Below are positions 1-64,000 of a stretch of DNA of 64,000 nt, one piece after another. The DNA is from Terramyces sp. JEL0728 (taxonomy: Eukaryota; Chytridiomycota; Chytridiomycetes; Rhizophydiales; Terramycetaceae): the NCBI GenBank assembly GCA_027603945.1, contig JADIIU010000009.1:62001-126000 (forward strand). Direction: 5' to 3'. The notes below the pieces were generated by a model. The model was given only the letters and a program-made list of their open reading frames with translations, searched no databases and was not told where the DNA came from. The first letter of the stretch is position 1; each line of letters starts with the position of its first letter. Both the position numbers and the translations under genes were made by a program.

Positions 1-1991
1 GTAAATGATATTGCTGCTTTGAAGCCCATTGTCCAACAACAGAAATACCTCGTTACTATCGATATGATGGATTATCCAGGCAGACAGCACAGACACGCAC
101 TTTTCGTTATATTCGTTCTTGATCATATGCAGTATCTTTTTAATATCTACTTTTTGCAGGAATTGTGGTCTACTTGCAACCACTTGTAGAATGAGGCTCA
201 ATGGTTCAATTGGCTCTTTGTTGATAACGTCTGTCAAAAAATCAAACGGGAGTCTTGATATCACATTGTAAGACTCTTGAATGACTTGTAAGAATTCCGC
301 AGAGTCATTGATATGAACACACAGAGTTTTTAATAGCTCTCGGACAAGCTCTGGCTTTTCTTTTGCAGCTGTCTCGTAATGTTCAAAAGACATTATCTGC
401 AGTATAAACAGATAATGTAGTTTTTCAAAAAGCAATTTCTTTATATCAATCCCGAGTGTAATGCTACTGCGTTAATTAGTGGCCTACCTTTCCTGTTCTG
501 TCAAATGCTTAATAATGGTAGGCAAGACGTGTTCCCAGTGATTCCAAGTAACAAATGACATGATAGAGCAGAATGCTTTCAAAACATAAAAGGAGTGTGA
601 ATTCTTGTAGCTGTAATCCAGGATTTCAAACAAATATTCCACTGAAAGACTTTTACTATGGTTTTCTGCAAAAGATTGCACGAGAATCAGATGTTTACAA
701 TCAGAGTCTTGCATTTCTTCATAGCTATCATCAAAAGATTGGTCTGAATCGGACAATAGCGCTAGCATCCTGAACATGTGCAGCATTTTTTCTTTTTGAA
801 GCAGCAATAGAATAATAATAGAGTCAATTTGAGGAGTGTCGGCTTCCAGCAGCAAATTCAATATGTCTGGATGCGCAATCTGAAATATTGGCAGCAGGTC
901 CACTTGATCGGCAAAGAACAGCAGTTGATAGCTCAGTTTATCGCTAGAATTAACTTTAATTACACTAACGCTGGGTTTGCCTCGAGTGAAATTTCCTTTA
1001 CCATTTTGTGTGCAACTTCTCTTCTAGAACCATGAATCTTTGAGAAGATGTTTTCACAGTCAAGTGCCAACCACATAAGAATTATTCCACAATTGTTGTT
1101 TTCCGCTATCATTGCTATCAGGCCGTCAATCAAGGTATTTCTTTTCCTTAATAGAAATACAACCAAGTGTGAGACCAGATAGATTTCAACTGGATCAGCC
1201 ATGTTGTTCAATACGCGTAGTATGTAAGCAATCACCATAAATCCGTGTACATTCAGCACAAATTCAATTTCCTCTGTATTACTGTTTGCAATTAACGCGC
1301 ACATACTTAATACACTGTAAACATCACTAATTTCCAGCATTTCATTTACAAATTCGGCTATGGACAGATTTTTGACAAAGGCATTGAAAATAATATCCAT
1401 AAGTTTATCGTCATATTGTAAATTCTTTGCACTGCGGATGAATATCAATGAATAATTATTGACAGCGTAAGGTTCAAGTGCTGTTAAAACTGTTGACATT
1501 TCCACGTGTAAATGATTCTTTCTAATGAGCAACGCCAAAACATTTAAACTAATCGAGGTAATTTTGGTATGCTGCATGTTTCCATCAATCACTCCATCGT
1601 TGCTTATGATTTTATGCAGTGGTTCCAGGAGCTGGTATTCGAAACCAGGATTTAATTGCGAATAAAATGGAATGTAATCCTTGGATATGGAGAGCCCGAG
1701 ACAGTATTCGATGATAGTTAGTGCTCTGTGCTTTTCCTTCCTGCCTCCATGCAGATCTTTGATCAACAAGTCCCAATAAAACTCTAGGTATATTAGCCAG
1801 TCAAATATAATCAGGGTAACGTAGTGATCTTGTTTTGTGCGATAAAGCTTAAATTGTGTAAGATGGCTATATACAGCAACTGGATTCTTCCTGACCAGTC
1901 GTAGGAAGGAATTCATCATTGGGTTTGTAAATTTACACGACGCAATTAGCTCCGAAGTAGACTGACTGTAGACCTCGCTGATCAAATTCAT
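1..1991 (-). CDS. Helical-repeat protein of unknown function (3' end outside window)
   Basis: The reading frame opens at the ATG at 1991 (leftward) and continues off the left edge, so the C-terminus is missing. Two introns are needed: 944-969 (26 nt) and 467-487 (21 nt). Both begin GT, end AG and carry a TTAAT or CTAAT element near the acceptor. The joined product exceeds 640 residues. It is almost entirely amphipathic alpha-helical with many Leu/Ile-rich segments, as in ARM/HEAT-type solenoids, and shows no catalytic motif, signal peptide or membrane segment. I do not recognise the family. The nearest rightward gene lies about 700 bp away. The coding call is strong because the frame stays open across both splice junctions; the function is unknown. 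Confidence 0.7.
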
Positions 1992-2233
1992 CAAAGGTTA
2001 ACCTTAATCTCGTGATCACAGAATGACATTGACAGCGGCGAAACTGAACGATCGGAAATTTTTCACAGGTGGCTTGGAATAAAAAGAAAAAAATACCAGT
2101 AGAATTCCTAACTTTTATCACGACTTGAAATCGTAGTCGAAAGAAGATTTCAAATGTGTTGCAGCAATGATTACAACCGTTTAGAATCAATGGAGGTCTT
2201 GCACCGTTGACGACAAAAAAACTTTTTAACATG

Positions 2234-2439
2234 GTAATTTCTTTTTAATTCTAGCATCACCATATGAGCTACTAACACAGCAAATGTTCTTTCAATTACG
2301 CGTTGAATCGTTAAAGCGAATGATGTTATTATCCGTGTTTCACCTGAATCATGATGCCAAATTGGAAACTGACGCTTTACAGGTTTTAAATCGCCTGTAG
2401 AGCCAGATTGATTGGTATCTAGTTCTACGTTCTATTTAA
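2234..2439 (+). other. Unresolved short coding fragment with micro-introns
   Basis: Two sequences look like the short introns of this genome: 2234-2254 (21 nt, ends TTAATTCTAG) and 2383-2400 (18 nt). Between and after them one frame is open and ends at TAA 2437-2439. It contains a leucine-rich stretch around an internal ATG near 2283. I could not find a convincing first exon: the frame entering 2254 has a stop just upstream unless a longer intron is used. This may be a real small gene of unknown function or chance. The rest of 1992-2715 holds no gene I can support. Confidence 0.2.
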
Positions 2440-2715
2440 CCTTATTAAACAATGCTTATAGTGGTACATGTACCAGTTATGTGTATTTGATTCCCGCATT
2501 GGAGATCAATTAAATTCCTTTAGAGCTCTACAATATGTTGATATATTTTAGAGTGTAGATGGGGTTTTACATTCTTGGCTCAGATACCTGGTTTGAGTTA
2601 CGAGATAGTTGAGCATCTTTTAATAATGAGAGTGCTTTCTGGCAGCCGAGCCAGTTACTACCATTGAGAACGCACATCAAATCACTTGACTGAAAATAGT
2701 TTTTCCAATCGCCAA

Positions 2716-2883
2716 ATGTCGTCGAGAGGAATAACAATGTTCATAGCCGGTACACTTACAGTCGCAACCACATACCACTTATTCTCTCTGGATTTACAAA
2801 AGAACAATGAAATAGCCAGAGGTGCATTCAGCCAAATGAAAAACACCATGTTGGATTCAGTCCACCAAAAACAAGTATTTTGA
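2716..2883 (+). CDS. Possible small single-pass membrane protein (55 aa)
   Basis: This is a 55-codon ORF from the ATG at 2716. A short polar start is followed by one hydrophobic stretch of roughly 18 residues (about 7-24) and then a polar amphipathic tail. The arrangement resembles small mitochondrial inner-membrane proteins. An AATAAA hexamer lies about 115 bp downstream, near 2998. No family is recognised, and the ORF is short enough to occur by chance. Confidence 0.3.
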   Translation: MSSRGITMFIAGTLTVATTYHLFSLDLQKNNEIARGAFSQMKNTMLDSVHQKQVF

Positions 2884-3034
2884 TTTAACGTAGGAACGTA
2901 GACCTCATTATGTAAAGAGCGGACCTAAGCCTTGGATCAATGGTGACCATTGGAATAATGGAGTCAGGCACATCGCCAATAGTCTGGGAAACTTTTGAAT
3001 AAAATAATTTAAAAACATTCTATTAACACACAAA

Positions 3035-4438
3035 TTATAGGAATCCTCTAAATTCGAACAGTTCAGGATCAATGTCGACGCTATAATTCAGTTTATCTTT
3101 TTTGGTTTGTGTATTTTTTCTTTGAGGTCTGCTTACCTTGGTAGAATCAAAGTATTTTGACATGATATCATCCAATTCCAGCCCGAATTCAAGCGGTTCT
3201 TCGGGTTTCGCGGTGGTGATTGGTTGGTATGGTTTGGTTGAGCTAATTTTGGGTAAATCAAATTCATATTTTGAAGTAGCACCACGATCTGTCAATGTGA
3301 CGGCGGAGCTTTTTGGATCAAGTCTGCTTCTAAAATCTTGGTGTGGATCAAGTGAACGGTAGGATGTATTTGAAGGTGTTTTAACAATGGAGAGGTCTTC
3401 CTTTGTCGGTTTCTTTTTCAAATTGTCAGAGCTCTTGAAGCAGTTAAACAACCTGGTAAAGATTCCCTTCTTCTTTTCTTTTTCAGCTGGTTCTTCTCTT
3501 GCGACAAATGTAGCAGAGCTTGAGCTTTCGCGTTTGTGATCATACAGGTTCAAATCGCTGGGCCGGCCTAATTTCAGACTGCTAGTTCTTGCCAAAGTCT
3601 CTTGAGATCTAGATGATAACCTGTTAAAGTCCTTCTTTCTTTGAGATAATGGAACATCTTCATCTTCTTCAGTTGGGGCAAGTCTGGAAGTTGGAGGGGC
3701 AGGGATAGAGCTTGATCGGACACTGACGGGTTTTTCCTTTCTTTTAGACTTTTTTGAGCTAACAGACCGCGTATCGAAATCATCCAAAGCCATTGATTTT
3801 CTAGATTTTCTTTCTGAGCGAGTGTCAAAGTCATCTGCCATAGATTTTCTTGACTTACGTTCAGATCTTGTATCAAAATCGTCATTCAATTTGGATTTGC
3901 TCCTAATTTTTTCAAGGGATTTAGCATCTATGATTCCGCTGGGAGATTTTGGTGTTTTGGTAGTAGATTCGTTTGTTGATTTAGATGATTTGGATAGAGA
4001 CGATGAATTCTTGGACGAGATTGAATATCTCTTTTTTGGATCCTTCTTTTTCTTTTTTTCTTCATGAGGTTCTGCTCCATACGGATTAAAAATGACTTGG
4101 GGTGCTTTGGCTTGACTGGCTGAATAGCCCGCAGCCGAGTAGCCGGCCGGATGAGTTGGTGGAATATAAACATGGTTAACCATAGGCTGGGACAAGTTTT
4201 TATGGGACATTCCCAGATTTGGTTTTCCAGTTGCTAATGACTTTGCCGACAAATTTGAATGTCTAAGGATTAGAGGTTCATCGTCAGAAGAGTATGATGT
4301 AACTGATAAAGCCTTTTCTGATTTCGTTTTCTTTGACTTTTTCTTCTTATTTTTTGACTTTGGCTTTTCTATATTAACCCGGGAGTTACTATCTCTTGAA
4401 TCGACCACTTCGGGATGTAATTGAAATTCTTCTCGCAT
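3035..4438 (-). CDS. Disordered basic, serine-rich protein with internal repeats (467 aa)
   Basis: A single uninterrupted ORF starts at the ATG at 4438. It is dominated by Lys/Ser/Arg-rich low-complexity sequence (Lys runs near residues 25-40 and 130-140). Residues about 195-235 contain near-identical copies of a 15-17 residue unit with the core DDFDTRSERKSRKSM, ending in a third partial copy. The C-terminal ~60 residues are less biased, with an acidic/hydrophobic helix (core LDDIMSKYFD), and could be a binding segment. No catalytic domain, signal peptide or membrane segment is visible. The many RKS/RKxS motifs are plausible basophilic kinase sites. It could be a cytoskeletal or nuclear scaffold, but I do not recognise the family. 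Lack of introns is unusual for a gene this long in the window. Confidence 0.65.
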   Translation of the reverse strand: MREEFQLHPEVVDSRDSNSRVNIEKPKSKNKKKKSKKTKSEKALSVTSYSSDDEPLILRHSNLSAKSLATGKPNLGMSHKNLSQPMVNHVYIPPTHPAGYSAAGYSASQAKAPQVIFNPYGAEPHEEKKKKKDPKKRYSISSKNSSSLSKSSKSTNESTTKTPKSPSGIIDAKSLEKIRSKSKLNDDFDTRSERKSRKSMADDFDTRSERKSRKSMALDDFDTRSVSSKKSKRKEKPVSVRSSSIPAPPTSRLAPTEEDEDVPLSQRKKDFNRLSSRSQETLARTSSLKLGRPSDLNLYDHKRESSSSATFVAREEPAEKEKKKGIFTRLFNCFKSSDNLKKKPTKEDLSIVKTPSNTSYRSLDPHQDFRSRLDPKSSAVTLTDRGATSKYEFDLPKISSTKPYQPITTAKPEEPLEFGLELDDIMSKYFDSTKVSRPQRKNTQTKKDKLNYSVDIDPELFEFRGFL

Positions 4439-5177
4439 TCTAAATTGTAAAAATTTGTTTGGTTGGCAATTTGTAAAACAACCGCGTGGCTTGGAATCAA
4501 CGTCCGTTTTTCAGCGGGCTGGTTGATAGCTTTATTGTGCTAAGGTAAAAGGTGCCCCGCCAGCCCAAAAGCAAGACAAGGAGATATAGAGCGAGTTTTG
4601 ATTAAGCAACCCCAATCCCTTTTCATTGGCTACGAGTCTGTTAGAAGTGATATACCAAAAGATGAAGCCCGTGGCGAGAGAAAATGGTGTTTCAAAATGC
4701 GCTTTGACTCGGATAGTGGTCAGACCTATACTCAAAGTATTACAAGAATTAAACTGAGAATTGATCATCTGCTTGCTTATAGCTGTAGCCTAGCTGAGCG
4801 GCAATTTCCATTAGGCGCTTGGAGACTTTCAGCCTTTGCCGTTAGTTTTCCAATTTAGTCTGGTACCCTGGTTATGAATATCCAAATTGATCAATCTATT
4901 TTTCCTTCCATTTGCTCTGATGTTTAGGTCATTCTAAGAAATGCACAGACCTCGTGTAAGTGTTAGATCATTTGTGGTTTTGCATTTGTAAATGGCATTT
5001 GATAGAATCACGCCAAAGCAATCTTGGATCTGGCAGCACAATCACTGTAAAATTAGCATGCGGATCCTATGGCTGCATGCTAGGATACAATTGAGTCTGC
5101 GGACAGATCTACTCTGCCCAGACAGTATATCTCAGACAGTATATCCAAGAAACAGACAGATTCAAAAATTATAATTA
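4439..5177. other. Intergenic region, no gene supported
   Basis: About 740 bp lie between two leftward genes. Short ORFs on both strands show no family signal and no micro-intron pattern. I saw no tRNA A/B boxes. A 13-bp direct repeat, CAGACAGTATATC, occurs twice near 5119-5144. Confidence 0.5.
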
Positions 5178-5591
5178 TTAAAAAATCTTCCCTTTCAGTT
5201 CAGCTATTGAAGCCATCAAAGTCTTCAGCTCCTCAGTCTTTTCCTCCAACCTCTTCTTTTGATCTTCATTTGCCAATGTTTCCTGCGTCAACAAAATATA
5301 CTTTTTCCAGCTGCTCCTTGTTTACATTCAGTTCATCTTGCTTGATTTTATATCTATGCGCTAGTGCGATCTGAAAAGGATCCAAAGGAACTTTTCCTTC
5401 TTCCAGCCCGTTCATTTGATCCAGTTTGGTTGGAAGATCAAATTTATTTACCAGAGCTTGAAATTCGTTGGAAGCAAGCTGCTTAAATTCTTCAAAGTTG
5501 AATCTTGTTAATATTTAAACTACTTTGTATCCTGAAGATCTCTTTGTATTCCCCCGAGAGTATTTTCAAACGACTTGTTCAACTTTTCCAT
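5178..5591 (-). CDS. Small coiled-coil protein resembling kinetochore subunit Nnf1/PMF1
   Basis: Three exons run from the ATG at 5591 to TAA 5180-5178, with introns at 5504-5523 (20 nt) and 5283-5301 (19 nt). The spliced length is 375 nt and encodes 124 aa. The N-terminal half is helical; the C-terminal half is a strong coiled coil (Lys/Glu/Leu heptads). A 'PLDPF..ALAHRYKIKQDEL' segment sits between them, the pattern I associate with Nnf1 (Mis12/MIND complex, outer kinetochore). In that family a hydrophobic P-rich turn precedes a long C-terminal helix. Nnf1 proteins are usually nearer 200 aa, so this would be a short member. Another small coiled-coil subunit is possible. No single exon exceeds 60 codons by much, so simple ORF calling misses the gene. 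Confidence 0.5.
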
Positions 5592-6087
5592 TGAGATTAA
5601 AAATAAATATTTCGGACATTCAAATCATTATATACCACACAGCCCTTTACCAATCCTTACGGCTAAATTAATCTCACTATACAATCTTGTGGTTCTTAAT
5701 TATGTGGAGCTGAAATGACTTTTATCTAAAGCAATTTGGAAAGTCTGTTGGATCTAGATGAGTACATATCGCAGAGGATATTGTCGTTCTGAATCAACTA
5801 TGACTCTAAAAGCCGCCAAATGGAAAACAGCTCCGCAAGTGTAGACCGCGACAATCATGCGAATAATGTACTCGGAATACTCAGAGAATCTATAATCTAT
5901 CTTTACATTCGGATTCATATTTGAAAGCCGTAACTGGAACTAATCTTACCAACAGTTCGGGAAATATGGCGGCGAAATAAGAATTAATCCTGCAGTAGTT
6001 AATTCACCAAATAAAAAGTTTTACTGCTTTATGCAGAGTTCAATAGGCTCACTTTTAACTATTTTCAGCCGCATTCAAAATCTCGAA
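5592..6087. promoter_or_regulatory. Divergent intergenic region between the Nnf1-like gene and MAPKKK
   Basis: About 500 bp are shared by two genes pointing away from each other, so both promoters must lie here. The sequence is AT-rich with no ORF of note. An in-frame upstream ATG at 6031 would add 19 residues to the MAPKKK; I preferred the ATG at 6088, directly before the charged start and SAM domain. No specific factor site is clear. Confidence 0.4.
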
Positions 6088-9000
6088 ATGAGTGAGAAGG
6101 AAGAAAAAGAGGAGACAAATTTCAAATTGTGGGACTCTGAGAGAGTGGGAGTATGGTTATTGGAAAATGGATTCGACGATTATAAGGACAACTTTTTACA
6201 GCACAAAATAACTGGAGATTTATTGCTGGACCTTAATTACACTACACTTAGAGAAATTGGTGTTATAATAGTAGGAGACAGGGCCAGAATACTGCAGGCA
6301 ATAAAAAGACAATTTAACAAGGACAAACCATCGACCCCAAAAGGCTTATACCAGCGAACTTCCTACCAAAAGCAGCTGAGCGGGGATATTGAAACTGATA
6401 CCAAAAAAGAAAACAGGAATTCATTTGATTTGAAGAAATACGAAAACAGAAATTCAATTGATATCAAAAAGTATGATACGCTGAAATCTGCAGATAATGT
6501 AACTGAATCCCTTTCAAATTCCCCAAAGCAGTTACGAAAAATAAATGTAAACAGCCCAATCGCTATACCAAAACCAGTACGTGATAGTCCGCTACTGAAA
6601 GATCCTGGACCAATTACGACCATCAACAGATCGAGGGAGAATTCTGGTTCTCGAGAAATACATATCCCAACAAAACTAGAGATTGATTCTCACCAGCAAG
6701 CATTTAGGAATCAAAGGACAGGGGTTAGCCAACTGAAAATATTACCGCGCAGCTCTTCAATGAAAGACTCCAAGGAAAAAAAGAGCAACCATCAGGATTT
6801 AAATGAAGCTATGCAAAGTGTATTTGGAATTTCTACAACCCCAAGTAATCACTCTACACCAACTTATGCAAATTCAGCAACATTTTCAACTGTTAATTCC
6901 GCAGCAAGCACCATCCTAGGATTCAATATTCCCACACCGACTCAGTCGATTAATGGTAGCGAGGCTGGATCGACCATAACATCTTTACCACTGCAACCTG
7001 TATAAAATAGCTAATCCTAGGAAAAAAACATAATGGACTTTAAAGGAGTCAGAGAAAAATGTGTCAAAGTCCATGGCCTGGAAAATCATCATGTAATTAA
7101 AGTTGCCGGATTGAAAGATGCATCCTCAATTAGGAAGAGGATTTTACTGAAATTTGGCATCATTGAAAATAGCGAAAACAAGTGGGATTTATTCGTGCTT
7201 ATTGATGATAATCGTAATATTTTCTAAAATAGTGATTCTGTTGGACGACAAGGAATTATTAAAGATATGTGCAACAGATAATGAATTACGAAGCCAGATC
7301 CACCTTCGACAAACTGCAAAACAACAAGAAACCGAGCCGGAAGTTGAAACTAAATCACTGCAAAAATTACATAAATTCTTTGGCGAAAGCCCATCTTCAG
7401 GAGATCCAGTGAAGAAACAGACCAAGAAAGAGACCAAAGCATCAGTCAAAGGTCCTGCCAGATCTACTTCATTGTTTAATCAACACATCAACCCTACCAG
7501 ACCAACTACTAGCAGCAAGAACAAGAATCTGATTGCATTCTTTGGAGAAAGACCCCCAGACGAAATGATTGTCGATCAGCTGGAAAAATTCTTTCCAGGA
7601 ATCAATCTTGCAAAAGAAGAGGGCAACAGCTCCCACAACTCAATTGATATCAAAAATATTGTACAGGCAAACTTGTTGAACAAGCGCTCGTCAAAAAGGG
7701 AGTCGTCGTTTATGCTACGAAGAATGTCGAGGCAGAGTGATATTAAATTATCGCACAGACCACAAGCAATAGTGGTTAAACAGTCGGACCTTAACAAGTC
7801 TGTCACTATGGCTGAATTGCAAAAGATTCAAGAAGAGGATAAAAACACGTTGGACTCTATAGGTTCGGATGTAAACACCATTGGCTCACAAAATACCAAC
7901 ACCGTTCAATCACAAAATGGTAGCTGCATTTTAATTCTAGAAGCAGAGCAGCCACAGGTTGAAAAGAAGTCAAAGAGAGCTTCTGCCGGAATTCGCTGGA
8001 CACCTGGCCAGTTGATTGGGCAGGGGGCATTTGGTAAAGTTTTCCATGCACTTGATCTTGATACCGGTGAGATCATGGCGGTTAAACAGGTATTATTAGG
8101 GATGGATAATCTCCAAGAGAAAAAATCTGCAGATTCCCTGAAGCATGAAATCGAGCTGCTCAGCGAGTTACATCACGACAATATTGTGCGATATATTGGT
8201 ACATTTACTTTTATTCTAGGGTTTGAAAGTAAACAGGACAGTGTCAATGTTTTCTTGGAGTACGTTGGCGGAGGATCAATATCGTCTTGTTTAACAAAAT
8301 ATGGAAAATTTACTGTCGACATTACTAAAAGCTTTACCGCTCAGATCTTGTGCGGTTTAGAATACTTGCATGGCAAAGATATCATCCATCGTGATATCAA
8401 GGGTGCGAATGGTACGTGATATTTAATTGCAGTGTTGGTTAATGGTGATGGTGTAGTCAAGATATCCGACTTTGGCATTTCTAAAAAGAATGGTAATCTT
8501 TTATTTACTTGGAATATTCTGCATATCATCGCATGACCAGGCTATCCATGCAAGGGTCCATCTATTGGATGGCTCCAGAAGCTGCCCGAGGTAAAGGGTA
8601 CTCTGCAAAGGTTGATATCTGGTCTTGTGGCTGTCTAGTTCTGGAGATGCTTACTGGACATGTTCCGTGGCATCAAGTACGAGGAAATATTATTTACCTG
8701 CTTGGAACTGGCAACGCACCTCCAATTCCTACAAATCTGTCGGAAGAGTCCAAGAGTTTTCTCCAAGATACCTTTCAAATCGATCCTGAAAAGCGTCCTA
8801 CTGCTTCACAGCTGCTGGACCATTCTTTCACTGATATAGATATTGCTTCTGTTGATTTCGACACATGGACCAAGATAGCAGCTCAACATAGACTGGAGGA
8901 AGGAAGTACGTCGGAAGAGGAAGGAAAGAAAACCGATTCCGAGTACGAGGATGATTCTGACTTTGATGAGGAATATGAAGACGAGCTTTTGGAGGAGGAA

Positions 9001-9318
9001 GAGAGTCAGCCCACACCTAAATCTGGCTCTCTAGCCATATTACCGGTTGATATTTCACCTCCTACGCCAAATCCCATCTCCCCTGCAAATGATGTTCTTG
9101 ATGCTCAACTGCTGCGAACCGAGAAACCTGCTTTGCTGCGGGTATCAGAAACGAGTGTAGGCCAAGTGAGCGGTAAATCCTCAGTTACCGATAAATATTC
9201 AAAACATAGCTCCTTGCAGTACGACGACTCGTATGACGAAGATTTTTACAATGTCGAATATTCTGCACATGAGGTGGAATCTTTGCAATATCTGTTACAA
9301 ACCCAATTGGACGAGTAA
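6088..9318 (+). CDS. STE11: MAP kinase kinase kinase, Ste11/Byr2-type (SAM-RA-kinase)
   Basis: Spliced length is 1042 aa. The order is a SAM domain (residues ~10-75), a Ser/Asn-rich linker, a Ras-association-like domain (~310-390, with DDNLILLDDKELL), a long disordered region and a C-terminal kinase. The kinase has glycine loop GQGAFGKV, VAIK-type lysine MAVKQ, catalytic loop HRDIKGANV, DFG and WMAPEA. SAM plus RA plus kinase is the Ste11/Byr2 layout of fungal pheromone, filamentation and osmotic cascades. Introns: 7000-7020, 7214-7232, 8199-8219, 8412-8432 and 8493-8512. The third is 21 nt, in frame and stop-free, but interrupts the conserved RYIGFES segment. The fifth is required by frame but lacks an AG acceptor. 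An unusual acidic tail of about 150 residues follows the kinase. A Ste7-type MAPKK lies at 40033-41133. Confidence 0.92.
8493..8512 (+). other. Apparent micro-intron with non-AG acceptor in the MAPKKK kinase domain
   Basis: Upstream, the frame reads DFGISKKN; downstream, EYSAYHRMTRLSMQGS and WMAPEA are in another frame. Removing exactly 20 nt (GTAATC...TTACTTGG) joins them. No AG occurs at a usable position: the next CAG, at 8540, gives the wrong frame. Either the acceptor is non-canonical (TTG or TGG), or there is a sequence difference in the acceptor, or the allele is frameshifted. Confidence 0.5.
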
Positions 9319-9462
9319 ACATTATAATCCCATAACCTTGTTTAAATATAATTTACAATTTTAATTTCTATTCCATAAATCAATCGTTTCTCCGCGAAGA
9401 AGGCTCCACCGCAAAAAGTGGCTGGAACCCTTCACTAATATAAAGCAACAAAGGCTTCGAAA

Positions 9463-12400
9463 ATGGAGCGGATGACAGTAGAAGAGGCAGATAAGAAATA
9501 TCTCGCAGGTGTGATTGAAGAGCGGGACTCTCTTCGTCATCAAAATCTGCAATTGCTGGATATTATTGCAACACAAAAAGAAATTATCCAGCAACTCAAA
9601 GCGAATTCAGGCAATACAACTCAGTTAGAATATGATTTAAATGAAATACCAATGTATAACCAAATCAACCTGAGCGTGAATATCCAGTCAATGATTGCCC
9701 CTCCTCCAAACGATCCGGAAATCATGCAGGAACATAGCAGTTTGAATAGTGCCGCTACACCAGCTACGAAAGAAAGGGCGGCAAATATCATTTCTGAATT
9801 ATTCCAGGAACCAGAAGAGTCAATTAATAAATTAAAGACATTGTCCGTGTTGGAACAGGAGTCGTTAATTGAAGGATATTCTACAATTCCAACAGATTCC
9901 CCAAGCAAACCTATTTCCGAGACAACCCCGGTAACTGAAAAGGAAGTTCCTGCTGCTGTCCAACAAAATGCACAGATAAATACCACAATGCCGTTTAATC
10001 AAAATAATATTCCACCAGTTGCTACAAATCAAAAGCTTCAGGCTCCAAACCAATTTGAACAGCTTCAAAATTTGCGAACCAGCCATGCGAATTTCACCAG
10101 CGATGTATCCATCAACGAACAACCCGCATTTATGAATCAAGACCCTACCGAAAAGCACCTGTCTACTGTGAGAGGAGTAGAAGTGTTTGCTGTAAAGAGT
10201 TTCCAAAGAAAAAATCAGAACGGACCTCCAATTTTGACTTTTGTTTTCAAAATTGTTCAGGAAGGGGATGTTCAATTCCACATAGAAAAGGCGAGACAAG
10301 AGTTTCTGAATTTGGAAGGAACTGTAAAGACTTTGTTCCCCGCTGTAGTTCCCCAGCTTGTTGGCATTCCTGATGCAAACACGTTTTCGCAAGCATCTAT
10401 TGGTCGAAATACTGGAGCATTACTGGAGGGTTGGCTAATGGCTGTTATTCAATCAGCTGGAGATTTCCCAGCGCTTTTGGACTTTATATCTTCGAACCAA
10501 GTGCCAGCCCCACTTGTCAAGGTAGCCAATGTTAATATTAGGAATCTTTCAGAAAAGCTGGATATCTATCAAAGAAAGGGAACTACTTTGGAGGATGGAA
10601 ATCGAGATTCTTTTCTTTGGATACTTCTTCTGGCACAATGTTTTATTCGGATAGTGTAATTTGTATTTTAAATTAGAAACAGGGCGAGGTATTGGGAAGC
10701 TTTGGTTTAAGTTACGCTTTCGCTGCTCCATACATCCCGTCAACCCATTCCAAGAAGGATTCTGAAACCGACAAACCTGGATTGGTGGTGTTGGAATACA
10801 AAAAGAGTTTTTTTACTCAAAATGAAGTGTCTGATGTAATGAATGCTGACGGGCTGCCTAGTGGGAAAATAGATTTCCGCCATGTTTTCTTTGCAGAATC
10901 ATTGCAAGACAGAGATAACTGGCTGCGCTGTATTTGCGGAGTAATTGTTAAATTGCGGCCAAGCGATACATATGCATCGTTTTTGTTTTCTAAAACTGTC
11001 CCTCCAGAAAATGTCGACCTTAGGCGAACCCCATCTAGTGCCTCTCTTAATGCATCTTTGAAAAGAACTGTAACAGCACCTCCACAAATTCAAAGTGCAA
11101 CCAAAAAAGATGAACTATCATTACCAAGGAAGGTAGATGTTGAGAAAGCTTACTCCACCAACACTGACGATATTTCACATACTGTTCCAGTGGATTCAAA
11201 AGTGAAAATACCTGTTCCTGTATCGGAAAACGCTTTGGGGGTTGAAATAGTTGGCTCTCCTTCAAATGATAGTCCAGTGGTCAAGTCAAATACAATTGAA
11301 AAGAAAATAGGTACAAGACCCAGACCACAGGCTCTGCCTATTTCTCCAACCTCCAATATCAAATTGGAACCTGCTTCCATAAATTCACGGCCTGTAACTA
11401 GATTTATCGATGACCACACCAGGTGTATGCAACAACAACCCCCACTTCCGTTGGCGGAAGAATTGCACTATGGTTCTGCTGCAAAAACAGTAATTGAACC
11501 TGGAAAGCGAAAAGGAAATATTTTCAAAGAATGGATAAAAAGAAACAATTCTGAATCTAAAGCCTTGCGTCCAGTGTTCGGTGTATCACTGCAAGAGGCG
11601 ACCAACATCTCCAAAATCAGAGATGGCATTGAATTGCCTGCAATCATCTTCCGCTGCATCGAATATCTTGATGCAAAGAAAGGTTTCTAGCGATTAATGT
11701 TAGCGTACGACGAGGAAGGGCTTTACCGATTATCTGGCTCTTCTGCGATGATATCCCAATTGCGGGCTCGATTTGACGAAGGTGGGTCATAAACTAATAT
11801 TCAGAGGGTGATGTTCCGCTCCTGGAAGGCGATGTTTACTATGATCCCCATGCTGTTGCGGGGCTATTGAAATTATTCTTTAGAGAATTGTCAGAGCCGT
11901 TGTTTACGCAAGAATTGAGAATGGAGTTCTTCCAGATATCTGGTAATCAAATTTAACCATAGAAATACCGGATAGAAATAGCAAAATTAAACATGTAAAA
12001 AGCCTAGTTGCTCGACTGCCTGCATCTAACTATACATGCATCAAGTCATTGCTCGGCCATTTGTTGCGTGTAGTACAAAAGAGCGATAAGAACAAGATGA
12101 CGGTCCGCAACGTTTCCATTGTATTTTCACCAACATTGGGTGTCCCTGCAGGTCTTTTCACTCTGCTGTTGGCCGAATATTCCACAATATTTAGTTGGGC
12201 ACATAATGATAAGGCGAGAGGTACCGAAGCGGAGAGTACTGCACCGGTAGTCGCTGCTACAGAAAATGCAATTGGTACGATAGTCGAGGAGCAAGAAGCA
12301 AAAGGGTTGGCAAAAGTGCCGGCCCACGTTCCAGTAATAGATGTTAGGAATAGTGAATCTCACTCCCATCAACTCCATCGACCTGTGACTCCCGATCCCC

Positions 12401-12927
12401 ACCAGCTCCATAAAGAAGAAGGGAGAAGAGGAAGTAATTCCAGAGGTACCGAAACGGATGGGAGGCGGGGCAGCCATCCAGAAAGTGAACATCTCCATGT
12501 AAGAAAGGGGAGTTTTCCAACCGTTGAAGGGAGAAGAGGAAGCCATCAAAATGGCCACTTGTATGATACACCGCAAATTGTTTTAGAAACGCAAACTGTC
12601 GACTCTACAAAGCCTGCCGTGCCTACTAATGATGTGCAGTCTAAACTCGCAGAGGTGCTCAATTCTGATGGGCTTCCTTCAAACTTTTCGCACACACATC
12701 CAAATTTACCAAATCCAGCCGACCCTTCGAAAAGAATGTCATACAACGAGTACTTTCTTTATAACCATAGTGAAAATGATGTAATTAAAGCGCTAGAGAA
12801 ACAGCTCTTTAGCCTTGCCAACGATGGAACTTATGTCCCCGACTCTGCAAAATCTGGTTCGCCCTACATGACCGATGACATTGATGCAAACAATATCCTG
12901 GACGATTTAGCTAAAGAGTTGTTATAA
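9463..12927 (+). CDS. BEM3: PX-PH-RhoGAP protein, Bem3-like Cdc42/Rho GAP
   Basis: Spliced product is 1119 aa. It has an N-terminal coiled coil (~1-45), a disordered linker, a PX-like domain (~235-350), a PH domain (from GYLSKKGNYFGGWKSRFF), another linker, and a RhoGAP domain containing EEGLYRLSGS (arginine finger R) and SIVFSPTLG. The C-terminal tail carries three GRRGS repeats. PX-PH-RhoGAP is the architecture of fungal Bem3, which binds phosphoinositides and switches off Cdc42 at polarity sites. Introns: 10522-10541, 10656-10676, 11683-11703, 11782-11804 and 11943-11962 (20, 21, 21, 23, 20 nt); the total length is divisible by three. TAATAAA overlaps the stop, so the 3' UTR is probably very short. 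Confidence 0.88.
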
Positions 12928-13012
12928 TAAAGTACTGTATTCATTTACCATTGACACGCGGTAATGATGGCGTTTGTTTGGGCTTTGACATTTTCTTGGG
13001 GAAATCTGCATA

Positions 13013-14230
13013 ATGACCACTAGACAACGCTCCCCAACGCAAGATTCGGCAACAACTGACGAATTGTTTGATGACGACATGAGTGATGATATTGATTTTG
13101 AATTCGCTCACGAAAATACGTTTTTGGATTACATTCAGGGCACTTCACTCTCTGAATTGTCGAATAGACTTCGCAAGCAGCTCACGAAATTGCAAAGGCA
13201 AACCGATGAATGGAAGCAGAATATATCTACCAAACGGGACAGCTTTATTGGGCAAAGAAAGGAGCAATTAGTCCGGAAAATTAAATCAAAGAAGACTGTG
13301 AAGCTCATTCATAAATTTGGGTTCGTACTTGGTATTTCTTACATCTGGATTACAGTGCTAATACTAGCAAGATTCCCCGCTTACATGCCGATCTACTATA
13401 TCTCCACAATAGTACCACTCGTAACTTACCGCTGGTTCCAATACAGGAAGATGAAATGGCACTACTTCTTGGCGGATCTGTGCTATTTTGTTAATGGGAT
13501 TCTTATCTTGCTGCTGTTTTTTGCACCAAATAGCAAGCATTTGTTTGCAGCAACTTTTCTTTTGGCGAATGGCCCTGTCGCTTGGGCTATCTATGCGTGG
13601 AGAAACGCACTGGTATTTCACTCTCTAGACAAGATGACCTCGGTTGTAATCCACATTTCACCGCCAATTGCATTGTATGCATTGCGATGGCTATCCGCTA
13701 CCGATGAAAAATCAATTTTTATATACCAGTATCCCTTGTTTGCGTATGGAACAGCTGTAAAAGTTGGCTTTTGGGAGTCGCTGCTCAGTGCCATTGTGGT
13801 TTATGTGATCTGGCAGTCTCTGTATTACTACTTTATTTTAGTTCGGAGAAAGCACAATGTCTACGGGGGAACCCATGCTACTTCATATACTTGGCTATTG
13901 GCAGATTATCTGAAAAAGAAGAGCTCCTCCTCTATTGTGAAGCTGTTCAAGTATTTCAGCGAGCCTTACCGGCCGTTCCTATTCATGTTTATACAACTGC
14001 TGTATGCAATTGTTACCATGGCTCCGGCGATACTTTTCTACAACTATTTTTGGGCTCACACTGCATTCATATTGATGCTGACCATGATGTCTACTTTTAA
14101 CGGCGCGGACTATTACTTTGAGGTGTTCAGTAGAAAGTATATGATTGAATTGGAGAGATTAGAGGATGCTACGAAGATGGCGGATGCGATAGATGTGAAA
14201 AAGGTGGAACTGAAACAAAAGAAGGAATAA
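13013..14230 (+). CDS. GPC1: Glycerophosphocholine acyltransferase (GPC1/DUF2838 family)
   Basis: This is an intronless 405-aa protein. An acidic N-terminus and a basic coiled segment (about 45-100) are followed by eight or so hydrophobic membrane segments between residues ~105 and 380. The signature stretch NGPVAWAIYAWRNALVFHSL followed by DKMTSVVIH is typical of DUF2838, which includes yeast Gpc1. That enzyme acylates glycerophosphocholine with acyl-CoA to make lysophosphatidylcholine, probably at the ER. The start ATG at 13013 is 85 bp after the Bem3-like stop on the same strand. The stop codon overlaps an AATAAA hexamer. Length is near that of the family. Confidence 0.88.
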   Translation: MTTRQRSPTQDSATTDELFDDDMSDDIDFEFAHENTFLDYIQGTSLSELSNRLRKQLTKLQRQTDEWKQNISTKRDSFIGQRKEQLVRKIKSKKTVKLIHKFGFVLGISYIWITVLILARFPAYMPIYYISTIVPLVTYRWFQYRKMKWHYFLADLCYFVNGILILLLFFAPNSKHLFAATFLLANGPVAWAIYAWRNALVFHSLDKMTSVVIHISPPIALYALRWLSATDEKSIFIYQYPLFAYGTAVKVGFWESLLSAIVVYVIWQSLYYYFILVRRKHNVYGGTHATSYTWLLADYLKKKSSSSIVKLFKYFSEPYRPFLFMFIQLLYAIVTMAPAILFYNYFWAHTAFILMLTMMSTFNGADYYFEVFSRKYMIELERLEDATKMADAIDVKKVELKQKKE

Positions 14231-14398
14231 AGAAACTTTGGTTTGATTTGAAAGGCATATGCACTGGAATAGCCACTCAGATACCAGATTCTGACCTTAT
14301 GGGCATGCGTGCATTTTATTGCAGTCGCTTGCCCATGAAATCCTGTCTGATTTTTTTCTCGCTTAACATTTTTTCAATCTCAAGAGAGTAATTTGAAA

Positions 14399-15947
14399 AT
14401 GGAAGTTGATCAGGAAACGGGAGTAAAAGTTGTTCATAAAGATCTCGATAAAGCAATAGCTAATGCTTCAAAAGTAGTAACACAGCAGCTGGTTGAAATT
14501 ATTATCCCTTCTTACGCTGCTTGGTTTTCATTTGGAAAAATTCATGAAATTGAAGAGAAAGCAGTTCCAGAATTCTTCAACAACAAAAACAAAAGCAAAA
14601 CCCCTCAGGTGTACAAAGACTACAGAGATTTCATGATCAATACCTATCGTTTAAACCCTCATGAATATTTGACTGTTACAGCATGTCGAAGGAACTTGGC
14701 CGGCGATGTCTGTGCTATTATTAGAGTGCATGCTGTATTGGAGCAGTGGGGATTGTTAAATTATCAAGTAGATCCAGATTCAAGACCCTCAACTGTTGGC
14801 CCTGCCTTCACTGGACATTTCCGTGTTAGTGCCGACACTCCCAGAGGGTTGCAGCCTTTGGCACCTAGTGTGTCCTCTGTCTCACATGTAATTGCAAACA
14901 CCGCCCTTAGTGCATATACTCACACTGATAAGGAAAAATTACCAAAGGCACCATCTTCACTATCTACAAATATATATGCAAATAAGCGCGCTTCAGAATC
15001 CGACGATAAAGTTTCAAAGAAGTTAAAGTTTACTTGCGGGACCTGCGGTGTCGATTGCTCCGATACAAGATATCACTGCAACAAACAATCCAACTTTGAT
15101 ATTTGCGGAAACTGCTACTTGGAAGGTAGATTCCCATCTACGCTATATTCCGGTGACTTTTTGAAAATGCAAGATCAGGTATTACATCATGATGAAGATG
15201 CAGAATGGAGCAATCAAGAAACATTATTGTTGCTCGAAGGCATTGAATTGTTTGATGATGATTGGATAAAGATCTCTGAACACGTTGGAACTAGAACTCG
15301 TGATCAATGTGTTTTGCAGTTCCTGAAGGTGCTTTTTCAATTAATGTAGTTACCCATTGAAGATTCATTTGTTCAAACTCCTCAAGATAAATTGGGGCCT
15401 TTGCAATATAACAGAACTCCATTTAGCCCAGGTAACTCGTAGCTAACCACCAGCTGATAATCCTGTACTCACGCTCACTTCGTTCTTGGCTTCCCTTGTC
15501 AGTCCTAAAGTTGCACAAGCAGCTGCTGAAGCTGCAGTTTCTAAATTGAAAGGCGAAAAGGGAGCTCCTGGTTCACCAAAAAAATCGCCTACTAAGACTG
15601 CTCCAAACGAAAACTTGGAAAAGGCAGCAGCAACTGCTTTTGGTGCCGCTGCTGCCAAGGCTGCTGTTTTAGCTACCCATGAAGAGTTGGAAATGCAAAA
15701 AGCTACCAGGATTCTAATTGAGACCCAACTTAAAAAAATGGAACTCAAACTTCAGCATTTCCAAGAAATGGAGGCTATACTAGAACACGAACGCAAGGAA
15801 CTCGAAACTGAGCGACATCAATTCTATCTTGATCGTCTTGAATTGAAAAAAAATGGATCTTTCATGGAAGGTCAAAATCAGGCAGTACATCCAGTTGAAA
15901 ATGGCGATGTGGAAATGGGCAATGGACAGCTGTTTACTCTCAACTAG
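14399..15947 (+). CDS. RSC8: SWI3/RSC8-type chromatin remodelling subunit
   Basis: Spliced product is 501 aa, with introns at 15329-15349 (21 nt) and 15432-15453 (22 nt). The SWIRM domain spans about residues 30-125 (IIPSYAAWF, FMINTYRLNP, AILEQWGLLNYQ-like). A ZZ-type zinc finger lies at ~210-245 (CGTCGVDC, YHC, CGNCY). A SANT domain at ~260-310 has WSNQETLLLLEGIELFDDDW and TRDQCVLQFL. The C-terminus is the alanine-rich NPVLTLTSFLASLV segment plus a leucine-zipper coiled coil (~430-480). This is the Swi3/Rsc8/SMARCC layout, the dimeric scaffold of SWI/SNF and RSC. The real start is the ATG at 14399, six bases after an in-frame TTG. No domain appears to be missing. Confidence 0.93.
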
Positions 15948-16055
15948 CTCAGGACAATAAAAAGTTTTCAAATTAATTTACAATTTGTCAATTTAACTCA
16001 ATTTGAGTGATGTGGCTTTGCTGTACAAAAACCCGAATATTACAGATGGAAAGTG

Positions 16056-17470
16056 ATGAACTTGGCCGGATGCTTGCGGGAATTAAAAAAGACTGGACAT
16101 GCATATCAAGATGAGCCGACCTTGAAACGATTTGCAAAAGATCAATCCTACCATCGACCAGTACAGCCATCGTGTGTTTACATTTGCCAAAATGAACGAG
16201 ATATTCAAACTTGTTTGCGTATCTGCAATGAATACAAAGTGCCCGTTATTCCAACGGCGGGGAAAACATCTCTTGAAGGGCACACCATCCCTGGATCTTC
16301 AAATGTTGTGGTGATTGATACAAGCGAAATGGACAAGATTATAGCGGTAAACGAGAAAGACTTGGATTGTGTTGTTCAACCTGGGGTAAACTGGATAGAA
16401 CTGGGCTCAGCGCTGGAAAAGCTAGGACTGTTCTTTCCCCCAGATCCAGGTGCTAGTGCATTGATAGGAGGTATGTGTGGAACAAACTGTTCTGGAACGC
16501 ATTCGTGGAGGCAATTCGTATTAATATTAGATACGGCACAATGAAGGACAATGTAGTCTCGCTGCGCGTCGTCCTTGCAGATGGAACCGTGATTAAGACA
16601 CGTAGACGACCAAACAAAAGCAGTGCTGGATACGATTTGACCAGATTGTTTGTTGGAAGCGAAGGTACGCTGGGTATAGTATCAGAAGCGACGCTTAGGC
16701 TGCGCCGGATCCATAAATGCAAGGCAGTGATCTTTGCACAGTATAAGACCCTTCAGGATGCAGCAAATACAGTTGCAGAAGTAGTCCAAGATGGTATACA
16801 ACTCAACCGTATGGAATTGCTGGACGACTATTCGTTGAAAGCAATCAACATTGCTCACAAGTCAAATTATGGTGAGCTGAACTCGCTCATTTTTGAATGT
16901 GCCGGATACTCCAAGGTTCAAATCCAGGATCAAATAGAGGCTTTGGAAAAGATTACCAAAAGGAATAACTGTTTATTGTTTCAAAAAGAATCTGGAATAA
17001 AATCTGTCCAGCTTTGGAATATCAGAAAAGCCGCGTATTTTGCCTCCAAAGCATTACGCCCGGATATTGACAGCCATATTCTAACCACTGATTGTGCAGT
17101 GCCAATCTCACACCTGTGCGAGATACTTACTGCCACCAGAAACGATTTGTCTCAACACGGTTTGATAGCAGCAATTGTTGCCCATGCTGGCGACGGAAAC
17201 TTTCATGTATTACTGCAGATTGATATCCATAATGAAAGCGAAGTAAAGGCTGCAGAAGAGTTCAGATTAAGAAATGCATCGTTAGCTCTTAAATTTGATG
17301 GCACCTGCACAGGAGAGCACGGAATTGGCGTAGGAAAAAGAGAATTGCTGGTACAAGAGGTAGGATACGAGGCTGTTTCTCTCATGCGCAAGATCAAAAA
17401 GCAATTCGACCCCAATGGCATTCTAAACCCTGGGAAAGTCTTTGAACTGGAACCAAAATCAAAATTGTAA
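16056..17470 (+). CDS. DLD1: FAD-linked D-lactate dehydrogenase (cytochrome type)
   Basis: Spliced product is 462 aa. The FAD-binding PCMH region (~40-220) includes IPTAGKTSLEGH and GTNCSGT, then RRRPNKSSAGYDLTRLFVGS and EGTLGIV. The C-terminal domain has AHAGDGNFH and CTGEHGIGVGKRE, metal and substrate motifs of the D-lactate / D-2-hydroxyacid dehydrogenase family. The enzyme oxidises D-lactate to pyruvate and passes electrons to the respiratory chain. One 26-nt intron, 16505-16530, ends TTAATATTAG and restores GTHS-YGTMKDN; it leaves the loop about two residues shorter than usual. The first ATG in frame is 16056. No clear mitochondrial presequence precedes the FAD domain, so a short upstream exon may be missing. 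TAATAAA overlaps the stop. Confidence 0.88.
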
Positions 17471-17485
17471 TAAACAGCGCTTTAT

Positions 17486-17976
17486 TCAACGCTCTACCCC
17501 AAATTTTTTGAGTCTGGCAACTGGCCACTTGTTCTTTTTAACCGTGTATCGAACACTGGTGCCATTTGTTGATATAATCTCCCATTCCTTGAGCACAGTG
17601 TCAAAAGCAGATCCGTCTAGCTTGCTATCCAGCTTTCCAGGAAGCAAGTAACTCGTTAATAAAGGTTTTTGCAGATTGTCTGGCATCATCAACAAGAGCT
17701 GCTGTCAAAAAAACATTACTGTTACATACAAAGTGTTTGGCTTATGCGGATATGTCGTTGGTTCGCCGACCATTATTTCTTTGACTGATGTCAAGTTTAC
17801 TTTTGTATCAATCTATATAAACTAGGTTTTACCTCGATTTGATTGGCATGTGGAAGTGAGGAGCAGTTCTTTAGTTTCACTGGTATTGGTTTTATCGAAA
17901 ATTCTCTAATTTGCTCAGCTTGTCTTTCCTGCTCATGATGGATCCACGAAAGGGCTTTCGCATCGATCAAACTCAT
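17486..17976 (-). CDS. Hypothetical protein (148 aa)
   Basis: Three exons with introns 17813-17832 (20 nt) and 17702-17725 (24 nt; its acceptor is CAGCAG, so a one-residue alternative is possible). The spliced length is a multiple of three. The N-terminal ~30 residues form a charged helix (SWIHHEQERQAEQIREF), the middle is polar, and the C-terminus is basic (VKKNKWPVARLKKFGVER). I do not recognise the family and see no membrane or catalytic motif. Start is the ATG at 17976. The gene converges tail-to-tail with D-lactate dehydrogenase, only 15 bp from its stop. Confidence 0.6.
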
Positions 17977-18055
17977 TTGGAAACTCAAAAATATACGTCA
18001 CTCACTACATTTGGCTTTATTTGTGGCAGTTAGAATTAGAATGACTGTACATAAA

Positions 18056-20327
<2,272 letters not shown>

Positions 20328-20394
20328 TCAATTCAGGAATTTATATATTGAACGACTTTATTTCAACCGTTAGTTTTTTCTTTTTCAAAACCAA

Positions 20395-20857
20395 ATGCCG
20401 ATGGGATCAAAATCACTGGCAGAAACAGATGGAAAGCTACGTCCAATACTAGTATATGGATCTCTACTAAACGATGATGTATTTTCCAAAGTTACCAAAA
20501 TTATTCCCAAGAGAACTCCAAACGTGGTCCTTAAAGGTTACAAAAGAGTTAAAGTTGATAATGCTCCGTACCCAGCAGTATATCCATCCCCGGGATCGCA
20601 AGTGGTTGGGGATTTATGTGAAGTTGGTGCGGATATAGTAGATATTCTGGATCGGTTTGAATCAAATGTACGCCATATTAATTTAGTTGTATAAACGAAT
20701 TACAGTCAGCGTTTTCGTTACTCTGGAAAAGGGAATTCAGTCAATGGAAGCAGACGTGTATGTTTGGAACCAGGAATTATCCAAACTTTCAATCTATGAT
20801 TGGGATTATGAATATTTCAAGACTCATCTGCTACCTAATTGGGAGGAATTAGCTTAA
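20395..20857 (+). CDS. AIG2-like / gamma-glutamylcyclotransferase-fold protein
   Basis: Two exons with a 19-nt intron at 20668-20686 give 147 aa. The N-terminus has the fold signature ILVYGSLLNDDVF, followed by GYKRVKVDNAPYPAVYP, a LCEVGADIVDILDRFES segment and C-terminal ADVYVWN...DWDYEYF. This matches AIG2/GGACT proteins, which include enzymes cyclising gamma-glutamyl amines; the catalytic acid would be the Glu of DRFES. The exact substrate cannot be read from sequence. The stop is part of TAATAAATC, a fused stop and polyadenylation signal, and the next gene converges 21 bp away. Confidence 0.8.
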
Positions 20858-20878
20858 TAAATCTTTTATTCACAGTAT

Positions 20879-21225
20879 TTACTCTCCTAATCTATTTGTT
20901 GAGGATAACAGGTTCGAAACATATTGTTTCAAAGTGATATTTTCCTGCGCTTGAATGCCATGTTCAATTTGCGCTTGCTCGAACCGCAGTAGCTGTACTA
21001 GATTAAATCGCTATTACATTTAAGTCTGGTGTGCACTTCTGTTACTTTAGATATAAGCTGCTCACTGCTAGCTGTAGCGTCCAATACCAAGTCTGGTGAT
21101 GAATTCGCCAGCAGACTGTGTTCCAAGTTTCTAATTTGTGTAATCCGATCCTTTTTTGATGGACTGGTTTGCGGTGATTGTTTAGGAGTTGGTTCCTGTG
21201 GATTTGAATTTCGCTTCCCCAACAT
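20879..21225 (-). CDS. SCOC/Slo1-like short coiled-coil protein (108 aa)
   Basis: Two exons with a 20-nt intron at 20998-21017. A polar, Ser/Pro-rich N-terminus (~1-45) leads into one continuous coiled coil. The last ~30 residues (ENITLKQYVSNLLSS, then TNRL) match the conserved end of short coiled-coil proteins SCOC/Slo1, which bind Arl GTPases at the Golgi and act in autophagy and trafficking. Length agrees with the family. The assignment rests on this C-terminal pattern, so another short coiled coil is possible. Start is the ATG at 21225. Confidence 0.55.
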
Positions 21226-21464
21226 TTTTTATCAAACTTTTGAAACTAAAAAATGTCTAAAAATCCAAGAGGATTACACATATGAAGAAAGTGAAGAATG
21301 CTTCCCAAGTTCTAGTAATAGGATCATCCTGCGATTATGCTCTATCAAAGCGACAAGATATCATATCGTGAAGCTCGATAAACGAATTAAACTTGAATAA
21401 ATATTTCTCTTGTGGTAAGTTTTACCAATCTAAATGTTGAACCCCAACAAATGAAATCAAGCAG

Positions 21465-22658
21465 TTATATTGAATTTGAATTACGGATTACTACTAAGCG
21501 ATATACAGTCCTCCATTGATTTTCACAAACCAAATCTCTTTCCGTCATCACCCCACCAAAAGGAATGCCAGATAGCCACAATTCATCTGTATCAATTAAT
21601 CCCTTTTGAAAATTCTTTCGAGTATCAATTAATCTTTTCTCTGCAGTTTCTAGATCTAATTTTTCATGCAGAGAATGCAATTCTCGCGCAGTCACAGTTG
21701 GTACGTATGGATATGGACAAACTGCCTTTGGAGTTTTATCTAGTGGCTCGCCATTGACTGGAATTTCAAAGCACTTTGTGTCCAGTAAATGCCCACGGAT
21801 ATCAAGCGCGAGTTCATGCCAATCACTTGCAAAGTAAACTTCTGCTCCTACTGGTAATATCTTTGCCAAAGTGTTTGCAAATTTGCTTGACATTACTCTT
21901 CTCTTTTTGTTCTTTTCCTTTGTAGTTCCGCAAGCCCAAGGATCTGGAAATAGAAACGTAACTCTTTGTAGATTCGGGATTTCCAGTGAGGTGATGCTAT
22001 TATTGATGTTGGTGCCAATATAATATAAATCCTTGTATTTTTCTATTGAATTGTTGTGCCTCTCCGTCTCTGTCAAGTTGGCTGCGTCTGCTAAAGCTCC
22101 AAACAGTTCTACACCAACAAAGTTCCAAAGTCCCTTCCAAATTTCATTATGCTCGCCAAAGGTGGATCTACAGGTATTTCGGAGTTGCTGTACATATCCT
22201 CCTTTTGCACATCCAATATCCAGACACAGAGGTCTGGTAATATCTTCAAATATCTGCGACCAGTCTGGAGCCGGCATTACTTCATTAACAAAGAATGGAT
22301 TCAGCATGCGTTTAGGCGGTCTCTTTAGATTCTTTTTCTTTGCAGTATTTGTGCTTTCAATTGCATTTGTTGTGAGATTAGTCGGTTCAATATCCTGTTC
22401 ATTTCTGTGTGTGCTACAGTATTCCGTTCCTATAGTAGCTTGGCGAGAGCAATATCTTTTCTTTCTTTTAATGAAATGCTGACATCCGCCAAAGATTGCA
22501 GGTGGTGCCAGCTGCTTGTAAATTCGAAGCATTTCGTCCTTGTAAGCAAGAATTTCAGAGGGAAAGTCTGCGCCTGTAGGCTCTCTGTTATGTTCCGATT
22601 CAAATGCCACTTCCCATTGCGATACTTTGTCTTCCAATTCCTTTAGTTTTTCATCCAT
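21465..22658 (-). CDS. TrmB-type tRNA methyltransferase domain with TRM13-like N-terminal zinc finger
   Basis: Intronless, 397 aa. After a helical start (~1-50), residues ~58-84 form a Cys/His finger: CQHFIKRKKRYC then YCSTH, which looks like the C-C-C-H finger normally at the start of Trm13. From ~140 there is a Rossmann methyltransferase with LDIGCAKGG (SAM site), FVGVEL, RVTFLFPDPW and KKRRV, then SGIPFGGVMTERD and YRLVV at the end. FPDPW(xxxKxxHxKRR) is the hallmark of TrmB/Trm8, which makes N7-methylguanosine in tRNA. A TrmB core fused to a Trm13-type finger is not the standard Trm8 layout. Whether it replaces Trm8 or is a second enzyme cannot be told here. Confidence 0.75.
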   Translation of the reverse strand: MDEKLKELEDKVSQWEVAFESEHNREPTGADFPSEILAYKDEMLRIYKQLAPPAIFGGCQHFIKRKKRYCSRQATIGTEYCSTHRNEQDIEPTNLTTNAIESTNTAKKKNLKRPPKRMLNPFFVNEVMPAPDWSQIFEDITRPLCLDIGCAKGGYVQQLRNTCRSTFGEHNEIWKGLWNFVGVELFGALADAANLTETERHNNSIEKYKDLYYIGTNINNSITSLEIPNLQRVTFLFPDPWACGTTKEKNKKRRVMSSKFANTLAKILPVGAEVYFASDWHELALDIRGHLLDTKCFEIPVNGEPLDKTPKAVCPYPYVPTVTARELHSLHEKLDLETAEKRLIDTRKNFQKGLIDTDELWLSGIPFGGVMTERDLVCENQWRTVYRLVVIRNSNSI

Positions 22659-22725
22659 ATTTTTTTTTGAAAAACCAAAACAAAATTCAATATCTAATCT
22701 CTATATAGCATCCTGCTTATATTTA

Positions 22726-23622
22726 TTATTTATTTATATTGGTTTTGGACGAGGTTTGCCCAGGAGTTTCGTTTACCCTCTTTGGCCTGTTCTTTGACTT
22801 TACCAAAGCCAGTTTTTTGAACCTTAGGAATAATAGACAATTGAGTACACCGTGGATACTGGAGTTGCCCGTACTTCCGCAGATGAGCACCATATATAAC
22901 CGCACTAGCATTAGAATTAAATTACTATCTTGTATGGTCAAGATGTAGGCAAAAATCACCACTCCAATCCAGTCAAACAGCATGATTGCGATAAGGTACA
23001 TGTACTCTACCCTGGTTTCAACGCCTGATTTTTGGTGCAGCAATCTAATAATATACGCACCTTGAATATTGTCGTACACATTGATTCCAAAGATATAAAC
23101 AAAAAAGGATATCTTGTAAATCAGATAAAACATGACGTTCTGTAGATACCAGTATAGCATAAAGCAGGTGTATATAAAGACACAGCAAAATACATTTAGA
23201 ATCATCCCGAAAGTAATCCACTGCTCATTTATATCCACCAACACTGAAAAAATCTGCATTGTCCGTAAATCCAGAGCGAGTATACCGCCAGCGATACTTA
23301 GTCCAAAAAATAGCGCTATCATGGTCGAGATTGCTTCCCTTGGATAGATATCCATTATTGCAATCTCATGACAACATGCTGCGATGGTAATTAACAGAAA
23401 TATCAATACATAACGCGTGTAAGGTTTGGTTCGATTTTCTGATTGCAAGAATTTGTATGCTGTAAAGAGGCAGCCAGCGATTGCTATCGATACATACGTT
23501 CTCGATAATGTTGATACGGTGGAGATGTCCATTTGAACCAAAAGTAGTGACGTTTCCAATACTTGCGAAAACTGAAACAATCTGGCCAGCAGCGAGCGAT
23601 ACTGATCTGACTTTGCTGACAT
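22726..23622 (-). CDS. Multi-pass membrane protein, about seven helices, unknown function
   Basis: Intronless, 298 aa from the ATG at 23622. An upstream in-frame ATG at 23673 would overlap the end of NDUFA9, so the later start is preferred. About seven hydrophobic segments are spread evenly from residue ~30 to ~265, followed by a short basic cytosolic tail (FKKLALVKSKNRPKR). Topology resembles fungal 7TM proteins, but I see no rhodopsin, PQ-loop or STE2/STE3 signature. Function is not assigned. Confidence 0.65.
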   Translation of the reverse strand: MSAKSDQYRSLLARLFQFSQVLETSLLLVQMDISTVSTLSRTYVSIAIAGCLFTAYKFLQSENRTKPYTRYVLIFLLITIAACCHEIAIMDIYPREAISTMIALFFGLSIAGGILALDLRTMQIFSVLVDINEQWITFGMILNVFCCVFIYTCFMLYWYLQNVMFYLIYKISFFVYIFGINVYDNIQGAYIIRLLHQKSGVETRVEYMYLIAIMLFDWIGVVIFAYILTIQDSNLILMLVRLYMVLICGSTGNSSIHGVLNCLLFLRFKKLALVKSKNRPKRVNETPGQTSSKTNINK

Positions 23623-23665
23623 AACGCAGATTAGATAGTGAGTTATAAATCCAAAAGTAAATTTA

Positions 23666-24921
23666 TTATGCATCCGATTCTTGGATAGTATAACTCTTGG
23701 TTAGTTGGTTGACGGGAGCTCCAGAGAAAACATCATCTCTATACATCCCGACGAAACGATGGATTGTTTCTTCTGGAGTGTGCGGAATAATTCCAAAGTT
23801 TTCAAATGTGAATGCACTAGGGCTAAATTTATCGCTTATGCACAACTACAATCAGCAACAACTTACTCTTTCAACTTCATCTGGATGTAGAATTGGGAAT
23901 GCTAATACGCCGGACCAAATTGAGGCGAGTGGTCTAGATTAGAAACAAATACTTTAGGAGGAATTTAGGAATAGAAACAGTGTGGTTTTGTCTCATTGCA
24001 GCATCTTGGAATAATTCAATGAGTTTGTGATAGTGGTAGGTATTTGGTCCGTAAAGTTCAACATCTTTGCCTACTGTTGCATCTTCCTTTGCCATTTGAG
24101 CAAGGACTGCTGCAACATCTCCTACAAATACCGGCCTCATTACAGCATGACCGCCATTTGGTGCAACCATGACACTAAATGGAGCCCACTTTGAGAACCA
24201 ACCTAATCTGTTCCAGAATCTATCTTCGTGGCCGAAAATCCAAGCTGGACGGACAATTGTTGCATTTGGAAATTCCTCTCTGACTGCAATTTCTCCTAAC
24301 GCCTATTATTAGCACTTTAATACTTTGGATCTTAGGAATGCAGATGGGGAATTTACATCAGCGTTCAATGCGGAAACATGGACGAATTTGGCCACGCCTT
24401 CCTCTCTAGCGATTTTTGCCAATCTTCTTGCTCCTTCATTATGAACCTTGTCAAAGCTGAAATTCCTACCATGAAATGAGAGTTACTTTGTTGGGAAATT
24501 ACGGCCAATACAGTTATAAACTACATCTGAATGGCGGACGCTTTCAGCAATACTAACCTCGTCACGCAAGTCATATCTCTGTCATTAAATGAATGCTACC
24601 AACTGAACCATTTTGCCGAGATCCGCCATTGGTCTAAGGAATCTTCTGTCATCATCTACTCCTCTATATGGGGTAACAATGGTGGTTCCTCGCTTTCCTG
24701 ATAATCAATTAAAATAGTACCAAGGTTGTTTACCAAATTGCGTCCAACGAATCCAGTTGCTCCAAAAACTGTTGCTGTGATTCCTAAATTACTGAGTTGG
24801 GTACCATCATTGGAAGACCTGCCTCCAGGTCCTTGTCTGAGGATAACTTTCTTTTCCCTGACTACAACGTCATGTAATTGTCGCTTATATTATTATTTTT
24901 TACCACTTGCTGTTTCCACAT
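23666..24921 (-). CDS. NDUFA9: Complex I subunit NDUFA9 (39/40 kDa, SDR-like)
   Basis: Seven introns of 19-23 nt (24884-24903, 24698-24720, 24579-24599, 24466-24486, 24303-24323, 23934-23952, 23846-23866) join to 369 aa. The Rossmann motif VFGATGFVGRNLV follows the family signature GGRSSNDG. Further matches are ESVRHSDVVYNCIGR, NEGARRLAKIARE, HVSALNAD, PAWIFGHEDRF and DVELYGPNTYHYHKLIELF. NDUFA9 is the NADPH-binding accessory subunit at the junction of the peripheral and membrane arms of respiratory complex I. The N-terminus is short, with little presequence. The gene shows that this organism keeps complex I, unlike microsporidia and budding yeast. Its stop overlaps an upstream ATG of the next gene on the same strand. 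Confidence 0.93.
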
Positions 24922-25077
24922 TTCCAAGATGATTTGAACAAAAAAATTTCGTTTCAATAGCAAGAAGCTATCGATTTTTTGTGTCCCTTTACCGCAGCTA
25001 GAAGGTCGATTAGCACCCCTATTAAACTTTCAAGTTCTGGCGGCCGAGTAATTGTAAATTCGACTTTTTATTTCAAG

Positions 25078-26009
25078 TTATAGAGTAGGTTTGTTCTCAG
25101 TATCCAAAACATCAACAGGGAAAAGAAGGCCTGGGAGCTTACGCAGTGTCTTTGGGAGCTTTTTGCTCTTGAATTTCTTTGTGGTGTCTTTAATATCGGC
25201 AAATGCAGCGTAATGTTGAAGGGCTTGTCCACTGACATCGAGAGCATGTCCAAACAAGTCAATTTCACGATTAGCTTCAGGGATATTTTGAATTACATAA
25301 CTTTCAGGGCTTTCTTTTCCTGCTGATGGACTGCCAATTCCCATTCTAAATCTCACAAAGTTTGTAGTTCCCAATTCATTTAGAATACTTTTGACTCCGT
25401 GGTGATGATCCGCACCCCTCACATCTGAACCATCTGTCATTAGTTATAAATCACGTTGGATAGCAATTGTTCCCGGCAAAGTATTTAAATCGTCAAATAC
25501 AACGATAACTTGCTTTGCGATATCTTTGATATTGTAGTGCGCTACTACTTTCTTGGCCACGAGCCCGCTTTCTTCGATCGAAGTGATTGGCTTGCAAATT
25601 ACCATTCTGAAGGTTTTCTAGATTAAGATTGCGTACTTTCACAATAGTATCAGCACCCGGCTTGAGAGATGAAGTTGGTCCTTGATGCAAATCTGCTTCA
25701 GTAAGAGAAAAGACGGAATCGTTAATATCAGCTGTGATTAGATTGGACAGTACCAAATAAATCTACAGTTCTTGTAAAAACCGGTCTCTTGAAATCTTCT
25801 GGAATGACATTTTCCGTAACGACCGTTTGTCCAGCGACTGCGTTCTGCAATAAAGTGGTTTGCATACTGATGCAGTTTGCAAGATAATCTGCGAAAATAT
25901 ATCCGGCTAGCGTTATATCTGGCTTACCATTCTGTCTAGAAACGACGAATTCAGGCTGAGGTGTTCCTAATCCAATCACTAAATAATCCACTTGTCTTTC
26001 GTCTGCCAT
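25078..26009 (-). CDS. Peptidyl-tRNA hydrolase (Pth1) fold protein with substituted active site
   Basis: Introns 25907-25927, 25732-25753, 25618-25636 and 25434-25454 give 282 aa. The whole Pth fold can be followed: YLVIGLGTPQPEFVVSRQNAG, the KPITSIEESG segment, VIVVFDDLNTLPG, and HHHGVKSILNELG with RFRMGIG. Compared with bacterial Pth, several residues that contact or hydrolyse substrate differ. The Asn of GLxNPG is Thr. The catalytic His of TRHNxG is Gln. The MN of the FMNxSG-type motif is EE. The Asn of GHNG is His. Only the DDL aspartate is kept. It is therefore either a non-hydrolytic paralogue, perhaps an RNA-binding or assembly factor, or an unusually altered enzyme. A ~60-residue insertion precedes the KPIT segment. 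The C-terminal tail is Lys-rich. Confidence 0.82.
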
Positions 26010-26184
26010 TATTTTGAAAGGAAAAAAGCAGGTGGGACGCACATCGCACCATGAACGCATGATTCCGCAAAAGTCAGGGGCCAACGAGACTAGCATTATC
26101 GGGCAGAATCACCATGTTAAAGTGTCCAAGTCTATTATATTGCTTGTCTGCTGCTATCCGTCCCATGACATCATATTTTCTTTA

Positions 26185-27668
26185 ATGAATTGCTCTCATT
26201 TCAACAGAGATAATTTCAAACCAGAGGCTATACAAAAGGCGCTAAGGAACTACGACAAGGAAAAAGGATATTGCTCAGAATGCAAGGCAGAGACGGATTC
26301 GCGCTGGATATGTTTAGCGTGTGCCAAGATATCTTGCGGCAGATTTGAGAGAGGGCATGCATCACAACACTTTAAATCAAGCTCGCATACAGTAGCCTTG
26401 GATTTAGAATCAAAAGCATGCCACTGCTATCTCTGCGATGAATATATTCATGCTGGGGAATTGGAAGATGAGCTGGACCATCTAAGAAAAACAATTACAG
26501 ATATGATATCCGGAATCGACCCAAAAACGTATTATATTTCTAACACTGTGAACCAATTCAACTTGGTAGAAAAATTGAGCATATTACAGGATTGGAAAAT
26601 TTGGGAAACACTTGCTATATGAACGTAGCACTGCAGATATTAGGGTACGCACACCTTAATTTAGCCATACCCCACCAATCCAGACTCACTTTTTGCAGCC
26701 ATTGATTTCGCCAATGACACCAAGACCTACAGCCTCTGGCAGGACTACGCGATCTTCTTCCAGCGCAGAAATGTACTTTAAAATTAAAGCAGCGTGCTAT
26801 GGTCTGAAGTCTGTGACGTACTGCTTGAATTGTGGGAAACAAAAGAGCCTGTCATATCCCCTGACGACTTTTTGAATTCAATGAGAAAAGTCTTGCCAAA
26901 TTTCAAAGGTTATCAGCAACAGGATGCTCAAGAATTTATGAGAGAGTTGTTGGACAAGATGCACGAGGAATTGGAGACACGTAAGGGAAGAACGATGATA
27001 ATGCAATTATTTCAAGGAATGTTTATCAGCCAAGTAGCCGTTATTAACTCTAGATTAGCTGTAAAACTTGCGAACAAAAGTCTACTAAAGAAGAGCCATT
27101 TTTGGATTTGTCATTATCGATTCCAGAAATTCCAAATTGTAGCATAATTGATTGCCTGAACGCATTCACAGCTTTGGAGGATTTGGCCAACTCTGAAAAG
27201 TAAGTCAAAATAACACAGATATAACTGTACCGTATGCCACAGCCTCCAACCAGCTACAAAGAGACTCTTAATTGACAGGATCCCACCGGTACTTTTAATT
27301 AATCATAGATTCTCTGTCTTCATCTGAAGAGATTCAAATATGAAGCGCATACTAGATCCAAGATAGATACGTTTGTTTCATTTCCAATGCAGCTGGATCT
27401 TGGCAAATTTCAAAAAGAAGAATCGGTGCAATACAATCTGTACGGCGTGATTGTACATCGCGGCACTTCCGCACAAGGCCATTATATTGCATATGTCATG
27501 CACAACAAAAATTGGTATGAAATGAACGACAGAATCACAAAGCAAATTGAATTTTCGCAAGTTGCAAACGAATCTGCATATATGCTCTTTTATGAACGCA
27601 GCTACAAGCGCAATCAAACCACAATCACACTTTCCAAAGAACTTTCCAAGAAGAGAATAAAGCAATAG
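26185..27668 (+). CDS. USP3: Ubiquitin-specific protease, USP3-like (ZnF-UBP plus USP domain)
   Basis: Product is about 454 aa. The N-terminal ZnF-UBP finger (from MNCSH; YCSECKAET, WICLACA, CGRFERGHASQHF, CHCYLCD) is followed by the USP core: Cys box LGNTCYMN, FKGYQQQDAQEFM, zinc pairs SCKTCE and YNCTVC, CLHLKRFKYE, His box GHYIAYV and WYEMND. This is the order and size of USP3, a nuclear histone H2A/H2B deubiquitinase; USP33/Ubp-type relatives are alternatives. Introns: 26645-26664, 26773-26792, 27034-27053, 27200-27218 and 27290-27309. One more junction between the finger and the Cys box is needed; removing 26529-26548 works but ends CTG instead of an AG acceptor. The finger loop of the USP core is short. 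Confidence 0.9.
26529..26548 (+). other. Unresolved splice junction, possible CTG acceptor, in the USP3-like gene
   Basis: The zinc-finger exon and the Cys-box exon are in different frames. Cutting 20 nt (GTATTATATTTCTAACACTG) restores ITGLENLGNTCYMN and contains a textbook TCTAAC branch element, but the acceptor is CTG. Canonical alternatives use the later GAG and would be 14 nt or 32 nt long. Confidence 0.45.
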
Positions 27669-27745
27669 GTTGTCATTGTGACACTAATTTAAAATTCTTA
27701 AAATTGCAAAGGCCGCATCAATCTTTCACAATCCAAAAATAGGAA

Positions 27746-29543
27746 ATGTCGCTACATCAAATATATCTCCATGAAATCCCCCCACCAAAGTTCAGCGACG
27801 GAGTGCGAGAATTTTCAATAAGAGCACAAAGTAAAGGATGGAGCGATTCGAATAATGGAATACAGCAGTATTTTGCCCCTCTAAGGCAAACGCTAATGGA
27901 AGTGTACAACAAAACAGAAAGCTATTATTTCGAACAAGGAGCAACGTTGAATAGATTGCCTGAAAATTATAATTTGATGGCTGCTCCTGGACAGCTATTA
28001 ATTGTTGGCCACCCTAGGTAGAGATAGTTTAATTCTAGCGGCCAAAATTTCAGAAACGCTCAGGAAATGCTGCCGCACTTGTGTTGGTTGATTCAAAAAC
28101 CATATACTGCTGCTATGTGCGTCTGTAGGCTTTGCTCGTTGCCGTAACTAATTATTTATGCTAGAAATGCAACACCAGAATCGGAAAATAGAAACCCACC
28201 AGAAACAATCAAATTTCAAATGGAAATACCTGAGAATTATCAGCATATGCAGTCGCCATCGCATTCTTATGGATTTCAATATCCACAATCAACCCATGAC
28301 CTTGGACCAAATAGTCTTCCAAGTATAAAAGTACCGCTTGCCAGCAAACCAATAAGACCGTCCGCTATTCCTTCAACTCCCCATCTAGTTCAACCAATTC
28401 AGCAAATCCCCCAGCAAAGCACACCGCAAGTCCAAACACCTGTAAAACAACCACCTCAATATACACTGCCTAGTAGCAACATAATGGTGTCAAATTCAGC
28501 AGAAGTAGATGATCCGAAATTTAAAGGCAAACTAACTGCAATTAAAACAGAAAACGCATCTTTAGAGAAGGTAATACAGCTTTTATAGTAGGAAGTTGAA
28601 ATACTAAACAATGCGGTTAAGCATGCGAAACACAAGCTGAATAGGCTCAAATTTGAACAAAGATTTTTACTTGGAGCCATGGTGATTGAAGATAACCCAA
28701 CTACAAAACGTGCGCTAGAATATACCAGCGATAATTCTTCAAACGTAGCTATCTATTAATTACAGGAAGCGGGGACTTTGTCTGAACCGGAGAATGACTC
28801 AAATAGTGATTTGGAGGACGAAAACGACGATATTACCGAAAATCCAAAAGTTAAGCAGCGTAAGAAGAGGAGGATTAAATTACTCGACCCGAATGCTCCT
28901 AAAAGACCCGCAAATGCGTTTATATTGTTTTGCGAACTGCAGAGAGAGTGTATTAAAGAAGAACGAAGATTATTCAGGAAACGCCAGCCTGGGTCAGAAG
29001 CAGAAACCTCTCTCTCTAACTTGACAAAAGCACTTGGGCTTAGATGGAGACAGTTAGCAGAGGAAGATCGAAAAATATACCAGGATATGTTCAGAGATCA
29101 AGTAAAACAATATGATGCAGATATTGCAGAATATATGGCAACACATCCGAACGCTCCGCAAAAAGATGCCGACCAAGCAACTTTACCGCCGAATTGGACA
29201 GACCCAAATGCCCCCAAACGTCCAGCGAACGCCTTTTTCGTATTCTGCGAGATGGAAGATGAACGAATAAAAAGGGAGCGCAAGCTTGAAAAAACCGAAG
29301 AACAGGAAGATGTAGAATTATCGAAAATTTCACAATCGTTAGGGCAGCGGTGGCGAACACTACAAGAGAGTGAAAAAGAAGGTAATTTTCACTAAGACAG
29401 TGTATGAGAAAAAGTTTAACGAGCAAATGATAATTTATAAGAAATACATGGAAGAACAGCGATTGAGCGAAGAGCAAGGCGATCAAACGGATATGCTGGT
29501 TGAAAAAGATGAAATTTTGGATACTCAAGACGAAGTAGAATAA
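27746..29543 (+). CDS. Clr2-like domain fused to a coiled coil and two HMG boxes
   Basis: Introns 28018-28038, 28144-28164, 28571-28591, 28745-28765 and 29382-29400 join four apparent ORFs into one 564-aa protein. Residues ~1-130 contain LLIVGHPSGQNFRN, MLPHLCWLI and CVCRLC, the pattern of the Clr2 transcription-silencing domain (SHREC complex in fission yeast). A Pro/Gln-rich linker and a leucine-rich coiled coil (~275-315) follow, then two HMG boxes, each opening DPNAPKRPANAF, with a coiled acidic tail. Coiled coil plus HMG resembles Nhp10 of INO80. The combination with a Clr2 domain suggests a chromatin adaptor bringing silencing and remodelling together; that role is inferred. The stop overlaps AATAAA. 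Confidence 0.78.
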
Positions 29544-29758
29544 AACTAAATGAAACATTTTGATTATTGTCACGGGCATGGCTAGAAAGAGGCTCCTGGA
29601 ATTCCTGCCTGGAGGGGTTATGGGTTCGTTAAATGGAAAAGATTGGGCTTGGTTGGTGACATAATACATATCGCTTTCCGCGGATGTTGAGAAACATTGA
29701 ATCTTTTGCTCCAAATATTAGTTGGCAATGACAGTATTAATAAAATATATTACAATGA

Positions 29759-30598
29759 TTAATTGGCATTGCTTTCTGATTCAAGATCTGGAAAATCTTT
29801 AAGCATATCTGCAGGTAAACTGCAGTCCTTGTGACAAGACAAGATGGCCTTTAAGGATACTAGTTGCTCCCGGTACAAGGCCAATTCTTTCTGCATCTTT
29901 TCGTTTTCTCTACCCAAGTCTTCAACTTGGGTTTCCAAGCCAGCAACATAATTCTTTTTCTTTAACCGGCATTTCAATGCAGCCTTTCTGTTCCTTTCAA
30001 GGAAGGATGTGCGGTCACGGTCTTTTGGTTGCTGTTGAAGGTTTTGCTGCATAACTGAGGGAGAATCTACCATCATGTGTGAAGAATCTCCGAAACTGTT
30101 TGAACGATTTCTTTTAATCAGTTCATCCTGGTATCCAAATTGCTGGTTATTTTGATGCATCGAAGGAGGGAATGCGATGCTGGCCCTTCTCTTTTCTCCA
30201 AATTGAGGTTGTAAATGTTGATTATATGCTGGTTCATGATGGAGATTTGGAGCGTTGGTTGAAGGAGTGATTGGAGTTAAATCGAAATGCATTGGTTCAA
30301 CCTTCATTGATGGGATTTGCTGTGGTACTGAGCTTGGAGGTGACGGGATTCTTGCAGAGCTAGGCACAAAGCTATTTTCAAAGTGGTTTATTTCCAATTC
30401 CAGCTTTGGGATTGAGGAAAGAAAGCGGTTTGGAGTCTGTTCAATTGTTGGTAATCCTGAAGCTCCACTAGGTAGATTAAGCAAGTTAAAGTCCAAAGGT
30501 TTGCGAATCATTTTTGATGGGGCCTTGACGTAATCTTTTGAATTTATATTTGATTGGAATGCAGCCACTTTTGCTAAGCCTGCGTATTGAAAACACAT
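29759..30598 (-). CDS. ATF1: bZIP transcription factor, ATF2/Atf1 type
   Basis: Intronless, 279 aa. A long Ser/Pro/Asn-rich N-terminal half precedes a bZIP domain at ~195-260. The basic region has FLERNRKAALKCRLKKK and the leucine heptads end in LVSLKAILSCHKDC, the extended signature shared by fission-yeast Atf1, ATF2 and related stress factors that bind TGACGTCA-like sites. These proteins are usually phosphorylated by stress MAP kinases in the N-terminal half, where several SP/TP sites are visible here. A TTACGTCA element lies 45 bp upstream of the start, so autoregulation is possible. Confidence 0.9.
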   Translation of the reverse strand: MCFQYAGLAKVAAFQSNINSKDYVKAPSKMIRKPLDFNLLNLPSGASGLPTIEQTPNRFLSSIPKLELEINHFENSFVPSSARIPSPPSSVPQQIPSMKVEPMHFDLTPITPSTNAPNLHHEPAYNQHLQPQFGEKRRASIAFPPSMHQNNQQFGYQDELIKRNRSNSFGDSSHMMVDSPSVMQQNLQQQPKDRDRTSFLERNRKAALKCRLKKKNYVAGLETQVEDLGRENEKMQKELALYREQLVSLKAILSCHKDCSLPADMLKDFPDLESESNAN

Positions 30599-30642
30599 AG
30601 GGGATGGTTTTGCAGTGTTTCAGAGTAGAAAGCAAGCCCGCC

Positions 30643-30650
30643 TTACGTCA
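30643..30650. promoter_or_regulatory. CRE-like site (TTACGTCA) between ATF gene and a rightward ORF
   Basis: TTACGTCA, followed by T, reads ATGACGTAA on the other strand: a near-consensus ATF/CREB site. It lies 45 bp upstream of the ATF start codon at 30598. Protein-class match only; binding is inferred. Confidence 0.5.
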
Positions 30651-30673
30651 TTATCAGTTAGTAGGATGTATCG

Positions 30674-30925
30674 ATGTTGGTTGCAATTATACTAGGAGTC
30701 TTTTACTTTTTTTGTTTGGGCAGAGTTTGCTCCAAACCGACGGCGCATGAACCAAGTGCAAGAACCTCAAAAATAGTGCAGAGTTTGTCCGAAAAAAGGG
30801 TGGTCTATGAATTCATAGAAGCCCTGGTTAGGTGGGGAAATTACTGCAATTCATCCCTTGAGTCGCGTTGTAGATTCCGTCGATTGTTGATGGATTCTTT
30901 ACTGGAAATATCAATCAAATATTAA
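30674..30925 (+). CDS. Possible small protein with N-terminal hydrophobic segment (83 aa)
   Basis: An 83-codon ORF from the ATG at 30674. The first ~20 residues are strongly hydrophobic (LVAIILGVFYFFCLG) and could be a signal anchor; the remainder is a polar, probably helical domain (YEFIEALVRWGNYC). No family is recognised. It lies just downstream of the CRE-like site and about 150 bp before TRAPPC4. It may be real, or may be a first exon of something I could not extend. Confidence 0.3.
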   Translation: MLVAIILGVFYFFCLGRVCSKPTAHEPSARTSKIVQSLSEKRVVYEFIEALVRWGNYCNSSLESRCRFRRLLMDSLLEISIKY

Positions 30926-31073
30926 ATTTGCACCATGAAAACCATGTGTTATGACCATCCATATGGAGAAGGCAGCCGATCAAATCCTGCCGTGTCTCAT
31001 CGTCCTTGGATCATAAAGACAGAATCAGGATGCTAGCCCATCTTCAATATTGCTTCCATATCTTTTTGAAAAA

Positions 31074-31520
31074 ATGTTGCACGCAATCCTAATCATAAAC
31101 AAAGTGAGAATAATCTAACCAAGGCTGGGGGTCTGATATACAATAAAGATTTCGGAAGCGGGATCAACAAGCTCACTAGCAACGAGTACTTGGTTCTCGC
31201 AGGAACGTTCCACGGAATCCACGCAATCACATCTCAAATATCGCCAGTGCCAAACTCTTCCGGAATAGAACTACTGCAATCGGATAATCTCAATATATAC
31301 TGCTACCAAAGCCATACAGGTCGCTTTTGCTAATCCAGGGCTAAAGTTTATTATTATTACTGATTCGGGATATGGAACTCCAGAAATTACTTGTTTAAGA
31401 CTGTATGAAATTTATTCAGACTATGCAATGAAGAATCCGTTTTATCAGCCAGAGATGCCTATTAGGGCAGAATTGTTTGATCTGTCAATTCAGAAGTTTG
31501 TAAAGGGAATAAACGGTTAA
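31074..31520 (+). CDS. TRS23: TRAPP complex subunit TRAPPC4/Trs23 (short form)
   Basis: Introns 31104-31123 (20 nt) and 31320-31338 (19 nt) join to 135 aa. The longin-type fold opens MLHAILIINK-AGGLIYN, then LTSNEYLVLAGTFHGIHAI, SSGIELLQSDN, KFIIITDSG and the family end LYEIYSDYAMKNPFYQPEM then PIRAELFD. TRAPP is the Rab1/Ypt1 exchange complex at ER-Golgi. Animal TRAPPC4 has a PDZ-like insert of about 70 residues between the first strand and LTSNE; here a short linker replaces it. The last four bases interlock with the stop of the opposing gene. Confidence 0.9.
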
Positions 31521-32044
31521 GAGTTTAAATGTTGTAGGTATGGAGCGAGGATCCACATTTGGTTTTTGATTTCATTCGGATCATTTGTGATTTTGAAATC
31601 AAGTCCAGCTAGTCGTAGTTTTTCTTGCTGCCTGTTTTTCAGTTTATCCATTGCTTCGTACAGCTCTGCATCTAGGGTTTTTAATTTGATCTTCAAGTCA
31701 TTCAGCTCTTTCTTTAGCTGGGATATCCTGCTGGATCCAATTATTTCTTCTGCTTCGATTTCATCTTGTTTTTTCTCTAAATGCTCTGCCAATTTAACTC
31801 GAGAGTTCAAGATTTTCTCTTCGAATTCCTTTTGTTCTTGGATTGATTTCTTGATTAGCTGAATTATCGCATTATGGTCCACTTGCTTCAGCTGGATTTC
31901 TGGTTGATCCACGGATGAATGTTCCTTCGCCTGGTGTTCTTGTCTTATTTCCGCAATCAATTGCTGTGACGGATTCAAACTTAATTGATCGCCAGAGTTG
32001 CCAAGCAGTGATAATAAAGAGCTGACTGTCCTGCTGGCATCCAT
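31517..32044 (-). CDS. Coiled-coil protein of unknown function (175 aa)
   Basis: Intronless. Residues ~55-150 form an almost continuous charged coiled coil (Glu/Lys/Leu heptads), flanked by a Ser/Leu-rich N-terminus and a short C-terminal segment ending NQMWILAPYLQHLNS. No family recognised; a kinetochore, vesicle-tether or cytoskeletal subunit would fit the shape but is a guess. Start is the ATG at 32044; its stop overlaps the TRAPPC4 stop by three bases on the other strand. Confidence 0.6.
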   Translation of the reverse strand: MDASRTVSSLLSLLGNSGDQLSLNPSQQLIAEIRQEHQAKEHSSVDQPEIQLKQVDHNAIIQLIKKSIQEQKEFEEKILNSRVKLAEHLEKKQDEIEAEEIIGSSRISQLKKELNDLKIKLKTLDAELYEAMDKLKNRQQEKLRLAGLDFKITNDPNEIKNQMWILAPYLQHLNS

Positions 32045-32080
32045 TTAATTTGGAAAAAGATTTTACCACATGCAATTAGA

Positions 32081-32639
<559 letters not shown>

Positions 32640-32728
32640 TTTAAAAAAAAATTAAACTTGCAAACGGAGAGTTGAACAGGAATAGCGGACATCAGGATCC
32701 GTACATGTAATTGCAATGAAATTTAACT

Positions 32729-33828
32729 TTATTGCAGGAACAACTTCTTGTCTACTCTGGACCCAAAGAATTCAAACACATTGCCACCCAGTATCTTGGC
32801 CTTGTCTTCTTCACTTAATTTCTTTGCATTCACAACCAATTCGCCAGGCTTATGTTCACCTACGATTAACAATAATTACCTAGCGGGAATGGATAGTCGC
32901 TGCCAAGAATGATACGGTCAATGCCAATCTTTTTGATGAGTAACTCAAGAGCATCTTCGTCATGAATAAGTGAATCAGTCCAGAATCTACCAATATAAGA
33001 CGATGGATTGACTTTGTTTGCAACAGCACAGATATCAGGGCGAACTTGGAACCCGTGTTCAATTCTTCCCAGAGTGTATGGGAAAGCACCTCCAGCTAAA
33101 ATTAGGGCTAATTTACCATGGGCAAAGCAGAAACGAAGTTTAGGATGTCTTTCAAGCACACCGCCAAAGATCAATGAGCAGATGGCGATAGTAGTTTCGC
33201 AAGGCATACCGATTAACCACGGGAACCAATACTTTTCCATTCTACCTGTTTGTTCCATATCCCAAGGGTGAACCTACTATAAAAAGATAATTACAAAGAT
33301 TCCAACATCTAGCTCTTCACAAGCGTCCCAGATTGGCTCTAATTCAGGTGCGTCAAGATTCCAGTCATTAATATGGCTACCAATTTGAATCCCAGCCATT
33401 CCCAATTCATTGACACAGCGACGCAACTCTTGGACAGCAAGATCAGGCGCTTGCATAGGCAGGGTTGCAAGCCCAATAAATTTGCTTGGGTATTGTTGAC
33501 ACGTCATTGCAATATCATCATTTAAATACCTAGCCAAGTCAAGACAGTGGTCTGGTTTTGCCCAATAATTGAACAGCACAGGGATGGTAGAAAGCACCTG
33601 CACGTCAACGCTTGTTTCTGCAATTTCCTTGATTCTTTCTTCTGCATCCCAGCAATTGCAGCAAATGTCTCTAAAAGGTTTTCCGTCCAACATCATTCGC
33701 TGTTTTCCATTTGGCAATTCTTCGGTTGAAATCCACCCAGGGTAGCCATACTTTTTTGACAAGTCTGGCAGCCGTTTTGGGAGAATATGAGTGTGCAAGT
33801 CGACTCTTAAATGTTTGCAATTCGACAT
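32729..33828 (-). CDS. ACMSD: Aminocarboxymuconate-semialdehyde decarboxylase (ACMSD)
   Basis: Introns 33274-33294, 33096-33116 and 32862-32881 join to 345 aa. Metal ligands are visible: DLHTHILP (two His), VHPWD (His), FAHAGGAFP (His) and GSDYPFPLG (Asp). Conserved blocks such as STIPVLFNYWAKP, GLATLPMQAP and GMPCETTIAIC match the zinc amidohydrolase ACMSD, which diverts aminocarboxymuconate semialdehyde in kynurenine (tryptophan) breakdown away from quinolinate/NAD. The second intron is 21 nt, in frame and free of stops. If retained it would insert seven residues between the conserved His and the GGAFP loop, so the spliced form is surely the active one. Confidence 0.94.
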
Positions 33829-34335
33829 ATTTTTGCTGTGGGGTATAACTTTTTTGGTGATTCAAAGTGATACAGAGCCAACATGTGATTAAACAAGCCC
33901 GATATGCCAGAGAACATACCAATCGAATAGCAAACGGTGTCTGCCAAGGTATATTCGATCTCAGAGTAGGATTTACTGGGGTAGCAGCCAACTTTTACAA
34001 ATGGATTTTGGATGTGAAACCTTAATAATTAATCCAGGTCAAAGAATCAAACGCAACCTGTTATCGCACACCATTAGATGTCGGGGTCGAAAGATTCCGT
34101 CAGTAATTCCAGAATAAATATTACACACTGGTGGATATATTTAATACAGCATACAGATTAAGCAAGGCTAATGCAGACCCATCGAACACTCTATTTGAAA
34201 CGCTATTAGCCAGCATCAATTGTAGCCCCAGTCGACTCACTGCTTACACACTTTGTCCTACTCGCTGACTCACTCCCAGCTCCAATAAAAGCCTCAGCAA
34301 AAATTCAACTGGAAAAAAAAATAAGTTATTAAAAA
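33829..34335. promoter_or_regulatory. Divergent intergenic region between ACMSD and eIF6
   Basis: About 500 bp between two divergently transcribed genes; both promoters should be here. Short ORFs have no family signal. A poly-A tract immediately precedes the eIF6 start. No tRNA or specific factor site seen. Confidence 0.4.
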
Positions 34336-35094
34336 ATGGCAGTTCGTGCTCAATTCGAAAACTCTAATGACATTGGTGTATTTGCCAAACTAACAAACTC
34401 ATACGGCCTAGTAGCTATCGGTGGTTCAGAAAACTTTTACAGTGTATTCGAAAGCGAGTTAGGCGACGTTATTCCACTTATCCACACTACAATCGGAGGT
34501 ACAAGAATTGTCGGTAGATTAACTGCCGGAAACAGACATGGATTACTTGTCCCAAACAGCACAACCGACCAAGAATTACAGCATATCAGAAATGCGCTGC
34601 CAGACTCTGTAGCTATTCAGAGAATCGAAGAGCGTTTATCCGCCCTTGGAAATGTTATTGCTTGCAACGACTATGCAGCTTTGATTCATCCTGATGTTGA
34701 CAGAGAAACAGAAGAAATCATTGCAGACACATTAAAAGTAGAAGTATTCAGAGAAACTGTTGCTGGTAATGTATTGGTTGGCTCTTTCTGTGCCCTAAGC
34801 AATCAAGGCGGTCTTGTTCATCCTCGCACCTCAGTGCAAGATCAAGACGAATTATCTTCCCTCTTGCAAATCCCCCTAGTGGTAATTAATCATTAATTTT
34901 AGGCCGGGACTGTAAACAGAGGTTCAGACTTGATTGGCGGTGGGTTAGTTGTGAATGATTGGACAGCATTTGCGGGTAACGATACTACAAGTACCGAACT
35001 TTCGGTTATCGAAAGTATCTTTAAGCTACAAGATAGAAAACCAACCTATGTTGTCAATGAATTCAGAGATTCGCTTATTGATAGCATGACATAA
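34336..35094 (+). CDS. TIF6: Translation initiation factor 6 (anti-association factor)
   Basis: A 21-nt intron at 34882-34902 joins to 245 aa, the usual eIF6 length. The five-fold pentein repeat is recognisable: [18 protein letters not shown] then YGLVAIGG at the start, [57 protein letters not shown], and [20 protein letters not shown]. eIF6 binds uL14 on the pre-60S subunit and prevents premature joining with 40S; it is released by SBDS/EFL1. AATAAA follows the stop at once. Confidence 0.96.
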
Positions 35095-35132
35095 TTGAAT
35101 AAATATCATTTACAATTTTTTCTGTTTTCTGA

Positions 35133-35507
35133 ATGGTTGAACTGAAAAAAGAAAAGGGAAAGAAACCACTGGATCCAGAGAAAGCAGATGTCCTGCCTGA
35201 AAAGGAGCAAGGAAAGACCCGGATACGAGATAAGGGGAAAGCGCCAGCAGAGATAACAGAAGAATCAGATGACGAGTCATTTGTTGAAGATGACGACGAC
35301 AGTGAAGAATTTACATCAGAAGAGGAGGAAGAAGAAATCATTGAAGATGAAATTGCTGGTCTATTTGAAGAAGCAGAGGAGTTTGGTGATAAATCAGATT
35401 ATCAAGTAGGACTTAGATCAGGCACGAATAAGCAAAAACGGCCGCTTGAACAACCAAAGGTTGGATCTTCGAGCGGAATCTCTAAAAAAGCAAAGCCTGA
35501 AAAGTAA
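35133..35507 (+). CDS. Acidic, probably nuclear protein (124 aa)
   Basis: An intronless ORF from the ATG at 35133. The N-terminal 35 residues are Lys-rich, residues ~45-80 are almost pure Asp/Glu/Ser, and the C-terminus is basic with GISKKAKPEK, a possible nuclear localisation signal. Composition resembles small histone chaperones (Chz1-like) or other acidic nuclear proteins, but no diagnostic motif is present. It lies 38 bp after eIF6 on the same strand. Confidence 0.5.
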   Translation: MVELKKEKGKKPLDPEKADVLPEKEQGKTRIRDKGKAPAEITEESDDESFVEDDDDSEEFTSEEEEEEIIEDEIAGLFEEAEEFGDKSDYQVGLRSGTNKQKRPLEQPKVGSSSGISKKAKPEK

Positions 35508-35627
35508 TATAATCTGAATAACACCATTACTTTGATTGTGACGAATTTTTCACCAATCACCTGTGTGAGTCAATGCTAAAAAATCTGAGAAAAAAGCTTG
35601 ATTCCGTAACACCAGAAATCAATAATA

Positions 35628-36917
35628 ATGGCGTACGTATCGATTCCAGCGGATATACCAGATGAACACACACCACTATTGGAAGTCTATGATCAAATAG
35701 GACCAAAATCAACGTTCACCCAGACGACAGTAAATTCGTTAAATTTGTTGATGGGTATGGGACTGCTTTCTCTGCCATTTGCCTTTTACAAATTAGGATG
35801 GGTACTTGGAATATCACTGTTGGTTTTATTTTGCAGTTTAGCTTGCTATACCGCTTATTTGATTGGTACTTGCATGGAGTTTGAAACTGCTGCTGGAAAA
35901 CCAACTTCATTCTACGATATTGCTTATATGGCCTACGGAGCTCCTGGCAAGTATTTTATGATTGTTTTGTTTTCCCTTGAATTACTAGCCGCAGCTGTAG
36001 CAATGTTAATTTTGTTTGCTGATTCACTGATTTCACTTGTTCCAGTACTAACGCCATTCAAACCGCAGATCATGATTGGATCAATATTGCTGTTAACTCC
36101 AATGACTTGGCAAAAATCAATGAGCAAAATATCTTGGGTCAGTTTTGTTGGCGTTTTGTCGTTGATTGTGTTGACAGTTGCCATTTTATGGGATGGTATT
36201 ACTAACCCGACTGGTCCTGGATCTATCTTTCATCCGCAACAAACAAATATGTGGCCTGAAGATATTAATCAAGTTGGATTGGGAATTGGGTTATTGTTTG
36301 TGGGATTAGATGGTATGAAGATTATTAATTGTAGGGCACGCAGTATTTCCATCCTTATATTTGGACATGATTGAGAAAAAGAGATTCGGCAAGTCCGTAT
36401 CTGTTACCTATACGATTGTTGCCATGTTTTATAGTTTGATTGGAGCGTGTGGATACCTAATGTTTGGCAACGAAATTCAGCCAGAGGTACTTTATATTAA
36501 TATCAGGTATCGCAAAACCTTCCTCTGGTTCCTTCGTTCAACGTGCTTTTGAATCAAAGCGCCTTGTCCTTTATAGCTATTAATCCTTTGACAAAGTATG
36601 CGCTCATAGTACATCCGGTAAATTCTACCGTAGAATCACTGTTGAATATCTCCTCTCATACTCTCACAATTCTCTCAAGGACTTTTCTGTCATTTTTGGT
36701 CCTGTTAATAGCGATTATTTTTCCGTCGTTCTACAAAGTCATGGGCTTTATTGGGGCAGCATTGTCCTTTATGACAGTAGTGATTATGCCAACCGCTTGC
36801 TATGTTAGATTGGCCTGGAATAATATCGGTCGGTGGAACAGAGTTGGCCATTTGTGTATCATAGTATTTGGATTTGGGTTTATGACCTTTGGAACTTATG
36901 GTGTAATGACAGTGTAA
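35628..36917 (+). CDS. Amino acid transporter, AAAP/AVT family
   Basis: Introns 36313-36334 (22 nt) and 36487-36506 (20 nt) join to 415 aa. A short cytosolic N-terminus with a DEHTPLL dileucine motif (vacuole/lysosome sorting signal) precedes about 11 membrane helices. Family marks are SLNLLMGMGLLSLPFAFYKLG at helix 1, GLDGHAVFPSLYLDM at the first junction, and the PLTKYAL block. AAAP transporters move neutral or cationic amino acids, in fungi often out of or into the vacuole (AVT1-7). Substrate cannot be inferred. Confidence 0.88.
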
Positions 36918-37452
36918 TAGATTTATATAATTGGTATTTGGTTTGGGCTTTGTATTTGGATGGTCATAATATTTCCTCAAAGGCTGGTTATCAATACAGC
37001 ATCCTCACAGATATCCAGCTACCGCCACCAATGGGTTTACTAGGACTTTGCAAAAGTGGAATCTCTCAGTTATCAAAGGGATATAAAGAATTGCAATCAG
37101 AAATTTGGGTATAGATATTGGCAGTCATATTCGTGAGAATCCTACTGACGTGCAATGTCTTTAAGTTTCATCATATTGCAACTGAATACCCAGCGGCAGT
37201 TTATATAGAAAGTGCGGCGGGTACAGGTTGTTTGCCATCGCATTTGACCCAGTGAGAGCTTCAACTTTTGTGAAATTCAAAAAGAAAAAAAATTGAATTT
37301 ATACCCTTGCGCCACGGACAGAATGGGAAGGAACAACCAACTGCAGGTTGAGATTAAGAGACAAATCCGCTTGTTTTCTGACACTTGGCAGTCATAAATA
37401 TCACGTGATGACAAATAGTTGATTTTTACGCGAGTTTTGTTTTCTAAACGCT
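36918..37452. other. Intergenic region upstream of Rab gene
   Basis: About 530 bp without a supported gene. It contains a palindromic E-box at 37400-37409 (annotated separately) and AT-rich sequence before the Rab start codon. Confidence 0.4.
37400..37409. promoter_or_regulatory. E-box palindrome ATCACGTGAT
   Basis: A perfect 10-bp palindrome with a CACGTG core, 44 bp upstream of the Rab start at 37453. CACGTG is bound by bHLH proteins such as Cbf1/Pho4-type and USF-type factors. Position and symmetry support a functional site; the factor is unknown. Confidence 0.45.
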
Positions 37453-38137
<685 letters not shown>

Positions 38138-38214
38138 TGCTAATATTAGGCGGATGATCTAGCTATTTATTCTTATAACAATAAAATTTTGAAGATTTTT
38201 ATTCCAGTTTTTTA

Positions 38215-38877
38215 ATGTTTTTGGTATCTGGTCGATTGGCCAAGCAAGCAGTTTACTCACAGCGCAGAAACATAGGGATACCGTATGTAATCGAATCTTT
38301 GTCGAGGGGAGAGCGAGTATTTGATATATTTTCAAGATTACTAAAGGAACGAATAATATTTTTGAATGGTGGAGTAAACGACGCTGCGTCTACAATCATT
38401 GTAGCTCAGCTACTATTTTTGGACGAAGTAAAGAAGCCGATATCGTTCTACATCAACTCTCCCGGTGGATCAGTAACTGCTGGGATGGCTATTTATGACA
38501 CTGTAATAGTAGATTGATTATAGATGCAATACATATCCTCGCCAGTATCAACGGTGTGTATTGGACAAGCCTGCTCTATGGGATCATTGCTGTTAGCTGC
38601 CGGAGAACCTGGCCAGAGATATATCTTGCCCCACGCAAGGGTGATGCTGCACCAACCAAGCGGAGGAGCTGAAGGGCAAGCGTCAGATATAGCCATTCAG
38701 GCACAGGAGATATTGAAAGTCAGGAAATCTTTGAACAACATTTACGTGAAGCACACAAAGCAGCCGTTGGATGTGATTGAAAGCACAATGGAAAGAGATT
38801 TCTACTTTAGCGCAGATGAAGCCCTTAAATTTGGTTTGGTTGACCATGTCATTGATAAACGCATTGATTTGAAATAA
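38215..38877 (+). CDS. CLPP: ClpP, proteolytic subunit of mitochondrial ATP-dependent Clp protease
   Basis: A 21-nt intron at 38503-38523 joins to 213 aa. The Ser-His-Asp triad is visible: [14 protein letters not shown] (Ser), [12 protein letters not shown] (His), and the later Asp in the [16 protein letters not shown] region. N-terminal NGGVNDAAS and [10 protein letters not shown] are family blocks. The first ~15 residues are basic and Asp/Glu-free, suiting a mitochondrial presequence. ClpP forms a tetradecamer with ClpX and degrades matrix proteins; it is absent from budding yeast. The stop overlaps AATAAA. Confidence 0.94.
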
Positions 38878-39185
38878 ACTGTGTTGCATCCCAGATATTA
38901 GTTGACTATCCAGTGCAATGACTCTTCCGGTTTGCCAGCCGTGGGAAAGATCGATCGCTTAACGGAAGCAGCTGAAAAGACAGTGATGGTGGATACAACC
39001 AAGAATAAACGATACACAGTGACGGGTTTAACCGAAAATAAAGAGAGTTTAACTAAATCCACTAGTAGATCATATTTGCTGGCCGTAGCAGTCCGTTATC
39101 TGCACTTTATTTTGGTTTTCAGCAAGTTTTGATTCATCTCTGACTGTCTGCAATTCAGGTGGCGGAGTCTGATTTCTTTTTCAAA
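38878..39185. other. Gap between ClpP and second Rab gene
   Basis: About 310 bp. A 75-codon frame ends near 39132 but has no ATG start, no family signal and no micro-intron pattern joining it to another exon. I see no supported gene. Confidence 0.4.
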
Positions 39186-39810
39186 ATGACTGGATTATAC
39201 GACCATGTTGTCAAAGTATTATTAATTGGAGACTCTGGAGTTGGGAAATCCTGTTTATTGATGCGCTTCTGCAGCGATGAATTCACCCCATCATTCATCA
39301 CAACAATTGGAATTGATTTCAAGGTCAGGACTGTCGATGTTGACGGAAAGAGAATCAAAATGCAGATTTGGGATACCGCCGGGCAAGAACGGTTCCAAAC
39401 TATCACTTCATCTTATTATAGAGGTGCAATGGGTGTTGCCGTTACTTTTGATTTAACCAGCGAAAAGAGCTTTCAAAGTACTATTATTTAATATAGGTCT
39501 CCCGCAATGGTTGCGGAATATTGAAGACAGTGCACCTGAAGGAGTCAATAAATTGTTGGTTGGCAACAAATGTGATTTGGTAGACCAAGTTCAAATTTCT
39601 GACGAACAAGCTGCTGAATATGCAGGAAAACATGGAATGAAATACGTAAAAGCCAGTGCCAAGGCTAATATTGGTGTTGAAGAAGCGTTCTTTACCCTGG
39701 CCAAAAGTATTATTGAAAGATTGGGCGATGAAACTATTCCTGAAAAGCCAAGAGATAGAGTCAAAGTAGATGCTTCTGAAACTCCAGTTTCCCAATCATC
39801 TTGCTGTTAA
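39186..39810 (+). CDS. Rab GTPase, Rab8/Sec4-like (copy 2)
   Basis: One 19-nt intron at 39478-39496 joins to 201 aa. G-box motifs: [37 protein letters not shown] and ASAK; it ends SSCC, a double-cysteine prenylation motif. The intron falls after SFQ in phase 1, exactly matching the second intron of the first Rab (after SFN). The pair therefore shares an ancestral intron, and copy 1 has two extra. The ATG at 39186 is preferred to an upstream GTG. Likely role is secretory vesicle traffic, possibly divided between the two copies. Confidence 0.92.
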
Positions 39811-40032
39811 TTTGTGTTTTGATTGAATTTAATACAATTTTTATTATTTTATCTTGCTGGGCTGTTCTGTGCCTTTATTTATAATGGTACAGTGATGGCA
39901 AGTTTCAATGGATATCTGTTGTCTCCATTGACAGTGTGTAACCGAACAGTCATGCAACTTGTGAGAGGATACACACTATCATAAGAATAAAGATTCTTCT
40001 TAAAATCAAGATTGGCAGATTTATTGAATGTA

Positions 40033-41133
40033 TTATTCCTTGTACAACACTTTGACAAATGAAATCATATCAACATCCTTGGCAGCGATAGCTACGCAGT
40101 AAGGATCTTTTAACAGTTCACCTGGTGCGGGCCGTTTAGTCTGATCTTTAATCAAGCTGGATTAAAATAATAATACCTTCTAGCAACGAATTTTTCAAAT
40201 TCCGGAGAGAATTCGCCAGGAGGTAGTGTAGGAACGGGTTCGTGAACGATATATTCTAGCAGTTCAAATACTGATAACGGTTGGCCATTTGGCGGGAACG
40301 GGAATTTCCCAATCACTAGTTCAACTAGTGTCATTCCCAAACTCCACACATCAGAAGCAGAGGTATAGCTTTCTCCTTGAATACGCTCAGGCTACATTAG
40401 TAACTATTACCGACATGTATCCACTAGTCCCTACGAATGTGTTTGCCACAGAATTAATGGTTTGTCCACTAACTCCAAAATCCCCAATCTTTACTTCTCC
40501 TTGTGAATTTAAAAGAATGTTGCTTGGCTTGATATCTCGTTAATAAACACTAACCTCTATGAATAATGCGATGCTCGTCATATACATAAGCTAGCCCAGC
40601 AAGGGTAGCATATCCTATTTTCCCAGCGACATCTTCAGGCACATTTCCAGTCTTTTTATACACTTGATCCAACGAACCACAATTCATAAACTCCATACAA
40701 ATACTGATATCGCCTTCAAACAAAAAGGCTCCGTAGAAAGACACAATATATGGTGAATTGCATTTATGCAAAAACTGAAGTTCTCTCAATATTTGTTTGC
40801 GGACTGAATTCTTTGCTTCAACGTGAATAATCTAATTTAAATTAAAGGTACTTTTCTAGCCATCACTATATCGCTTGGTTTGTGAAGTACTTTACTAACA
40901 GTGCCGCCTGCTCCTGATCCAAGTTCTACTAATGTTGAGATATCTTCTGGTTTCAAATCAAGCTGTAAACTTTTGGGAATATGAATTTCTTTTAGTTGCG
41001 GTGCTAGTATTGAAGATGGCGATTCTATATCTTGGCCTGCGGTAGCTGTAATTCCAGGTTTTAGATTAAGTCTGACTGGTTTAGGTTTCCTTGCTGGTGT
41101 TGTAGATTTTGGTGAGTCCGTTTTGTCTGCCAT
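40033..41133 (-). CDS. MAP kinase kinase, Ste7/Byr1/MEK-type
   Basis: Introns 40832-40851, 40536-40554, 40392-40410 and 40157-40176 (20, 19, 19, 20 nt) join to 340 aa. Kinase motifs: [17 protein letters not shown] (Lys), [24 protein letters not shown]. The activation loop [15 protein letters not shown] then SPERIQGE has the Ser and Thr phosphorylated by MAPKKKs. The NSVAxTFVGTSxYMSPERI pattern is nearest to fission-yeast Byr1 and MEK1/2 rather than Pbs2 (where the loop is different). An N-terminal basic region ([15 protein letters not shown]) resembles a MAPK docking site. The Ste11-like MAPKKK at 6088-9318 is a plausible upstream partner. Confidence 0.92.
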
Positions 41134-41449
41134 GAGATTGAAAACTATTTTTTTAGGCGTGAAATAAAAGTGGTTGGTTACACTTCAACAAAGCAATCAA
41201 TCAAATTATAAATCGTTTAATTCACACGCGTGTAGATGATTGCAGCAGGCATTTATACCCATACCAATGTGTGGTTAATCAGCAATCAAGAGGTGTGTAT
41301 TGATAGTGCGGCGTGCCAGCCTGATTGATGCGGTTTGCTATGCACACCTGTGATATAAAGAAATTCTCAATAAACAGAGAAAAGGAACCAATTTATCTGT
41401 TGTGTATTCAAATTGGCCGAATTTAATTTTTGGATTATTTCTGGACAAA
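41134..41449. promoter_or_regulatory. Divergent intergenic region between MAPKK and Hop2-like gene
   Basis: About 315 bp shared by two genes transcribed away from each other. AT-rich, with no specific factor site recognised. AGTGCGGCG near 41305 also occurs upstream of the first Rab gene (37211), possibly by chance. Confidence 0.35.
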
Positions 41450-42076
41450 ATGACCAACCAATCCAAAACAGTGTTGGACTATTTGAACTCTCAAGCAAGA
41501 CCTTATAATGCCAGCGACATTTACTTGAATTTGAAGCAAGCAATTCCAAAAGCGCAAATTCAAAAGATCCTCTTGGAGTTAAAGGATAAGGAGTTGGTAA
41601 CTGGAAAACAGTACGGGAAGCAATGGATATTTGCACCTATCTACGTCCCAGTTGAAGAAAATGGTGTAATTAATAATGAAGAATTGGAATTAAAAGTGCA
41701 GGAACTGAAATCAGCCAACCGATCCAGTGAAAAATGTAACTGGTACATACACTCGCTAAACTAGAATACTAATTTAGATTTACAAAAACTCAAGAATGTC
41801 CCGACATTGGAAGAAGCCAGCAATCAGATTGAGGAAATGGAAAAGGAAATTGTAGCCATGCAGAGTGAAATTGAAGAGTTAAGAAACACCGATACGAATG
41901 CTGATCCCAAGATAGAAAAGGAGTACGCGGAATTGAAAAAGGAATGGGTAAAGCGAAGACGAATGTTTTACAATTTCTTTGATCAGTTGTGCGAATCGAA
42001 AGCGCCAAAGGAATTGAAGAAAGAATTGGACCTTGAATTTGATCAAGACCAAGGAGTGAATATCAATGATTATTAA
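41450..42076 (+). CDS. HOP2: Hop2/TBPIP-like meiotic recombination protein
   Basis: Spliced product is 194 aa. The winged-helix N-terminus (VLDYLNSQARPYNASDIYLN, ELVTGKQYGKQWIF) and the long central coiled coil with a C-terminal WVKRRRMFYNFFDQLCES block match Hop2/TBPIP, which pairs with Mnd1 to stimulate Dmc1/Rad51 strand invasion in meiosis. The only intron that keeps frame is 41736-41777, 42 nt, twice the usual size; its internal CTAAACTAG acceptor leads to a stop. Presence suggests a sexual cycle. The length is slightly shorter than human HOP2. Confidence 0.85.
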
Positions 42077-42123
42077 TTGCTCGTTCGTAATAAATGCGTT
42101 CATATTTCTCAGAAACCTGTTGC

Positions 42124-42205
42124 AGTCCGAAAGCTGTTCAACGAGTCCGAAGCTGTTCAGCGAGTTAGAAGCTATTCAACGAGTTAGAAGCTGTTCAACG
42201 AGTCC
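42124..42205. repeat. Tandem repeat, four copies of a 19-bp unit
   Basis: Four consecutive 19-bp units (42124-42142, 42143-42161, 42162-42180, 42181-42199) with the core GAGTTAGAAGCTGTTCAAC and one or two differences each, plus a partial fifth. It sits in the tail-to-tail gap between the Hop2-like and KH-like genes. The unit is not a multiple of three and lies outside coding sequence. Confidence 0.9.
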
Positions 42206-42256
42206 TCAAACACTAAATGAATCTATCCAAAGTTTGCAAAACAAATATGAGTATAT

Positions 42257-42681
42257 TTAATAGTGTTTATCCCAGCCATTTGAACTTGAACCTGAGGAGG
42301 CAAAGCTGTTTCTGCTCTTGTCCTTCTTTAAATCCCTTCTCTGGCCCCAAGCTCCAGGTTTATCCGGTCTGGCCCAACTCTTTTTTGATTTTGTGTTAAC
42401 GGGAAAGAACAATAAATTCAACTGACTTTGTGCTTTAAATACATCTTCTTGCGTATCTCCTGCTATCTGAATCGCATTCTTGTCATGTACGAATGTAATA
42501 TCAGTAAATGTTTCCAAAGCTATTTTACTATGTTAGAATCATTGTACATTATTGTTTCCGAGTCTTGGCCTTGACGGAGTCTAGTTTCGTCCCAATCTGG
42601 CGGGCAGTAAATGTAACCTATGATATCTTGTTGTTCCCAATTCATTCTATGAGGTAAAGTTTTTCTTGTTCCTCTTTTCAT
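42257..42681 (-). CDS. Small KH-like, putative RNA-binding protein (134 aa)
   Basis: A 20-nt intron at 42528-42547 joins two exons. The central region (~45-95; ALETFTDITFVHDKN then AIQIAGDTQEDV) has the beta-alpha-alpha-beta look of a KH-type domain, with a GxxxD-like turn. The C-terminus is basic and Ser/Trp/Arg-rich (KSKKSWARPDKPGAWGQRR). I infer RNA binding, but no named family is clear. The ATG at 42681 gives the longest supported start; an upstream ATG in another frame would need an extra intron. Confidence 0.55.
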
Positions 42682-42944
42682 TTAGCGCCTCCAGTTTCCT
42701 TTTTAAGAACAGAGCCTTGTCAGGAGACATCTTGGATTTGTTGATAGTCTTGACGTCTTGGAGTTCCAGTCAAGAAGTGTGTATCCTGTTGATTTAGTGC
42801 TAGCCCATCGATATGCTCTGAACCCAAGCCCATCGGTGACAATTTAGTGTTCAGAGTTGAGCCAACTAAAAGAAAACGGTTCAAGTTGCTGAAATGTACT
42901 CAACTATCTAGAGTAAATATAATGATTTTATTGGATAAAACACG

Positions 42945-43655
42945 TCAAGAGTTGAAGATGCGTGTATACAAGCGATCATGGCATCCCTGTACTATATCCA
43001 AGAGCGGCCAAGTGGAATACCCTTCATCTTCAGAATCAGCACTCCCAAGCTTCATTAGTTCATCAATCAAACCACGCTGCTCAAAGAGTATCTGCTGTCC
43101 TTCATACGGTCCAATGACAGAAAGTCTAATGGCGCTTGAAACAATACTGCGCATTTGCAGAAACAAATACAGGAATATAATCCTTTCAAGTGGTAGATCA
43201 AAGTATGTGCATACGATGGTAAAACATATCGGTAGGTGGCCGCCGTTTTGTTTCAATAACGATCGCTTGAACACATTTGTAAAACTGAATGATTTAGTTG
43301 ATAATGAAAGGTATGCGATTCCTTGCTGCACCGAAGCCCTTTTTGAAATGTGATTTAGCCCCACCATAGCATCAAATTTATGGTCCAGCTCTAGTATTCT
43401 ATCAGTCACTGCTTGCGAGATACTATCCTCTTTCAAGCCATCTTTGTTTGTATTCAACTCTTTCAAACAATGAAATGCAGACTTGATGAATGGAATTGTG
43501 CTTGAATTGACGGATAATAATGATTGCTTGATGAAAATCGTGAGGTCGGTGTAATTGCCTGTTTGAATTGACGCTTCTAATCCGCTCGAACAAACGAATC
43601 CTCCCACGGGTAATGCTGAATCTGAAAGCAGCAACAGCAAAAAGTCTGGATTCAT
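42945..43655 (-). CDS. UREF: Urease accessory protein UreF
   Basis: Intronless, 236 aa from the ATG at 43655. Matches UreF: an N-terminal LLLLSDSALPVGGFVCSSGLE signature, an all-helical body, and a C-terminal region ending in DIVQGCHDRLYTRIFNS, where CHDxLYTRIFNS is the conserved UreF/UreD tail. UreF works with UreD and UreG to insert nickel into urease, so the genome probably encodes urease and can use urea. Urease itself is not in this window. Confidence 0.92.
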   Translation of the reverse strand: MNPDFLLLLLSDSALPVGGFVCSSGLEASIQTGNYTDLTIFIKQSLLSVNSSTIPFIKSAFHCLKELNTNKDGLKEDSISQAVTDRILELDHKFDAMVGLNHISKRASVQQGIAYLSLSTKSFSFTNVFKRSLLKQNGGHLPICFTIVCTYFDLPLERIIFLYLFLQMRSIVSSAIRLSVIGPYEGQQILFEQRGLIDELMKLGSADSEDEGYSTWPLLDIVQGCHDRLYTRIFNS

Positions 43656-43709
43656 TGACAAAACTTTTGATAAATTTAGACTAAAAATTACAAGGTTATA
43701 TTCAAAAAA

Positions 43710-45677
43710 TCAATAATTTTCGTTAATAGATTTGCAAGATCCGTCATCTATCGTCAAGCTGTAGCCAGTTTTTTTGGTAATAAAACTCTTTAGCGAACAG
43801 TTGTCTTCATCCAAAAATATCACTCGAGTAGAAGCGCTTTCATCCTCGCTGCTTTCTGGTGAATTACATGGCGTGACATCAGACACTACAAGTTCATTGC
43901 AGTGCATAATCAAATCTTTGACTAATCTCTGAGGATGCTTATCCAAGATGGTCAAGCTGTTTTCAACCTGTGTTAATAGAAAATACTTTTGGTCTAAGGA
44001 TGTACGATCCAAGGCTATTGCTGAGCTGTGTAATTCTAATATCGTTTTGATCGAGGTTAATTATCAACGAATTCAGGTAGTTGATGAAATAAGTTAGCGT
44101 TTGGAAATGGCAGGTAGGTAAAGTCGCAATCATATTTCTTACAGAGTTTAACCTGCTCTTTGAGTCATCTGTTTTTGAAAGGTACAAAATCTTTAGCGGT
44201 TCGTATAGCTCGTCACTGCACAGGGAGACTGGGAGCTCCAAAAGGTACTGCTTCAGAACTGCAACGATAATTTCAGGCGGGAACTTTCTTAGATCGTTCC
44301 TGTTGAATGAGCCGTTGTTCAATATCTGTCGTAATGTATGTACCGCAGAGAGATTAACACTTGATTCCAGCCTAAATTAGAAATACTTACCATACTTCCA
44401 AGTGAGCACTTGGTGTTTGGTTGAATATGTCTTCCAAGTAAGACAAGCATTTTCTGATTATTTTTGGTATCCTTTTTGTTTCAACGAGTGGGACTCCAAA
44501 CACTTTTTTAGACGGAATGGGAGGGAAGCTTTTTGGAACAAAAGTCGGGATCGGTTTCACGCCGGTCTTTTCGTTATCAACGATAGATTTGATTTCCTTT
44601 TCAGGATCAAGCGACTCCAAAAAAACTTGAATATCGTTGCCCATACTGTTCCCAGGTATCTTTTCCGTATCCACGCAGAAAGCAATTGTAGATTTAACCA
44701 GCTTTACATGCTCTGCGAGCAATGGAATTGCAATTTGAATATATTCGGACATTTGTAAATCAAGGGTAGCTCTTAGCGACTCTAGTTGCCTGGCAGCTTT
44801 GTTTGATTCAAATGCTGCTCTGGTAGCTTCTCGTTTCAATTTTTTATACAATGGTTCGTTTTGCACCTCTATTGCTGACCGTTTCCATTGGTAGAACAAC
44901 AAAGTGGAAAATGGCAGCGCTCTTCCTGTACATGCTTTGAGAAACCCTTCTTGAACAAGATAGTTGAGAAACTCTTTTACTTCCATAACTGACCAGCCCT
45001 TTAGCTTCAAGTACTTGAACAACTCTTCGCCGTTGTAACAGTCTTTCAGGTTCCCCAATATTCTCCATATATCTTCAGAATTCACTTGATTTTGTAATTC
45101 AGATAATAAATCGTTAAAGTAATCTACGTCCAAAGCTCGATTGGCTATAATCACGTTTCTTTGTTGTTCCAAAGGTTCTCTGTGGTTGTCCAATTCGTTT
45201 TCCAATTCAGCAAACCTTTTCAAAGCTATTGCCTCTAATCGCAATGTCTCTGTCAAGATCTTCTCGTGTTTTTTCCATCCATGATGAATTGACTCTGCTC
45301 GCGGGGTAAGACTGCTTCTGCATTCCCCGAGGTATTTTTCAAGCGACGGTATCGCAGTTTGTAACTTTTCAATCATTAGTTGGTGCCCATTTGCTATTGT
45401 GCCCATTTCAGATTTGTATTTCAAAAATACAACGGCGGTTATCCTGTCTGAATTGGCAAACCCGTTCGATCCCAAACCCTTTGCTTTCAAATCACACAGG
45501 CTCTTGCAATATAATTCCTCAATTTGAATTCTTTGCTTGATGAAAGCGATAAGCTCTTCAGTTTGTATCGAGTCGCGTAGAACCAGTCCGTGCAACTTCA
45601 TTATCCCCGCACAAGGATTTTCTGAGTTAATTCAATGTACTTGTCGTCCCATGAAAGTTTTCCGAGGCTTTGCTCAT
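43710..45677 (-). CDS. RGD2: F-BAR-DEP-RhoGAP protein, Rgd2/Rga8-like
   Basis: Introns 45622-45640, 44372-44390 and 43968-43986 (all 19 nt) join to 636 aa. An N-terminal F-BAR/FCH segment (RDSIQTEELIAFIKQR) is interrupted by a DEP domain (~190-275; ELFKYLKLKGW then EFLNYLVQEGFL), followed by the second half of the F-BAR coil and a RhoGAP domain. This nested order is that of fungal Rgd2/Rga8, which curve membranes and act on Cdc42/Rho at sites of polarity. In the RhoGAP domain the place where the catalytic Arg is expected reads EVWLESS, so the arginine finger seems absent. The first exon encodes only ~14 residues. A second RhoGAP, Bem3-like, lies at 9463-12927. Confidence 0.86.
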
Positions 45678-45837
45678 CCGAAAAGTAATGACATGTCTAT
45701 CGACACGCTAAATGTCCGAGAGGGCTAGGGTTGGTCTCAACTGCAGACCACTTATAAACAATTGAAATACCGAAGTTTAAACATATATTGATCTATCCAA
45801 CAAAACATCGAATACTAATTACGGGATAAAATTAGAT

Positions 45838-47388
<1,551 letters not shown>

Positions 47389-47731
47389 TTTTTAGATTGC
47401 TTGGAAGATGCTGAGAAATTTCGTGTAGGTTTTTCATTTTATCGCCGTTACGTCACAGAGTTCGGACATGTGACAAGAGCCAATCAAAATCGAGAATGAA
47501 AAATACCCCCAATCAGATCTCAGATTTCTCAAGAACATCAAATGATTGGCTGAAACCTCCAAAGTGATGTAATCCGTATATGCGAAGAAAGAGCGAGATG
47601 GGAGACAGAGACTAGATGGTATTTTAAACCAACCTTTAAAAGTCGTTTGGATTTTCGTTGTGGAAATTACGGTTGGAAAATGGCGTAAAGTCAAAGCAAC
47701 TAATCTCAATAATTCACGCAAAAATTAAAAA
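47389..47731. promoter_or_regulatory. Divergent intergenic region between beta-tubulin and UBAP1-like gene
   Basis: About 340 bp shared by two divergent promoters. A CRE-like TTACGTCA lies at 47448-47455, the same octamer as at 30643. No gene seen. Confidence 0.45.
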
Positions 47732-48883
47732 ATGCATTATCGTGACTTGGCCAACATCCCACTCATTAAACCTCAAGTGCCTGTAGCCTTGAATTAATTA
47801 TAGGCGACTCCACCGGTGCTGAATAAATATCAACTGATCCCAGACGACATTCTAAACCAATATCAGGTGGACTTTTCACTTGAAACCAACGTTATCAAAG
47901 AGTATGAAGGGTTTGTGAATTACAATAACAATCTTGCCAAAGCAAAGAAAGACAGGGAGCTGTACAAGAAGAAATTGGCAGAGATCAAGGAACAGGAACG
48001 CATTGCAGAAATGAAAAAGAAAGCTCCCGGTTTGTCGAATGATATTTTAAAGCCGTCCTCGAAAACCGCGGCTGAAGAATTGCCAGCTGAACAACAAAAG
48101 GTGATATTACCTTAATGACAGGATAAGGTAGATGTATCTGAATTTGATCCTGGCCTTGCATCGCCAGATCCTTGGGAAAACCAGGATGTTCATGATCTAC
48201 AGGCTTTGAAAGAGATCATGTCTAAATCTGCCCAGTCACCGCAGAACGACAACACTCGAAATATAAATATACCTCAGAATACCAATATTACTACCGATCA
48301 GCGCTATTCCAACACCCCGCCATACGGATCCAATTCTCCTAGTCCGGATCACTATCAGTTCGGACATCCCCCTGGCACCAATGCGCCAATACCAGGATCA
48401 TATATTAGCTCAACCAATTCTCATCAGCAACACATCCCCCAATTTCCGTCAAATACCAACAATGTAAATTTCCAAAGCAACCCCAGCGATCTGCAACATC
48501 AGATGGAAAACATGAATATATCGAAAAGCAACTACCCCAGATCCCAGAAACTGCCATCGCCGACGCAAGTTAAATTTAACTACAACTCTCCGCCCGTCCC
48601 TCCCCCAAAGCCAGAGTTTTCACCAGATACATTACGTAGGGCTTCCAAATTCCCATCTGGCAAACAGCGAGAATTTATGGAATATTTCCAAGAGACCAAA
48701 AAACACTACGATCAAGATGCTGTGCTGAAGAGTTACGAGCTGTTTGGAACTAGAGGACAACTATTTCTGGAAAACTTTGAGTCATTAAGTGAAATGGGGT
48801 TCCTTAAAGACAAAATCATTCAAGCCCTTGTGTATTCTAAAAACAGCAAGAATGATGCCCTTGAATACCTGTTTAATAATTAA
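47732..48883 (+). CDS. UBAP1: UBAP1-like ESCRT-I subunit
   Basis: Introns 47783-47803 and 48101-48121 (both 21 nt) join to 369 aa. The N-terminus resembles the UMA segment of animal UBAP1, with a proline motif followed by YQVDFSLETNVIKEYEGF and a charged helix. A middle EFDPGLASPDPWENQDVHDL element leads into a helix (ALKEIM), a Pro/Ser/Asn-rich linker and a C-terminal UBA-type domain (LSEMGFLKDKIIQALVYSKN then DALEYLFNN). UBAP1 is an ESCRT-I subunit in animals that binds ubiquitinated cargo and VPS37A; yeast uses Mvb12. The match rests on the order of elements, with modest identity. AATAAA overlaps the stop. Confidence 0.7.
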
Positions 48884-48976
48884 TAAATCTTTATTATATT
48901 CCCCGGCTCTATTTGGACAAGATTGGGGGAAGCGGTAGATTCGTCTTGTTCATTATCTCACCAGATATTTCTAACA

Positions 48977-51900
48977 TTAATACCTTGCACCTTTACGGAC
49001 CATTTTGTTCAAACCCTTTGTATGCAGCTCATCCTTCAGAAATCCAGCTAGTGTTTCGCCGCTCTTTAGGGCTTCTTCCAAATCAAATATTCTTTGCCTG
49101 CGGTCCTGTAAATCTTTTCGGAGAGAGTTGATTTCACTAGAATAAGTTTAGATTACTTTGTCAGCATCATCTCTTCTTCCAAGAGTTTGAAGGCAGTCGT
49201 ACGACGGGTTTCTTTGCTCCTCTCGGCTTCGTCAGTGAGGATGTGTAACGTCTGTTCCAATTTTTCACGAATGCGGACTTCCTCTCCGACTTCTGGCTGC
49301 GGCTCTTCCTTCTTGGCTTTGGTAGTATTCTTTGTTGTATTTTCAAGTTCGGCCAGCAGCTCAGATTCTGTTAATTTGGGGATAGCATCTTTTGGAACAG
49401 CTTCAGGAGGATTCTCTTCCATATCCCGATATTTGTGGAATACACGTATGCTCTCCGCCTGCATAAGGTTCAACTTACTTTCATCTTACTGACTTGCGAG
49501 AGTCCTGATTGCATTCCTTTTATATCATTCTTTATGCCAGCAATTTTAGATTTCAAGTGTTTGCTTTTCCATTGTTCCGAGAGTTTGTACATAAGGGCGG
49601 CATAGTTTTTCATTACTAGGTCTTGGAACTTTGAATCTAGCTGCAAATGCGTGATCACATAGTTTGAATGTTCCAGCTTCATATCCTACACGTTAATTGT
49701 GCCATACCTTGATCTGATTGCCCAATTTTACAATGTCTTGTTCTCTAGGTTCAATTTGCTTTCGCAATTCAATAATTTTGTAGTCCAAGACAAATTTAAA
49801 CTTTTCCAGTTCTTGGTTTTTCTTTCTCAAATCATAGATGCGTTTTTCTTTGTCTACAATTGTGTCGTCTCTTTCCTTCACCTGCAATTAATACTACAGA
49901 CCTCATTTGTAAGACCTAAAATGTCATTTTCCAACGATCTGATGCTTATTTGGAGTCTCTTGTTGTCAGCTACAGAGTCCATGTACTCTTTCTTGTGTTC
50001 CTCGACTTGCTGAATTAAAGCGTCATAAGTCTGCTTCATCACAAGATTATCAGTCTGGATTTTCGACAGAGCAGATCTTTCCTCTTTTAGTTTGTTTTCA
50101 AAAGCATAGGTGATTTCCAGGCATTCTTCCTCGATATCCCTGTCTATCTCGCCAAGATAGCTTTCCTGTTTGACTTTGTTTTGGTAAAACTCTTTTTTCA
50201 GCTGGAGTTAATTAGGGATACTTTTTGAATTTGAGCAGCCTTTTCATCAATTTTTCTTTTGTAAAAGGCGGTAATCTCATCCTTGCGATTAAGGTAGTTT
50301 TTCTGGATGGTAGCCATTTGATCCTGCCATTGAACTTCTAGTTGCGCTCTGCGGGCTTCGAGTACAGCAAATCTCTGCTCCTCGGATTCCAACTTTTGAT
50401 AAAAAGAGTCTTTCATTTCCTCCATTTCAAGTTTATGCTTATGTTTTACTTCGGTAAGGTCGACCAAATTCTTTTCGTTTTTCTCGTCTCTATCGGCAAT
50501 AGTCTTTTGAATCAACTAAATTAGGTCAAGTAACCTCTTTTAAAGTGTTAATTTCCAATGCATATGTTTGGGTGATATCATTGAGTTTGGAGTTATGAAA
50601 CAAATCCTTGTTCTTCAGTTGTTGATCGCCTTCAGTTTTAATTTCCTGGTATTAGCGCAGATTACTTCAACTTTCAGCTTCAATTCGTTCATAATTCTAT
50701 AGCTTTCTCTCAAATCAGACTTTGTCACGAGAATCTACATTAGAAACGAATACTTCATCTGAAAATGTCCAGTCTTTTTCTTTCTTCATAAGTTTTCCTT
50801 CTTTATCATGAACTCTGAAAATCCAAATGCTGCCATCTTCCCCTGCCGTAAAGAGGAAGCGGTCATTCAAAGTCATGCAAATCTGCACAATAGGAGAGGT
50901 TTGATACCCATATTCACAGAATTCCTCTTCAGGGATACTCGTTTCTGGAGCAAACGGGTATTTCATTGTTCTTAATTTCCCCCGTTTGGTAACCAACATC
51001 ATCATTTGTCCTGTGGAGGATATATGCACTTGATTAATATCAAAATACCGTGGCTGAATTGCTCTTTAGTAAAGAATTCTCTGGTAACGACTCCTTTTGA
51101 TATTTCCTGTATTCCATGGTCTTTTGTTACTGCATAAGTCAAGTTTGCCGAGGTATTCATTGTTGCAGAAATCAATTGCGCTTCCACAGTCAAATCCATA
51201 TCTTTTTTGAAGGTGAACAAGTTCCAATGCTGAATAGAGCCGTCAGAACAGATTGTCAATAGCTTTGTATCGTCTTCAGACCATTGCAGTGTCTTTATTC
51301 TTGTAGAGGAAACTTTGAGCGTTCCGCGAACTTCAAAAGACCAGGTATCGCAAATCAATACATTAATGTTGGAGACTATAGCAAAATATTGACCGCCGTG
51401 AGAAAATTTGCACTTCTTTAGTACAATTATACCTCTCGAGCCCCGCGTATATTGTGTTCCCAATATGGCCGAATATCATCCATCAGAATAGCCATTAGCT
51501 TCAGAGTTGAACTGAAACCAACTAGCAAATACAGCCCGTTGGGATGAATTGCAACGCACTGCGCCGGCTCAGGAAAGTAGTTTATGATTTCGACACTGTT
51601 TTCAATATAATTCCAAATTCTAATTGATTTGTCGACTCCGCTAGTGACAAACAGTGGTTTGCTAACACACACATCCATACTTAAAACAGATCCCATGTGG
51701 AATGGCTGACCTATACGATCGAGTCTTATCGATATTCCCTGATATTATTGTTTAGCTACCTTTGTATCAAACTCGACGTTCATGTAATATATCTGACTAT
51801 TCTTCAGACTAACCAGCAGTTTGTCTTGTTTCGCATTCCAGGCAAATGTGTATATTTCTCCTTCATCAACCAGCACTTCCTTTTTCTTTTTGAAATAGGG

Positions 51901-52851
51901 TGATTCAGCAGTCTTTTCGTAATATACCATTAGCCCAGTGTTCAGTCCTACAAAAATACCCCCAGGGAAAGCTGTTATTGCTGTTACAGATGGCTTAGGA
52001 GGCTGTTCAAGCACGCCGTTATTGATAACTATCGGATATACATAAGTAAATTCAGACACCATTTCGCCGTTTTCAAATACAAGAACATCGCCTTTGCTTG
52101 TGCCACAAATCACAATTGCCTCATTATACCACGCATGGCATTTAATATCCTGTTATCAGCTAAACATTTACGCTCTCTATCTTTGACTGATGGATTAGTT
52201 TCAGGAACCCGTCTTGGAATCTGAACTGGCGGAACAAGTTGATTCCTGTCAAAATAATCTGTGTTGGCCCAATGTCTATTTGATTGGTGGACATATGCCT
52301 GATTGTGTTGTTATTGACAGACCCTTTGGTAGTATTGTTGATCAATTTCATTTTGTCTATTGTCCATACATATATATTCCTATAATGAAGCCGCAAATAC
52401 CAGTCTGGCCCAAATCCTTGTCCAAAAATATGAATTCCATCTGTTGGAAACGCAATAGATACAAATCCCTGCGTCAAAAACAGTTACCGTTGTTGCATTT
52501 GATTCTAGTGGCCGAAATAGTTTCTTTTTCTTACCGGTGAGGATATCAAACATGGCAATATACGGTCTTGTTTTCCCAGATTCTATCCCTGCAGGATATT
52601 TTGTTCCAATCGCAATACAATTTTCCGCATAGTTGATAGCCATACAGCTAATTTCTAGATCATCCAATTGGATTGGCATAATATGCTGAGTTTTCTTTTC
52701 CGTATTATATTGGATCAGCTGGTTCCCAACAGGATATATTACTGTCGAATCGTCCAAGAAGGCAATATTTTGGTTGACATCGTTGTTGATACCGAAAACA
52801 TAACTGGTGTGAGCTATTAGGCTACCTCGGGGTTAACGTTGGAGTTGACAT
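48977..52851 (-). CDS. CFAP57: CFAP57/WDR65 flagellar protein (WD40 plus coiled coil)
   Basis: Fourteen introns of 19-22 nt join to 1196 aa with frame kept throughout. The first ~650 residues are two WD40 propellers ([10 protein letters not shown] start; [37 protein letters not shown]), the rest a long coiled coil after [14 protein letters not shown]. That order and the junction motif match CFAP57, an axonemal protein at the base of an inner dynein arm (subset g/d) near the dynein regulatory complex. It is found only in organisms with motile cilia or flagella, so the organism very likely makes flagellate zoospores. This is the most intron-rich gene in the window. Confidence 0.92.
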
Positions 52852-52948
52852 TTCAAAGTTAATCTGACGTTACAGTGTCATGTCACTTTGCACGTCACCA
52901 CAAATTTCAGCAAAACTACACTGTATGAATGTATTTTATTAGATGATG

Positions 52949-55900
52949 TTAAAATAGCTGTAAGATTTGAGCAGTTGATCCTTTGAGCGATGCAACTTTT
53001 TGGTACCGCTCATGTTCCAAGAAGGTTTGCAAGGAAGCTTTTAACTTTTCAACACCAAAAATTTTCGAATATTCAGCTGGTTCATATAGCTTCTTAAACC
53101 TGCGGATAGCGGCTGCAAACGACTTTAGAATGGCCTTGATCCTGTCTTTTGGCAGCCCGTAAACACCTCCTTCGTTAACTGTCGGTGCCTTTTCAATCAC
53201 TTCAACAACGCCTTGCGACAATTTTGATAATAACTTTGCAATATCAGACTTCAAGGATACTTCCGATTCCAAACTCAAATTCTTGAGAGTTGCTACTATT
53301 ATTTCGTACGCCTTGACTAGGGAAAACGATATTGGTTTGTTCTTTTGAAGTGTATACTCTATCATATGCGGCAATATTTCCCATGCGACCGCATTACATC
53401 TTTGTGCCAAGCCTGCAAATAGAACATGTCTAATTTTTGAATTCTTTGCAGTCATAAATTGTGTGAATGAAGCTTCATAAATTTCAGCGGCCTTTCGAAC
53501 ATTAGACTAAATTAGAATTCAAATACTTTTTTCGAGCCTGTTTTTTGTTTCTTGTTCTTTGTTGGAGCAGTGTCTTCCTTTGAAGAAGCGCGACAAATGG
53601 CTTTAGTAATGAAAATAGAAATCCCAGAATAAATAGAAGCAGATTTAAGGTCAGCAACTTTAGAAGAAAGTTTGTGGATGTTGGAAAGCAGCTCCAGCAA
53701 AGTGGCACAATCATCGATTTCAGGTAGTTCTTTTGCATTTGATATTCTAGATTGCAATAAAGCCCCAATTTTGTTGTGCAGCACTTTGCTGTCTTCGCTG
53801 CCACTAATCTCCGAGTAAATATCAATGAGAGGTGCGATAGCAGTCAACACAATTGGCTTGTTAATATTTACTTTGAAAAAGATTTCCAACAAGTCCAGGA
53901 CACGCAGTTTAAAGTGCAAAACACTTTCTTTTGTTTCAAGGGTTAAAATGCTCTTACCTTTCTTTACGGTCTTCATAGCCTTTCTTTGACTGAAAATTTC
54001 AGCTAACTTGCCGTCGAAAGCTGCCATACCTTCATCATCAAGATCCGACATTTCAACATCATTGTCAATTTCTAGTGCTTCTTGAATCTTTTGTTTCAAT
54101 TCTTCATCAACAGGCTCTCCGTCATCGTCTTCTTCGATATCTGCATCATCCTCTTCACTTTCTTCCTCATCCTCTTCTTCATCTACTTCCAATTCTTCTT
54201 CGTCTTCAAATAGTTCTTCAGCGCCTTGTACACCAGCTTTGGCAGTTAGTACATCGAAAAAGAGCTCAACAACCTTTTCAGTAGCTTTATCAGCAAACAG
54301 CTTGAAAACATCGGTAGCCAACCCACGCTGTACTGCAGACGGCTTTGCCAGGAAAGATATCAAGATATCAGTCAAAACCTCAACAGGAGCCAATTCTTCT
54401 TCGGTTTCCTCTTGTTTCCTCTTCTTGTTTTTTCCTTTTACCTCTTGTGGGTACATTAAACTATAGCAATCCTTGATTTCTTTTACCAGTTCAACAGATT
54501 CATCCTGCACGTGGTGAATGTAAATAGCAGTGTGTGCCAAAAGCAGCCTGAATCCCTCCAGTTCATTCTTGATATCTTCTCTTAGTTTGATCTGCGAGGA
54601 AATATTTTGGATGCTGGACCAGGCATGTTCGGTTGCAGCAACCCCTTCTTCTCCAAGGGCAACAGACAATTTCAGATTCTTATTTTTCTTCATTTTTTCA
54701 ATCATTTCAAGGATAGTATAAACCCAAGAGCTTCCATTAGCCAACTGGCCTGGTTTCAAAGAATTTTCATCGGTTTTGAAGGAAATGGTTTTCAAGTAAG
54801 CCAAAGACGAGATGCACTTTTCCCTGATTGATGTTTGGCATGCAAGGGAGAGTTCTGGTTCTACTACTTTGACAAATCCATCTTTCTCGTTTTTGACAAC
54901 AGTAAAGAACCCGTGGGTAACCATAAATTCGACAATATATGTAATCCATTTTTCTTCCTTCTTGATTTTGCCAGTGCGAACAAACAAGTACATTTGATCA
55001 ATAGTCCAGAGTCTGATGCTATTTTGATCTCCGTCAGCACTACAATTAGTTCAAAAATACCCATTAGATAACAACGAAGGATCAAAAAAGACTTTTGTCA
55101 GATATTCCAAGAATGATTGGATGCCTTCGGATGTCAGCTCACTCAAGATAGTTTCCACTGTCTTTGTTTTTGTGATTTGGTCGAATTTAAAGTGGCCGTG
55201 TTTTCCCAAGAGCTGCATGACTAACGGTAATGCTGCATTTGGGTTCTTTGAAGCAAAATCACACAGCTGGGTAGTCGTATAGCGAGCCTGCTTAAACAGG
55301 AAGGTTTCTTTGCTGGATAAACTGTTGATCAAGCACCTTAAAAAGTTTTGGGTAAATAACACTGGCACTTTATCACTAGGAGTTTTGGAGAGTATTTCCA
55401 AAAATAGTTGGAATCCAATGAATTTGCGTTCATGAGAAGAATTAAAAAATGATTCTGTCTTAATTGGCAATTACCTTCGATTGCGGTCCAAAATTCAAAC
55501 AAGGAAATGGTGGTGGTAGATTCTAAAATAGCTGAAATGATACTCTTAAACACGGGATGCAACATTGAGGTATTGTGATAAGTTGAAGTTGTCAATATTT
55601 CCAATACTTTATGCTTGTTCTTTGGATACAGAACATCTCCTTTCTTCCACTCAGAGAGCAAGTTTCCAAAAGGCGGAATCCCTTCAATTCTTCCTGCTTC
55701 AACTGCAAACCACAAATCATCGGCGTCTACAATCCCATCTTTCAAGTATAAAGTTAAAATAATCTGGGAAAACTCTTTTTTCAAAGGATTGGATTGACAC
55801 TACGGTTAGGATAAGGTACATTTTCAAGGACGGTGATCATGATTTGGGCACAAACGTCTCTAAGGTAGTCCTTGGTTTTGCTAATCTTCACAATCGAGCC

Positions 55901-56370
55901 GGTAATAGTTTGAACATCAGCTTCTGTGGTTGATTCCAACCCCAAAATTCCTGCCTGTGCTATAGCTTGATATCCAAATAATCTCGCAAAATAAAATTCT
56001 CTTTCTTCTTGGCCAGTTTTAGTTCCATTCTTTTCTGAAATGTCAAATAATAACTCTAGAATAAATACAGTTGGAAGTTTCAATAGTCGCAAAAGCTTGG
56101 TTAAAAACACAATACCTCCGTCAATGCAACTGCGAATCCTTGTCTTGCGCCATCTCTTGAAGAAGACAAACCTCTTAATAATCTCTTTAATGCGTATGAA
56201 ATATCAGGCGCACTGTGGGTTTGAAAATCTTGTACTGTTTTGATTTCAGTTGTATATTCAGCATGCAGCGCCGTCAATTTGTTAATAAGAGAGAATGCAG
56301 CATTATTTCTCTTTTCTGGATCAATAGCTGCCAAGTCCCAGTACTCTGAAAGGGTAGTTTGTTCGCTCAT
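52949..56370 (-). CDS. POL5: Pol5/MYBBP1A-like nucleolar protein (DNA polymerase phi family)
   Basis: About 1100 aa of HEAT-like helices with a long acidic stretch (poly Asp/Glu around residues 620-720), basic KKKQKTGSKK near residue ~930 and a C-terminal helical domain. The N-terminus (EYWDLAAIDPEKRNNAAF, RLLRGLSSSRDGARQGFAVALTE) is characteristic of Pol5/MYBBP1A, which lacks true polymerase function and acts in rDNA transcription and 60S processing. Introns 56096-56115, 55455-55474, 55040-55060 and 53507-53526 (20, 20, 21, 20 nt) are clean. A fifth discontinuity near 55775-55803 needs a 29-nt cut, or coincides with a duplicated 5-bp AATCC, so a true frameshift is possible there. Confidence 0.88.
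55775..55803 (-). other. Frame discontinuity in POL5: 29-nt intron or 5-bp duplication
   Basis: The frame breaks between VPYPNRSVNP and LKKEFSQIILTL. The minus strand reads AATCCAATCC here. Deleting one AATCC restores a continuous reading, VNPLKKEF; alternatively GT...AAG of 29 nt, lacking the usual YTAAY element, can be spliced. Confidence 0.5.
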
Positions 56371-56826
56371 ATTTTTTTTTGTTTTGAGAAAATTTTTTTG
56401 GGGTAAGCTCAAAAATTTGAGGCTCTAGATATATCGTTGAGGCCTTATGTCGCTTGGAATGTTGGAATGTCATCTACATTGCCATCAACTTTGCCATCAA
56501 CTTTGCGTGTCGGGCTATTGGAAGATTCTGCTTGGCCGAAAATCGATATCCTTGATTGACGATATCAACCAGGTATCTAAAGATTGCGGATGGATTCCCA
56601 GAGCGAGAAATGCGAATTAGTCCCAGAGATACAACCGCGCAATGTCCGAACGCCAGCCAAGCAATATTCACTGGCCCAAGGATATCATAAATTTATCTAC
56701 TATTAAAATAACTCGCGCTGATCCTTATAATTTATTATAATCATCCAGATTACTCTAATTATACAAGTAACCCTAACCCTGCATCAACTTTTTTAAGCTC
56801 AAAAAAAAAAGAAAAAATTCTATAAA
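56371..56826. promoter_or_regulatory. Divergent intergenic region between POL5 and UTP30
   Basis: About 450 bp, both flanking genes start outwards and both act in ribosome biogenesis. Contains a telo-box (annotated separately) and AT-rich sequence. No gene seen. Confidence 0.5.
56769..56776. promoter_or_regulatory. Telo-box AACCCTAA (Tbf1/TRF-like site)
   Basis: GTAACCCTAACCCT lies 51 bp before the UTP30 start and in the promoter shared with POL5. AACCCTAA-type boxes bind Tbf1 or TRF-like Myb proteins in promoters of ribosomal and ribosome-biogenesis genes in fungi and plants. Only two repeat units, so it is not a telomere. Confidence 0.5.
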
Positions 56827-57599
56827 ATGGACACACCAGATGTTGACAGAAAGCAGGTGCGTTATAACTCATGGTAGATAGATAAAGCAATCAAGGCGCT
56901 ATTTAAATGGAATGCAAAGCAAGGAAAGCAAAACGATTTAATTGAAAAATACGACAAAGTTTGGCTGGTAGTAACAACGAAAAAAATGCCAGACAGGAAG
57001 AGAGTCAAACCAGAATCAATTCTAATTACCAATTCGCTATACAACGATAAAGAAATCTGTCTTTTCACAAAAGACCCCCAAAAAGATTACAAGGAAAAAC
57101 TCACCACAGAAGGAGTAGAAAATGTCAAAGTAATAGGATTAAGCAAGTTGAAGGCTAAATACAAGCCATATGAAGCTAAAAGGGAATTGGCGGCATCGTA
57201 CGACTTGTTTGTGACTGACAACCGTATTGTTGAATTCTTGCCAAAGTTGCTGGGAAAGACCTTCTTTCAAAAGAAAAAGTATTTGTTGTCTGATTTAGAA
57301 TCCCTGTTACTGTTGATTTGCGCAAGGAGCACATCAAACCAGAAGTCGACAGAGTCCGCAACTCCACATTCATTCATTTCAATATGGGAACTTGTTTGTA
57401 ACTTGCTATTTATCCTAGGTCTATTTACGCTGCTACTACTGAAATGACTCAAGAGCAATGTGTAGAGAATGTCGTTGACATCTGGAATGAACTTGATAAA
57501 ATACCCGGCAAGTGGGATAACATTTTATCAATTAATTTAAAACTCACTGAATCAATTTCACTTCCAATTTACGCAACACTGCCAGAACCAGATGAATAA
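56827..57599 (+). CDS. UTP30: Utp30/RSL1D1-like ribosomal L1-domain protein
   Basis: Introns 56857-56877, 57279-57298 and 57398-57418 (21, 20, 21 nt) join to 236 aa. The L1-type domain has WLVVTTKKMPDRKR, VIGLSKLKAKYKPYEAKREL, SYDLFVTDNRIVEFLPKLLG, KKKIPVTVDL, then STFIHFNMGTC, TQEQCVENV and SLPIYATLP. KLKxKYKPYEAKR and NxGTC distinguish Utp30/RSL1D1 from the ribosomal protein uL1 itself. The yeast protein is a nucleolar pre-ribosome factor. The stop is within GAATAAAG, a fused polyadenylation signal. A telo-box in the promoter fits co-regulation with other ribosome-biogenesis genes. Confidence 0.9.
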
Positions 57600-57636
57600 A
57601 GTAATTATTTGAATGAAATTGATTTTATTAATAGAT

Positions 57637-58744
57637 TCACTGTAAGCACTCTGTAAAAGATTGTCGCAGCAATTCTTCATTTAAATGATGACCAATGAAC
57701 ACCAATTTGTTTGTCCTCTTTTCCTCTCCCCATTCTTGCCCTTTTTGAATGTCAAATAACTCCAAGACGGATTGAACTACATATTTGTGATGATTGCCCA
57801 TATTAACCAACGCCTTAAACCTCAGTATTTCCATATCTTTGCCAATCGATCTTTCCCATAATACTTTCTGTAGCCATTCGTCAAGTTTCTTGTTGTCCAC
57901 TGTTCCCTCCAGACTAAAAGCGATTGTTTTGACAGTCTAAATTAGAGAAAGCAACCTGTACTGCATGCTCAACGTGTATTTTGTTTTCTTTTTCAAATGG
58001 ATCTTTGTGATGGTGATCAAACGAATGCAAATCAAAGATAAAGTCGACATCTGCCTGTGATTGAACTGTTTCTGCAATCTTGGCAACAGAGTTGATGGCA
58101 CCAATTCGAGCTTTGAGTGCCAAAAGCGTAGGAGGGTCTACCAAATCAATCTTGTTTAGTATGATTCGATCGGCCAGTGCGATCTGTCTAAATTAGCCAT
58201 TATTACTTTGTTGCTTCATTCAAACCAACTTTGGCTTCATCCAAATAGTTGGAGATGTTTTTCGCGTCTACGACAGTTACAATACCTAATATTAGATACA
58301 GGCACCATCAAGGTACAGCTCACTTTGAAGTGCCTCGTCCAGCCAAAACATCGAAGCTATTGGCCCTGGATCAGCGAGGCCTGTAGTTTCTAGTAATACA
58401 TAATCAAATGTTTTGTTTCTTTTCAGCAAGTTTTCAATAGCTTTCACTCCTGAATCTTTTATTGAACAGCAGAAACAGCCGTTTGCCAACTCTAGCCACT
58501 CTTCTGTGATCTTGCCATCCTTCAAACTGAGGCTCTTGTCGATGCCTGAACTTGATCCAAATTCGTTTAATATAACAGCAATCTTTTTGTTGTGTGTATT
58601 GTCATTTAATAATCCCATGATGAGTGTGGTTTTTCCAGAGCCTAGAAATCCAGTAATAATGGTAACGGGGACTGGACTAGTCCTCATTGATGTGATAGAT
58701 ACGCTTTGCACGTCAGGAACTAGCATTGGTATATCGTCGTCCAT
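57637..58744 (-). CDS. ZNG1: CobW-family GTPase, ZNG1/CBWD-like zinc chaperone
   Basis: Introns 58286-58305, 58188-58206 and 57937-57955 (20, 19, 19 nt) join to 349 aa. The GTPase core has GFLGSGKTT (P-loop), VILNEFG, the metal motif NGCFCCSIK, LLETTGLADPGPIASMFW and NKIDLV. A His-rich HSFDHHHKD loop and the CobW C-terminal domain (EILRFKALV...VQSVLELFD...TNKLVFIGHHL) follow. ZNG1 hands zinc to methionine aminopeptidase through a short N-terminal element with a CPEL/LVP-like motif; here DDDIPMLVPDV occupies that place. The ATG at 58744 is preferred to an upstream TTG. Confidence 0.92.
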
Positions 58745-58835
58745 TGGATTCAAAGTAGAGATTAGTGATAAATTTAAAAAAATTAGTCGAGACAATGGCC
58801 AGCTACCACCGGATCAACAAGATTGGCTTCAATAT

Positions 58836-60452
58836 TTATTGCTTATTTTCCTTTTTGACGTACTTTTCCTTTTCGATTCTCTTTTCCAAGAATAGCATGA
58901 GAGCGTCCTTCCCTTCTTTTACTGCTGCATTTAATTCAATTGAAAAGTTGTTGTCACGCAAATCCAGGTACTACATTAGTGCATGGTTACTGAGATTAAT
59001 TTCAGCCCAACAAATTCATTTGGAATGTCCAACAAGTGATTATTATCGGCAGCGAATCTGGTTAATTTGGTGCATTGGCCTAGTCCGCCTGGCAAGGCAG
59101 ACAACAAGTTAAATCTGCATTCAAGAACGGTCAGATTTGCAAGAGAGCTAATTTAAGCAGCAGTTACCAAATTGAATCGGGGAGCTTTTCAATCTTGTTG
59201 TTGCTGATAAACAATTTTTGCAGCTTATCCAACTTTTTTATATTTTCTGGAATAGAATTTAATCCATTGTGAGCGACATCCAACTCCAGCAACGGCAGTT
59301 CCAAGATTTCATCGCAAATGGTACTGAGATTATTGTTGCTAATGTAGAGTTTCGTCAGGCTGGAAAGGCTGGATAAAGATTCGGGGAGATTGAACGTGGT
59401 GATTCTATTCTTGCGAACATCCAGTTTCACCAGCTGGATAAGGTTTCCAATGTTCAATGGTAAAGCTGTGATCGAACAGTCTTGACAATCCAAAGTTTTC
59501 AAGTTGACTAAATCACAAATACTATCTGCCTTTAAATTAGAAATACCTGGCATTTCTTCAATCCTTGGATGCTGTCTGATAATCAGTTCCTGCAGGTTAA
59601 CCCAGTTTTCCAGAGCCCAAGGGAAGTGTTCCGATTTAGTGTTATAAATAATCAAAGATTTTAAGTTAGTCATTGAAGAGCAAGATATTGGCAGTCCAAT
59701 TAAGTTGTGGTTTTCTTGCAATTCTAATATTTCCAAATTCGACAGGTTGCCAATTTGATCCGGAAGTTCATGCAGATTATTCCCAGATAGTTTGAGCACG
59801 ACTAAATTAAAAAGCGATCCAAATGATGATGGGAGTCCGGAAATAGTGTTTTTTGATAGATCGAGATACTGTTGTAAAGCGTAAACTACCTTCAGATTAG
59901 ATATTCTGTCAATTTTTTGTCCTACTGATTTTATCTTGTTGTCATTCAGTAGCAGCTTGGACAAGTTCTCTTGCAGGTCGAATAGGCATTCTGGAATTTC
60001 CTTCAATTAGAGTAGAGATACCGTCAATAAATTCTTTGATAAATCCAAAGTTTTTAAATTCTTCAGCAATCCAAACTGTTCCGGAATCGTTCTAGTTTAG
60101 CAGCTACGTACTCTATCTGATTCGAACCAAGATTGAGGGTTTCCAAATTCTCCAGTTTTCCAATGGTGTCGGTAATTTGAGAGTAAAATAGTCTGTTATT
60201 ACTCGCCAGTATCGTAACTATCGACACTGGTAATCCAGAAGGAAAGCATTTTAGATTATTATCACTGACATCAAGAAAGTTTAGCGAGTCTAATTCGCCA
60301 ATCTCTGGCAGAAGCTGCAATGAGTTCTGGTTCAATTTTAATCTTTTCAGCTTCTTCATTTTCAACACATTTTTCGGCAATTCCTTGATTTTTTGATTTG
60401 ACAAATCCAATTCGCTCCCATAATCTTCTACTTTTGATGCGCAACACCCCAT
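58836..60452 (-). CDS. Leucine-rich repeat protein with N-terminal acylation motif
   Basis: Six introns of 20-21 nt (60092-60111, 60001-60021, 59869-59889, 59526-59546, 59148-59167, 58971-58990) join to 497 aa. The start reads MGCCASK: Gly2 for N-myristoylation and Cys3/Cys4 for palmitoylation. The rest is ~16 leucine-rich repeats of ~23 residues (LxxLxLSxNxI/LxxLP), ending in a charged coil. Two introns (59869-59889, 59526-59546) are 21 nt, in frame and stop-free, and only their removal keeps the LRR spacing. Type resembles Ras-group (PIRL/SHOC2-like) LRRs that act as membrane-bound scaffolds. I do not know an orthologue. Such acylated LRRs are unusual in fungi. Confidence 0.82.
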
Positions 60453-60694
60453 TTTATCAAACACTTTTTCGTGTCAAAGTTGATATAGAGCAATCACATG
60501 CTAATATATTGACTTTGTGAATATCTGACTTGATTTAAATCTTGAATTGGGGAAGGGATTTACAAATTATCGTCAAGTGTAATTTTTGAATGTTAAATGG
60601 GCAATAATACATCCAGGATACTCTCAAGTGATTTGGATTGAGTTTCTACTTGAAAATTGTCACATGGAGCTTTACTTTAAATTTCAACAATCTG

Positions 60695-61683
60695 ATGCAA
60701 AGATTTCACACAAAAGGATTCAACGGATACGCAGTAGAGTTCAGTCCGTTCTTTAAAGAGCGGTGCGCAGTGGCATCCGCAGCAAATTTCGGAATAGTTG
60801 GTAATGGAAGACTGTGGATTCTGCACAATAACACTGTCCAGCAATTGTAATAATTACTAATCAAGATACGACACTCAAGACGGACTTTTTGATCTTAGTT
60901 GGGCAGAAAACCATGAAAATCAATTGGTTACTGGGTCTGGAGATGGGTCAATCAAATTATTTGATGTTACAATGCCAGTAGATTCTATTTGATATTAGGA
61001 TTTTCCAGTAAAGAATTATTTAGAGCATACAAAGGAAGTCTACTCGGTAAACTGGAACATGGTAGCAAAGAATACTTTTATTTCAGGATCATGGGATTTG
61101 TCAATCAAACTTGTATTTGGACTTAATATTAGTGGAATCCAGAAATCCCACACTCTATTCAAACGTGGCAGGAACATGGACATTGTATTTATCAAACTGT
61201 TTGGTGTCCCCACAGTGCCGAGGTGTTTGCTTCTGCTTCTGGCGACCATACCGTTAAACTATGGGATATCAGATCGCCGCAATCAGTGCAGACATTCAAA
61301 GCACACAATAACGAAGTTCTGGCTCTGGATTGGAACAAGTATGTAAAGAACACCATCGTTACAGGTAGGTTTTGTTAACATGAGGAAGTGTTGATACCAC
61401 CATAAAACAATGGGATCTAAGAATGACCAATCAACCTACGCTCGTCCTACAAGGGCATGAATATGCTGTGAAAAAGATAAAATGTTCGCCCCACGATGGA
61501 AATATGATTGCAAGTGTATCGTACGATATGACAATGCGATTGTGGAATCTGGCAATGTGTAAGCAAACGTTTGTGCATGATAAACACACAGAGTTTGTTC
61601 ACGGGCTAGATTTCTCACTCTTTATTCCAGGACTGATCGCAACATGTGCCTGGGATGAAGCTGTTGATTTCATACAAATATAA
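60695..61683 (+). CDS. PEX7: Peroxin 7, PTS2 receptor (WD40)
   Basis: Introns 60847-60865, 60978-60998, 61113-61132 and 61365-61384 (19, 21, 20, 20 nt) join to 302 aa. The N-terminus RFHTKGFNGYAVEFSPF followed by GNGRLWIL is diagnostic for Pex7. Six WD40 blades follow (LVTGSGDGSIKLFD, SGSWDLSIKL, ASASGDHTVKLWD, TGSVDTTIKQWD, ASVSYDMTMRLW, CAWDEAV). Pex7 carries proteins bearing the N-terminal PTS2 signal into peroxisomes together with Pex20/Pex5-type co-receptors, so functional peroxisomes are implied. The last blade is slightly short, so a small final exon could have been missed. Confidence 0.93.
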
Positions 61684-61995
61684 TACAATGTAGCATTATC
61701 TTATTCGGCCCTGTTGATTAATGAAATTGGTATCATGGGACTCTACTACCAGTGGATTTCGCTGTAACCGGTAACACGTTGCTGGGTGAGTTTTCCGCAC
61801 AAATCCAAAATTTGAAGCAGAAAGGCTTTCGGATAAGAATGCAAATGCTCAACTACTAGCGGATATAATATTTGATGGATTTGGTTATTTCCAATCTTTC
61901 TTTTCTTGAAATGGATTTCCCGTCTGTACAGCCTCATTAATCTGTGCGCAAAGACAGAAAAAGTATAAATTTCAGGTGAAGGCAGGCAGGCAGAA
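61684..61995. other. Gap between PEX7 and S1/P1 nuclease gene
   Basis: About 310 bp. No supported gene. A GGCAGGCAGGCAG run lies just before the nuclease start at 61996. Confidence 0.4.
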
Positions 61996-62859
61996 ATGGC
62001 TTTGATTGTCTCGCTACTATTTAGTGCACCCTCTGTCTATGCATGGGGAAGTGAAGGGCATCAAATCGTTGGAAGTATTGCTCAAAATTATCTGGACACC
62101 AATGCTGCCACACACGTCAACTCAATCCTATCTGCTAACCAAGGACAAATGTCAGCTGTTGCCACCTGGGCTGACTCTTACAAGGTAGTTGGCGTTTAAT
62201 TCTAGTATACATCAGCAGGAGCCTTTTCAAAACCACTTCATTTTGTGGATATCCAGGACAATCCACCAACCAGCTGCGGCTACAACGAAGAACGAGACTG
62301 CTCCAACGCCAACTGCATCAACACTGCTATCCAAACTTACACAGAACAACTATGTGATTCGACCAAGAACTTGAACGCATTAAAGTTCTTGATCCACTTC
62401 TTTGGGGACATCACCCAGCCGCTCCACAATTCTTACAGAGATGTCGGAGGCAACAGCGACAGTGTTACCTATAACGGTGCGTCTACCAATCTTCACCATA
62501 TTTGGGATACTGAAATGGTCCAAGATCGCATTGCTGCAAATACCGACCAAGCGGCTTATGTTTCCAATCTGATTAAAGCAATCGACTCTGGTGCGTACAG
62601 CTCTGTGAAATCAACATGGGTATCTTCTCAAGCCTACAATGCAGCGTCATCTTATGGAAACAACCTCGCGTCCATCGACTATTCCAAAGATTCTGATATT
62701 TACGACTGCTCTTATACATGGGTTCAATACGATGCAAACCCTTCTCAAGACTTTTCTGGCTCCTACTATCAAGGAGCTGCACCAATTGTTGATGTTCAGT
62801 TGGCCAAGGGTGGCTATCGGTTGGCCAAACACCTAAGTGCAGCTTTTGCAAAATGCTGA
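61996..62859 (+). CDS. Secreted S1/P1-type zinc nuclease
   Basis: A 21-nt intron at 62185-62205 joins to 280 aa. A signal peptide (~1-16, cut after VYA) exposes Trp1, required for zinc binding. Zinc ligands follow: WGSEGHQIVG (Trp1 and His), WADSY (Asp), LHFVDI (His), FFGDITQPLH (His/Asp/His) and LHHIWD (His/Asp). Cysteines for disulfides are present (SCGYNEERDC, CINTA). S1/P1 nucleases cut single-stranded DNA and RNA; fungi and protists secrete them to scavenge nucleotides or phosphate. No GPI or membrane anchor at the C-terminus, so it is probably free or vacuolar. Confidence 0.93.
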
Positions 62860-63071
62860 GTCTGCACGACGTAATAAAGCTAGATTTTCATCCGTTAGTT
62901 GTTTATTGCCAGATATTTTACCAAGGCATCTGAAAGCCAATTCGCTATGTTCTTGGGAAATTAAAGTCTGGAAGATCCTGGAAACCTAATCTGTATCGCC
63001 AGTGGCTATGGAAACAGACTGCGCTGTAGGTTAGCTGTCTTTTAAAATTAACTTTTTTTTTCTTTTTTGTG

Positions 63072-64000
63072 ATGGATTTTTTCAAAGTATTGGGAGCTGG
63101 AGCCAAATTCAACAGGAAATACAAGCCAGAAAGGAAGGAAACTAAGGAAATCAAGAAGGTGGATGACGATGAACCAGAATTAGATTTCTTTAATGACAAA
63201 CCAAAACCAAAAATCTTGGAAACAATTCAGGACGCAAATGAATGGAGAAAAAAGAATAACATCAAAGTATATGGGACAGATGTTCCTCATCCTTTCAAAA
63301 CCTTTGAGGAATTAGGAGAGAGATTTCAGTTTAAAAACTATTTGCAGAAAAATATTTCCAGTGTGTATGAAACCCCAACGCCAATTCAAATGCAATCCCT
63401 TCCTGTCATTCTCCATGGAAGAGACTTGATTGCGTGTGCCCCAACAGGTTCTGGTAAAACTTTAGCATTCTTATTGCCTGTTTTACATGTTTTGAAGGCA
63501 CCAGCAAAAGAGGGGTTCAGAGCAGTAATTATATCTCCAACGAGAGAGTTAGCTGCTCAGGTATTGCGTTTCTAATGTAGATTCACCGTGAGATACAAAA
63601 GTTGATTGTTGGGAAGCCATTTAAAGTCTGTGTATTGTCAAAAGCTAATACTGCAAGCAATTTGAAGAGCTATGGTACTCAATGATTAACAAGATATTCT
63701 TATTACGACGCCTCTTGTCCTTGTGAACGCACTGAAGCATGAAATATTTAAATTAGACAGGTGAATTTCGCTCTAACGCCAGAGTACGGCAGCTTGTGCT
63801 GGATGAAGCTGATAAACTGCTAGAAGCTGGATTCCTCGAGCAAGTGGATGATATTTTCTCTGCCTGTACAGACTCTAAACTCCAGATATCCTTATTCAGT
63901 GCCACGATTTCATCTGGAGTGGAAGAGCTGGCTAAAAGTTTTATGAAAGATCCGCTGAGAATCGTTGTAGGGTTAAAGTAAGATATTGGTAACGCCAGGA
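63072..64000 (+). CDS. ROK1: DEAD-box RNA helicase Rok1/DDX52 (3' end outside window)
   Basis: From the ATG at 63072 (an upstream GTG is not used) to the window edge. Introns 63561-63580, 63675-63693, 63761-63782 and the last, 63978-63998, which ends two bases before the window end. Motifs: Q-motif region [14 protein letters not shown] (I), PTRELAAQ (Ia), TTPLVL (Ib), DEAD (II) and SAT (III). The N-terminal [20 protein letters not shown] is characteristic of Rok1/DDX52, needed for snR30-dependent 18S rRNA processing. The second RecA domain lies beyond the window. Confidence 0.92.

Follow-up and report, generated by a model that had tools for sequence, protein, structure and literature searches.

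Introns of about 20 nucleotides, very probably spliceosomal, throughout the sampled genome of the chytrid Terramyces sp. JEL0728

How short an intron can be is an old problem in the study of how the spliceosome folds its substrate, and the most extreme examples to date belong to ciliates, relic nuclei and reduced parasites. The stretch of DNA analysed here is a 64-kb window of Terramyces sp. JEL0728 (C9:62001-126000; assembly of 15.0 Mb in 231 contigs), in which a first-pass annotation had recognized spliceosomal introns of ~20 nt in a nuclear genome of fungal type. That reading has held: the organism is a chytrid, 439/443 introns are GT-AG, a branch-like motif matches U2 snRNA, and 47/51 junctions are clearly backed by homologous proteins. 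We regard these segments as very probably U2-type spliceosomal introns that have contracted, in this chytrid, to a near-minimal and almost invariant geometry, with lengths approaching the lower limit known for splicing in any cell.

A gene finder that required only GT...AG, under a flat length prior of 10-150 nt, placed 27, 52, 41 and 17 introns at 19, 20, 21 and 22 nt (137 in all), whereas 13 other dinucleotide pairs used as decoys placed 6-24 each in these bins; the length distribution, which the first-pass annotation had proposed to plot, has a narrow peak. In this flat run the total model score of GT-AG did not stand above every decoy (7891 vs 7955 for AT-AG). After self-training from the flat start it reached 10615 vs 8377-9254 for six decoy pairs, with 420 of 475 introns at 19-22 nt compared with 13-44 for the decoys, some of which grew smaller peaks at other lengths (AT-AG, 63 at 17 nt; GT-AC, 35 at 16 nt). 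The final model was restricted to GT or GC donors and AG acceptors, and its motif strengths are partly by construction, as donor and acceptor motifs are built in; the flat-prior run and antisense decoys serve as checks on this circularity. Matches to the motifs and their spacing on the antisense strand numbered 4 in 50.4 kb of exon and 11 in 161.0 kb of exon, at a threshold that retains 101 of 113 window introns. When the permitted length was raised to 400 nt, the finder merged adjacent genes; a ceiling of 60 nt was therefore set, and the counts below are of introns up to that length.

In the joint survey of 264 kb (the window plus C1:1-200000), 443 of 479 introns were 18-24 nt long (mean 20.3 nt) and 396 were 19-21 nt. 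The 41 gene models of the window held 124 introns, 119 of them 18-24 nt and 106 of them 19-21 nt, with at least one of 18-24 nt in 34 models; in C1:1-200000 the share was 324/355. Correction by homology brings the window total to ~120 tiny introns, close to the ~115, nearly all of 19-24 nt, previously placed by eye. At least one tiny intron was also present in each of 26 further ~3-kb loci on 20 contigs, giving the narrow peak at or below ~21 nt throughout the sampled genome that characterizes tiny-intron genomes. The density, ~1.7 introns per kb, extrapolates to ~25,000 such introns in the 15-Mb nuclear genome. The 36 introns shorter than 18 or longer than 24 nt mostly look like noise, and one over-long call among them proved to be a 22-nt intron.

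The terminal dinucleotides of the 443 introns were GT-AG in 439 and GC-AG in 4, and the commonest first hexamer was GTAATT (51/443). Among the 401 introns of 18-21 nt the donor was largely GTA(A) with a weak +5 position (T in 191, G in 75). In a YTAAY branch-like motif, the A occupies nucleotide 14 or 15, and the 5 or 6 nucleotides remaining after it end in YAG or AAG; by branch point we mean here this motif rather than a mapped site, ties being given by the caller to the 3'-most A. Four combinations of length, A position and nucleotides after the A, namely (21,15,6) with 84 introns, (20,15,5) with 81, (19,14,5) with 76 and (20,14,6) with 75, together account for 316/443. A strong branch motif was found in 310/443, vs 97 on average when the intron interiors were shuffled. 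Counted directly, with no branch-point calling, 91 of 96 19-mers had A at nucleotide 14 and 115 of 122 21-mers had A at nucleotide 15, and at motif level the branch point has the fixed position seen in tiny-intron genomes. The idea that longer introns tend to carry +5 G was not borne out (Fisher p 0.15), and an apparent depletion of stop-free 21-nt introns (30/122) was set aside because the finder is biased against them.

Excising the introns restores conserved proteins, as it should for U2-type introns, and the earlier observation that splicing restores family motifs is borne out by alignment: homologous proteins clearly back 47 of 51 junctions in 10 window genes, with 1 weak and 3 not as called. 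On the minus strand, beta-tubulin (45838..47270; introns 47205-47226, 47145-47168, 46944-46964 and 45879-45901, of 22, 24, 21 and 23 nt) gives 447 aa when spliced and is gapless at 4/4 junctions against the solved tubulin chain 8snb; the first two of these introns, missed by the model, were added by hand, and a call at 47091-47113, inside conserved beta-tubulin, was rejected. Adjoining it, a putative 117-nt intron read from the sequence (47271..47387, minus strand; GTAAGT...CTAACCTTTTAG) would split the beta-tubulin ATG, and the genome thus seems to retain some longer introns as well.

CFAP57 (48977..52851, minus strand) has 15 introns of 19-22 nt by alignment to 5 homologues: 49137-49156, 49459-49478, 49686-49707, 49882-49901, 50202-50221, 50516-50534, 50646-50665, 50735-50753, 51029-51048, 51413-51432, 51739-51759, 52150-52171, 52380-52400, 52469-52487 and 52804-52825. 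The homologues backed 14/16 predicted junctions; one acceptor was shifted, so that a call of 31 nt became an intron of 22 nt (49686-49707), and the call at 51293-51313 was rejected. NDUFA9 (23666..24921, minus strand) has 8 introns (23846-23866, 23934-23952, 24303-24323, 24466-24486, 24579-24599, 24698-24720, 24784-24804 and 24884-24903), gapless at 7/7 testable junctions, the eighth lying in the variable N-terminus. Both genes had been credited with many tiny introns, rightly, at counts of 14 and 7 that now become 15 and 8.

Gapless alignment extends to 4/4 junctions of a PRP43/DHX15 helicase (18056..20261, minus strand; 18284-18304, 18859-18880, 19518-19538 and 19635-19655, of 21, 22, 21 and 21 nt), 4/4 of a MAP kinase kinase (40033..41133, minus strand; 40157-40176, 40392-40410, 40536-40554, 40832-40851), 3/3 covered junctions of a Rab8-like GTPase (37453..38157, plus strand; 37517-37538, 37779-37797, 37893-37912 and 38130-38149, of 22, 19, 20 and 20 nt, the fourth beyond the alignment) and the single junction of eIF6 (34336..35094, plus strand; 34882-34902, 21 nt). 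In a plus-strand ubiquitin hydrolase with zf-UBP and UCH domains (26059..27668) 5/5 junctions were gapless (26645-26664, 26773-26792, 27034-27053, 27200-27218, 27289-27308), and the gene finder alone adds a candidate of 41 nt at 26529-26569. PEX7 (60695..61683, plus strand; 60847-60865, 60978-60998, 61113-61132 and 61365-61384, of 19, 21, 20 and 20 nt) is gapless at 3/4, the solved homologue being 5 residues longer at the first; in an RSL1D1/Utp30-like ribosomal L1-domain protein (56827..57599, plus strand; 56857-56877, 57279-57298, 57398-57418) 2/3 junctions are clear, and small indels lie 1-5 residues from the third.

Other introns in the window are gene-finder predictions, and since homology exposed two false calls among the 119 of the window, and one wrong acceptor, an error of a few per cent is expected wherever a homology check is lacking. 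The plus-strand stretch 6031..17470 holds five further tiny-intron genes, four of which we take from their translations to be a kinase (predicted introns 7000-7020, 7214-7232, 7920-7940, 8199-8219, 8412-8432), a PX/PH/RhoGAP protein (10522-10541, 10656-10676, 11683-11703, 11782-11804, 11943-11962, 12750-12770), a SWIRM/Myb protein (15329-15349, 15432-15453) and an FAD oxidase (16511-16530, GC-AG); models 8548-9318 and 13013-14230 are intron-free. On the minus strand, a presumably POL5/MYBBP1A-like gene (52949..56370) has predicted introns 53507-53526, 55040-55060, 55313-55336, 55455-55474, 55523-55543, 55800-55819 and 56096-56115. Within 57637..60452, also minus, a CobW GTPase whose spliced protein has whole CobW domains (predicted introns 57937-57955, 58188-58206, 58286-58305) accompanies a leucine-rich-repeat gene (58971-58990, 59148-59167, 59526-59546, 59869-59889, 60001-60021, 60092-60111).

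A search for the splicing machinery, suggested in the first-pass annotation, succeeded for U2 snRNA and the large U2AF subunit and did not find U1 and U6 snRNAs. An ordinary U2 snRNA gene is present in the genome (140.2 bits) with an intact GUAGUA, to which the YTAAY motif is complementary. The large U2AF subunit is encoded, intact and ordinary, and is itself interrupted: excising four tiny introns raises its score from 251.7 to 334 bits, past the family cut-off of 310.3. For U1 there was no Rfam match and no pattern match in the genome, and for U6 four patterns and one 68-base query detected no gene genome-wide, both searches being run without a positive control; Rfam gave no match in the 64-kb window or in the 200 kb of C1. 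Two sub-threshold Rfam U6 matches (27.4 and 26.9 bits; cut-off 44) were set aside: they fall within near-identical DNA that appears to code for protein, and they overlap a 20-nt GT...CTAAC...TAG segment. Sets of 7 and 3 further matches were also discarded, their context being unlike U6. In some fungi the U6 gene is split by introns, and the unfound U1 and U6 RNAs could be altered or themselves interrupted by tiny introns.

The evidence is DNA, in which the level of removal is not directly visible, and the segments might in principle be skipped by the ribosome (translational bypassing) or removed from the DNA like the internal eliminated sequences of ciliates. We consider this very improbable: to our knowledge neither bypass elements nor eliminated DNA require GT-AG ends, a branch motif, U2 or U2AF, and the GT-AG ends, the U2 and U2AF genes and a U2-matching motif whose distance to the 3' end is fixed all point to a spliceosome; in the public gene models of this contig, moreover, many of the segments are introns. 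Errors do break reading frames in draft genomes, and sequencing or assembly indels could produce false frameshifts bridged by fake short introns, an explanation to which we give almost no credence, as errors would neither prefer GT...AG over 13 decoy pairs in one length class nor put a branch motif at one constant position, nor would they match protein inserts at identical sites in Boothiomyces. There, and in one metagenome, public proteins carry 7-residue inserts at two Terramyces intron sites, which is what 21-nt introns read through would give.

Removal by RNA splicing, which we infer for the ~20-nt segments, leaves their origin to be considered, and the high density of ~1.7 per kb might suggest recent insertions, such as introner-like elements, rather than old introns that have shrunk. 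This seems unlikely, since the closest pairs (at most 17, 18 and 18 shared nucleotides among 19-, 20- and 21-mers) are no more similar than column-permuted introns, which reach an equal range, and the groups of near-identical introns typical of introners were not found among them; at least two sites also have an apparent 21-nt intron in Boothiomyces.

In these introns, lengths of 19-21 nt are made up of four combinations, 14+5 = 19, 15+5 or 14+6 = 20, and 15+6 = 21 nt, a quantised geometry that provides a directly testable rule. Recognition would probably be by intron definition, the spliceosome taking every intron as a single unit; perhaps only a few nucleotides would separate the 5' splice-site helix from the branch helix, and the lariat loop closed by the branch would measure 14-15 nt. 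There would be no space for a polypyrimidine tract 3' of the branch point, so U2AF would have to act otherwise or touch the upstream T-rich stretch, and part of the recognition information may be carried by the fixed spacing.

The first-pass annotation had named ciliates and nucleomorphs as the known bearers of ~20-nt introns, which is correct and incomplete, as mikrocytids (PMC10245619) and, from 22 nt, Encephalitozoon (PMC3629993) belong beside them. As described in the available parts of these reports, Stentor coeruleus, a free-living cell like Terramyces, has genome-wide tiny GT-AG introns of 15-16 nt with the branch A at position 10/15 or 11/16 (PMC9505925), 5 nt after that A as in many Terramyces introns, a conserved U2 branch-recognition site, and a commonest quoted intron that starts GUAAUU, the commonest Terramyces hexamer. 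It differs in being a ciliate, in a distance from 5' splice site to branch A that is 4-5 nt shorter (10-11 vs 14-15), in a branch region lacking the strong consensus that Terramyces has in YTAAY, and in that every snRNA was found. Its branching factors, too, are altered. Chlorarachniophyte nucleomorphs share the length class and narrow range (18-21 nt; PMC10245619, PMC5014332) but are relic endosymbiont nuclei with >800 introns, vs an extrapolated ~25,000 in a nuclear genome here. Mikrocytid introns are likewise highly uniform, with conserved sequence (16-17 nt; 224 in 179 genes of M. mackini), in intracellular parasites with a much-reduced spliceosome of 17-19 proteins plus U2, U4 and U6 (PMC10245619). 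The nearest described short introns on the fungal side, among the literature found, are those of the fungus-related microsporidian Encephalitozoon cuniculi (22-76 nt; PMC3629993), a reduced parasite with few introns over a range broader than the 19-22-nt peak and density of Terramyces. Other fungi share GT-AG ends and a branch motif; the available part of a fungal survey describes chytrids as intron-rich (4.5 per kb in Gonapodya), terms Cryptococcus introns relatively short at a mean of 63 bp, and mentions none of 20 nt (PMC8476143).

We tentatively propose, as an idea falling a little short of probable, that ruler-like splicing evolved in a chytrid lineage independently of ciliates, combining tens of thousands of introns and a 14/15 x 5/6 nt geometry with an otherwise unreduced-looking spliceosome, and sharing with Stentor the weak GTAATT donor and a spacing of 5 nt between branch and intron end; the lineage would be Terramycetaceae, perhaps including the wider Rhizophydiales. 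In the open-access literature that we searched we found no published report of such tiny introns in a chytrid. Those of Terramyces are already in databases, as public gene models of strain JEL0728 splice many of them; some such introns are apparently lost, skipped or translated in the models of Terramyces and of chytrids related to it. In a 2026 study of the related Rhizophydium megarrhizum, one assembly had BUSCO values of 76.9% at genome level vs 40.5% at protein level, a gap that its authors, in the part of the report available, attribute to fragmented models from an Augustus option (PMC13391722); unmodelled tiny introns are another possible cause.

Here we report that the tiny introns of Terramyces sp. 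JEL0728, predicted from DNA as segments of 18-24 nt with GT (or GC) and AG ends, are real and, as far as sampled, genome-wide. On sequence grounds they are best explained as ordinary U2-type introns of extreme size. Intron length was tested first without presupposing a short size, then junctions against homologous proteins, and then the organism, its machinery and known parallels. A flat exon-intron model, built on order-4 coding statistics from long open frames, a flat length prior of 10-150 nt and no splice information beyond the two end dinucleotides, was applied to the window and C1:1-200000 from another contig of the same assembly (264 kb in total). GT...AG introns of 19, 20, 21 and 22 nt numbered 27, 52, 41 and 17 among 432 of all lengths, the remainder being mostly a thin, noise-like scatter, and 13 decoy dinucleotide pairs gave 6-24 introns in the 19-22-nt bins. 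The total score of this run counts against the GT-AG reading, the AT-AG decoy reaching 7955 and GT-AG 7891. Self-training from the flat start raised GT-AG to 10615; six decoy pairs trained identically reached 8377-9254, some with smaller peaks at other lengths. The length distribution proposed as a check in the first-pass annotation came out in its favor, with 420 of 475 self-trained GT-AG introns at 19-22 nt versus 13-44 for the decoys.

Our final model, a self-trained gene finder admitting introns of up to 60 nt, predicts 479 introns in 162 gene models over the same 264 kb. Lengths of 18, 19, 20, 21, 22, 23 and 24 nt account for 5, 96, 178, 122, 27, 12 and 3 introns (443 together), and 2 are shorter and 34 longer. 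The window contains 124 introns, 119 of them 18-24 nt long, in agreement with the first-pass count of about 115 of 19-24 nt; C1:1-200000 contains 355, including 324 in this range. Under a flat 12-60-nt length prior, 26 loci of ~3 kb on 20 contigs yielded 127 introns, 103 of them 18-24 nt long, with at least one in every locus. These loci were fetched for other purposes and are partly non-independent: overlaps and near-identical copies occur among them, and one shares sequence with C1:1-200000. Extrapolation from 1.68 per kb in 1.8% of the genome suggests ~25,000 such introns in 15.0 Mb. Four of the 443 begin with GC; the tiny GC-AG intron at 16511-16530 has the usual branch motif.

Splicing restores family sequence. 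In 10 conserved genes picked from 41 window models, 47 of 51 testable junctions were clearly gapless against homologues: beta-tubulin (4/4), Rab8 (3/3), MAPKK (4/4), an L1-domain protein (2/3, the third weak), ubiquitin hydrolase (5/5), eIF6 (1/1), PEX7 (3/4), PRP43 (4/4), NDUFA9 (7/7) and CFAP57 (14/16). One intron each in Rab8, NDUFA9 and ubiquitin hydrolase was left out of this set. Pfam domains were unbroken in all eight spliced proteins scanned. Splicing the first PEX7 intron makes the protein 5 residues shorter than a solved homologue; its geometry (length, position of the A in the YTAAY branch-like motif, nt after it) is a canonical (19,14,5). The CFAP57 call at 51293-51313 was rejected, being exon in 5/5 homologues, and that at 49677-49707 has a true length of 22 nt according to homologues. 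In beta-tubulin, two introns escaped the final model and were added manually, and its call at 47091-47113 was false.

The tiny introns are uniform in anatomy. By column counts, A occupies nt 14 in 91/96 19-mers, nt 15 in 115/122 21-mers, and nt 14 and/or 15 in 175/178 20-mers. With a simple branch caller, geometries (21,15,6), (20,15,5), (19,14,5) and (20,14,6) were assigned to 84, 81, 76 and 75 introns, together 316 of 443, and 20 had no good branch site. A strong branch motif was present in 310/443, compared with a mean of 97 after interior shuffling. Among the 401 introns 18-21 nt long, 191 have T and 75 have G at donor position +5. The motifs carry ~15 bits in total. At a threshold set to keep 101 of 113 window introns, the decoy count in sense exons was 1 for the window (50.4 kb) and 6 for C1 (161.0 kb), possibly an underestimate, as the gene finder would itself have called such sites. 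The fairer control, the antisense of exons, gave 4 and 11; the corresponding values for codon-shuffled exons were 2.4 and 11.3. Short motifs held at a fixed distance are therefore nearly sufficient to specify these introns.

This anatomy and its uniformity are the directly observed part of the mechanism. We propose that intron definition would be carried out by a spliceosome of largely ordinary composition. With the donor at nt 1-6 and the branch helix at about nt 9-16, the U1/U6 and U2 helices would nearly abut, a polypyrimidine tract downstream of the branch would have no space, and spacing would act as a recognition signal. A ciliate intron review describes nucleomorph introns of 18-20 bp as removed efficiently and those of 21-27 bp far less so, and suggests that intron size itself may act as a signal there (PMC5014332). 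The genomic search for splicing components proposed at first pass found some of them: U2 snRNA is clear (140.2 bits, GUAGUA intact), and the large U2AF subunit gene, with four introns of 19-20 nt, scores 334 bits spliced versus 251.7 unspliced (cut-off 310.3). U1 and U6 snRNAs were not found in several searches of the whole assembly, each run without a positive control, which may reflect an assembly gap, divergence or intron-split genes.

The genome is fungal, as first supposed: the proteins match Terramyces sp. JEL0728 (Terramycetaceae, Rhizophydiales, Chytridiomycota), spliced PRP43 being 100% identical to HDV01_007601 over 59% of its length and spliced CFAP57 98% identical to a deposited protein over 79%. 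Boothiomyces species are the next relatives. In the deposited CFAP57, nine predicted introns are removed with identical boundaries, and a tenth, 49686-49707, is spliced to its 22-nt acceptor; this model lacks exons 3 and 4 and reads through the last intron to a stop. The deposited PRP43 splices two and reads into the last. Tiny introns are thus already partly present in databases. Inserts of 7 residues (GTYILNL, GTLELIA, GSISLIL) occupy our intron sites in Boothiomyces PRP43 and NDUFA9 and in a PRP43 from one metagenome, each back-translating to a possible 21-nt GT...AG intron with YTNA at nt 12-15; such introns are therefore probably common to Terramyces and Boothiomyces. A 9-residue insert in Kappamyces PRP43 hints at a putative 27-nt intron. 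Unmodelled tiny introns could also contribute to the low protein BUSCO of one Rhizophydium megarrhizum assembly (genome 76.9%, protein 40.5%; PMC13391722). At 23666-26009, NDUFA9 is arranged in tandem with a peptidyl-tRNA hydrolase-like gene, and the two are fused in public Boothiomyces/Kappamyces models (P0121, P0122, P0149), perhaps an annotation artefact. Near-identical sequences on contigs C199 and C111 (L029/L030) differ by one base inside a short intron-like stretch, and some WD40 matches on C29, C44 and C210 form pairs with equal scores within a single contig.

Terramyces joins a small set of tiny-intron genomes. Published lengths are 18-21 nt in nucleomorphs and 16-17 nt in mikrocytids (PMC10245619), 22-76 nt in Encephalitozoon (PMC3629993), one intron of 23 nt in Trichomonas (PMC12316389), and 15-16 nt in Stentor, whose branch A lies at position 10 or 11 and whose commonest intron is GUAAUUUUUAUAUAG (PMC9505925). 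The likeness to Stentor in donor and 3' spacing suggests convergence. No report of tiny introns in a chytrid was found in one open-access library, which covers few subscription papers and no bioRxiv preprints, so one may exist elsewhere. Among those we found described, Terramyces is the first fungus with a 20-nt intron peak.

Longer introns may form a separate class with stronger donors. A putative 117-nt intron within the beta-tubulin start codon (47271-47387) has a full GTAAGT donor and a CTAAC branch motif. A 41-nt call at 26529-26569 has CTAAC with its A at nt 15, like the tiny introns, and its sole AG 26 nt further on.
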